DNA of 64,000 bases from Zoroaster sp. YZ-2022 (taxonomy: Eukaryota > Echinodermata > Asteroidea > Forcipulatida > Zoroasteridae): contig CM055837.1 of NCBI GenBank assembly GCA_029582265.1, forward strand, positions 15,908,369 to 15,972,368. Direction: 5' to 3'. Every line of letters starts with the position of its first letter. Positions within the stretch are counted from its first letter, which is position 1. The translations under genes were made by a program, and so were the position numbers. Under the pieces are notes generated by a model. That model worked only from the letters and a program-made list of their open reading frames with translations. It was not told where the DNA came from and made no database searches. Below are positions 1 to 64,000 of the stretch, one piece after another.

Positions 1-212
1 GCATAAATTGTCCCTGAAACCATCTCAGCTCCCTGGGGAGTATACAGCTCAATTTGCTCCCATTTCGGCGCATATCGGGCTAATCAAACACAACAACCAA
101 CTCTGCCCTCACAGGTACCCATTTACCCCTGGGTGGAGAGAAGCAATTATGGTAAAGTGTCTTGCTCAAGGACACAAGTACCATGGTTGCGGTTGGGATT
201 CGAACCCACATA
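1..212 (-). mobile_element. tRNA-headed SINE, cut by window edge
   Basis: Read on the minus strand: a tRNA-like B box GGTTCGAATCC, the GTGTCCTTGAGCAAGACACT block, and the body down to GGGAGCTGAGATGGTTTCAG. The 3' tail is outside the window and the A-box end of the head is missing. Confidence 0.85.
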
Positions 213-267
213 AAGTCAATATTTTATAAAATAGGCATACATGTATATTTGGCCAACCAGCACAGGC

Positions 268-582
268 TTTACCCTCCTACTATAGCTGCACTTCAGTGAC
301 AAGTTGCTATAGAGGTCAAAATCAGTCAACTGCCTGTTTTGACTGTTGACCCAAATGTGCACACAGGGGCATTTTTGACTGGTTTTTACTGTCATTTTGA
401 CCACCCTGAACAATACCAGACAATGCTTTTACCAGTCACAACGGTCAACTCATTTTGACCTGTAAATGTACTTACTACATGTAAGGTTTGACAGTGTTTG
501 ACTTTTAAGTGCACTAAATATACCTTGGCAAGTATATCAACATTTGGACTGATTTTGACCCTTGTAGTAGTGGGAGGGTTAA
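268..582. mobile_element. TTAACCCTCCTACT MITE, family A
   Basis: The ends are TTTACCCTCCTACT and AGTGGGAGGGTTAA. The interior is packed with GTCAAAA/TTTTGAC words in both orientations and includes GTGCACACAGGGGCATTTTT. Further copies lie at 5.04, 7.3, 26.96, 50.17 and 63.75 kb. Confidence 0.88.
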
Positions 583-735
583 TACAGTACCAGTTCAAGG
601 CAACTTTTATTTATGTGACGTCACCAACGATTATTTTCTTTCATAAATACCTGCAAACCTGTGATATGGCAAACTGATTACTAATATTTTTAAACAGACT
701 TTACAAGGAATCCTTACAAGGAATCAAGTAGCCCG
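583..735. other. Intergenic or intronic, nothing recognised
   Basis: AT-rich spacer between a family A MITE and the foldback element; it carries TTACAAGGAATC twice. Confidence 0.5.
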
Positions 736-1116
736 TTCTAGGGCCAATGCACTGGACTCCCTCCATATCCTTGGCCCTAACCCCACATGTACAAAAAAAG
801 GAGCGATTTTTTTTCCAACTTTTTATCTGCTAATTATTACAACCTTAAACTTGGTGATTAGCTAACATTGCCCAAGCAGACACTTTTAGCATAAAATCCA
901 TTATTCTGGGATAGCTCACTTTCATTTTTAAAATTAAAAAAAAAAAAAAAAAATTACAATTTCACCAAAATTACCTATCTCACAATAGTGAACTTTATGA
1001 AGTGTCTGCTTGGGCAAGCTTACCTAATCACAAAATTTTAAATTGCAATAAAAATAAATTGTAATCAAAAGTTGAAAAAAATCTCCCCTTTTTTGTCCAG
1101 TGTATTGGCCCTAGAA
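736..1116. mobile_element. Foldback element with ~180-bp arms
   Basis: TTCTAGGGCCAATGCACTGG at the left pairs with CCAGTGTATTGGCCCTAGAA at the right. The arms continue with AAAGGAGCGATTTTTTTTCC / AAAAAAATCTCCCCTTTTTT and TGCCCAAGCAGACACTT / AAGTGTCTGCTTGGGCA. Confidence 0.82.
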
Positions 1117-1327
1117 TAAGGTTTATCGCAAATAGCACTGAAGCAACAGTGGGCGAACTGCCACAAAGCATACTGGGATACAATTTGGGGCATCTGTTTG
1201 GTGCCTGTTGTCTGTCGTCAAGTTTTAAGTCAATAATATTGAGTTCGTTCGTGCAGCACGCTGTGGCGCTGTTGCGCCCACAGACATCCCATGATTCCTT
1301 GCGGCCGCTATTTGCAATAAACCTTAT
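1116..1327. mobile_element. MITE with ATAAGGTTTAT ends
   Basis: ATAAGGTTTATCGCAAATAG at the left and CTATTTGCAATAAACCTTAT at the right, with second-level pairing CAAAGCATACTGGGAT / ATCCCATGATTCCTTG. It abuts the foldback element to its left. Confidence 0.82.
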
Positions 1328-1438
1328 AGGGCTAGGAATTTAGTGGCCATTTTAATTGCAGGTGCAGCCATTCTGCGTTTGATCACATGATGGGTCCTTC
1401 GAATTTTTCGAATTTTTTTTATAATTAATTAATTAACG

Positions 1439-1830
1439 TTAACCCTTGTATACATGCAGTCTCCAAAATACTGCAAAAAAAGAACTGCTAAGTACACAAT
1501 GCTTTTTGTGTGCATGCCTCAAAATATTGCATACTGTACAGAAGAATGGTACATGGATACCCCAAAATGCCCCTGGGTATGGGACAAAAACCAAACTGTT
1601 CTGATCCTCACACAAACGTGTATACAGCAGGATACTGCACTGGTTTATTTCAAGTTAGCCTTGCAATGAAACAAAGCAGGTGGCTGTCAGTTTACCTCAG
1701 CTCTCTGAAGAGCCTTGGCTATGCCATTAATCATTAGATAAGAAAGTGCGTACCACAATATGTCCCAGTTGAGACATTTTGAAGTATGGGTCCACTTTGT
1801 GAAGAACTACACTGATAATAGGAGGGTTAA
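1439..1830. mobile_element. Possible TTAACCCT-ended MITE
   Basis: The ends TTAACCCTTGTA and TAATAGGAGGGTTAA resemble the same terminal group, but the interior matches nothing else here, so the left boundary is uncertain. Confidence 0.45.
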
Positions 1831-1842
1831 TTGACAACAGCA

Positions 1843-2112
1843 CCCAATACTTTTTCCACTGGCTAGGAACTTTCCTGAATCCTCCAAAATTCATCAGTGC
1901 ACTTTTGGAAACATGCCCTTATCTTCAAAATGCACCTTGCATTTTCGTTGATCTTTCATATTCAGCACGGCCTGTACTTCTTGTCAGGTAGTACTAGTTT
2001 TGTCCCATTTGAAGAGGTGAAAGTACCAGTTTCCAACAGTGCTGAATTTTTCCAAAAAAGTGCCCTTGGACAAGTTGGAGGATTTTGCAGGATTTGGGGT
2101 GGTTATGGTTAA
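1843..2112. mobile_element. TTAACCCTAAC-group element, single terminal unit
   Basis: GGCTAGGAAC, CCTGAATCCTCCAAAATTCA, AGTGCACTTTTGGAAACATG, then GATTTTGCAGGATTTGGGGT and GGTTATGGTTAA. The core equals that of the 42-bp-array elements at 20.7 and 45.2 kb, but only one array unit is present. Confidence 0.8.
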
Positions 2113-2126
2113 TGAATAATTGGGTA

Positions 2127-3033
2127 GAATGTCGTATCCGACTGCCACTTTTTCTCATTCAATATGACCAATAATGTAATCTTACCAACCTAGTATTAGG
2201 TGGAGAACATATGGATGATGATGGACATATACTAGGCAGATTCACGCAAACCGCCGATGGTGGCGCTATTTTTCATATCCTTTTTTTCTGTCAAAGTTGT
2301 GACCCGCTGAACTTTCATGGTAAAATTCTAATATAAAGGGTAGTCTACGGATGTAGTCACTTCTAGTGTCGATAAATGGATACTACACATCGTGGTTATC
2401 TTAATTGATCAGTCCATGCCAACTGTAACGTTGGCACAAAAACAGTGCAACTTAAGTAAAATAGACTTTGTTAGTACTACAAGGATACATTGCAGGCAAA
2501 TTCGGTCACAACTTTTCAAATGAAACTGGATCTTAAAAATTACCAAATATTTAAATCAACAAAAATTCGTAACTTTGCATAGCCATTGACCCCTCATTTT
2601 CTTTCTAATTTTTTGTTCTATCCAGTGACATTTAAAAGCATTGAAGCAACTTCAAATTTTCATGAAACTGCCTACATATACTTCAAATTATTCCAGGATA
2701 TTTATTTCATGAAAAATCAGGCATTTTTGGTATACAATGACTTCCTCTGTCATGTCAGTTTGATCTTGTCAACTCCCCCGTTAGTGACCAATACGGTCAT
2801 TGTACATGCGCAGTGGCAAATAGGATCCAGTTCTATTTTCTGAAGGGGAGGATTTTTTTTAGATGGGAAATAAACTTATAAAGTCCGAAAATCATCATAA
2901 AAGTGGATTTTAAAGATAGTTTTCACTTTCTGTACACCCAAAATATTATATAGATAGAATCATTTTGAACTGGTTAGTGGTTGCAAAAAAATTCCAAAAA
3001 CCCCTTAAAAAGTGGCGGTCGGATACGACATTC
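2127..3033. mobile_element. MITE GAATGTCGTATCCGAC with nested TAGGCAG MITE
   Basis: GAATGTCGTATCCGACTGCC at the left and GGCGGTCGGATACGACATTC at the right. The nested element at 2233-2674 accounts for half the length. Confidence 0.85.
2233..2674 (+). mobile_element. TAGGCAG MITE, copy 1
   Basis: Starts TAGGCAGATTCACGCAAACC and ends TTTTCATGAAACTGCCTA. About 90% identical by eye to the inverted copy at 4239-4704. Confidence 0.82.
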
Positions 3034-3856
3034 TTTCCGAATAATGGCCCATTCATTGCCTTGTCATTAACAAACGTTCACCACGACCATTTAGGCCTAC
3101 CACTACCACAAACCACCACGTCCCAGCATCAAAAGAAATAATTTACACATTTTGTTGTTGAATCCTTTAGTTTCACATTTTTTCCTCCATAACATTCATT
3201 TATTGTTTGGTCTTACCGATAATCCCACTGTTAATGTTATTCTATCTGTTGAGATTACACGATACTTTTGTCGGAAACATTTCCACATTTGTCTGCCCAT
3301 GCAAGTCGCCATGATTGATTTGACATAGGTTAACACTTGGTGGCGCTATTTTCCCGGGATTTCCTAGACGTACGTAGTACGTAGACCTGAATAAATAGAA
3401 ATTAGCTGGTGGCGATGGCATGCAATGGCGCGCCTGGCATTTTTAGTTCATGAGGTGTAGGTCACTGCATTTTAAAAATCATATGATTATTTGCTCTTTG
3501 ACTGTTTGTCTGCCATGCTTTGACAGCAGCTGGAATCTGCACTAGCCAAAAAACGAGGTCCGTGCTTTTTCAGTTGTTTGATCGCACAGATTACAAGTGA
3601 AACTGAACACAGTAATTTTTATCACTGTCTTTGACACTAACGACACGTAGTGACGGGCTGTTAATTTTGTGTCTCTCAAGTCTCATGATAGTGTGATATA
3701 AGCAAGGCGATTATCGTTACACACGGTGTGCGGCAGATAGTGACAGTCGGCTTGTTGACCAGGCCGTCTCAGCTGTAGTTTCGACGGGGGTTCTGCTCAG
3801 CGAAAGAGGCTGCTGGTCGTTTTAACTGCCTTTTATGTACACTTAAATCCTTACCA
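3034..3856 (+). promoter_or_regulatory. Possible promoter region upstream of candidate first exon
   Basis: Non-repetitive, with more CpG toward the right (GTGTGCGGCAGATAGTGACA, GACGGGGGTTCTG). No clear TATA box is placed relative to 3857. The call is positional only. Confidence 0.3.
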
Positions 3857-3951
3857 ATGGCGACAGCGATCGGCTCTACAAATGGGTCTTCTTCTTATTC
3901 GTCGGCATCGGACCATCTCAACACAGACACTGAAAATGGGCAGTTTAGCAG
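3857..3951 (+). other. Candidate upstream first exon (short ORF, then donor)
   Basis: An ATG at 3857 opens 31 codons, low in complexity and rich in Ser and Asn, that run into a GT donor at 3952 (AG|GTAGGA). The preceding 300 bases are richer in CpG than the surroundings, as at a promoter. If joined to the acceptor at 19335, the frame adds RFQKLS and stops, so the ATG would make a short upstream ORF and not the HLCS start. It could be the HLCS 5' UTR exon, an alternative first exon, or chance. It lies between two inverted copies of one MITE. Confidence 0.4.
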
Positions 3952-4004
3952 GTAGGATCAGTGACATCCTTCATCTATCATGTTCTTAAATATTTAATAT
4001 TAAT

Positions 4005-4790
4005 TTTTTAAATATTTTTTTTACGCAAATCGCCCCACCACACAAGGCCAATGGTCACTCCAAGGTGGGGGCTACTAAGTCATTGAGTTGTTACAACGAC
4101 TCCACACTGAAGAAACCAGCCCCTCACCACCTGCTCACACCGAAACAAGACAAGTTAATAACCAGCCTCTTCACTGTGCGAATAGGACCGGAGGGGTAAC
4201 TAGTCCAGAACAAGGCAGTTGTTAAACTGCCTCTGGCCTAGGCAGTTTCATGAAAATTTGAAGTTGCTTCAATGCTTTTAAATGTCATATCACTGGATAG
4301 AACAAAAAATTAGAAAGAAAATGAGGGGTCAATGGTCATGATAGGTTAACCCTATGCAAAGTTACGAATTTTTGTTGATTTAAATATTTGGTAATTTTTA
4401 AGATCCAGTTTCATTTGAAAAGTTGTGACCGAATTTGCCTGCAATGTATCCTTGTAGTACTAACAAAAGTTCATTTTTGCAAGTTGCACTGTTTTTGTGC
4501 CAATGTTACAGTTGGCATGGACTGATCAATTAAGATAACCACGATGTGTAGTATCCATTTATCGACACTAGAAGTGACTACATCCGTAGACTACCCTTTA
4601 TAATATTAGAATTTTACCATGAAAGTTCGGCGGGTCACAACTTCGACAGAAAAAAAGGATATGAAAAATAGCGCCACCATCGGCGGTTTGCGTGAATCTG
4701 CCTACCTCTGCCCCTATAAGCAATTATGGTTAAGTGTCTTGCTCAAGGACACAAGTGTCACAGCCGGGATTCGAACCCACATTCTGTTAA
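4005..4790 (-). mobile_element. SINE with variant body (GGCAGTTTAACAACTGCC type), split by a MITE
   Basis: The head (minus strand, 4790-4711) carries the usual B box and GTCCTTGAGCAAGACACTTA block. The body (4229-4012) is unlike the common one: it contains GGCAGTTTAACAACTGCC and ends GGCCTTGTGTGGGGCGATTT plus an A-rich tail. The same body is at 29555-29770. A MITE at 4236-4704 splits it, with CCTCTG repeated on both sides. Confidence 0.8.
4239..4704 (-). mobile_element. TAGGCAG MITE, copy 2, inside SINE
   Basis: The reverse of copy 1. CCTCTG is found at 4230-4235 and 4705-4710, and removing the insert restores the SINE sequence seen at 29.5 kb. Confidence 0.87.
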
Positions 4791-4833
4791 CAGAATGTTA
4801 ACAGTTTACTGCATCAGTGCATAGGCCTATAAC

Positions 4834-4985
4834 TTATTTACCCCTGGTTGGAGAGAAGCAATTATGATAAAGTGTCTTGCTCAAGGACACAAGTACCCCG
4901 GTGGCGGTTGGGATTCGAACCCACATTCTGACGACTCAGCCATCAGAACACAAATCCGATGCACTAAACCGCTCGACCATGGCAC
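4834..4985 (-). mobile_element. tRNA-headed SINE, 3' truncated
   Basis: A complete tRNA-like head with A box (CCATGGTCGAGCGGTTTAGT) and B box (GGTTCGAATCC), followed by the first ~60 bases of the common body. It sits back to back with the previous SINE. Confidence 0.8.
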
Positions 4986-5039
4986 ATTTAAATGTTTTTA
5001 TTGTCAAATCGGCCCAAAAGTCAAACACTGGCAATGTAT

Positions 5040-5357
5040 CTCCCCTTACTACTACAAGAGTAAAAATCAGTCAAAATGTTGATTTGCCAAGGTATATCTA
5101 GTGCACTTCAAAGTCAAACAGTGTCAAACCTTACGTGTAGTACATGTAAGTACATTTACAGGTCAAAATGAATTGACCATTTTTTGACTGGTAAAAGCAT
5201 TGTCTGGTATTGTTGAGGGTGGTCAAAATGACAGTCAAAACCAGTCAAGGATGCCCCTGTGTGCACATTTGGGTCAACAGTCAAAACAGGCAGTTGACTG
5301 GTTTTGACCTCTGTAGCAACTTCCCACTAAAGTGCAGCTATAGTAGGAGGATCAATT
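5040..5357. mobile_element. Family A MITE, degenerate ends
   Basis: Inverted relative to the copy at 268-582. It keeps the GTCAAAA-rich interior and an AGTAGGAGG right end, with the terminal GTTAA changed to ATCAATTAA. Confidence 0.82.
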
Positions 5358-5643
5358 AATGTAAAACAAACCAGAAATTAAAGATATGGTTTCCAATAAT
5401 ATAGAAATATTGCCTTGCAAACAAAAGTAAAAACATGATGATTGCAGTGTGCGATGACTTCATGGTTAACTGACTGTGCGATTACCTATTTGAACTGTGC
5501 ACTGGGATTAAAAGCATTGAGTGTATGGATCAATTACGAGCTGCATTGGTGTGTAATGGGCAAAATTGGAAAGATCTTGTATTAAATTGAAGATTTAAAT
5601 TATCATGACAAACTAATATTGTATTTTACTAATAAATTATTAA

Positions 5644-5977
5644 TTAACCCTCCTACTGTTTGACCATTTGAAACCATTCAAAATTTCCACTTACCAAAAT
5701 GCCCATTGGTTTTGTACACACATGGTGATACCATTTGAACAGTGTTGGTAGCAAGCTTTACTACCATTCAAACCCATTCAAATGCATAGAGGGTCCATTG
5801 ATTCACCACTTGAGAAGTATCCAAACAAGGTTTTGTATTAGCTGACCTACCATTCAAAACCATTTGGGGGAATCAATACTGTACACAGTTATTTCACCAT
5901 TCAAAACCACAAAAGCGAATGGTTTCAAATGGTTGCATCAACTTGTCTGAAAAAGGTACCAGAAGTAGGAGGGTTAA
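5644..5977. mobile_element. TTAACCCTCCTACT MITE, family B
   Basis: Has the same termini as family A but the interior is built of CCATTTGAAACCATTC and CATTCAAA words, with GGTTTTGTACACACATGG. Other copies are at 11.86, 31.5 and 33.4 kb. Confidence 0.88.
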
Positions 5978-6000
5978 GAAACAATTGACAAATGCTTTAT

Positions 6001-6212
6001 TTAAAGGGGTAGTATCGTCATGATCAACAGGGCATGGAATTGGAGTGTTTGTTTTAGATTGATAATTCCCCACATGATAAGGTCATATTACCGTTGCTCT
6101 GCTGCATAAATGAACAAGTAATTTTCAGTCACTGTGTTCATCTTAAACTAGGACATCGAATCCATGCCCTGTTTGAAAATCTACTCTGATCGTGACAATA
6201 CTGCCCCTTTAA
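6001..6212. mobile_element. TTAAAGGGGCAG MITE
   Basis: The ends are TTAAAGGGGTAGTATCGTCA and TGACAATACTGCCCCTTTAA. The interior carries GGGCATGGAATTGGA, CATGATAAGGTCATATTACC and GTGTTCATCTTAAACTAGGA. Other copies are at 18.7, 32.2-33.2, 56.8 and 61.97 kb. Confidence 0.88.
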
Positions 6213-6472
6213 CCAGTTCGCGTCGGAGGCCGTGTATACACGCAATTTTTTTTTGGACAGCGGATCGGAGAGCATCTAAACACGCCACAGGATTCTCGGG
6301 AATATTTGTATAGATTCCCGGTCGACGTGGCAACGAGCCATAAGCATACGGTGGAAGACGCGGTCTCCCCGGTCACGCTCTGGTGAGCACCATTGGTCGT
6401 GTTTGTGCGGTAAAAATAAACCCGCCACGGGGGTTCGGAAAAACTTTTTTATTCCCGGTGCGAACTGGTTAA
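6209..6472. mobile_element. TTAACCAGTTCGC MITE
   Basis: The ends are TTAACCAGTTCGCGTCGGAG and CCGGTGCGAACTGGTTAA. The interior is G/C-rich with inverted GATTCTCGGGAATATTTG and GGAGAC/GTCTCC words. Copies lie at 7.57 and 43.7 kb. Confidence 0.9.
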
Positions 6473-6519
6473 CTCCTTTGCTTGTGAATGTACATAATTT
6501 GTTTTGTAGATGACTAACA

Positions 6520-6804
6520 TTAACTCTAAACCACTCCAAATCCATCAAAATCCTCCAAGGGGCACTTTTGGGGGAAAATTCAGCAACTTTGTTGGAAATT
6601 GGTACTTTCACCTCGCCAAATGGGACAAAATTACTACCTGGCAAGAAGTACAGGCCGTAAGTGCTGAATATTGAAAGATCAACGAAAATGCATGGTTTAT
6701 TTTGAAGATATTTTGGGCATGTTTCCAAAAGTGCACTGATGGATTTTGGAGGATTCAGGAAGGTTCCTAGCCAGAATACCTCGGGGGTTATATCTAGGGT
6801 TTTA
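6520..6804. mobile_element. TTAACCCTAAC-group element, inverted, single unit
   Basis: The reverse of the copy at 1843-2112: begins TTAACTCTAAACCACTCC and ends GGAAGGTTCCTAGCCAGAAT and CCTCGGGGGTTA. Confidence 0.8.
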
Positions 6805-7303
6805 ATATTACAGAAATTTGTAAACTATACTTTTGGTATAAAAAAAATCAAAAATTTCAATTTGATATTTCAGGCCTACCCAAATTACCATCTATTGTTA
6901 TGTCGAATTTCCAACAAGCATTTTGTAAAACACAAGAACTTTAAAGTCATTCGACAGTTATTTTGTTGTTTTGTCAAAAATGTGAGCACGTATTATACAT
7001 GTAGGTCTGTGCGTTTTCGGTTATTTCGGGAACTGTATACCTGATATTGGAAATCTTTGGATACCCGGGTACTGGTAAACAATTTTGTAAAAACACACAA
7101 CACACATAACCCGAATGTATTATAAAATAACCAATACGAACACAGGTTTCAAACAAAAGCCGGCAAGTCTGTGAGAGGCTGTCGGGAAATGTTACTTCTA
7201 AAGCTTTCATCCTAGTTTTCATCATTTTGTTAGCAAAAAATCAGAGACTTCCATTTTTGTGGCTTAAAAATATGGCAATATGATTTAGAAAAAGTAGTAC
7301 AGA

Positions 7304-8231
7304 TTAACCCTCCTACTACTACAGTCAAAATGTTGATATACTTGCCAAGGTATATCTCGTGCACTTCTGTCAAACCTTACGTGTAGTAAGTACATTTACA
7401 GGTCAAAATGAGTCAACCGTTTTTGACTGGTAAAAGCATTGTCTGGTATTGTTCAGGGTGGTTAAAAATGACGGTAAAAACCAGTCAAAAATACCCCTGT
7501 GTGCACATTTGGGTCAACAGTCAAAACGGGCAGTTGACTGATTTTGACCTCTATAGCAACTTCCCATTAACCAGTTCGCTTTGGAGGCCGTGTATACACG
7601 CAATTTTTTTTGTACAGCGGATCGGAGAGCGTCTAAACACGCATTCCGATTTTTGTGTGTGTTACCGGGAGACTTGTCAACACGCCACACGTGGCGTGCC
7701 GTCATGGCGGCTGACTTGTATACACGCAATTGTTTCTCGGAGTCCATGGGGTCACGGTTCGGTGGCCCCGGACAAAATGCACTGCAAACACTGAACGAGT
7801 TCACTCTTTTTATTGATTTTTGCCTAATCCCTTTATCCAAGACCTGTTCCTTTGACGTACAAGCCAAGAATTTGTAAAGACGGATTTAATCCATTGTTTA
7901 CGAGGCCTTTGACCTCTCTCCAGGTATGCCGTCTTTTCGACCGGGCGCTGGTCGCTAATAGGCCGGCCGTTGCTTCGGAGCTTGCAAACGGTCTATTTGT
8001 GCTGAACAAACACAACCGTAATTAAAAAACTAGCCATTTAATTCTCGAAATGTCAATGAGTAAAGGTGTTTATTTGGGTTTCCGAACTTAGTTTCATTGA
8101 CAAACATTTTTATTAATGGCTAGAAATTTTTTCAGATTTTTCACTGAAAATAAACCCGCACGGGGAACCGGAAAAAAATAAATATTTCCGACGTCAACTG
8201 GTTAAAATGCAGCTAGAGTAGGAGGGTTAAA
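7304..8231. mobile_element. Family A MITE split by a TTAACCAGTTCGC element
   Basis: Both ends are intact (TTAACCCTCCTACT and AGTAGGAGGGTTAA). The family A interior is interrupted at a TTAA by the element at 7567-8205. Confidence 0.9.
7567..8205. mobile_element. TTAACCAGTTCGC MITE, long variant
   Basis: Starts TTAACCAGTTCGCTTTGG and ends GACGTCAACTGGTTAA, 639 bp. It is nested in the family A MITE at a TTAA that is present on both sides. Confidence 0.87.
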
Positions 8232-8591
8232 CAAATATACAAGCCTGGCACAAAACATCCTCTAAATTTCTGATTATTAAAATTATTATATAATAATACT
8301 GGGCCGGCCAAGTATCATGGAAATGGAAGGTTCTATTTTAAAAATGTTTCATGAATTTGAAAACGTTTACTGAATTTATTTTTGTGTAAACGTGTTAACG
8401 TCCAAACCCTAATGCATCTGCCAGAACCTTTTCAACCTCAGTGTAGTGTATAGCTTAGAATTCTACACAACCTTTCAAAACCTGTCGGTGTACAATGAGT
8501 GCATTGCATGCAGTGAAGCGATTACATTAACCTTTCAAAACGCTCCAGCGAACAGATTTTAAAGGGTGCAGTTTCTTGGACCGGCACAAAC

Positions 8592-8785
8592 CAGGCTTGT
8601 GATTTCTCAGGATTTTTCCCGATTTCAGGATTTTTTTTCCTTCAAATCTCCCTTTGCCTCAAAATTTTCTTGGAAGAAGAGAAGTAGCCACTAACCCTAA
8701 CCTTCCTACATCCTCCAAAATCCTCTTTGCTAAAGTGAAGGATTTTGAAGGATTGAGGTTACATGCTACATGCTCTTTGCTAAAG
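8592..8785. mobile_element. Repeat GATTTCTCAGG plus truncated TTAACCCTAAC element
   Basis: 8592-8690 (GTGATTTCTCAGGATTTTTC to CCCTTTGCCTCAAAAT) recurs at 47.89 and 55.30 kb. From 8691 CTAACCCTAACCTTCC starts one ~50-bp unit of the 9-kb element. Confidence 0.7.
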
Positions 8786-8872
8786 TGCCGGGATTCGAAC
8801 CCACATTCTGCTGCTAACACCAGAACTTGAGTCCGGTAAGCTAGACCGCTCGGCCACGACACTCCATACATG
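8786..8872 (-). mobile_element. SINE head (tRNA-Leu-like)
   Basis: Minus strand: GTGTCGTGGCCGAGCGGTCT (A box), GGACTCAAGTTCTGG (an anticodon arm like tRNA-Leu CAA) and GGGTTCGAATCCCGG (B box). Only the head is present, embedded in a repeat of the TTAACCCTAAC group at a CTTTGCTAAAGTG motif. Confidence 0.75.
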
Positions 8873-9324
8873 TATGGGAAACAAAAACTAAAGCTTGGTC
8901 AGTTTACCGCAGGATTGTGGCCACGGGAGATGAAGGACCTTGACTACGGCTCAATCGGTCTTTATCACTTGGGTAAGACCAGGCGTAGAACTTTTATTCC
9001 CTTAACCCTAATCTTCCCAAATCCTCCAAAATCCTCTTTGCTAAAGTGAAGGATTTTGAAGGATTGAGGTTACATGCGACATGCTCTTTGCTAAAGTGAA
9101 GGATTTTGAAGGATTGAGGTTACATGCTACACATGCTCTTTGCTAAAGTGAAGGATTTTGAAGGATTGAGGTTACATGCTACATGCTCTTTGCTAAAGTG
9201 AAGGATTATGAAGGATTGAGGTTACATGCTACAATGTACATGCTCTTTGCTAAAGTGAAGGATTTTGGAGGATTGAGGTTATTAGGCATACTTGCCTTTC
9301 CATGGTACACATACATGTAGTATT

Positions 9325-9472
9325 AGCCAGAGGGGTGTCTGGGTGTCTTTTGGACACTGTTTCATCTGTCATTTACATGTAAAAGTATTGTAAGTGAACA
9401 AATTGGACACCCTGTTTTGAAATTTCCAGCAAATTTGGACATCCTATTTCTAAATGCTGGCTAATACCTCCA
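9325..9472. mobile_element. Small repeat TATTAGCCAGAGG...CTGGCTAATA
   Basis: GTATTAGCCAGAGGGGTGTC at the left and AAATGCTGGCTAATAC at the right, with GGACACCCTGTTTT inside. Also at 18579-18685 and, inverted, 46541-46697. This copy is nested in the core of the 44-bp-array element. Confidence 0.75.
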
Positions 9473-9619
9473 TGGTACATGTACATCCATGTTTATTGTA
9501 GTGATTGCAAGGTCAGTGGACACTGTTTATTGCTCCATGCATGCAGGGAGGGTACCTGGCCATGTACATGTATCACAGATTAGAAACACATGTGTGCATA
9601 CATGTCATGTGCTTGCTTT

Positions 9620-11793
9620 ACTACTGAAGGATTTTGGAGGATTCAGGTTATGTGTAAGCAAATGGGCCTAGGGAGTTAGGAAGGATTCAGGTTATGTGTA
9701 AGCAAATGGGCCTAGGGAGTTAGGAAGGATTCAGGTTATGTGTAAGCAAATGGGCCTAGGGAGTTAGGAAGGATTCAGGTTATGTGTAAGCAAATGGGCC
9801 TAGGGAGTTAGGAAGGATTCAGGTTATGTGTGAGCAAATGGGCCTAGGAGTTAGGAAGGATTCAGGTTATGTGTAAGCAAATGGGCCTAGGGAGTTAGGA
9901 AGGATTCAGGTTATGTGTAAGCAAATGGGCCTAGGGAGTTAGGAAGGATTCAGGTTATGTGTAAGCAAATGGGCCTAGGGAGTTAAGGAAGGATTCAGGT
10001 TATGTGTAAGCAAATGGGCCTAGGGAGTTAGGAAGGATTCAGGTTATGTGTAAGCAAATGGGCCTAGGGAGTTAGGAAGGATTCAGGTTATGTGTAAGCA
10101 AATGGGCCTAGGGAGTTAGGAAGGATTCAGGTTATGTGTAAGCAAATGGGCCTAGGGAGTTAGGAAGGATTCAGGTTATGTGTAAGCAAATGGGCCTAGG
10201 GAGTTAGGGAGGATTCAGGTTATGTGTAAGCAAATGGGCCTAGGGAGTTAGGAAGGATTCAGGTTATGTGTAAGCAAATGGGCCTAGGGAGTTAGGAAGG
10301 ATTCAGGTTATGTGTAAGCAAATGGGCCTAGGGAGTTAGGAAGGATTCAGGTTATGTGTAAGCAAATGGGCCTAGGGAGTTATGTTTGTTTCAGGTTATG
10401 TGTAAGCAAATGGGCCTAGGGAGTTAGGGAGGATTCAGGTTATGTGTAAGCAAATGGGCCTAGGGAGTTAGGAAGGATTCAGGTTATGTGTAAGCAAATG
10501 GGCCTAGGGAGTTAGGAAGGATTCAGGTTATGTGTAAGCAAATGGGCCTAGGGAGTTAGGGAGGATTCAGGTTATGTGTAAGCAAATGGGACTAGGGAGT
10601 TAGGGAGGATTCAGGTTATGTGTAAGCAAATGGGCCTAGGGAGTTAGGGAAGGATTCAGGTTATGTGTAAGCAAATGGGCCTAGGGAGTTAGGGAGGATT
10701 CCAGGTTATGTGTAAGCAAATGGGCCTAGGGAGTTAGGAAGGATTCAGGTTATGTGTAAGCAAATGGGCCTAGGGAGTTAGGAAGGATTCAGGTTATGTG
10801 TAAGCAAATGGGCCTAGGGAGTTAGGAAGGATTCAGGTTATGTGTAAGCAAATGGGCCTAGGGAGTTAGGAAGGATTCAGGTTATGTGTAAGCAAATGGG
10901 CCTAGGGAGTTAGCAAGGATTCAGGTTATGTGTAAGCAAATGGGCCTAGGGAGTTAGGAAGGATTCAGGTTATGTGTAAGCAAATGGGCCTAGGGAGTTA
11001 GGAAGGATTCAGGTTATGTGTAAGCAAATGGGCCTAGGGAGTTAGGGAGGATTCAGGTTATGTGTAAGCAAATGGGCCTAGGGAGTTAGGAAGGATTCAG
11101 GTTATGTGTAAGCAAATGGGCCTAGGAGTTAGGAAGGATTCAGGTTATGTGTAAGCAAATGGGCCTAGGGAGTTAGGAAGGATTCAGGTTATGTGTAAGC
11201 AAATGGGCCTAGGGAGTTAGGAAGGATTCAGGTTATGTGTAAGCAAATGGGCCTAGGGAGTTAGCAAGGATTCAGGTTATGTGTAAGCAAATGGGCCTAG
11301 GGAGTTAGGAAGGATTCAGGTTATGTGTAAGCAAATGGGCCTAGGGAGTTAGGAAGGATTCAGGTTATGTGTAAGCAAATGGGCCTAGGGAGTTAGGGAG
11401 GATTCAGGTTATGTGTAAGCAAATGGGCCTAGGGAGTTAGGAAGGATTCAGGTTATGTGTAAGCAAATGGGCCTAGGGAGTTAGGAAGGATTCAGGTTAT
11501 GTGTAAGCAAATGGGCCTAGGGAGTTAGGAAGGATTCAGGTTATGTGTAAGCAAATGGGTCTAGGGAGTTAGGAAGGATTCAGGTTATGTGTAAGCAAAT
11601 GGGCCTAGGGAGTTAGGAAGGATTCAGGTTATGTGTAAGCAAATGGGCCTAGGGAGTTAGGAAGGATTCAGGTTATGTGTAAGCAAATGGGCCTAGGGAG
11701 TTAGGAAGGATTCAGGTTATGTGTAAGCAAATGGGCCTAGGGAGTTAGGAAGGATTCAGGTTATGTGTAAGCAAATGGGCCTAGGGAGTTAGG
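9620..11793 (+). repeat. 44-bp minisatellite, about 49 copies
   Basis: The unit is GGATTCAGGTTATGTGTAAG, CAAATGGGCCTAGGGAGTTA, GGAA. Most copies are identical or differ by one base (AGGGAGG for AGGAAGG, ACTAGG, TCTAGG). One unit near 10380 carries ATGTTTGTTT. This near-uniformity points to recent homogenisation. Confidence 0.97.
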
Positions 11794-11860
11794 GTTTAAA
11801 ACAAAGTTAATTTCTGCCTCAAGTATCACTTTTGAATGTTAAAATCAAGGAATTTATAGG

Positions 11861-12236
11861 TTAACCCCCCTACTGTTTGACCATTTGAAACCATTCAAAA
11901 TTTCCACTTACCAAAATGCCCATTGGTTTTGTACACACATGGTGATACCATTTGAACAGTGTTGGTAGCAAGCTTTACTACCATTCAAATCCATTCAAAT
12001 GCATAGAGGGTCCATTGATTCACCATTTAGAAGTATCCAAACAAGGTTTTGTATTAGCTGTACTACCATTTGGAAAGATCCAAACAAGGTTTTGTATTAG
12101 CTGACCTACCATTCAAAACCATTTGGGGGAAATCAGTACTGTACACAGTTATTTCACCATTCAAAACCACAAAAGCGAATGGTTTCAAATGGTGGATCAA
12201 CTTGTATGAAAAAGGTACCAGAAGTAGGAGGGTTAA
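11861..12236. mobile_element. Family B MITE
   Basis: The left end is TTAACCCCCCTACT (one change) and the right end AGTAGGAGGGTTAA. A short internal stretch (AAGTATCCAAACAAGG) is duplicated near 12030-12100. Confidence 0.87.
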
Positions 12237-12665
12237 ATGACTAAATGCCAGCTTTGGAACCAGAAGTAGTGAAAAGAATGCAGATTCTACCTTGAATATG
12301 TCCCTGCATAATACATGTATCGTACATATCATCTTACCAACAGCAATCAGTATTTCGAGGTCAGTAGGACAACCAATAAATCTTGTCCTCCTTAAAGTTT
12401 TATTTATCCATGATGTTGGTGTAAAATGTTTGAGTTAAGAGGGCAAACACAATCATCTGAATGCAAAACTGTCTCAGGTTACTGTCTCAGGTTACTGTCT
12501 CAGTCTTAAGCATACTCATAAAAGCAATTTTGACAACATTACCAATGATGCACCTTTTAAGAAAATTAATAGCTACTGTACAGTTTGCCCCATGGTCAAA
12601 CATTCAAGGGAATCCACCAATTGAATATCATATTCTCCCAAGTTAATTTGGTAAGTATTTGCGGC

Positions 12666-13040
12666 ATACACATATGACATAAAACACAATAAAGGGGGCC
12701 ACTTTCCTACCGTCACGTTAGCAGTTTTTCTAATGGTTGTAATCTGAAACCACCAAAAAAGAATTTCAACATTTGAATAGACATGCATGCTTATCCTAAA
12801 AATAATTTGAGTTGATTATTACTATTATTTTTTTAATTACCCTAAAATTTCCTGATACAAATGGATGGAAAAGTGAGGTAACTTTTTCTGTCCAATTTTT
12901 ATGGAAATTTGAGGGTTAAAAAATAAATTTAAAAAAAGTAAATAAAAAATAAATCAACTCAAATTAGTTCTAGTACCGGTATAAGCCTGCATGTCTATTC
13001 ACATGTTGAAACACTTTTTGGTCGATTTCAGGTACTTAAA
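12666..13040. mobile_element. Foldback MITE (TGACATAAAACACAATAAAG), right arm cut
   Basis: The left arm TGACATAAAACACAATAAAG, GGGGCCACTTTC, GTCACGTTAGCAGTTTTTC; inner pair AATTTGAGTTGATTATTACT / TAAATCAACTCAAATTAG. The right arm stops at GGTACTTAAAAA. Confidence 0.82.
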
Positions 13041-13086
13041 AAAGCGGTCGTACTGCGCATGCATGAAGACCCATCGTGCACGATTG

Positions 13087-14232
13087 ACTGTAGGACTGTG
13101 CATTTTCGGATATTTTTCGAACCGGATACCCGAAATCAGGAAAGTTTGGATACCCGGATACCCATTTTCATTCTTGTTGAAAACATGCCTCCTTTGGTGT
13201 ACAAATACATGTAAATGTGAACAAAATTGACCTTTATAATACAGAGGATACCATATTTAAGGACGATCAGAGCATACTGATCGAAACGTCGAGTTGTACC
13301 TCCAGTTCTTTTCAGAACTAATTACTACTCAATTGAGCATTTCACATGGTGTCACCGCAATTAGTCTTACTTATTTGAGTCTTAATGATTGGATACAATG
13401 TATCACAAATAGTTGGACAAAAGTGTATGGAAAATGTCCGTAAAATACTACAAATGCGTTATCAGAGTGTAATCTCTTGAATAAAATTGCTCCTAAAATA
13501 AAAGTGTAAACATTACATTGTTCAATAGTCAAAGATTTCTGTTCACACAGCTGAAATGGTAAGTCCCAATTTTAAAAAGACGTCAAAATCCTTCACTTTA
13601 GCAAAGAGGATTTTGGAGCTAGGCCCATTTGCTTACACATAACCTGAATCCTTGCTAACTCCCTAGGCCCATTTGCTTACACATAACTGAATCCTTCCTA
13701 ACTCCCTAGGCCCATTTGCTTACACATAACCTGAATCCTTGCTCTTACACAACCTGAATCCCCAATTTCAAACTTTCAGGGTCATACGGTGGATGAGTTA
13801 AATCAATTTTTGACAAATCGGGAATACCTTGTTTTAGCGGAGAAGGGGTGTAAATAACCTGATGCATTGGCGACCCCCTCGTTTTGCGATAACCTGAATC
13901 CTTTTCCCATGATGCCCATTTGCGTAATTTTGCCTTTCCTTGCTCAACTCCCTGGCCCATTTGTTATAACCGAATTAGTCTTACTTATTTGAGTCTTAAT
14001 GATTGGATACAATGTATCACAAATAGTTGGACAAAAGTGTATGGAAAATGTCCGTAAAATACTACAAATGCGTTATCAGAGTGTAATCTCTTGAATAAAA
14101 TTGCTCTTAAAATAAAAGTGTAAACATTACATTGTTCAATAGTCAAAGATTTCTGTTCACACAGCTGAAATGGTAAGTCCCAATTTTAAAAAGTCGTTTA
14201 CGGGTACTCGGAACCGAAAAATGGACCGGGTA
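13087..14232. mobile_element. hAT-like MITE, rearranged, with Penelope-like insertion
   Basis: The left part is 13087-13259 (GGACTGTGCATTTTCGGATA, GGATACCCGGATACCC). A Penelope-like half (13260-13375) replaces the middle. The right part occurs twice, at 13375-13597 and 13974-14232, nearly identical (GTCTTAATGATTGGATACAA to GTAAGTCCCAATTTTAAAAA). Confidence 0.75.
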
Positions 14233-15984
14233 ATGACAATTAGCAAAGAGCATGTAGCATGTAACCTCATCCTTCAAAATCCTTCACTTTAGCAAAGAGG
14301 ATTTTGGAACTCCTAGGCCCATTTGCTATTTGTAACACATAACCTGAATCCTCCCTAACTCCCTAGGCCCATTTGCTTACACATAACCTGAATCCTTCCT
14401 AACTCCCTAGGCCCATTTGCTTACACATAACCTGAATCCTTCCTAACTCCCTAGGCCCATTTGCTTACACATAACCTGAATCCTTCCTAACTCCCTAGGC
14501 CCATTTGCTTACACATAACCTGAATCCTTCCTAACTCCCTAGGCCCATTTGCTTACACATAACCTGAATCCTTCCTAACTCCCTAGGCCCATTTGCTTAC
14601 ACATAACCTGAATCTTTCCTAACTCCTAGGCCCATTTGCTTACACATAACCTGAATCCTTCCTAATTCCCTAGGCCCATTTGCTTACACATAACCTGAAT
14701 CCTTCCTAACTCCTAGGCCCATTTGCTTACACATAACCTGAATCCTTCCTAACTCCCTAGGCCCATTTGCTTACACATAACCTGAATCCTTCCTATATCC
14801 ATAGGCACATTTGCTTACACATAACCTGAATCCTTCCCTAACTCCCTAGGCTCATTTGCTTACACATAACCTGAATCCTCCTAACTCCCTAGGCTCATTT
14901 GCTTACACATAACCTGAATCCTTCCTAACTCCCTAGGCCCATTTGCTTACACATAACCTGAATCCTCCTAACTCCCTAGGCCTCATTTGCTTACAAATAA
15001 CCTGAATCCTTCCTAACTCCCTATGCCCATTTGCTTACACATAACCTGAATCCTTCCTAACTCCCTAGGCCCATTTGCTTACACATAACCTGAATCCTTC
15101 CTAACTTCCTAGGCCCATTGGCTTACACATAACCTGAATCCTTCCTAACTCCCTAGGCCCATTTGCTTACACATAACCTGAATCCTTCCTAACTCCCTAG
15201 GCCCATTTGCTTACACATAACCTGAATCCTTCCTAACTCCCTAGGCCCATTTGCTTACACATAACCTGAATCCGCCCTAACTCCCTAGGCCCATTTGCTT
15301 ACACATAACCTGAATCCTTCCTAACTCCCTAGGCTCATTTGCTTACACATAACCTGAATCCTTCCTAACTCCCTAGGCTCATTTGCTTACACATAACCTG
15401 AATCCTTCCTAACTTCCTAGGCCCATTTGCTTACACATAACCTGAATCCTTCCTAACTCCCTAGGCTCATTTGCTTACACATAACCTGAATCCTTGCTAA
15501 CTCCCTAGGCCCATTTGCTTACACATAACCTGAATCCTCCCTAACTCCCTAGGTCCGTTTGCTTACACATAACCTGAATCCTTCCTAACTCCCTAGGCCC
15601 ATTTGCTTACACATAACCCGAATCCTTCCTAACTCCCTAGGCCCATTTGCTTACACATAACCTGAATCCTCCAAAATCCTTCAGAAGTAAAGCAAGCACA
15701 TGACATGTATGCACAAATGTGTTTCTAATCTATTGTACATGGCCAGGGACCCTCCCTGCATGCACGGAGCAATAAACAGTGTCCAATGACCCAAGCACTG
15801 ATCTTGCAATCACTACAACAAACATGGATGTACATGTACCATGGAAAGGCAAGTATGCCTAATAACCTCAATCCTCCAAAATCCTTCTCTAATAGCAAAG
15901 AGCATGTAGCATGTAACCTCAATCCTTCAAAATCCTTCACTTTAGCAAAGGGGATTTTGGAGGATTTGGGAAGGTTAGGGTTAA
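13600..15984 (-). mobile_element. Inverted 44-bp-array element, rearranged left side
   Basis: The reverse complement of the element at 9.0-11.8 kb. A few units are at 13615-13760 and the main array of about 31 units at 14330-15665. The core follows at 15665-15850 and the ~50-bp unit and end AAGGTTAGGGTTAA at 15850-15984. A duplicated piece of a hAT-like MITE (13975-14232) splits the array side. Confidence 0.85.
14330..15665 (-). repeat. 44-bp minisatellite, inverted, about 31 copies
   Basis: The same unit as at 9.6-11.8 kb on the opposite strand (CCTAACTCCCTAGGCCCATT, TGCTTACACATAACCTGAAT). Copies differ more between themselves here (CTCATTTG, TATATCCATAGGCACA), so this array looks older. 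Confidence 0.95.
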
Positions 15985-16365
15985 GGATAATGAATGGTAC
16001 ATCTACCTATGTAATAAGGACACCATGTCATAAAGCTTGCCCCAACCTGGTGGAATGACCCAAGAATGTGCACTCACAATAAGGATAATGAATGGTACAT
16101 CTACCTACATGTATGTAATAAGGACACCATGTCATAAAGCTTGCCCCAACCTGGTGGAATGACCCAAGAATGTGCACTCACAATAAGGATAATGAATGGT
16201 ACATCTACCTATGTAATAAGGACACCATGTCATAAAGCTTGCCCCAACCTGGTGGAATGACCCAAGAATGTGCACTCATAATAAGGATAATGAATGGTAC
16301 ATCTACCTATGTAATAAGGACACCATGTCATAAAGCTTGCCCCAACCTGGTGGAATGACCCATTT
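15984..16365 (+). repeat. 98-bp tandem repeat, 4 copies
   Basis: The unit starts AAGGATAATGAATGGTACAT and contains CACCATGTCATAAAGCTTGC and CCAACCTGGTGGAATGACCC. One copy has a 6-bp ACATGT insertion. Confidence 0.93.
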
Positions 16366-17616
16366 ATATTAAGAAATGTACAGATGGATGTTTATTGAAA
16401 TGTATTCAACCTCATGTCTCACTGACCAACTGTATCTACATGTACACTGAAATAAAACCAGGTACCCTCCCCCCACAAGTTTGGAATTTATTGCTTGAAG
16501 GGCAAGGTAATATCCCTTAATGAAGAGCGCTCTTTTGTTAGAAAATCAAGATGTCTATTGAGAACGCTTCAAAGGGGCACCAAGGCGTTATAAAAGTCTA
16601 CGAGTGAACTTTGACTTTTAAGCCTCACACATACGGACTTAACCATTGGTCTCAATGGAATTCATGAATGAATGGGATGACGTATAAACCTCCTAGGTTT
16701 ACCGATTCTCCAGGCCCTGTGGGGTGCGAAAGGTATGGATGGATAGACTGATGATAACTTGAGGAGATATGACAAGCAATTACGGAGAGGAAATTCCGTA
16801 CAGATGTCAGTTGGTCACCCCCAAGGTTGTGTACTCGTGAATCGTGCAGCAGGAAGTTGATCCCATCGATAGACCATTTGACAAAGCACTCCGTAATCGA
16901 AAGCCTTATTTCCTAATTTTCCCATTTTGTAAGCATTTATTGATCGCGTGGTCAGAGTCTGACAATATTGTCAAAAGTGGTTGGCAAAATGGTAGAGTGA
17001 TGTTCGTCATCGCCGCTGTTTTTTTTTCCCAACTTGGTATTGCTAGACGTTGAACTCATTTGATTGAATCCATAGAGCATCTATAGGGAAGGGGAGGGGG
17101 AGGGGATGAAAAAAAATCTATATTGCCCAAGCTTAGCTTTCATTGGAGAATCTAGTATCGGTTAATTTGAAACATTCTTTTATATATTACATTGTATGCA
17201 CCTGATGTAGACATTCCACAGATTACATGCATTTGGTCTCTCCTCGGCTTATTATGGTAACAGCTTGAAGATGTTCCTGATGCATTGGACATCAGAGTTC
17301 CAATTAGACAACGGAGATTGATATTTTTCTCCAAGGAATGTAATCAGGACTAGCCCAGGATTTTATTTTCAGCATCTTGATTGAGTTGATTCATACATGT
17401 GCATGGTACATGCGCTGTATGTACAATGTGTATTGAGGAACTTCTTTTCATATGAATAATTTCAGGGAGTACTCTATCCCTGCCTCCTGTACCGTATGTC
17501 ACTAGTGTCTGGTATTTTCTTTATAAATTATATAGTGAATTTACTTAGTTATTTTTGTTTCACAACATGAATATGCACATTTCAGTTTTGGAGTAAAAAT
17601 TAAGTATGGTAAATAT
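16366..17616. other. Unique-looking spacer
   Basis: No gene or repeat end recognised, apart from a small ATATTGCCCAAGCTTA fragment of the ATATCG-rich family at 17117-17138 and a GGGGAGGGGGAGGGG run at 17090. Confidence 0.5.
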
Positions 17617-17925
17617 GTGACATGTTCTGGCAAAACCCTAAACTTAGACCCAATTTTCCAGATGTGTAGAAATCAGACAAAAATTCATATAATATACGAA
17701 AGAAAATATAAGAATTGTTTTTCTGATTTCTAGAGAAAATCTAGAGAATCAAACTATACCGAAATCTAAAAAAAATAATAAAAAAAATAAAAAATAAAAT
17801 AAATAAATCTGATTTCTATCAATCTGGTATCAAATGAAAGAGGAAAATCTAGAGAATCAAACTATACCAAAATCTTACTTTTGAAAATTGGGACAAAGTT
17901 TAGGTTTTTTTCCAGAGCCAGTCAC
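17617..17925. mobile_element. MITE with GTGACATGTTCTGG ends
   Basis: GTGACATGTTCTGGCAAAAC, CCTAAACTTAGACCCAATTT at the left; AAATTGGGACAAAGTTTAGG, CCAGAGCCAGTCAC at the right. Inner direct and inverted AAATCTAGAGAATCAAACTA words. Confidence 0.82.
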
Positions 17926-18065
17926 GTATTTGTTTTTCTTATAAAAGTAAACCCAGAGGGCAGGCACTACTTGAATAAGATTTAAAATTGTAATCAAAGA
18001 GGGTGCTATGGAAATCTGGTCAAAAGGATCAGGGCGTTGTTTGGGTGGGTTTAGGCAGTCATTGG

Positions 18066-18416
18066 AAGTGTCGTGGCCGAGCGGTCTAGCTTACCGGACT
18101 CAAGTTCTGGTGTTAGTTAGCAGCAGAATGTGGGTTCGAATCCTGGCCGTGACACTTGTGTCCTTGAGCAAGACACTTAACCATAATTGCTTCTCTCCAC
18201 CCAGGGGTTAAATGGGTACCTGTGAGGGCAGAGTTGGTTGATTAGCCCTATATGCGCTGTAATGGCAGCAATTGAGCTGTATATTCCCCAGGGAGCTGAG
18301 ATGGTTTCAGGAATGATTTATGAGCCTCATGAGCATGGGTAATAATATGCGCCTTGAGCACCACTCACTTGGTGGATACGTGTGCTATATAAGTCCACAC
18401 ATTATTATTATTATTG
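18066..18416 (+). mobile_element. Full-length tRNA-Leu SINE
   Basis: Reads in order: tRNA-Leu-like head (A box TGGCCGAGCGGTCTAG, CAA anticodon-like loop, B box GGTTCGAATCC), body with CTTGAGCAAGACACTTAACC and GGGAGCTGAGATGGTTTCAG, and tail CGCCTTGAGCACCACTCACT then GTGGATACGTGTGCTATATA and (ATT)n. The tail matches the L2 LINE end in this window, which implies LINE-driven mobilisation. Confidence 0.92.
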
Positions 18417-18578
18417 TCATTGTACTGTACATTTACCATCATATAGTCATTTACATGGAGTCCTGTTGCTTTATGTCTTGCGCATCGGCATTCCTTGATC
18501 TTCACAAAGGCACTGGAGGAAATGGCGCTTGTCATACACACATGTAACCGGTACCAGCGCACAATCACCTACCACAGT

Positions 18579-18685
18579 ATTAGCCAGAGGGTTGTCTGGG
18601 TGTCTGTTAGACACCCTATTTCAATTTTGGACACCCAAGTATTGTAGGTGAACAATTTGGACATCCTATTTCTAAATCCTGGCTA
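18579..18685. mobile_element. Small repeat TATTAGCCAGAGG
   Basis: TATTAGCCAGAGGGTTGTCT at the left and AAATCCTGGCTA at the right, same family as at 9.3 kb. Confidence 0.72.
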
Positions 18686-18735
18686 TGTCACCTACTATAC
18701 GTAAACATGTGCACACTGGTTCACAAATTCCCAGT

Positions 18736-18945
18736 TTAAAGGGGCAGTATCGTCACAATCAACAGGGCATGGAATCAGAGTGCTAGTTTTAGGTTAACTC
18801 AGTGACTGAAGAATAATACCCCACATGATAAGGTCATACCGTTGCTGCTGCATAAATGAGCCAGTAATTTTCAGTCACTGTGTTCATCTTAAACTAGGAC
18901 ATCGATTCCATGCACTGTTGAAAGTCTACTCTGATCGTGACAATA
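18736..18945. mobile_element. TTAAAGGGGCAG MITE, right tip lost
   Basis: Starts TTAAAGGGGCAGTATCGTCA and ends GATCGTGACAATAACTTC; the final CTGCCCCTTTAA is missing. It lies 390 bp before the HLCS start-codon exon. Confidence 0.85.
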
Positions 18946-19335
18946 ACTTCACTGTGTGTTTTTTATACAGTGTATAAAACAAGCATTCAAACTATGTACA
19001 CGTCCATACACGCATTGTACCCAGTAACAGTGGCGGAAATCTCATACGGGGTGGGGGCTGTAGTGATAAGGACCTATGACCCTCCCCCAACTTACAGCCC
19101 CATTGCCATTACCATCCACACCCCCATCATAAATATTGGAGGGGACATTTCCCTGTTCCCTCTCTCCCCCCCCCCCCATCCACTGAGATAGCCACCCATA
19201 CCCTGTAAAGAAACTCACCTGAACTGTATTAATTTTTGGCCTTCATCAAATTATAAGATGAATAAAATTCTTTGAACGAAGTAATTTTATTTTGTGTTGA
19301 ACTAACTACTTTTTCTGTTTATGCATGTCCTACAG

Positions 19336-19793
19336 ATTCCAGAAGCTGAGTTAAAGTGTTTGACTTCAGTTCTACTAACAATATTTCCCCAAGAAGATTG
19401 CTGTGTATCCATCCATTAAATAGTTTGTCAGGCATGCGTTCATGAATCCCGGTGGCATGTTTAGTTCCTGAACACCCAGACATGTGTTAGCAGTGCATGC
19501 TGCCCTAAGTACCAGTCTTAACAGTAATCGCCATGCTTTTTACCGTGTGTTACGGCTACCTGACGTTCTCCACCGCTTGGCGCGACCACAGACAAAAGAC
19601 CTTGGTGATGAATGCCCTGCGTTCTCATGGCGCCAAGGCGAGCATCGCCTTCCGGAAGATTCTTCAAGAGGGCGTGGTTACGGAGGCAGATATGTGGAGG
19701 GCGTCGCGTCTTTGTGAGGTGGGAGAGCAGTCGGTCATTTCACAGCTTCTACAGGAGAAGAGAGGAAAGCAGATGATGGTAGTTCATCCGAAG
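19336..19793 (+). CDS. HLCS: HLCS exon with 5' UTR and start codon
   Basis: A pyrimidine-rich acceptor (TGTCCTACAG) ends at 19335 and a donor GTATGT begins at 19794. The in-frame TAA upstream of the ATG at 19533 (ccc-taa-gta) sets that ATG as the first usable start, leaving 197 bases of 5' UTR in the exon. The 87 encoded residues begin MLFTVCYGYLTF, a short hydrophobic stretch, followed by a charged, mostly helical-looking segment. The exon ends in phase 0, matching the next one. Whether the hydrophobic start is a membrane anchor or targeting signal cannot be told. Confidence 0.82.
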
Positions 19794-21306
19794 GTATGTA
19801 CATGTGTATATATACATGTAGGTGTAGATTAAGTACCACATGTCAAGGTGCTACATTTTTAATTTTGCTGAAGTATTTATATTCTTGAGGTAGATTGATA
19901 GATTGGGAGTTGAAACAACCTTCATTGAGTTTGGTTTCTCCAAAATATATTTTCAATTGGACAAAATAGTGAATTTTTGTCGCTGGTTTATACTCTCCTG
20001 AAATAAGAACATCCGTGTTTGTTGTAGTGATTGCAAGGTCAGTGCTTGGGTCAGTGGACACTGTTTATTGCTCCATGCATGCAGGGAGGGTCCCTGGCCA
20101 TGTACATGTATCACAGATTAGAAACACATGTGTGCATACATGTCATGTGCTTGTTTTACTACTGAAGGATTTTGGAGGATTCAGGTTATGTGTAAGCAAA
20201 TTAAATGGGCCTAGGGAGTTAGGAAGGATTCAGGTTATGTGTAAGCAAATGGGCCTAGGGAGTTAGGGATATTACATACAAAGTGTATGCGAACATTTAC
20301 TACACGTGCATGTATATATGGGGTGTCGTGGCCGAGCGGTCTAGCTTACCGGATTCAAGTTCTGGTGTTAGCAACATAATGTGGGTTCGAATCACGGCCG
20401 TGACACTTGTGTCCTTGAGCAAGACACTTAATCATAATTGCTTCTCTCCACCCAGGGGTTAAATGGGTACCTGTGAAGGCAGAGTTGGTTTGCTCTATAT
20501 GCGCTAGAAATGGCAGCAATTGAGCTGTATACTCCCCAGGGAGCTGAGATGGTTTCAGGAATGATTTATGCGCCTTATGAGCCTTATGAGCAGGGATAAT
20601 AATATAATGCGCCTTGAGCACCACTTAGTTGGTGGATACGTGCGCTATATAAATCCACACATTATTATTATTATTATGTATTGTGTTTGTGCATTAACCC
20701 TAACCACCCCATATGCTGCACAATCCTCCAAGGGGTACATTTTGGGAAAAATTCAGCACTGTTGGAAACTGGTACTTTCACCTCTTCAAATGGGACAAAA
20801 TTACTACCTGGCAAGAAGTACAGGCCATAAGTGCTGAATATGAAAGATCAACGAAAATGCATGGTGCATTTTGAAGATTAGGGTACATGCACGTTTCCAA
20901 AAGTGCACTGATGGATTTTGGAGGATTCAGGAAGGTTCCTAGCCAGAATACCTTCTGTATAGGGGGTTAGGGTTTAGGAAGGTTCCTAGCCAGAATACCT
21001 ACATGTATAGGGGGTTAGGGTTCAGGAAGGTTTCTAGCCAGAATACCTAATGTATAGGGGGTTAGGGTTCAGGAAGGTTCCTAGCCAGAATACCTATAGG
21101 GGGTTAGGGTTCAGGAAGGTTTCTAGCCAGAATACCTATAGGGGGTTAGGGTTAAGGAAGGTTCCGAGCCAGAATACCTAGGGGGTTAGGTAAAAGGCAT
21201 ACACACATTTAAAGTGTACATGTAGGTGTGTTATTACACTGAACACAAAGCATTGCTAACTACTTTTCAGTAGTATTATAACATTGATAGATATTATATG
21301 GGGAGG

Positions 21307-21340
<34 letters not shown>

Positions 21341-24300
21341 GATTTGTAGCGCGCACATATCCACCCTGCTGGGCGCTCAAGGTGCGGAAACAAAGATAAA
21401 ACATGAATACAAACAATATACAATGATAGCATAGGGAAAAATTATGTACTGAGATACATGTACCTACAATGCAATTACAAATATCATCTTTGAAGAATTG
21501 TGACATAAGATGAGTTTTAAGCATCGACTTAAATCTAGTCTTAAATCTTAAATCTATGAAGGCAATGGCCTTCATATAGGAATGGCAATGGCCTTGGTGA
21601 TAGCCCTTGAAATAGACATTTTGAATTTATAATGGGAGTACCCTTTACTAAGGAGAAATAGCCTTGCCATTTACATGTAATTCAAGTTAGAAATATTAAT
21701 TGGCTGTGGGGAGTATGGATGTTGGGCAAATCATAATCAGATTGTATTTAATTTGGATGATGGCTCTTTTTGAAAAATGATGGAAGTTGCATGTATACGG
21801 GTACATGTAGAACCTGGTACATGTGCATGTTCATGTATGAACCGTAGATCATGGTTCACATAATTTAAAAATGCACAAGCACAGCCATCAGGCAGGCAGG
21901 TTGTACTACACTATACAGTATACTGGTTGTCCAAAAAGTTATTTTTGGAAGCCCTTATGAGAAAACAGGAACTTATTTCCAACTCAATAAAATTCTCAGT
22001 CAAATAGAAAAACAAATATGTCAGCATAGGGTGCACTAAGAACAATAGTGGAAATAAGTAAGACTAATTGCGGTGACACCATGTGGAATCTTAATTGAGT
22101 AGTAATTAGTTCTGAAAAGAACTGGAGGTACAACTCGACGTTTCGATCAGTATGCTCTGATCGTCCTCAGGAGAACGAACGAACGAACGAACGAACGAAC
22201 GAACGATCTCCTGAGGACGATCAGAGCATACTGATCGAAACGTCGAGTTGTACCTCCAGTTCTTTTCAGAACTAATTACTACTCAATTGAGATTCCACAT
22301 GGTGTCACCGCAATTAGTCTTACTTATCATCCTCACCATGCAAAGCTACAAGTTTTACCAATAGTGGAAATAAAACCCATGTTTCATGTACATGTAGAAA
22401 ACCTCCTTACACTCGATGATACATGTACACATACAATAAGCCTAACTGGAAGCTCTGCTAGAAATCAGTGAGACTAATTGCGGTGACAACCATGTGAAAT
22501 TCTCTCATTCTCCTGAGGACGATCAGAGCATACTGATCGCAAACGTCGAGTTGCAACCTTCAGTTCTTTTCAGAACTAATTACTACTCAATAGAGAATTT
22601 CACATGGTGTCACCGCAATTAGTCTTACTTATCCTCTTCACCATGCAAAGCTACAAGTTTTACCTACTAGAAATCGTCGCAGTTTTCACGAAGTGACATA
22701 TTCGTCCACGTCATGGTAAAATCGCGTTGCGAGATATATGCGATTGAAGTTGGTCAAGTTTTAAAACCGCGGTTTCGATGTCATTTTAATCTCGAAGATC
22801 ATTAATTTGTACTTTGTTAGAAAGCTGAAATCTCAAATCATACGTAACTGTATTCATTTTGTAGAGGAAAATAACTATAAATGAGTAACAATCTTATAAA
22901 CCAAACTTGGTGAAAACTGCACACGCTGTTAAGTTTTCATGAACTGACGTTTCCTGTGCATTAGTATAGGGACACTTCGTGGAACGCACGTGTGGCGTGA
23001 TCGAATTGTGTCACTTTGTAAAAACTTAAAAATATGCCGTTCGCATAAAATACATGCAGTAATACATGCACAAGGCTGCGATCGGTCACTTCGTGAAAAC
23101 TTAAAACCACAGTTGACTTCAATTTTACAAAAATGTCATTACCTTAATTAGAAAACTAGATAGTTTTTACGATTAAAACTTGGTGAAATGAAAGATAACA
23201 GTATATTTGAAGTTTGACTAAACTCATTTTCCAAAAAAATAAGATTTTTTAGCAATCTGCCACTTCGTGAAAACTGCGACGAAATACCGAAATTTATTTC
23301 CAAGTTAATAAAATTTTCAGTCAAATAGAAAAAAATTATGTCAACAGAGGGTGCGCTAAGAACAATAGTGGAAGTAAAACCCATGTAAGTCCAGCAGGGT
23401 GTTCCAAAACATAGAAAAGGTCATGATTTTTGGGAAACTCAGAACTAGAGAGCATTGCACTGTATAAGGGCAACAATGTCCACGAAACATTTGGACAATT
23501 TCAGATGGCACTCTTATCCCTAACCATGCTCAGTACAACAAATGTAAAATGTTGTTGCATCTTGTTGCCATCAGCAGAGAACAAAAGAACTGTTGTTCTA
23601 GCTGTTGGATCTTGAGCAGACTGCACACTTTTCTGTTGCATTGTGTTGCATTTAGCAGGGTGCCTGTAGGGGTTAGGGTTAACCCTAACTACATGTACCC
23701 CAAATCCTCCAAAATCTTCCTGGTTTTGCCTGATTTTGGATTCAGTATTCCACAGTATAGCCCAGTGAATAAAGCATGTAGCCATGTGTACCAAATCCAT
23801 CAAACTCCACCGGCTGCTTTTGATGGATTCAGTACTCCAGTGTAGCCCAGCGAATAGAGCATGTAGCGATGTGTACCAAATCCATCAAACTCCACCAGCT
23901 GCTTTTGTTGGATTCAGTACTCCACTGTATAGCCCAGCGAATAGAGCATGTAGCCATGTGTACCAAATCCATCAAACTCCACCAGCTGCTTTTGTTGGAT
24001 TCAGTACTCCACAGTATAGCCCAGCGAATAGAGCATGTAGCCATGTGTACCAAATCCATCAAACTCCACCAGCTGCTTTTGTTGGATTCAGTACTCCACA
24101 GTGTAGCCCAGCGAATAGAGCATGTAGCCATGTGTACCAAATCCATCAAACTCCACCGGCTGCTTTTGTTGGATTCAGTACTCCACAGTATAGCCCAGTG
24201 AATAGAGCATGTAGCGATGTGTACCAAATCCATCAAACTCCACCAGCTGCTTTTGTTGGATTCAGTACTCCACTGTATAGCCCAGCGAATAGAGCATGTA

Positions 24301-27300
24301 GCCATGTGTACCAAATCCATCAAACTCCACCAGCTGCTTTTGTTGGATTCAGTACTCCACAGTATAGCCCAGCGAATAGAGCATGTAGCCATGTGTACCA
24401 AATCCATCAAACTCCACCAGCTGCTTTTGTTGGATTCAGTACTCCACAGTGTAGCCCAGCGAATAGAGCATGTAGCCATGTGTACCAAATCCATCAAACT
24501 CCACCGGCTGCTTTTGTTGGATTCAGTACTCCATATAGCCCAGCGAATAGAGCATGTAGCCATGTGTACCAAATCCATCAAACTCCACCGGCTGCTTTTG
24601 TTGGATTCAGTACTCCACAGTATAGCCCAGTGAATAGAGCATGTAGCCATGTGTACCAAATCCATCAAACTCCACCGGCTGCTTTTGTTGGATTCAGTAC
24701 TCCACAGTATAGCCCAGTGAATAGAGCATGTAGCCATGTGTACCAAATCCATCAAACTCCACCGGCTGCTTTTGTTGGATTCAGTACTCCACAGTATAGC
24801 CCAGTGAATAGAGCATGTAGCCATGTGTACCAAATCCATCAAACTCCACCGGCTGCTTTTGTTGGATTCAGTATTCCACAGTGTAGCCCAGTGAATAGAG
24901 CATGTAGCCATGTGTACCAAATCCATCAAACTCCACCGGCTGCTTTTGTTGGATTCAGTATTCCACAGTGTAGCCCAGTGAATAGAGCATGTAGCCATGT
25001 GTACCAAATCCATCAAACTCCACCGGCTGCTTTTGATGGATTCAGTACTCCACAGTGTAGCCCAGCGAATAGAGCATGTAGCCATGTGTATACCAAATCC
25101 ATCAAACTCCACCGGCTGCTTTTGTTGGATTCAATACTCCACAGTATAGCCCAGTGAATAGAGCATGTAGCCATGTGTACCAAATCCATCAAACTCCACC
25201 GGCTGCTTTTGTTGGATTCAGTACTCCACAGTATAGCCCAGCGAATAGAGCATGTAGCCATGTGAACCAAATCCATCAAACTCCACCGGCTGCTTTTGAT
25301 GGATTCAGTACTCCAGTGTAGCCCAGCGAATAGAGCATGTAGCGATGTGTACCAAATCCATCAAACTCCACCAGCTGCTTTTGTTGGATTCAGTACTCCA
25401 CTGTATAGCCCAGCGAATAGAGCATGTAGCCATGTGTACCAAATCCATCAAACTCCACCAGCTGCTTTTGTTGGATTCAGTACTCCACAGTATAGCCCAG
25501 CGAATAGAGCATGTAGCCATGTGTACCAAATCCATCAAACTCCACCAGCTGCTTTTGATCGAATCAGTACTCAAGTGTAGCCCAGAATAGAGCATGTAGC
25601 CATGTGTACCAAATCCATCAAACTCCACCGGCTGCTTTTGTTGGATTCAGTACTCCACAGTATAGCCCAGTGAATAGAGCATGTAGCGATGTGTACCAAA
25701 TCCATCAAACTCCACCGGCTGCTTTTGTTGGATTCAGTACTCCACTGTATAGCCCAGCGAATAGAGCATGTAGCCATGTGTACCAAATCCATCAAACTCC
25801 ACCAGCTGCTTTTGTTGGATTCAGTACTCACAGTATAGCATCAGCAGAGAACAAAAGAACTGTTGTTCTAGCTGTTATATCTTGAGCAGACTGCACACTT
25901 TTCTGTTGCATTGTGTTGCATCAAACATAAGGGTGCCTGTTGGATTCAGTTAACCCTAACTAGCCATGTGTACCAAATCCATCAAATCCTTCTCCTGGCT
26001 GCTTTGTTGGATTCAGTACTCCACAGTATAGCCCAGTGAATAGAGCATGTAGCCATGTGTACCAAATCCATCAAACTCCACCGGCTGCTTTTGTTGGATT
26101 CAGTATTCCACAGTATAGCCGCAGTGAATAGAGCATGTAGCCATGTGTACCAAATCCATCAAACTCCACCGGCTGCTTTTGTTGGATTCAGTACTCCACA
26201 GTATAGCCCAGTGAATAGAGCATGTAGCCATGTGTACCAAATCCATCAAACTCCACCGGCTGCTTTTGTTGGATTCAGTACTCCACAGTATAGCCCAGTG
26301 AATAGAGCATGTAGCCATGTGTACCAAATCCATCAAACTCCACCGGCTGCTTTTGTTGGATTCAGTACTCCACAGTGTAGCCCAGTGAATAGAGCATGTA
26401 GCCATGTGTACCAAATCCATCAAACTCCACCGGCTGCTTTTGATGGATTCAGTACTCCACAGTGTAGCCCAGCGAATAGAGCATGTAGCCATGTGTATAC
26501 CAAATCCATCAAACTCCACCGGCTGCTTTTGTTGGATTCAATACTCCACAGTATAGCCCAGTGAATAGAGCATGTAGCCATGTGTACCAAATCCATCAAA
26601 CTCCACCGGCTGCTTTTGTTGGATTCAGTACTCCACAGTATAGCCCAGCGAATAGAGCATGTAGCCATGTGAACCAAATCCATCAAACTCCACCGGCTGC
26701 TTTTGATGGATTCAGTACTCCACAGTATAGCCCAGCGAATAGAGCATGTAGCCATGTGTACCAAATCCATCAAACTCCACCGGCTGCTTTTGTTGGATTC
26801 AGGACTGTGTATAGCCAAGCCATGGTTGCTTTGCATTTGCCACTGTACCTATTCCATCAAAGTCCAACAATTGGGGTACCTTTTTACTGCACGTTGATGG
26901 ATTTTGGAGGATTTTGGGGTGGTTTTTAGCCAAAATCCCTAGTGGGTTGGGGTTCATTTTAACCCTCCTACTGAACTTTAGTGGCAAGTAGCTACATGTA
27001 CATGTATAGAGGTCAAAATCAGTCAACTGCCTGTTTTGACTATTGACCCAAATGTGCACACACAGGGGCATTTTTGACTGGTTTTGACTGTCATTTTGAC
27101 TACCCTCAACATTACCAGACAATGCTAAATTACCAGTAAAAAATGGTTGACTCATTTTGACCTGTAAATGTACTTACTACATGTAAGGTTTGACAGTGTT
27201 TGACTTTTAAGTGCACTAGATATTCCTTGGCAAGTATACATGTATAATTATCATCATTTTGACAGATTTTTGACCCTTGCAGTCACAGAAGGGTTAATGA

Positions 27301-30300
27301 ACATACATTGTATATGACTCCTACAATCAGTGCAATTTTTGAAACAACCCATTCAGGCCACTCCAAGCCATTAGCTGTTGCCAGTGGCCTCCTGTGGTTA
27401 CCCTTCTGTGCACTCTCACACCACTGAGATTGCAGGGTAAAGTGGTCTCCCATTGATACATTGTAGGCCATACTAATATGTTCAAACATTTACAGTGGCC
27501 TTGGGTGGCACACAGTTGATTTTTTTAAAAGATTACTTGGAAAGGACAGCAGGCTTGTAAATACTAAAGGTTGGTGAAGAACATATTGAAAATTTAATGG
27601 TTTGGAGTAAGCATGGGCGATAACACGATTATAAAAATATATCGTGATTAAAAAAAATCGCAATTGTGAGTTGATTCAGAAACAAAAATTAGGTCAGTCT
27701 TTTCAAGCTTTCCGAAGTGAGAAACAAAAGCGAACTACTTCAGTGGTTAGCCGACTGTGGGATTACAAACAAGTTGCCATACAGGGTTCCAGGTTTTGTT
27801 TTGTTTATATTTTGAGTTCTTGACTTCAAACTTCTGAAATTTGACTTTGAAAACGTTTATATCGAGTCGCAATCGTTGACACACGTACAGTGCGCGAAGC
27901 CAGTGGAAAACATGTGAGGGGCCATTCGATTGGAAAACATGTAGATTTGAGTCGCTCGCAATTGTTGGCACGCAGTGTGCGCGAAGGCAGTGCACCATGT
28001 GAGCGCCGGGGACATTCGATTTGAAAACATGTAGATTGAGTCTTGGGTACCGGTAAATTTTAAGTGGAAAATTTCACAAATCAAACGTATTATGTTTTAT
28101 ACACAGAAAATTGGTAAGTTTCATTAATAAATAGGCCTATGAATGACGGGGGGTAAAAAAAAAAAAATAAAAAAATAAAAAAAAAATAAATAAAAATAAA
28201 TTTAAAAAAAACCTGACCCGAGATTTCAGCACTTTTGGGTCTGTCGGTGGAGGGCAACTCAACATTTTTTTTTGGGCCTTAGTTCGGAGTGGCCTCCATG
28301 TGTAGGAGGGTTAAACATTGTATTGGTGTGGTTTGAGGGCGTTGTACTGCTGTACAACTACATGTATGTGAAAGTGCTATAATTAGCGTATTATAATTGT
28401 ATGTATGTAGAACATTTTCCAGGTCCTTGATGAATAGGATCTTTATTCAGTATGTCAGGCATCTTACTTTGCCTCCAAAGGAATGTCGCTTCGGACATGT
28501 AAAGTATCTCATATTGAACAGGTTCATATCGAGTATAAATACATGTTCTGTATACGTGTGTATGCACACAGGGTTAGATTGCTGTCCGAACACTCATGAA
28601 ATGCAAGCTTAAACTGAGGGCGATAATATCGAATTTCGCGATACCTTTTTTTATTCGATTACGATATCGAGAACCTTTTTAAGTTATTGAGATATCTGCA
28701 AATCGCGATTAATAACCTATATCGTGATTAAAAAGACTCCACAATGTGAGTCAAGTCAGAAATTCCATGGAAACAAAATTAGAACAGTCTTTTCAGCTTT
28801 CAGAAGTGACAAACAAAAGCGAACTACACTGTACTTCAGAAGTACATACACGCTCTGCAAATGAAGTTGGGATTTATTGTGACGCTTGTAGAGGGGTATA
28901 TACATGTACCTGTGGTTATCGGCTCTAAAGCAGTCATGCATGAATGAAAAAAAATAATCGCGATACTATCGAAAATCGCGATATATGTTTGCCGATATTA
29001 TCGTGGATGAAAAAAATTGATATTGCCCAAGCTTATATGTACATGATGTATGTACATGTACGTTCAGTCATGTATGTATATAATACGATTGTATGTGCAC
29101 ATGTACATGCATGTTTTCAATCATCTTCAATGCTACCCTGAATAAAGAAAGCTGAAATAAACAAATCAGCCTACAGGAAATACCATGGTACGGAGACGGC
29201 ATTAATCCGTGTCCAAAATGACATTCTTCGTGATCTTGATGACAAAAAACATAAACACATTATATCAAAGTTAAAGTTGTTAAAGTTAAAGTTGGTGAGA
29301 GCGTTATCTTGGCTAATTCCAAAGCTCGCAATCTTGGTATTGTTTTTGATGACGAAATGTCCATGAAATCACATGTTAATAAAATTTGTCAAACTGGTTA
29401 TTTTCATCGCCGGAATATGGAGTGTCGTGGCGGAGCGGTCTAGCTTATCGGACTCAAGTTCTGGTGTTAGCAGCAGAATGTGGGTTTGAATCCCGGCCGT
29501 GACACTTGTGTCCTTGAGCAAGACACTTAACCATAATTGCTTATAGGGGCAGAGGCAGTTTAACAACTGCCTTGTTCTGGACTAGTTACCCCTCCCAGTC
29601 CTATTCGCACCGTGAAGAGGCTGGTTATTAACTTGTCTTGTTTCGGTGCGAGGGGCTGGTTTCTTCAGTGTGGAGTCGTTGTAACAACTTAATGACTGAG
29701 TAGCCCCCACCTTGGAGTGGCCATTGGCCTTGTGTGGGGCAAATTGCATTTAAAAAAAAAAAAAAAAAAAAATTAAGAGTATGTACGCAAACTTCTGTCA
29801 AAAGAGAGTACTGATAAATTAATTCATGCTTTCATATCATCTCGTTTGGATTGTGGTAATGCTTTGCTCTATGGAATACCTAAAAACCTCATTCACAGAC
29901 TTCAATTAATCCAAAATGCTGCGGCAAGGACTATATTTATGATTCATAAGTCAGATCACATAACATCCTCACTGAAGCAATTACACTGGCTCCCAGTTCA
30001 ACAACGGATAGTTTTCAAGATATGTCTTCTTACATGGAAAGCTCTACATGACAACTCACCTTCATATATTCAAGATCTTCTTATCATTCACAACTCTAAT
30101 CGCAGTGGACTACGCTCAGCAAACCAAAACTTCCTTACTGTACCACATGGAACTTGTAAAACTTTTGGGGATAGGGCTTTTTCTGTTGCAGCCCCTTCCA
30201 TTTGGAATATGCTTCCACAAAGTTTAAGACTGTGTGACAATTTTAATTCTTTAAAAAAACTTTTGAAAACTCACCTTTTTGTACAAGCTTATGAATGTTT

Positions 30301-33300
30301 AATTGGTCACTATTTTCCCGCCTTTTTTGGATCCCGCCTTTTTTGGATCCCGCCCCTTTTGGATCCCGCCCCATGATCCTTTGCTTTCCCTTTTCCCTAT
30401 AAATAGATGAGTTTTTATGTTGTACTTTGTCAAAGCCTCTGATGAAGGTCCGGATTGGATCGAAAGCTAAAGCCACCCTCCCGATTTAATTTATATGGAA
30501 GTACACAGGTGTACCAATAGTGTAAGGTACATTAATGTACAGTACTTGTAAAACACCTTATAATTGACAGTGATAAACTGACAAACCTTGTCAAGAAAGC
30601 CATGTATCCTCTCCATCCTTGTCCAATGCCGAGTGCTTTGATTTTGTTATTTAGACATGCAAATGTCTTCCAAGGAAAATCTAGTTTTAACTTGACATTG
30701 TATGGGGTTATCGGGTGCAGGTGTGTGCCAACAGGTTTTGCACAAGATTATACAGTTCATGTATCTGTGTATCTTATATAAATGTATGGTACTTACTAAG
30801 CTTGCGTGATAACATGATAATATTGAATATTGCAATACCATTTTTTGTATTCAATTATGATGTCAATTTATCGAGATATCGGCAAATCGTGATTAAAAAA
30901 ATATAACATGATTAAAAAAAAAAAAAATGGCAATTGTGAGTCGGAAATTCCATGGGAGCAAAATTAGGCCAGTCTTGTCAAGCTTTCAGAAGTGAGAAAC
31001 AAAAGCGAACTCCTTCAGTGGTTAGCCAACTGACACTAAAAAGCCGTCATACAGGTGCATACAGAAAATGGTGCACGCATGAATGGTGCGGTTGCACATA
31101 TGTCTCGCAGCTAAGTGCTGACGATTTATTGTGACGGCTCTAAAGCAATCATGCGTGAATGGACAAAATAACTGCGATACTATCGAAAATCCCAATAAGT
31201 GTTTGACGATATATCGTGGATGAAAAAAAAAATTCGCCTAAGCCTAGCATTTAAATGTATTTATTGTAACTTGTATGCACAGTAATTGCAGAGGAAGGTA
31301 TTTCTGAGTCATGACCATGTATGTACATTTCAAAGAATGAATGTGGCCACCTGTACTGTACATAAGAATTGAAATCCCTTAGCTTTTTGTTCCTTCAAAG
31401 TATACATAATGCAACATATTTTTACCTTTTTTGCGGTAATTTGTGTGCCTCCCCCCCCCCAAAGATCATACAATATACATGTACGTAAAGATGGAGACAT
31501 TGTGTTCTAACATTAACCCTCCTACTTTTGGTGCCTTTTTCAGACAAGTTGATGCACCATTTGAAACCATTCGTTTTGTGAAACACACCAAGGTGTAGTG
31601 TATCCACCATTCAAAACCATTTGAATAATTTATAAGCCACTGTGTAGTACATTCACCATTTGAAACCATTCATTTTGTGAAACACACCAAGGTGTAGTGT
31701 ATCCACCATTCAAAACCATTTGAATGATTTATAAGCCACTGTGTAGTACATTCACCATTTGAAACCATTCGGCTATGGAAACACACCAAGGTGTAGTGTA
31801 TCCACCATTCAAAAACCATTTGAATGGTAGTAAAGCTTGCTACCAACACTTTTCAAATGGTATCACAGAGCTGCCAACTCTTCCGGATTCTGCCGAAGAC
31901 TTCCGTATTTGACGGTTACTTTCTTAAAATATATGCAAGGAGGCCTCTCCTTTTGGTGCCAAAAAGCCTAAAACCCCTGGACCCCACCCGCAAGGGCTCG
32001 CTCGCTCGGCTCGCTCGCTGCGTTCGCTTCGATTGAGTCTTTCTGATTAGAAAATTAAATTTTCCTCATTTTCAAAATCATATGTTGGCAGCTCTGGTAT
32101 CACCATGTGTGTACAAAACCAATGGCCATTTTGGTAAGTGGAAATTTTGAATGGTCAAACAGTAGGAGGGTTAATGGGACAATATCATCACGATCAACAG
32201 GGCAGCGTGTCAGTTTTAAATTAATAATATTAATAATTTAATAATAATAATGTGGACTTGCATATAGCGCACGTATCCACCAAACTGGTGCTCAAGGCGC
32301 ATTATATGTACATGTACATTATTATCCCTGCTCATCACGAGGTATTACAGTGCTTTACAACATTATTACCCCTGCCCATCAGGCACATAAATCATTCCTG
32401 AAACCATCTCAGCTCCCTGGGGAGTATGCAGCTCAATTGCTGCCATTACAGCGCATATATAGGGCTAATCAAATACAACAACCAACTCTGCCCTCGCAGG
32501 TACCCATTTACCCCCTGGATGGAGAGAAGCAATTATGGTAAAGTGTCTTGCTTAAGGACACAAGCACCCCGGTCGCAGCCGGGATTTGAACCCACATTCT
32601 GACGACTCGGCCATCAGAACACAAATCCGGTGCACTAAACCGCTCGACCATGGCACTCCACTTTACTCAGTGACTGAAAGTGAAAATAATATCCAACATT
32701 ACCATTGCTGTAGTCTTGGTCCAAGACTGCGTTTGTATTTTTTTGATACACGATTGCCAAAGGAGGGTGCTATCTGTACACGAACTGCTATCATACACGA
32801 ACCACTATCAAACACAGTCTTGGGAAACTTGTTGAATCTCCCCCGAATATGGGGGAAAACCACTATGCATGCATCAGTTTGATATACAAGCGCTGCCCAC
32901 ATTTTTGGGGAAAAAATAAAATGCTTGTTTATAAATGTGCGCACCAAAAGTGCTGCGCTATCATATCAAATTGACGCATGCATAGTGATTTCTCCCATTT
33001 TCGGGAGGTTTGACAAGTTTCCTAAGACGTGTGTGATAGCGGTTCGCATAGAGATAGCGCCCTCCTGTGGCGTGCAGTGATGGATCGTGTATCAAAGCAT
33101 ACAAACACAGTCTTGAACCAAGACTACCGTTGCTGCTGCATAAATGAGCCAGTAGCTTTCAGTCCCTGTGTTCATGAGACACTAGGACACCGATTCCATG
33201 CCTTGTTGAAAGTCTGTTCTGACCGTGATAATATTGTCCCTTTAAATTTAGGAAAGAGTACTCAATAAATTCAAACTGGAAGTATGTACACTATACATGT

Positions 33301-36300
33301 ATTAATTTCACTTTTCTTGAAAATTATAGCACGCCAGACAATAACTTCTGGGGAAGATTAATACCATTTAACCCTCCTACTGATAGACCATTTGAAACCA
33401 TTCAAAATTTCCACTTTCAAAAATGCCCATTGGTTTTGAACAGTGTTGGTAGCAAGCTTTACTACCATTCAAATCCATTCAAATGCATAGAGGGCCCATT
33501 GATTCACCACTTAGAAGTATCCAAACAAGGTTTTGTATTAGCTGACCTACCATTCAAAACCATTTGGGGAAATCAATACTGTACACAGTTATTTCACCAT
33601 TCAAAACCACAAAAGCGAATGGTTTCAAATGGTGCATCAACTTGTATGAAAAAGGTACCAAAAGTAGGAGGGTTAATCTGCTTTAGGGGTGTGCGTTTTC
33701 AGATATTTTTGTAACCGGATACCCGAAATCAGGAAACTCCGGATACCCGTTTTCATTTTTGTTGAAAACATGCCTCTGGTGGTGCAAGTATGTGTACTGT
33801 AAATGGTAACAAAATTGACCTTTATAATACAGAGGATACCATACTTAAATCGATCTTTTCTTTACTGTGTTGTTTTTAAGTAAAACAATTAGTCAAACAT
33901 TCCCTCCAGTACTGCTAGTTTGATAAGTTGTTGAAGCCGCCACTGCCAGGCCCTTTGCAGTCTTAACGATTCGACACAATGTATCAAAAACAGTTGGAGA
34001 AAAGTGAATGGAAAATGTCTGTAAAATACTACAAAGGCTTTATTGGAGTGTAATCTCTTGAATTTAAAGATAATTGTCTGTACTATAAGTGTAAACATTA
34101 CATTGTTCAAGAGTGACAGATTTCTGTTCAAAAGTCCGAATTTTCAAAGGTCGTTTACGGGTAATCGGAACCGAAAAATGGAACCGGGAAATGACAGTTT
34201 CGGTCGGGTATCAGGAAACCCGGATACCCGGCACAACCCTAATCTGCTTTACACTAATTAGCCCTAACCCTGCTCAACGCAACTTTGGATGGCACCTTTA
34301 TCCATAACCATGCTTAATGCAGCTCAGAGAACAAAAGAACCATTGTTCTAGGTGATGGGTCTTGTTGCGTTGAGCAGCCTGCACACTTTTCTGTTGTTGC
34401 AGAAACAAGTTTAACATACAAATTTGACCAGACGTACATGTAACATGACTCTTAGCTCCCATTTTTTGTTGTTGCAAATTGCAACCATGATTCATAACAA
34501 ACGACCTTTATACTGAAGATCTTGTGTGGACCCCATGATATTTTCTCTGTAAATTTACCAGCTTGCTCTGAGTATTTTTTCAACAGACTGTACAACAAGT
34601 GTTGTGACAAGATATCATGTGGCACAGCATGTAAGCAAACTACTTCCTTCGTGCCAACTGCTAATGTCTGGTCTCTGTTGGATAAATTAAATTAAGCAGT
34701 CTGCCTTTGAGGAAAGATCTTGCTGGGGTCAAAACCTGAGGGCCTCTAAAAAATAAAACTTCCTTTAAATTTATACTACACATGTTGTTTTGGTTGGTAA
34801 GCAGTTTGTTCATGTAACAGCATTTATTGTTTATTTGTTATACATGTATGGAATAAAAGTTTGTCACACAGTCTGTATTGCAGGATAAAGACATGTAATA
34901 CTTGGACTCATATTGGAGTACAATTTTCTGTAATGGACCTTGCCTTGGGTGATAATGGACCTTGCTATGGGTGATAATGGACCTTGCTATGGGTGATAAT
35001 GGACCTTGCATATATGTAATAATGGACCTTGCTGAGGGTGATAATGGACCTTGATGATGGGTGATAATAGACCTTGTTGTGCAACAACTAGCATGCTTTG
35101 TTTTTGTGGTGTGGCGAAATTACAAAAGGGCAATTTGTCAATTGCAATGAGCCTGGTTTGTCAAACAATTTTATTTTTAAAACTATTTTCTAGTTAATGA
35201 TACAATGAAATATGTACGGTATTCATAACTTTTGCAGGTTTTTTTAAAACATCTCTCAAGGTATGGATGCATTTGGAGTGACATGGCCGATCGGATTTGT
35301 GTTCTGATGGCTGAGTCGTCAGAATGTGGGTTCGAATCCCGACTGCGACCATGGTGCTTGTGTCCTCGAGCAAGACACTTTACCATAATTGCTTCTCTCC
35401 ACCCAGGAGTAAAATGGGTATCTGTGAGGGCAGAGTTGGATGTTGTATTTGAATAGCCCATATGCGCCAAAATGGCAGCAATTGAGCTGTATACTCCCCA
35501 GGGAGCTGAGGTTTCAGGAATGATTCGTTGTATAAAGCCCTTTTCACACAAGCACCAATAACAAAGGTCCTTGGTAATGGGCGCCAGTTGTCTGTCGCCT
35601 CGGTCGTTTGCGATTTTTTTAAAACAAACTTTCACACGACTTCCACTCAAGCCAAAACTAACGTCCCTTGTTTTCCATTGAAGGTCAAAGGTCATGATTG
35701 TGCAGTCCAATATTTCACTGGTACTTCGCGCAGAGCTTTTTCACTGAATGCTTTCTTCTGCATTACCAGTGGTTTTCCCGCGAAGATATATGTGTTGTGT
35801 GAAGTCAAACGTTACTTTCTCCCACATTTTGTTTTCATTTCCTTCCCATTTCCCGATATCCATAATAAAACGAGAATTTTATTCTCGTTTTATTATGGAT
35901 ATCGAATCAAGTATACTTGCAACGATTCCGATGGATTCACAGAGCCAGATTTCTAATGTAAGGCCATCCAACGTATCCGTGTCCCGGCCAAGAAAGTCTC
36001 TTTGGAGTTACGATGAAACCGTTTCATTCACTGATCAACGTGACACGTGATAGGGATGTACAGTACAAGTTGTTTACCACCAACACACATCGATCATCCG
36101 GGATTATTGCAAGCTGATCTAGTGATGCGTTCTGTGCATGCGAAATGATACCGCCAAAGCAAGGGTCCCCTGTTTGGGCGCACGTAGCGTTTCACACGAC
36201 CTATCGTGGCGATTTTAACATCGATGCGATTTTTTGGAGGAGGTCTCGATCTCTGTTATAAATAACGAGGGTCCGTGGTAATTATTTAACAAGGATAGCT

Positions 36301-39300
36301 TTCACACGACTGGGATTTGCTATTTTTTAACATGGATGCGATTTTTAGTCAAGGTCCCTTGTTAAAACGGTCTCGTGTGAAAGGGCCTTAAGAGCACTTT
36401 AAAATGCCTCCATTATTATTATTATTATATTTTCAGATATTTTGCCAAAGGTTTGTGCTGGCTCAAACAGTTTCCAAATGTCAGAACTACATGTAAGAAT
36501 CTAACAATCTTCACCATACATGTGCCGGTACATGTTCATCCACTTGTAATGAGAGATATTTAATAATTGCTATTAACAAATGTTTGACATTCTCAATGTT
36601 GAGTGACAAAAAGAACTTGACTTTCAAATTTCAGACGGTTTGCCTTTGGCATTTATAAGTTACAATCTAGATGAAGGTTAACTGTCTTTACATGTAAATT
36701 AAAAATGAGGAAGTTTTGATCTTATCAGTCAGCATCTAAAATGTCAAACATTTGTTTACGGCAATTATTAGATACCTTTAATTACAAGTACTGTAGATGG
36801 TGAAATACATGTACGCATAATTTGAGGGTCGCGTTGAGAGATCTTTATCGGAGAATTAAAATTTTATCAAAATAAGTCCAAAAGTGAGACTGGTGCTTTC
36901 AAATTATTTATTCTTGGTGACTTTTCAGTTGGTAGTCAGAGAACCAGACAATCTAACCCTCCTTTGAAAACACTGGTCAACAATTTTTTTAAAGTTGTCT
37001 GCTTCGGAGATAAAATGTGCTGAATTCAAATATGACAATTAAAATTGCTGATTGGCTACTGTTTCCAAGATATTTAAGTTTACATTTTATGTACTATGTA
37101 TATGGTGTACATAGCAGATTTTTTATCATGAATTGTAAACCTAGGTCTTTTCATGTGTTTATGGTTGTTTCACTTGATATTATGTCACCTGCCCTGTTTA
37201 TGTAACACTTACTATGTATCGGTTCATAGTTCAGTCCTTATTCAGTGTCTACTCTGCGCTTCTTGGCTTGTCTCTTGTAGTCATTAAACGGTACCATATC
37301 TTGAAAACTAGAGCCAATCAACAATTTTAAGCATCATTTCCATTCTCGGTGACCCATAATTAGTCAAGTTTGACTTCATTTGTTTCGGAAGCATTTTGGC
37401 TGTAGACCAGTGAAATCAAAGAAAAGGCTCAGTCCTGATAGATCAACTACCGTATTTCCACTCTACTTGGGAAATATATACATAACAGCAAAAGAAACGT
37501 CACCCCTAAAAATATTTATTATTTTCATTTTATAATTAATATAATTTGTTTAATGAAGAATATTATGAGTATGGAGTGTAACACGAACACAATGTGGCAA
37601 ATTTGGTTGACCTCAAAATTCGTCATGCATGACGTCCGAGGACACATAAGCTAAACACGTTCTCAGACTTATCAAAATTTAGGGGGTGACGTTTCTTTTG
37701 CTCACATCAATTGTTAACAAATTTTAATGAAGAGGGATTTGAACCTTTGTTGAGTGTTGTGCCTGAGCAGTCTAGTGCATCAGACTCTGGCGGTGTTGGA
37801 ATGTGGGTTCGAATCTTGGCCGGTTGTGGCATTTGTGTCTTTGAGTAAGACACTTAAAACCATATACATGTAATTGCTTGGTCCTTTGGATGGGACGTTA
37901 AGCTGTTAGTGGCATGTACTAGAAACATGAGTGCACATACAAGAAACCATAATGAAACCCCCGCTCCCCACCCCCGCTCCCCACCCCCGCTCCCCACTCC
38001 CCCACCAATGTTGTTATCTCCAGCCGGAGCACAGACCATACAATGAGAGCCAACATTGTCCGGGGGCCGTGGGGCCCAGCGAGATTTGGCCAGGATTGTA
38101 GGGACACTAGTCAGAAGCCATAAAAACTACATGTACATACATACATGTATGTACATGTATGTACATGTATGTTCATATGTATGTGGCGTAGCCCTTTACA
38201 TAGTTTGTAGTGCTTGGAGTTAACGGTTGTTTCGCTAACTATTTCCCACCTGATGGCCACACAAACTACATGTAATGTAGATCGTCAGCAAATGGAACAA
38301 TGTGTATCAATAAACTACCAGCAATGATTCTTTAACCCTGTTCCACGTTGAGGCCACTCCCAACCACTAAATGTCCAATATGTTGTACACATATCATTTG
38401 TGCATATAAGCCACACTAACCCTTGTAAGTAATCTTGTATGTAAAACTCCGAGGCCACTGGAGACCACTTCTCCAATTACATACATGTACTATACATGCA
38501 TATGAAAACAATTGTATACCACTGTAGACCACCTTGTTCAGTGGAGTCTTATACATGTACATGTATGTCTGTGTACAGTACATGGACTTCTGTTTGATGC
38601 TGACTGATGCTGGGTTTTCAGCAGTTATTTTGTAAACACAGACTCTCAAGAGTAAGCCACCACCAGCCACTGAGACTGGAACATAATAGTATGCCCCTGC
38701 AATACATCAATCACAAACCACTAAAACCAACAGACATATGAGGTATTATGTTACTATGCAGTATAGCCATTAGGAGCCACTGCCTTCCATAACAATGGCT
38801 TGGAGTGGCCTCAATGGTTTGTTCATAAATTTGCACTGATAGTAGGAGGTGTATGTTCACTGTAGATTAAGCCCCAAGTTAAGATGCTAATCCTTAGCAG
38901 TGCAATGGCAGGATCACCAGGGAATGATTTAATTTGTTGGATAGCAACAGTTTTAGTAATACTAATTTTGGATAGTAAACCTTGAATTGTGATTAGCAAA
39001 TTGTGAATATTTTGTATCATTTTGATATGCGATACATGTCAAATTTTTCACTGATCAATTACATGTAATATGTGATTTTTTCCATACAGATATGAAAGTA
39101 ATCTACATAAAAATCTACACACACATGTACACCCATCACAACTTCTAAGTTCCCCCTAATATTTTTTAGAATATCTCAACAAGTATTGCATGAATTTTAA
39201 AAATTCAAAAAGCAAATGACAGAATGACATGTTCTACACAGCTCCTAAGGAAATGGTTGAAATTCAATCATGCATGCACAATTGACAGTGATTTGAATGA

Positions 39301-42300
39301 AAATTCAGCTGAAAAAAAAGTTGCAGTACAAAGCATTGCTTCAATGGCATGTTACACATGTAGTTTTCTGTAAGAACTCATGCATCAATAACAATGAGTG
39401 ATGATGGCTGTTTCATAATAAGAAAAGAATATTCAAAGAGCAACATGCATGTCCATTGTTTTAGAAGGGTAGAGCAAGAGTTTAATATGGAATTGGTCCT
39501 CCATTATTCTCCATAACTGAGTTCTTACAGAAAACTACATGTGTAAGTGCAATGCGGTTTAGTGCAATTGGACCTGTGTTCTGATGATGGCCGAGTTGTC
39601 AGAATGTAGGTTCGAATTCTGGTTGCGACTGTGGAAGATGTGTCCTTGAGCAAGACACTGATACATGTACTGTATGTAAATTGGACATTGCATCTCTTCA
39701 CCCACGAGTATAAATAGGGGTGTGCGTTTTCGGTTATTTTTGGAACCGGATACCCGAAATCAGGAAACTTCGGATACCCGGATACCCGTTTTCATTTTTG
39801 TTGCAAACATGCCTCCGGTGGTGCACAAATACATGTACTGTAAATGGTAACAAAATTGACCTTTATAATACAGAGGATACCATACTTAAATCGATCTTTT
39901 CTTGACTGTGTCGTTTTTATTAAAGTAAAACAATTAGGCAAACAATTAGGCAAACATTCCCTCCTGTGCTGCTGGTTTGATAAGTTGTTTGAAGCAGCTG
40001 CTGCCAGGCCCTTTGCAGTCTTAACGATTGGATATATGTACAATGTATCACAAACAGTTGGACAAAAGTGTATGGAAAATGTCCGTAAAATACTACAAAG
40101 GCTTTATTGGAGTGTAATCTCTTGAATAAAAGATAATTGTCTGTAAAAGTGTAAACATTACATTGTTCAAGAATGACAGATTTCTGTTCACTCCGCTCAA
40201 ATGTTAAGTCCGAATTTTAAAAAGTCGTTTATGGGTAATTTGAATCGAAAAATGGAACCGGGTAATGACCGTTTCGGTCGGGTATCCGGATACCAGGCAC
40301 AGCCCTAAGTATAAATCAGTGAGGGTAGAGATAGTGATTGTGTATGATTAGCCCTGTAGCGCCAAAAAGGTTGCACATGCATGTAATGGGCTGTATACTC
40401 TCCAGGGAGCTGAGAAAGATTACAGATACATGTAGGAATGATATTGGCCCAGTGTCCAGGGGAAATTTATGTAATGGTAAAGTGCACTGGGACATTATGT
40501 GAATGCATTAAGTACTGTTTATTTATTAGAATGAAATATTATTTTTTTAAATTAAAATTTGTTATTTGTTTATATAGCAATGTGTCGACCTTTCAAGAGA
40601 CTGGACGTCTTTCATCGGCACGGCAAAACCCAAGGGTCAGGACACAGCATTGTCCTCGGACATCGACTCTGTTTATGTCCTTCTCGAGGCCTACCCGCCC
40701 AAAAAGGACCCCCACGGACGGGTCAACCTCCGCAAGGTCACCCGAGAACGAGTCGTCAAGCTTTCGGGGCTCACCACGCCTCTCGCCTGGAAGTCCGGGG
40801 AGCCGTTTGGGATTCTCGTCAAGGCCACGGTTAACAACTTTGGGCTGGTGGGTTCGGCTTATCTGGAGGGAGTACTGGAGTTGGATGATGGACTTTTGGT
40901 TGAGCAGATAGTCTGTAAGTCTGGAATGTAATAAACAAAATCAATCAAAGAAAATGTAATCATCGACAGTCTCTCAGTCATAATCCCCCTCAGTAACCAT
41001 TTCACACAGCAGGTCTTAATTGCATTTATATACACTTTACATGTCGTCGTGTCAGTGCAAAACACAATAAAGGCCATCTCCTAAAATAGCAGTTTTCTTA
41101 AATTACATTCGAGTTTGAAATCACCCAAAGAATTTCAACATTTGAATAGACATCTCGCTTATCCTAAATATAATTTGAGTTGATTATTACTATTATTTTT
41201 TAAACAATCAACAAATGGCGGAAAAGTGAGGTAACTTTTGCGTCCAATTTTATGTGAGGGTGAAAAATAAAATAAATCAACTCAAATTGGTTCTAGTATA
41301 AGCCTGCATGTCCATTCACATTGAAACGCTTTTCAGGTAAAATAAATATCAACCATTGAAAAACTGCTAGCGATGATGTGTGTACATTGACATCACATGA
41401 GGTAAAAAAAAGTCACTCATTGGTTCATGAATGCGTGCTGCGCTTACGTGTGCCACGCCTTTGAGTGTGTGTACACGCAGCACGCATATACATGAACCAA
41501 TGAGTGACCTACATGTAGACTGGTACCCTGTGTTTATCCTATCAACAATAGAGACAGGCTCTGGCCGTACCATTCAAGAGATTTCATTGGATATGTTTTG
41601 CCAAAGATCTTAAATCTCCATGAAACTGAGAGTCCGGTATCTGGCGTAATTCAAGAGCCTCGAAGCAAGATGTCAGATTATCGGGCTATGAGTGACCTTC
41701 TGTTGCGCCTGAATAAGGGCGCCTTTCAAGTTGTGACATCAAATGCATTTAAGGTTAATTGATCACATGGCCCACTTCTGAAATGTGGTAGTCTGAGTGT
41801 GATGTTTGCGCTTTCACTGCTGTTTTCAAGATTGTAAATGCCGCATTTCAATCTAACCTGTTAAGTCCTGTATGAGGAAATATATAGCTACGACGTAGAC
41901 GTTTCCGTTGCAATCGCTAATCTTTGCTAAATAGATAATTAGCTGCTTACAACCTAAAGGACCTGTAGGATACCTGTAAATTGCAAAATAGTAGTTATAT
42001 TGGCCTTACATTTCAAACCTAGCAGGTTCTATCTCTGATGTTAGTCTTGGAATGTTTGTTGGCTTTATCAGCCCAAAATTCAAAGTTAGTGGAATAAGTA
42101 TGGGAAATGCAGATGAAAACGAAAACAGACCAAATGAAATCCGGGATGTAACTGAGGTTACAAATAGGGGTGTATCGCGATACTTGGTCATGATATGATA
42201 CGTATCACGATATACACTTATCGTGAATACTAAAAATGCTAAAAAAAAGTGTCAGTGAATTACCCAATGTTGTACAGAGACAGTAAAAACAGTATTGCTT

Positions 42301-45300
42301 ATTCTCCTTCCCATTTAAAAAGGCTATGGCCTGCTATAAATTAGGCTTGGTATAATTTATAATCATGAATAAATGTTTGTGCAGATTTTTGTTCTCTTAA
42401 CCCTTTAAACTCAGGCCTGTTTTGGTGAATTTTGTATGTGCTGCGGTTTTGTATAAAAAATTCTGCCTTCTCAAAAACCTTACCACATTATATACCATTG
42501 GAAAGCTTACATATGGGCCTACATTTTTATCAAAGTTTTGACCCCCACCAACCTTTTGGAAAAAAATGGCGTACAGATGTTGTGTAAGAATTGATTTATT
42601 TCATCGGACGCCGGCGTCCGATATTCTACAGGGCTGAGTTTAAAGGGTTAAGCAACCTTCTCTTAAACAACCTTGCCAGCAAATTGCCAAATCCTTTGGA
42701 GAAAGAAATGCTATTTTGCTTGTTTCTAACATTTTGCATTTTCCAACAACTTCTTTATACTGAGTACATGTATGAAAAAATATTGACCATTTCCACAGGT
42801 GTGGACACCATCGGAGAACCGTTCAACCTTGTCACACAAGAGCCAAACACCCCTTCACCATCACACAAACCTCCACAGTCCCCCTTTCAGCGTTCGCCCT
42901 CCGGGAACAGCCTCATTCAAAGAACCAGTGCATCTAGAAATGACCCCAGTATCTTACGCAGGAAGCACTCACAGGAATTCATGAAGAAAATGGAGGAACA
43001 GCAACGGAAAACCCGGAAGTCGTCGTCGTCGGAGTACAGCGAGGGGGGGACCTCGTTCGACATGACAACGCCTGAAGAAGAGATGTTCATTGAGACGGAA
43101 GGGAATGCTAAGTTTACTTTGGGAGGTGATCAAATACACATCGGGCTAACGGAACCATCAAGTGAGAGTGGATTAACATCAGGAACAGTCTTGTTGAAAC
43201 CACCTAACATTCTTGTGTATACTGGATCGGATGAGACAGATTCTTCCAGATATGAGGGTACTGTGGCCTTCCTTGAGAAATTTCTCCGTCGGGATCGCTA
43301 CGTCATCTACCAACTTAAGCAAGCCCAGTTGTTGACCCACCCATGGGCTGATAATTGTTCTCTACTCATCATTGTGACCAGTGCCAAGACAATACCAGAA
43401 AATGCTCTCAAGAAGTGTACCGACTACGTCAGGTCCGGCGGACATCTTCTTGTGCTTAGTGGAAATAGCGTCCCGTCTAAAACGCAACACATTGTCAATT
43501 CTATCAACTACTCTGCAATCCTTGACAACAAAACCATCGAATTTAAGGCGCTGTGTTCTGGAGACGCGTCATCTGTTGGTATGTTCACTGGTAATGATGT
43601 CAAAGTTCTTGCAGAGAGCCAGGGAAACGCAGTTATCACAGAAACGTCTTTTGAAGGAAGCGTGGGGAAAATTATCGCATCACAAGTGAGTGTTCTCCAG
43701 TGTTTTAACCAGTTCGCACCGGGAATAAAAAAAAATTTCCGAACCCCCGTGGCGGGTTTATTTTTATCGCACAAACACGAACAATGGTGCTCACCAGAGC
43801 ATGACCGGGGAGACCGCGTCTTCCACCGTATGCTTATGGCTCGTTGCCACGTCGACCGGGAATCTATACAAATATTCCCGAGAATCCTGTGGCGTGTTTA
43901 GACGCTCTCCGATCCGCTGTCCAAAAAAAAATGTGCATGAATACACGGCCTCCGACGCGAACTGGTTAAATTGACTTTGGTGCATGTACATGTAGATTAT
44001 AGAAGTTAGACAATGCTAGACCAACATTCTAGTCACATTTCGACTTCTGACGGAGAAATAACTTACATGTGTACACAATTGGTTTTACTTTTTGCCCTTA
44101 TACCGATGTATGTATTCTCAGTGGTTTCCAAGTGTCTGTGGACAAAATCCCGGGCGGGATTCAAACAAAGGACCTCCTCCTTATTAGTACAGACGTCTTT
44201 ACCTCACGACATTGGACGAAAACGTCCGTCAAGGATTAGTACTAGTAAAATATAAACTCAAGTTAATAAAATGCTAGCCCGCTGTTTTAACCCTTCTACA
44301 ATCAGTGCATTTTTTTGAAACAACCCATTCAGGCCACTCCAAGCCATTAGCTGTTGCCAGTGGCCTCCTGTGGTTACCCTTCTGTGCACTGTCACACCAC
44401 TGAGATTACAGGGTAAAGTGGTCTCCCATCGATACATTGCAGGCCATACTAATATGTTCAAACATTTACAGTGGCCTTGGGTGGCACACAGTTGATTTTG
44501 TAAGATTACTTGGAAAGGACAGCAGGCTTGTACATGTATGTACTGAAGGTTGCTCAAGAACAGAATTTTGTTGATCGGAGTGGCCTCTATGTGTAGGAGG
44601 GTTAATCCTCAGCATACAAGTAACCACACAATTTATTATACATGTATGTACCTAACAGCCATGGGCGTGTACAGTCTTCGATTGGCCAGAATCAAGCCCT
44701 TTAAATATCACTTTTATTTACAGTTTCTGACATCCGAATTTCATGTTTTTTTTGTTCGTTTAATATCGATATTATCTTGCTTTTTAAATTATATTTTATT
44801 GGGAGGTCTCTTGAGCCAAACACGGCGATCTTAAAAGTACATGAAAAGGAGTAGTTACATGTAAGAAACAAATGCACTTTTTGTATTTAGTCTGCCTGTA
44901 CTTTTCCACTGCCTACAAGAGGGTTTTTAAGAGGGGCTCTTTAGCAAACATAAATTTTATTTATGTTAGCTCAGTGGAAGAGCCAGTGGCATATTGCCAT
45001 AGTTAAGAATTGTTGACCGCGGCCAGTACTTGGATGGGGAGACCATTCCATGAATTGTTTGCAATTGCCTGGCTAGTCTAGGGGCACATGTGGTAGGACC
45101 CTATAATATCATCAGGGTCTGCGTCCTACATGTACGTAAAGCTGTAGGTCCTGTGTGTTGTGTAACCCTAACTCCCTAGGTATTTTGGCTAGGAACCTTC
45201 CTTAACCCTAACCCCCTATAGGTATTCTGGCTAGGAATCTTCCTTAACCCTAACCCCCTATAGGTATTCTGGCTAGGAACCTTCCTTAACCCTAACCCCC

Positions 45301-48300
45301 TATAGGTATTCTGGCTAGGAACCTTCCTTAACCCTAACCCCCTATACATGTAGGTATTCTGGCTAGGAACCTTCCTTAACCCTAACCCCCTATAGGTATT
45401 CTGGCTAGGAACCTCCCTGAACCCTAACCCCCTATAGGTATTCTGGCTAGGAACCTTCCTTAACCCTAACCCCCTATAGGTATTCTGGCTAGGAATCTTC
45501 CTTAACCCTAACCCCCTATAGGTATTCTGGCTAGGAACCTTCCTTAACCCTAACCCCCTATAGGTATTCTGGCTAGGAACCTTCCTTAACCCTAACCCCC
45601 TATAGGTATTCTGGCTAGGAACCTTCCTGAATCCTCCAAAATCCATCAGTGCACTTTTGGAAACATGCCCTTATCTTCAAAATGCACCATGCATTTTTGT
45701 TGATCTTTCATATTCAGCACTTATGGCCTGTGCTTCTTGCCAGGTAGTAATTTTGCCCCATTTGAAGAGATGAAACTACTTAAGTTTCCAACGGTGCTGA
45801 ATTTTCCCCAAAAAGTGCCCCTTGGAGGATTTTGCAGGATTTGGGGTGGTTAATGCACATAAAAGAACCCAGGACACTTCTTGTGAAAGAGAAGGGGCTC
45901 GCTCTGGTGTTTCAGAAATGGCAGCAAAATATGCCAAAATGCTTTGAAAACTTGCTTCTTTTTTTTTGGAAATACAAATGCCGTCATTTTTGCAAAATAA
46001 TCGTGATAAAAATGGTTACCGAAGGGGCACTTTTTTTTTTACTGTTAAACTCGGCTTCTGACAACTATTTTGTGAAAAAATATTTCATTTGTAAACTATT
46101 TGTATTTTTTTCTAAGAGGAAATTATCAATGTTCCAATGAAAACTAACAAATTCGGAAATTGCTGACTACATGTATAGAACAGATACATCTTTAACATTG
46201 GAATGCGCATTATTAACAAATTGCTACACTTATATTGTACACATTTGTACATGTACAGTCATGGGCGGATCCAGAACATTTTTAGGGGGGGGCTGAGAAT
46301 CAAAAACAATTATTTTTCAGTACTACAAAGGGTGCCGCCACTTCCTATGCGCAACGGTTAGTACAGTACTAAGTAGGTCACCTCCTTATGTTTATCCCGC
46401 ACACTGTGGGAATGGGAGTGCGTTTTCCCCTCCCCTCCCCCTCTCTCTCTCTTTTTCTCCCTTTAAAATTTTTTTTTTTATACGATTTTAGGGGGGGCTA
46501 CAGCCCCCTTAGCCACCCCCCCCCCTGGATCCGCCAATGACAGTATGCAAGGTGTTAGTCGAAATTTCAAAACAAGGTGTCCAAATTGTTGATTTAAAAC
46601 ACGATTACATGTATAAATGACAGATGAAATACATAGGGTGTCCAAAATTGAAACAGGGTGTACAAAAGACACCCAGACAACCCTCTGGCTAATACTGTGC
46701 ATGTGCATGTATCATTTATCTAATTGACCTACAATGTAGCAAGTAATAGTGTATTTATACACTTGTACATAATTTACAGTCTGAAGTTGCAGAAAACTGA
46801 ATTAATGTACCATGGGACAGACAGAGCTGAATCCCGTGGGACAAACTTAAGAAATAGTCGCCAGCAAATTTAATATTTTCTTTTTAACCTGGCCCGGGGT
46901 TAGATTTACATTACCAATGTTGTACCTTCCCTTCAATGTATATCTTGATTTGTACAAAGAATTATATGGGGGGTGGATTGGGGTGCAAAAGGGGATGAGG
47001 TAAGATCTAAGGAATATTTCATGGTATAAAGCAAAAGAACTGAACATCATATTTCTGGCCAAAAAATTGTATTAACCCTAACTCCCTAGGCCCATTTGCT
47101 TACACATAACCTGAATCCTCCAAAATCCTTCAGTAGTAAAACAAGCACATGACATGTATACACACATGTGTTTCTAATTTGTGATACATGTACATGGCCA
47201 GGGACCCTCCCTGCATGCATGGAGCAATAAACAGTGTCCACTGACCCAAGCACTGACCTTGCAATCACTACAACAAACATGTACATGTACCATGGAAAGG
47301 CAAGTATGCCTAATGACCTGAATCCTCCAAAATCCTTCAGAAGTAAAGCAAGCACATGACATGTATGCACACATGTGTTTCTAATCTGTGATACATGTAC
47401 ATGGCCAGGGACCCTCCCTGCATGTTAATAATGATATTATCTTTCAAAATACACTGTACATGTATACAGGTGTACATATGATTGATATAAATTAAGCTGA
47501 ATACACATGTACATGTACAGAGTTCATTGAACATTCTGTACATGTGCAAGTTAATGGAATAAAATTGCGTATAATTGCATCTCGGCATGATCCAAGCTTT
47601 AATGGGGGGGGGGGGGACTGTGCATTTGCAATATCTCCAAATGTCATTTAAAGATCGACGCATTATTCCATGTGTTTCTCTATTTCACCGACAGTTTGAT
47701 TCTTAAAGCCAGTGTTATACCTATGTACATGCATACTATACGATTTTGGTTAAAAATGTTATGTGGATGGCTGCATCCATATTCAATGTACAATACAAAA
47801 GCTATCCTGTGTAAGTTTCAGCTTAATTTTAAGTGTTTCAAAACAAGAAAATAGTAAAAATGCATGACAGATTATTCAGATTTATTCCACAGGCCTGTGA
47901 TTTCTCAGGATTTTTTTTACAAATCTCCCTTTGCCTCAAAATGTTATTGAAAGAAGAGAAGTAGCCACCAAGGAAAGAAATTAGTAGCCTGTATTGTGTC
48001 CAAACCTCTAGTTTCTTGTTTGTGGGGATGTGGAGAGTCTGTAAATCCTCCAAAATTAAACATCCAGGAGGTTCAGGGGGCTTTGTCCTCTAGACCAAAG
48101 GGAGACCCAGGCCTGCTACCCACAGGAGGTTCAGGGGGCTTTGTCCTCTGGACCAAAGGGAGACCCAAGCCTGCTACCCACAGGAGGTTCAGGGGGCTTT
48201 GTCCTCTGGACCAAAGGGAGACCCAGGCCTGCTTCCCACAGGAGGTTCAAGAGGCTTTGTCCTCTGGACCAAAGGGAGACCCAGACCCACTACCCACAGG

Positions 48301-51300
48301 AGGTTCAGGGGGCTTTGTCCTCTAGACCAAAGGGAGACCCAGGCCCGCTACCCACAGGAGGTTCAGGGGTTTTGTCCTCTAGACCGAAGGGAGACCCAGG
48401 CCCGCTACCCACAGGAGGTTCAGGGGGCTTTGTCCTCTAGACCAAAGGGAGACCCAGACCCGCTACCCACAGGAGGTTCAGGGGGCTTTGTCCTCTAGAC
48501 CAAAGGGAGACCCAGACCCGCTACCCATTTTTCAGGGATTTTTACTTTTGTCTTATCACACCCATGATTCCAACTTGGAATTTCTGTCTTTGGATGACAG
48601 ATGACACTTTGGGAATTACCTGTATTTTACTAATTTTATGAAGAAGAAAAAAGTCTGTTTTCTGGTCTCCTCACGTGTCGCCCCAGACCCACGTGTCAGC
48701 ATTTTTAATTTTCTGTTTTTTTAATAATAATAATAATAAAGATTTGTAGCGTGCACATATCCACCCTGCTGGGGCACTCAAGGCGCGGAAACAAAGAAAA
48801 AACATGAATACAAACAATATACAATGATAGCATAGGGGAAAAAATTATGTACCGATATACATGTACCTACAATGCAATTACAAATATACATCATCTTTGA
48901 AGAATTGTGACATAAGATGAGTTTTAAGCATCGACTTAAATCTAGTTATACTATGACAAGATTTGAGTTTAGTTGGAAGATGATTCCAGAGTCTCGGAGC
49001 CGCGACAGAAAAAGACCTATCACCCCAGTTCCCTTTTGAAGTTGGTTCCTTTAGGAGTGACATGTTGCTGGAGCGCAAATTGCGTGATGGAGTGTAGACT
49101 TTAAGCAGTTCAGAAATATAAATTGGAGCAATGTTATTAAAAGATTTGTGAACAATTTGTGAAAAAAGTTTTTGCTATGAAACGATGTCCAATTGCAGTC
49201 AAAATTGCTGGATCGATTGGAATTCTGCCGTGCTGTGTTTTAAACAACTTTTTCACATACGTGTAGAGGTAATGAACGTTTGCCCGATTTGTGAGGCCTC
49301 TCTTAGCCACCATACGTTTTTATGGGAAATTTGGTCCCTGTGTGTATGTACATGTGGCAAAAAAAAAAGATTACCCCCCAAAAAAGAAAAAAAGTGTGTC
49401 ACTGCACCGATTTCTTTAGAGACTTCTTTAGCCTAAGCAATAAACCCTTTCACGGTAATATGCGCCATGTTTTTGACGGGGCAAAATTGTTTATTTCGAA
49501 CATTCGTTGCCGTCTGCGACCCAGCGCTCGAACTTCACACACGCGTCTGGAATGTACGTGAAGTTCGAGCGCTGGGTCGCAGACGGCAACGAGTGTTCGA
49601 AATAAAAAAATTTGCCCCATCAAAAACATGGCGCATATTACCGTGAAAGGGTTTATTTGATGTTGTCATACATAGAGAGTTGTACATGATGTTCTCAAGT
49701 TAAACGTTTCCTATTTCATTGGCCCTTTAAACAAGCTTTCGTCACATGTACAATCCTCAATGTCTATCAGTCCTCCCTGGCTGTTATTTGACACTAACCC
49801 GGTGTTAGCTTGGTATTAAATTAACAGCTGTTGAACTAGTTAGTCTGCGGAGGAAGGTATCATTCCCACACAGTGAATAGGTTTTTTAATAATCCAAGTG
49901 ACTTACCAGTGTAAATTTGTGTTCATTTGACAGAGAAACATGTAGCTAGAAAGAGTTACATAGTTTGCCCATGGGGTAGAATTGGTTAGCCAGAGCTATT
50001 AAATTAACACCTATTTTGTTGGCACCAATTTGATAGCTCTGATAATAACCAAACAATCTGTTTGATTTTTTTTGCATGTGCCAATCGAATGAAGTGTCGA
50101 TCAAGCTGTGAATTTGTATACTTCATGTGTATACAGTGTACCACAGAAGTAACGATTTATGATTTTTAGCCTCCTACTACTACTACAAGGGTCAAAATCA
50201 GTCAAAATGTTGATATACTTCGTCCCAAGGTATATCTAGTGCACTTAAAAGTCAAACACTGTCAAACCTTACGTGTAAGGTCAAAATGAGTCGACCATTT
50301 TTGACTAGTAAAAGCATTGTCTGGTATTGTTCAGGGTGGTCAAAATGACAGTAAAAACCAGTCACAAATGCCCCTGTGTGCTCATTTGGGTCAACAGTCA
50401 AAACAGGCAGTTACTGGTTTTAACCTCTGTAGCAACTTCCCACTAAAGTGCAGCTAGAGTAGGAGGGTTAATACGTTGATGTTTGTTGTAGTGATTGCAA
50501 GGTCAGTGGACACTGTTTATTGCTCCATGCATGCAGGGAGGGTCCCTGGCCATGTACATGTATCACAGATTAGAAACACATGTGTGCATACATGTCATGT
50601 GCTTGCTTTACTATTGAAGGATTTTGGAGGATTCAGGTTTTTGGAGGATTCAGGTTATGTGTAAGCAAATGGGCCTAGGGAGTTTGGGTTAAGAGAGTAA
50701 CAACATGGCTGCCCAGTGGCTTCAATGTTAGTACCTGACCCTCTATTCAGATAGTATTATAGAGGTCTGGGCCCCATTTCATAGAGCTGCTAAGCGGAAA
50801 TTATTGCTGAGAAAATTTATCTGCTAAACAAAATTTAGTTGAGAACCAGCAACAAGCAAGATGCATTACTTGACAATTTGGATGGTAACCTTTTTTTGCT
50901 TTTCTGTGCTTTTCTGTGCTTTTCTGTGCTTAGCAGCTGTATGGGCGACGGGTGGGTAACAACAATCTGTAGCAATTTTTTAAATCTTATTTTTTTAGAT
51001 ATTTTCATTTCAGGTTCCTTTTCATCTTGTCTCCCCGGAAAGCATGGTCCCTGACACCAAAGCCTTCACTGAACTTAAGCAGTCCAATGAGATCCGACAT
51101 ATGGTGATCCTTGACCTCCTAGGTCGCCTGGGGTTACAGTGCGCGACCTCTGATGTGCCTGATTTGACCTGTGGTTATTTGCTCGGTATCAATGAGGTAA
51201 AAAACTAATGTGAAATCTTTGGTTGGAGAAAGCCCAAAAAGGAAGCAAGTTTGTGTGATTTTTTATTATTTTTTATTTATTTATTTATTTATTTTTTAAT

Positions 51301-54300
51301 TTTTTTTTTTATACAATTAAGAATAATTAGAAATATGCCTTTCAGAAAGAACCTGCTACACGTACATGTAGGTTCGAATTGTAAGGCCATTAACTACCGT
51401 TTTGCAAGAATTAGAAATGTTAATTGCACATCAATAAATATCTAGTCCAATATGTTATCCAATATTATTTGTGTTCATTGGTCCAACATTTTTTTTTGTA
51501 TCTTGATTCTTGTAAAGTATGGATGCATTTACATACATATTGCCAAGAATGTATACTATACAACTCAAAACAATTTAGGGAACACCGGATTTTTAACATC
51601 AAATAGGTTTGAAATGTTCCATGAACTGGGATTTTCATTTGCAACCCCCTCTCTCTTTCAGTAGACATGTCATGAAATGTGTAATCACTACATGCATCCT
51701 TTATCATCTGTTTCATTGTGCAGTTGTTTCTCATCAATTCTGTGAAACATTGTGTTTATCTGAAATAAATGATCTTGCTTTAACTGAGATTATTCCGGTG
51801 TTCCCTAAATTGTTTTGAGTAGTATATTTGAAACCTTCTGACATGTACAACTGTACGTGTATGATGTACATTTGTACACGTACTTTACCCAAGGTATGTT
51901 ATTTTGTTTCATTGGTCTTGTACCTTGATTCTTGTGTTGATGCATTTACATACATTTTATCTATACGGCCCCCCAAAAAAGTCTCTGGTTTCTGGTCATC
52001 GGTCGGCTTCAAAATCGGTGCAGTGACAACTTTTTTTTTTTTATAATCTTTTTTTTTTTCCAACAGGGAAATACGTGACCAAATTTCCCATGTCCAAAGT
52101 ATGGTGACTAAGAGAGGCCTCACAAACGTTACCCCTATGTGAAACACTCATTTACATTTTGTAAAACATAGCACGACAGAATTCCAATCGATCCAGCAAT
52201 TTTGGCTGCAATTGGACATCTTTTCATAGCAAAATAAAAATAAAAATTTAAAAATGCCAACGGAGACCAGAAACAGGAAACCTTTGTTTTTGGCCTAATG
52301 TGTAAACCTTCTGACATGCATCTAGAATTTTATGATGTACATTTACATTGTGCATGTACTGTGTACATGTGTCCTTTACTCAAGGAAAATATGTTATTTT
52401 AATATTGGTTCTTTAACCCTAACTCCCTAAGCATTGTTACTGAACAATAAAAATCCTTCAAAATCCTCCAACTGCTTTTGTTGTCTAGGGAGTTAGGGTT
52501 AAGGGAGGAGGGCCAAAGTCGTGGTACAGCTAAGCCTTTGAGAAGCCCGGCCAGGCCTAGGTTACTTGGCCTCCTAATCTGTCTTTTGTGAGTCATAATC
52601 CTGTAACAATACAGTACCTGCCAATCAACATAACCTGGGCTTCTGGAGGGCCTAGCCCAGGCAAGCAGAGCTCCTTATATAAGCCAGTAGGCAGGAGAAA
52701 AGCCTAGGCCTGGCCGGGCTTCTCAAAGGCTTGGCTGTACCATGATTTTGGCCCTTGTCCCTTATAAAGTATTGTCACATTTTCATACATTTTGCCAAAA
52801 AAATGTATATAGCTTTAAAGCTTCTGACATGCATTTGGAATATTATGATGTACCATATATATACTTTACTCAAGGACAGTATGTTATTTTTGTTAAGTGG
52901 TGAAAAGATTTTCTTGTATTGATTCTTAGGCCAAAAAAAATAAAAATTGTTGAGTTGCCCTCCAGTGAAAATATTTGAAGGGGTCGGTCGGTCGGGATTT
53001 TTTTTAATTTATTTATTTTTTCCCCTCCTTGACTGTCATTTTAAGATTGAAATGCATTGGAACTGAAACCACATGCCATGTTTTTCATTTGTATACCTAT
53101 CAGTAAGGAATTTTGCTTCAGAATAAAAGTATCCCAAGCATTTTTGTTGTACTTTTTGCTGTGATTGACACAGCAAATTCATACATATTGCGTGCAATGC
53201 TCAACATGCAACATGTGAGTGGCCACTCGATTTGAAAACGTGTAGATCAAGTCGCAATCGTTGACACACGTACAGTGCGGGGAGCCAGTGCACAACGTGT
53301 GAGGGCCATTTGATTTGAAAACATGTACCGGTAGATTGAGTCGCAATCGTTGACATACAAAACAGTGCGCGAAGCCAGTGGAAAACATGTGAGGGGGCCA
53401 TTCGATTGGAAAATGTGTAGATTTGAGTCACAATCGTTGGCACACAGTGTGTGCGAAGGCAGTGCACCATGTGAGGGCCGGGGCCATTCGATTCGAAAAC
53501 ATGTAGATTGAGTCTTGGGTACTGGTAAATTTACCGGTAAAAAAAGTGGAAAATTTCACAAATCAAACGTATTATGTTTTATACAAAGAAAATTGGTAAG
53601 TTTCATTAATAAATAGGCCTATGAATGACGGGAAAAAAAAACGAAAAAAAAACGACCAGAGATTTCAGCACTTTTGGGTTGGTCGGTGGAGGGCAATTCA
53701 ACATTATTTTTTTTTTGCCTTATAAAGTATGGATGCATTTACATACACCAAAAATGCGTACTGCTTTAAACCTTCTGACATGTATTTGGTATTTCATGGT
53801 GTACATTTACATGACTCAAGCCTAGTATGTTATTTTATTTCATTGTCGAACATTTTATCTTCTTGTAGCTGATTTATGACAGTTATGACAGTGTTATCTT
53901 TCGTTGGTGTTTATTACACCAGGGCGAGCATATGACTTCAAGCCACATGTGTTGTAAGGTTCACGTACCGTACATGCGGTAGAATTTAGACATGTTGGTA
54001 TGCGTGCTTTCTTGCTATGACAGGAATTCGTCATTATGATGAATGTAATTTCGGTATCTGGGTTGTTGGAATCCCGCATAACTGTTGTCGCCTCTTGAGT
54101 GCATCAGTTACCAACCGTTTATTATTTTTTTGACGGAGTAAGGGTGTTCCGACTGTCATGTTCATGTAGCCGCCAACCATTTCTTATTTTTTTATATTAA
54201 AAGAAATCTTTGCAAAGGGGAATCGTTGTATAAATATGTGGGAAAAAATAGATTGGTAAACCATTGGTAAACTCACTTATATGAGTAATGATAAACAACT

Positions 54301-57300
54301 GAATTGTGAGCATTGCATTTCATTACCTTGTGCTATTATTAACCCTAACCGCCTAACTATTTTGGCTGGGAAAATTCCCGAATCTGCCAAAATACAACAC
54401 CATGCACAAACACTATCACCCAGCTGGTGGACTTAGCTGGAATTGGGACACCTGGCCCCATGCAAAGTATCCCTGTCAGGGCTATACAGTACTGAGTCCA
54501 TCAAAATACAACACCATGCAGTAACACTACCACCCAACTGTTGGACTTAGCTGGAATTTGGACACTCGGCCCCATGTAAAGTATCCCTGTCTGGGCTATA
54601 CAGTACTGAGTCCATCAAAATCCAACACCATGCAGTAACACTACCACCCAACTGTTGGACTTAGCTGGAATTGGGACACTCGGCCCCGTGCAAAGTATCC
54701 CTGTCTGGGCTATACAGTACTGAGTCCATCAAAATACAACACCATGCAGTAACACTAGCTGGTGGACTTAGCTGGAATTGGGACACCCGGCCCCATGCAA
54801 AGTATCCCTGTCTGGGCTATACAGTACTGAGTCAATCAAAATCCAACACCATGCAGTAACACTACCACCCAACTGTTGGACTTAGCTGGAATTGAGACAC
54901 ACGGCCCCATGTAAAGTATCCCTGTCAGGGCTATACAGTACTGAGTCCATCAAAATCAAACAAATCCTGCTGTTGGAGTTTGAATGGTTTAGGGTGGTTA
55001 TAGGGTTAATGAGAAAATAATAAAAATGCATTCAAAAATAATGACTGGCAAACACCAACTTCAATATAACTCTGACCCCCTACAGGTATTTCACAGACAC
55101 CCAGCTGCATGCAACGTACATGTATAATGCAACAACAGAAAAGTGTGCAGGCTACTCAATGCAACAAGATCCACCGGCTACATGTAGAACAATAGTTTTT
55201 TTGTTCTCTGCTTTGTTCTTTTCCCCTCTGCTGAGGGCAACAAGATGCAACAACTTTTAACATTTGTTGCATGTTGTTGCATTGAGCACGGTAATGGCAG
55301 ACCTGTGATTTCTCAGGATTTTTCCCTGATTTCAGGATTTTTTTTTACAAATCTCCCTTTGCCTCAGAATGTTCTTGAAAGAACAATGTTTTTGCAAATT
55401 TGTTCTTGTTAGGTTAGGTCTGAAAACTCAGAGAGATATTAGATACTGACAAAGTTTACCAAGAACCATAGAAGATTGTAACAAATGCCACCTGGATGTA
55501 CAGATATAATAATAATATTTCATTCTTACTTATATAGTGCATTTTGTATAATGTATTGTACACGTGTATCCCAATGCCCTTTACATTACTTCCCCTGGTC
55601 ACTGGGCCAATAGCATTCCTGTAATCTTTCTCAGCTCCCTGGGGAGAGTATACAGCCCATTATGTGCAACCATTTGGCTCTACAGGGCTAATCAAACACA
55701 ATAACCATCTCTACCCTCACAGGTATCCATTTATACTCTTGGGTGAAGAGAAGCAATTACAGTAAAGTGTCTTGCTCAAGGTCATTCGCAGCCAGGATTG
55801 GGAACCCACATACTGATGACACAGCCATCAGAACACAAGACCAATGTACATGTACTTAACCGCTCGGTCATGGCATCCCATCCCATAATGATTATAGTTT
55901 CTCCAACCATCCATTTTGAAATATTCACCAGACAATCATTTATATAAACCCATTTCGACGGCATGGGTTCACTGCCTAGTAAATGGAGAATGTTGTAACA
56001 TTTCGTAACAAATCTTCAATCAGCAATGTGGTATGCTGCCCTCTGTTGGCAGGTGGAGATGTGACACTGAGTTTGCACAATTCGCTCAGTGCACATCGTA
56101 GCCCTCTAGCGGTGAATTTGCACCCAGTGTCTTGAGGATAGCCACTTTTGCGTCGTGTGAGCATTGTGCGTACACTTTATGTGCATATGTTATGGTACCA
56201 CACATGCGTGTACTTCTACCAGCCAATGATCGCTGGAGATATTCCGCGCGTACGCACATCAACTGCAAAATACGGCAAACGCGATGCACTATCGCTACCC
56301 TTTCGCCCACAGTGATATAACAACATGCGCCCTCAACAGCTCTTGCACGGTGCAAATACTGACACAAAGTTATTATTAATTTGTTTTAAATCTGGACAAT
56401 GATGTCTGGTCAACCATTCTGAGATTCAGAGTAGGAAAATCATTGCTATACATTTCCCTCTAACCAAACGTCCAATCAAAGCACAACACTAACTACAGGT
56501 ACGTTTTTCTATTCCACAGCAATTGTCCAGTGTGTTTCTGAAATCCATCCAGCCAAGTCTCAAAAAAGACCAGCTATCAAGCCGTTACGTCACCATGCAA
56601 TTTTCACCTGACCCCAGCAAGGTCGGCAAAGTGACCCCTGACCTTCTCCCAGTCATCACTGGCCAAAGTTCCCCCCAAGGTGGCGCTTTCAACTTTGACA
56701 TCTACAAGAAGAACTTGAGTGCCAAGACTCTAGGAAACGTGGTGCTGTACACGGAGGTGATACCAACTACCATGAACCTCTTCGAAAGGTACACGTTTGG
56801 AACGTTTAATTAAAATCTGCCCTTAAAAGGACATTATCGTCACGATCAGAGCAGACTTTCAACGGGGCATGGAATCGGTACCCTCGTTTAAGATAATAAT
56901 AACAATAATACAGAAGATTTATAATGCGCGCATATCCACCAAGAAGTGCTCAAGGCGCTTTACAGTAAACAAGAAATCATACAATAGCATAACAATACAA
57001 TAGCAAATGCAATATAATACTAAACAAAAGAAAAAAAATGCATAAGATGAACACAGTGACTGAACATTACTTGTTCATTATGCAGCAGCAACTGTAATAT
57101 GACCTCATCATGTGGAGTATTATTTTCAGTCACTGAGTTTATCTAAAACTAGCACTCTGATTCCATGCCCTGTTGATCGTGACGATATTGCCCCATGAGG
57201 TAAGATTAGTACAAAAGTTGAACACACTTCACGTTGTGCAAATCATTCACAGCAAATTGCATGGGGTATTGAATCCAAGAGATATGCAACTTCTATGTGG

Positions 57301-59530
57301 ATTTCTTTCTCTGAAATGACAGCCTTAACCAACACTTATTGAGATCTGAACCTGTAAATCTTTCAACGTACAGAATAATAATAATGGACACTTATATTGC
57401 ACCACCAAGTTTGACGCTCATGGCGCATGAACATTATTACCCCTGTCAGAATTCCAGAAGTTCACCTTGAGATGTTTCTCGTTTCTGTTTCTTGGTTTTT
57501 TCCAGTCTCATGTTCAAGGTGCCAGAAGACGTCAGCGTGGTTGCCATAGCGACATGCATGACCCAAGGCAAAGGTGAGGATGTGACAACCAGCTGTTTAT
57601 GAAACTAATGAATGGGTGTGAGCACAGATGAGAATTGAAGAAGTGTTTCAAATGGCTGCTTTGCCACGTAACGTCTGTAGTGCACGCTACTCTACTAGTA
57701 TAGGCTATCTATGGCTATACTGTTTTGACAGATGTTTGTGGGGCACCAAAGGCCCACAAAAAAATCTCTTGTCTCTGCACGCATTGCCTCAGACCCGCGG
57801 ATTGGAATTTTAACTTTTATTTTATTTTGCTATGAAATGATTTCAAATTGCAGCCAAAATTGCTGGATTGATTGGAATTCTGCCGTGCTGTGTTTTAAAT
57901 GATGTTTTCACATAGGGGTATGAACCTTTGCCCGATTTGTGAGGCCTCTCTGAGCCACCATATGTTGTGTATGTGATATTTGGTCTGGTTCCAATAACTG
58001 CGTAGACATATATGACATAAAACACAATAAAGGGGGCCACTTTCCTACCGTCACGTTAGCAGTTTTTCTAATGGTTGTATTTTTTTTTTAAATATCTGAA
58101 ACCACCCAAAAAGAATTTCAACATTTGAATAGACATGCATGCTTATCCTAAAGATAATTTCAGTTGATTATTACTATTTTTTTTTTAATTACCCTAAAAT
58201 TTCCATCAACAAATGGACGGAAAAGTGAGGTAACTTTTTCCGTCCAATTTTTATGGAAATTTTAGGGTAAAAAAAAAATTTAAAAAAAATAAAATAAAAT
58301 AAATCAACTCAAATTAGTTCTAGTATAAGCCTGCATGTCCATTCACATGTTGAAACACTTTTTGGTCGGTTTCAGGTACTTAAAAATAAATAACAACCAT
58401 TGGAAAAACTGCTAACGTGACAGATGCAAAGTGGCCCCCTTTATTGTGTTTTATGTCATATCACATATTTCACTGGTTGGCAAAAAAAAAAGATTTCTAA
58501 ATCAGCAATTCCATTGTTAATCACATTACATTTTGGTGATGAGCCCATTAGCACGGCTGTCAATCAGAATCATGCGAATTTCATCCAAATTTCATAATTG
58601 TTCGTTTAAAAACGATATTATCTTTCAAAATTCGTTCGCTTTTTAAATTCTATTTTTTGGGGTCTCTTTGTTTCAGGACGTGGTGGAAACAAGTGGCTTG
58701 GACCAATCGGCTGTGCGATGTTCTCGCTTCATGTGCGTATTCCTCGTGGTTCTGAGCTAGCAGACAAGCTCCCGTTCCTTCAGCACATTGCGTCTGCCGC
58801 CGTTGTGGAATCTGTCAGGACCATCAAAGGATATGAGGTAAAATTTTAAATTCGTGGCCCGATTCAGAAATGCCTAATAATAATAAAAATAATGTGTGGA
58901 CTTATATAGCGCACGTATCCACCAACTGAGTGGTGCTCAAGGCGCATTATATTATTACCCCTGCTCATAAGGCTCATAAGGCTCATAAATCATTCCTGAA
59001 ACCATCTCAGCTCCCTGTGGAGTATACAGCTCAATTGCTGCCATTACAGCGCATATAGGGCTAATCAACCAACTCTGCCCTCACAGGTACCCATTTAACC
59101 CCTGGGTGGAGAGAAGCAATTATGGTTAAGTGTCTTGCTCAAGGACACAAGTGTCACGGCCGGGATTCGAACCCACATTCTAGGAGTAGTTTTACAGTCT
59201 GTAAAAAAAAAGTATCCTGTATCTGGTCAAATGTCTGCTTCAAAGTTGGTGTAGTGACATGCTTTTTTTTGGTGATCCACGTTAACGTGTATACGTGGTT
59301 ATTAGAACCAGACCAAATTTCCTATCCACAAAGTATGGTGGCTAAGAGAGGCCTCACAAATCGGGCAAACGTTCATACCCCTATGTGAAAAAGTCATTTA
59401 AAACACAGCACAGCAGAATTCCAATCGATCATAGCAAAAAAAAAAGAAATATGAAAAAAAAAAAATCTGACGCTGGGTCTGAGGCAGCATGCACAGGGAC
59501 CACAAACCGAAGAAATTTTTTGTTGGCCTA

Positions 59531-59569
<39 letters not shown>

Positions 59570-62490: not shown

Positions 62491-63154
62491 GTACGGGAAT
62501 GGCCAATAAGAAGCTTGACGTTTTGTCTTGTTCATGGCGCACAAAACGACATGTGTTGCTGTGCACTGCTGTGTGTGAATTGATAATGAAATTTCAGAGT
62601 TATTGACTTCAGTCAATGACTTGAATCTGACATCAAGTCACATTTTTCACTTACGACAAAAATTACTATACTTGACTTGACTTCGATAAAATTTAACTTC
62701 CCAACATTCTTCAGCCGATGATTTACTTGTGATTTAACTTGACATGAATAAAAAATAACTTTATAGCGACATTCTTCAGTCGAAGGCGAGGTCACTTATC
62801 GCCCATGACCACGACCCACATTCATAAATGCAGATCTTGATTTTGTTTTGAAAATTACAATATTCAGTCATTTGTATTGCAAAATACACTAAATCCACAT
62901 TTGAGAACGGATGAAGTTTCAACTTAGCCTGTGACTCTGAGTGACATGAATACAAACTTCTACAAACTTCTACAAACTTCTGTATTATAATGGGTTCAAT
63001 CCCGTGTTGCGCACCTAATAACAGCTGGCAGACTTGCTGGAGGGCTATTATCGCTGCGAAGGCAACCGGTCTGTACCGGCCGTTAATACACCCCCACGTG
63101 ATCATGCTTCATCCAATCAGGTTGTCTTAACTGTGTTGGGCATTTATGAATATT
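62491..63154. other. Intron after exon 10
   Basis: Contains ACTTGA/TCAAGT-rich sequence at 62600-62740 and three ACAAACTTCT repeats at 62952-62981. No C-terminal HLCS exon is seen. Confidence 0.5.
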
Positions 63155-63155
63155 C

Positions 63156-63204
<49 letters not shown>

Positions 63205-63548
63205 ACGATTCTTATAAAGTGCACATATCCTAGAGACTAGATCAAGGCGCTGTACATTATTACCCCTGCTCATCAGGCTCATAAATCATTCCTGAAACCA
63301 TCTCAGCTCCCTGGGAGTATACAGCTCAATTGCTGCCATTTCGGCGCATATAGGGCTAATCAAACACAACAACCAACTCTGCCCTCACAGGTACCCATTT
63401 ACTCCTGGGTGGAGAGAAGCAATTATGGTAAAGTGTCTTGCTCAAGGACACAAGCACCATGGTCGCGGTTGGGATCCGAACCCACATTCTGACGACTCAG
63501 CCATCAGAACACAAATCCGATGCACTAAACCGCTCGGCCATGGCACTC
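63155..63548 (-). mobile_element. Full-length SINE with 48-bp (AAT)n tail
   Basis: The (AAT)n tail at 63156-63204 is followed by an altered tail block (GTGCACATATCCTAGAGACT), the common body and the second head subtype ending ACCGCTCGGCCATGGCACTC. Confidence 0.88.
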
Positions 63549-63747
63549 CATGAAAGGAAGGTAAAAACATTGCTAAATGAGTACAAAAAATATGGTATTT
63601 GAATCTGGTATTATACTGTCTGAAATGCTCCTATTTCAGAGAAAAACGTAAACAAAATTGTCCCCACTTTTTTGCTCCAAGCATTTTCTGTAGTTGGGAA
63701 TGCTTTTTCACACATTTCTCTTTGGTTATTGTTAATGTGTATCGTAT

Positions 63748-64000
63748 TTAACCCTCCTACTCTAGCTACACTTTAGTGGGAAGTTGCTATAGAGGTCAAA
63801 ACCAGTCAATTGCCTGTTTTGACTGTTGACCCAAATGTGCACACAGGGGTATTTTTTGACTGGTTTTTACTGTCATTTTGACCACCCTGAACAATACCAG
63901 ACAATGCTTTTACCAGTCAAAAACGTTCGACTCATTTTGACCTGTAAATGTACTTACTACACGTAAGGTTTGAGAGTGTTTGACTTTTAAGTGCACTAGA
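63748..64000. mobile_element. Family A MITE, cut by window edge
   Basis: Starts TTAACCCTCCTACTCTAG and runs through the GTCAAAA-rich interior to the end of the window. Confidence 0.87.

What the first reader, a model, noticed from the sequence alone, without database searches (positions are those of the whole stretch)
1843..55009. TTAACCCTAAC elements as carriers of unrelated minisatellites
Elements with TTAACCCTAAC...GTTAGGGTTAA ends and sub-terminal TCCTCCAAAATCC words enclose tandem arrays of 42 bp (45.2, 20.7 kb), 44 and ~50 bp (9.0 kb), 87 bp (23.7 kb) and 114 bp (54.3 kb). A 91-bp member (52412-52502) holds only the ends. Copy number ranges from 1 to about 49 between copies of the same element. 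The family appears to spread and then expand minisatellites, which would seed satellite DNA across the genome.
Basis: partly seen in the sequence, partly recalled or inferred. Interest (0 to 1): 0.75.

Follow-up and report, generated by a model that had tools for sequence, protein, structure and literature searches.

The report
TTAA transposons tandemising their own ends
A very abundant family of short jumping-DNA elements in an unnamed animal genome turns stretches of its own sequence, often its very end, into repeat arrays that grow and shrink after landing; this is a real and well-documented case of a known phenomenon rather than a new one.

Summary
The elements are non-autonomous DNA transposons with CCCTAAC…GTTAGGG ends that insert at TTAA and duplicate it: five joined-flank comparisons show a single TTAA at the uninserted site. 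The ends are far above chance, and the two end patterns counted genome-wide each have thousands of exact copies. Array length varies as claimed: the 44-bp unit runs from 1 to 49 copies. Five complete segmental duplicates of one insertion, right flanks 97–99% identical, hold 5, 10, 2, 3 and 2 units, so arrays change in place after insertion.

The interpretation needs correcting. The arrays are not unrelated cargo. The 42- and 44-bp units are the element's own long terminal segment; the 87- and 114-bp units are homologous to each other. Nor do these elements explain most tandem repeats: 2 of 53 arrays in a 200-kb spread sample lie in them. Termini and target site fit piggyBac, and the genome holds at least 116 piggyBac transposase matches, but the partner was not found. 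Precedents (frog Xmix/Xstir, Tetris, oyster HINEs, coral CMITEs) make this a new member of a known kind.

The parts
1859..2112 (+). A-type element, about one 42-bp-type unit, long end degenerate, 3' end ..GTTATGGTTAA
   Evidence: (self-match to 45611-45852, 87%)
6518..6790 (-). A-type element with a single 42-bp-type unit; long end degenerate
8691..8782 (+). B-type short-end fragment with one 50-bp unit
9002..11798 (+). B-type element: TTAACCCTAAT start, 50-bp array 9034-9281 (about 5), core, 44-bp array 9638-11793 (49), GTTAGGGTTTA end
13583..15984 (-). B-type element, 44-bp arrays 14308-15670 (31) and 13619-13739 (3), two 50-bp units 15863-15950, TTAA end at 15984
20013..20267 (+). B-type copy with two 44-bp units, truncated at both ends
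20694..21190 (-). A-type element with six 42-bp units; short end intact, long end degenerate
23679..26962 (+). D-type element with 87-bp array 23736-26806; a copy of its own left flank and a second TTAACCCTAAC lie inside at about 25845-25960; degraded 3' end (approximate)
45163..45853 (+). A-type element with eleven 42-bp units, each carrying CCCTAAC; 3' ..GGTTAA
47072..47424 (-). B-type element with one 44-bp unit (unexpanded end) and a partly duplicated core
50479..50692 (+). B-type copy with one 44-bp unit, beside a TTAACCCTCCTAC-family element that ends at 50471
52413..52502 (+). F-type 90-bp element, 13-bp TIR CCCTAACTCCCTA inside TTAA..TTAA
   Evidence: empty site shown for a 99%-identical relative at L020:2714-2803
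54339..55010 (+). E-type element with 114-bp array 54388-54956 (about 5), ends TTAACCCTAAC..ATAGGGTTAA
   Evidence: relatives L049, L052, L053, L057

Best explanation
These are several related families of MITE-like, non-autonomous DNA transposons that insert into TTAA, duplicate it, and are most likely moved by piggyBac-type transposases. They share one plan: a long end (TTAACCCTAAC..CCCTAGG..AATCCTCCAAAATCC, about 57 bp) and a short end (TTAACCCTAACC..CCCAAATCCTCCAAAATCC, about 33 bp). The tandem arrays are amplified pieces of the element itself: in A and B the same stretch of the long end, from the CCCTAAC tip to the subterminal AATCCTCC word; in D/E an inner stretch of about 87-114 bp. Shown: TTAA duplication, end pairing, dispersal, self-derived units, in-place copy-number change. 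Inferred: duplication began by slippage or unequal exchange between short similar words (AACCCT / AATCCT in A and B; CAAAATCCAACA around the 114-bp unit), array-bearing copies then transposed (independent insertions share the same unit junctions), and a piggyBac transposase supplies mobility.
For: Single TTAA at five uninserted sites for elements of 80, 90, 413, 420 and 537 bp, the last with six 44-bp units. Of 40 end pairs tested 9 had a spanning hit; 6 were aligned, 5 clean, 1 (L037) unclear, 3 not aligned. Of 35 end pairs listed, 30 have TTAA at both ends. Inward pairing for 23 of 29 ends in the 200-kb sample. 5,127 exact hits of end plus subterminal word and 3,469 of the B long-end tip, backward control 0. 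One-unit copies are common: L006 and L007 (one insertion duplicated), L019 and L030 (likewise), L021, L023, L041, L047, L049, window 47077 and 50645. Five complete paralogs of one insertion, right flanks 97.1-98.7% identical, have 5, 10, 2, 3, 2 units with a shared first-unit variant. Two-type end alignment. D87/E114 homology score 46 against a maximum of 26 in 200 shuffles. piggyBac transposase family PF13843: 116 scored matches, all above cut-off, 0 of 14 control genomes. A CCCT tip and TTAA fit the published piggyBac hallmark (PMC2872659); Kolobok ends are 5'-RR (PMC9587614).
Against: No autonomous partner with these ends was found: three 481-bp stretches downstream of transposase matches did not reach an element end. 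Outside the F type the perfect inverted repeat is only 7-8 bp, shorter than usual for piggyBac. Several window copies have a degenerate or missing TTAA at one end, and 11 of 35 listed pairs have a mismatch at an end. The A and B unit sequences are themselves only weakly alike (12 of 200 shuffles score as high), so 'the same stretch' rests on position in the aligned ends. The 50-bp unit near the short end is subterminal and the origin of its spacer is not explained. Mean identity within 44-bp arrays (0.960) is barely above that between arrays (0.952), so strong local homogenisation is not shown. Of the five clean empty sites only one (L003) carries a mapped array.
Confidence: 0.8

Rival explanations
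1. Kolobok-type (or another TTAA-targeting superfamily) MITEs rather than piggyBac-type.
For: Kolobok also duplicates TTAA, and the best precedent for arrays inside a TTAA MITE, Xenopus Xmix/Xstir, is placed in Kolobok (PMC6004289 passages). Another TTAA repeat with an AGGG-type start exists here (the target of the L003 insertion). TIRs outside the F type are short.
Against: Kolobok termini are 5'-RR (PMC9587614); these start CCCT. piggyBac transposases are abundant in the genome. Kolobok transposases were not searched.
Confidence: 0.13
2. One reading: the elements are carriers that pick up unrelated minisatellites and disperse them as satellite seeds.
For: Different families hold units of different sequence and length; A42 against D87 or E114 is no better than shuffles.
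Against: A and B units are the element's own long end; one-unit copies are common; D87 and E114 are homologous; 51 of 53 sampled arrays lie outside these elements.
Confidence: 0.06
3. Helentron/HINE-like elements carrying central repeats, as in oysters.
For: Same look: short elements with tandem repeats, dispersed through the genome (PMC7492417 abstract).
Against: HINEs insert at TT without target-site duplication (PMC7492417 section 9); here TTAA is duplicated and the ends are inverted repeats.
Confidence: 0.02
4. Copy-number differences are assembly artefacts of collapsed or misjoined repeats.
For: No reads were available; the D array contains a displaced copy of its own flank.
Against: Short arrays of 2, 2, 3, 5 and 10 units with distinguishable units should be easily spanned by reads (inference), and paralogs differ in the order of unit variants.
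Confidence: 0.05

Closest known systems
Xmix / Xstir, Xenopus T2-family MITE with amplified internal segment (Hikosaka & Kawahara 2004, not seen itself; reference entries and passages in PMC6004289, and PMC2872659)
   Same: TTAA-inserting MITE whose own segment is amplified in tandem
   Different: Placed in Kolobok, internal segment; here CCCT termini and, in A and B, the terminal segment itself is the unit
Tetris foldback element, Drosophila virilis (PMC4079207, abstract and section 19 read)
   Same: Tandem repeats inside the TIR proposed to derive from the outermost TIR part, copy number differing between two alleles, source of satellite arrays
   Different: Foldback with 220-bp units in both TIRs; here short TIRs, 42-44-bp units at one end, TTAA target
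CMITE, Acropora corals (PMC2872659, parts 1-3 of 4 read)
   Same: TTAA target, CC[C/T]T tip, ~100-bp members like the 90-bp F type, tandem arrays
   Different: CMITE arrays are of whole elements; here of part of the element
Cg_HINE, Crassostrea gigas (PMC7492417, abstract and section 9 read)
   Same: Dispersed short elements carrying satellite-like arrays
   Different: Helentron, no target-site duplication
Galileo, Drosophila (PMC3573991, search listing only; its TIR repeats as extra transposase sites from PMC4079207)
   Same: Tandem repeats within TIRs
   Different: P-element superfamily, long TIRs

Membership tests
piggyBac-type MITE | TTAA target-site duplication | tested here: met
   Single TTAA at uninserted sites for the L003, L013, L020, L039, L041 elements; one further case, L037, unclear
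piggyBac-type MITE | CC[C/T]T tip (hallmark as given in PMC2872659) | tested here: met
   CCCT next to TTAA at both ends in 24 of 35 listed pairs with exact ends
piggyBac-type MITE | TIR of 12-19 bp ('generally', PMC2872659) | tested here: inconclusive
   13 bp (CCCTAACTCCCTA) in the 90-bp F element; only CCCTAAC(C) is shared between the two ends of A, B, E and G; the same paper describes MITE families with shorter TIRs
piggyBac-type MITE | Autonomous relative with the same ends encoding a piggyBac transposase | tested here: inconclusive
   116 PF13843 matches scored of 4548 first-look candidates; ends of only three sampled, none reached
piggyBac-type MITE | No coding capacity | not tested
   Most listed pairs are 80-1000 bp long; no dedicated coding test was run on them
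Kolobok-type MITE | 5'-RR..YY-3' termini | tested here: not met
   Termini are 5'-CC..GG-3' next to TTAA
Helentron/HINE | Insertion at TT without target-site duplication | tested here: not met
   TTAA duplicated
Foldback element (Tetris, Galileo) | Long internally repetitive TIRs on both sides | tested here: not met
   Long and short ends differ and arrays sit at one end, or have different units at the two ends

The most novel reading that the evidence does not exclude
The transposase itself makes the arrays: a terminal piece bounded by two TTAA sites is cut out and re-inserted at the neighbouring TTAA, so each unit is a working transposon end and array length tunes mobility. In the sister family TTAACCCTCCTAC..GTAGGAGGGTTAA (L039:9119-10000) the 74-bp unit runs exactly from an internal TTAA of the element to its terminal TTAA, with TTAA kept at 7 of 8 visible junctions; in the 42-bp array at 45.2 kb 7 of the 8 junctions listed by the script read TTAACCC. 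Against it: in the other two A arrays TTAA stands at 1 of 5 (20.7 kb) and 0 of 3 (L046) junctions, and B junctions lack it.
Probability: 0.1. Interest if true: 0.75.

Novelty: new member of a known kind. Interest (0 to 1): 0.45.

Why it matters
It gives a clear natural series, from one-unit elements through 2 to 10 (or more) units at one and the same insertion to 49 units elsewhere, for how a transposon end becomes a minisatellite, with thousands of copies in one assembly. That makes the step from mobile element to tandem repeat countable, and it lets one ask whether extra transposon ends help or hinder movement (piggyBat is held back by its own subterminal sequences, PMC11707139, passages only).

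Tried and rejected
Helentron and Kolobok filing: rejected on target-site duplication and termini (above). Strong homogenisation inside arrays: tested on 44-bp units and not shown (0.960 within, 0.952 between). Telomere origin of CCCTAAC: considered, not pursued; the ends are one base off a telomere-type repeat (recalled), and TTAA duplication explains the tip. Naming the organism: one protein search with a 304-aa piece of the biotin-protein-ligase-like exon found nothing at E 0.001. Partner transposase: three 481-bp stretches beside PF13843 matches did not reach an end. Genome-wide counts of the 44-bp internal junction, the 74-bp junction and the 87-bp unit were asked repeatedly and never answered.

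Literature searched; no paper describing this family was recognised in those listings, which do not cover most subscription journals.
Full report
WHAT IS THERE. The window lies in an unnamed animal genome of 1.0 Gb in 616 contigs (C22:15908369-15972368; 'animal' is my reading of its gene and repeats). Exact TTAACCCTAAC or its reverse occurs 19 times in 64 kb against a shuffle mean of 0.10, and the subterminal word TCCTCCAAAATCC or its reverse 15 times against 0.00. Self-comparison and unit mapping sort the copies into related types: A (42-bp unit; 1.86, 6.5, 20.7, 45.2 kb), B (44-bp unit at the long end, 50-bp unit near the short end; 8.7, 9.0, 13.6-16.0, 20.0, 47.1, 50.5 kb), D (87 bp; 23.7 kb), E (114 bp; 54.3 kb) and F (90 bp without array; 52.4 kb). 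A further type without a mapped array, G, is seen in loci only (L013:984-1396, L031, L037, L041).

THEY ARE TTAA TRANSPOSONS. Of 35 end pairs found in the window and L001-L050 with one mismatch allowed per end, 24 have both ends exact and 30 have TTAA at both ends; the list includes two window pairs that are not proper elements (20694-20976, a piece of a longer one, and 23514-23682) and some duplicates of one insertion. Joining the two flanks of 40 pairs (these 35 and five looser window copies) at one TTAA and searching all held sequence gave spanning hits for 9; six were aligned. Five show a single TTAA in the uninserted paralog: L013:984-1396, L020:2714-2803 (a 90-bp F type), L003:997-1533 (B with six 44-bp units), L039:3935-4014 and L041:387-806. 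L037 was unclear, and the hits for L031, window 45163 and window 54339 were not aligned. In twenty 10-kb stretches, one at 12.0 Mb on each of contigs C1-C20, 23 of 29 ends pair inward within 1 kb, none only outward, 6 stand alone. That sample holds 11 paired elements covering 1.9% of 200 kb, which would mean tens of thousands in the genome (inference from 11). Exact patterns give 5,127 places (end plus subterminal word) and 3,469 (B long-end tip), each with zero backward controls.

THE ARRAYS ARE THE ELEMENT'S OWN SEQUENCE. Aligned ends fall into two kinds: a long end, TTAACCCTAAC..CCCTAGG..AATCCTCCAAAATCC, in A, B, E, F and G, and a short end, TTAACCCTAACC..CCCAAATCCTCCAAAATCC, at the other side of A, B and G; D has a short-type and a long-type end as well, both worn. 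Copies with one unit are common. The 42-bp unit of A and the 44-bp unit of B are the same stretch of the long end repeated, from the tip to the subterminal word, in two diverged families; by sequence alone the two units are only weakly alike (12 of 200 shuffles as high). The commonest junctions read CTTCCT[G/T]AA[T/C]CCTAACC in A and GAATCC(TTCC or TCCC)TAACTCC in B, which fits duplication between the similar words AACCCT and AATCCT (inference). Eight 114-bp arrays fetched by unit alone show the E-type end, complete or partial, at nine edges and other DNA at one. In the cleaner copies the unit is bracketed by the direct repeat CAAAATCCAACA (L052, L055). D87 and E114 align over 84 columns with a score of 46 (200 shuffles, maximum 26); D87-F90, C50-D87, C50-F90, B44-C50 and B44-F90 also beat all shuffles. 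A42-C50, A42-D87, A42-E114 and B44-E114 do not; A42-B44, B44-D87, C50-E114 and E114-F90 are weak, and A42-F90 was reached by 1 of 200 shuffles. So 'unrelated minisatellites' is wrong in part.

THE ARRAYS CHANGE IN PLACE. On C1 between 7.4 and 8.7 Mb the same insertion sits in eight fetched segmental duplicates. Five are complete, with right flanks 97.1-98.7% identical over about 400 bp (left flanks 83-96% over the 291-390 aligned columns), and hold 5 (L008), 10 (L011), 2 (L012), 3 (L015) and 2 (L018) 44-bp units; L013 (at least 10) and L017 (at least 14) are interrupted or cut, and L009 is disrupted. All seven with an array share a first-unit variant (AGGAATC), while inner units differ in number and order. 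Near the short end L015 has three 50-bp units and the other six two. Pairing listed B ends on C1 (78 short-end and 80 long-end places taken from lists that the tool cuts at about 100) gives 19 elements of 302 to 2456 bp, six of them 372 bp or shorter.

LIMITS. In the 200-kb sample only 2 of 53 tandem arrays (period 20 or more) lie in these elements, against 9 of 16 in the window by my reading of the table, so the window is unusually rich. Whether arrays ever become long satellites was not seen. Identity within arrays is hardly above that between arrays. Reads were not available, so lengths rest on the assembly.

WHO MOVES THEM. TTAA duplication and a CCCT tip, with a 13-bp TIR in F, match the published piggyBac hallmark (PMC2872659, parts 1-3 read); the other types share only 7-8 bp between their ends. 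Kolobok, the other TTAA superfamily described in the papers seen, has 5'-RR tips (PMC9587614, part 1 of 6 and passages read). The genome has at least 116 piggyBac transposase matches above the family cut-off, about 100 of them listed without a stop inside (my count), and 0 of 14 control genomes match. A transposase between these ends was not found, so membership is likely, not proven.

COMPARISON. Arrays grown inside a TTAA MITE are known from Xenopus Xmix/Xstir (PMC6004289 passages); TIR-derived repeats that become satellites from Tetris (PMC4079207); whole-element arrays from coral CMITEs (PMC2872659); satellite-carrying elements from oyster HINEs (PMC7492417). What is added here is the repeated use of the same terminal segment in different families and the copy-number series at one insertion. 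I file it as a new member of a known kind.

BOLDER READING. In the sister family TTAACCCTCCTAC..GTAGGAGGGTTAA one sampled element (L039:9119-10000) has an array whose 74-bp unit runs exactly from an internal TTAA to the terminal TTAA, with TTAA kept at 7 of 8 visible junctions. That is what re-insertion of TTAA-bounded pieces by the transposase would leave, but a four-base match at a slippage junction would look the same, and only one such array was seen. The A arrays are mixed: TTAA at 7 of the 8 junctions listed at 45.2 kb, but at 1 of 5 at 20.7 kb and 0 of 3 in L046; B junctions lack it. Having set these counts side by side I lowered this reading's odds slightly, from 0.12 to 0.10; the confidence of the main reading went from 0.82 to 0.80 for the short TIRs.

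Noticed in passing
window 268-582, 5644-5977, 7304, 11861-12236, 26959-27297, 31513-32174, 33368-33676, 44287-44605, 50165-50471, 63748; L039:9119-10000: A sister TTAA family with ends like TTAACCCTCCTAC..GTAGGAGGGTTAA (up to two mismatches); in L039 its last 74 bp are tandemly repeated from TTAA to TTAA.
   Followed up: partly
window 31555-31826: A 99-bp array lies inside a TTAACCCTCCTAC-type element.
   Followed up: partly
window 25845-25960: Inside the 87-bp array there is a copy of the element's own left flank (about 23569-23680) followed by a second TTAACCCTAAC, suggesting a larger duplication that took in the flank.
   Followed up: no
window 61501-61956; L031:8139-8783; L004:380-1200: A dispersed 81-bp minisatellite without TTAACCCTAAC ends of its own, present in arrays at several loci; in L031 it directly abuts an element end.
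   Followed up: no
window 48065-48527: 58-bp array preceded by ..AATCCTCCAAAATTAAAC, a near match of the subterminal word; not resolved.
   Followed up: no
window 18735-18906, 61965-62138, 57043-57194, 6000-6159 and ten further places in nine loci: Another abundant repeat, (TT)TAAAGGGGCAGTATCGTCACGATC.., the target of the L003 insertion; its own start suggests a further TTAA-type family.
   Followed up: no
window 42588-43898: Exon encoding a biotin-protein ligase N-terminal domain (PF09825, E 3.8e-8); the elements at 45.2, 47.1, 50.5, 52.4 and 54.3 kb lie downstream of it.
   Followed up: no
G000 whole genome: At least 116 piggyBac transposase matches, with listed open frames of 411 to 729 aa, in several size classes.
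   Followed up: partly
window 60273-60346: One tRNA match above Rfam's gathering score.
   Followed up: no
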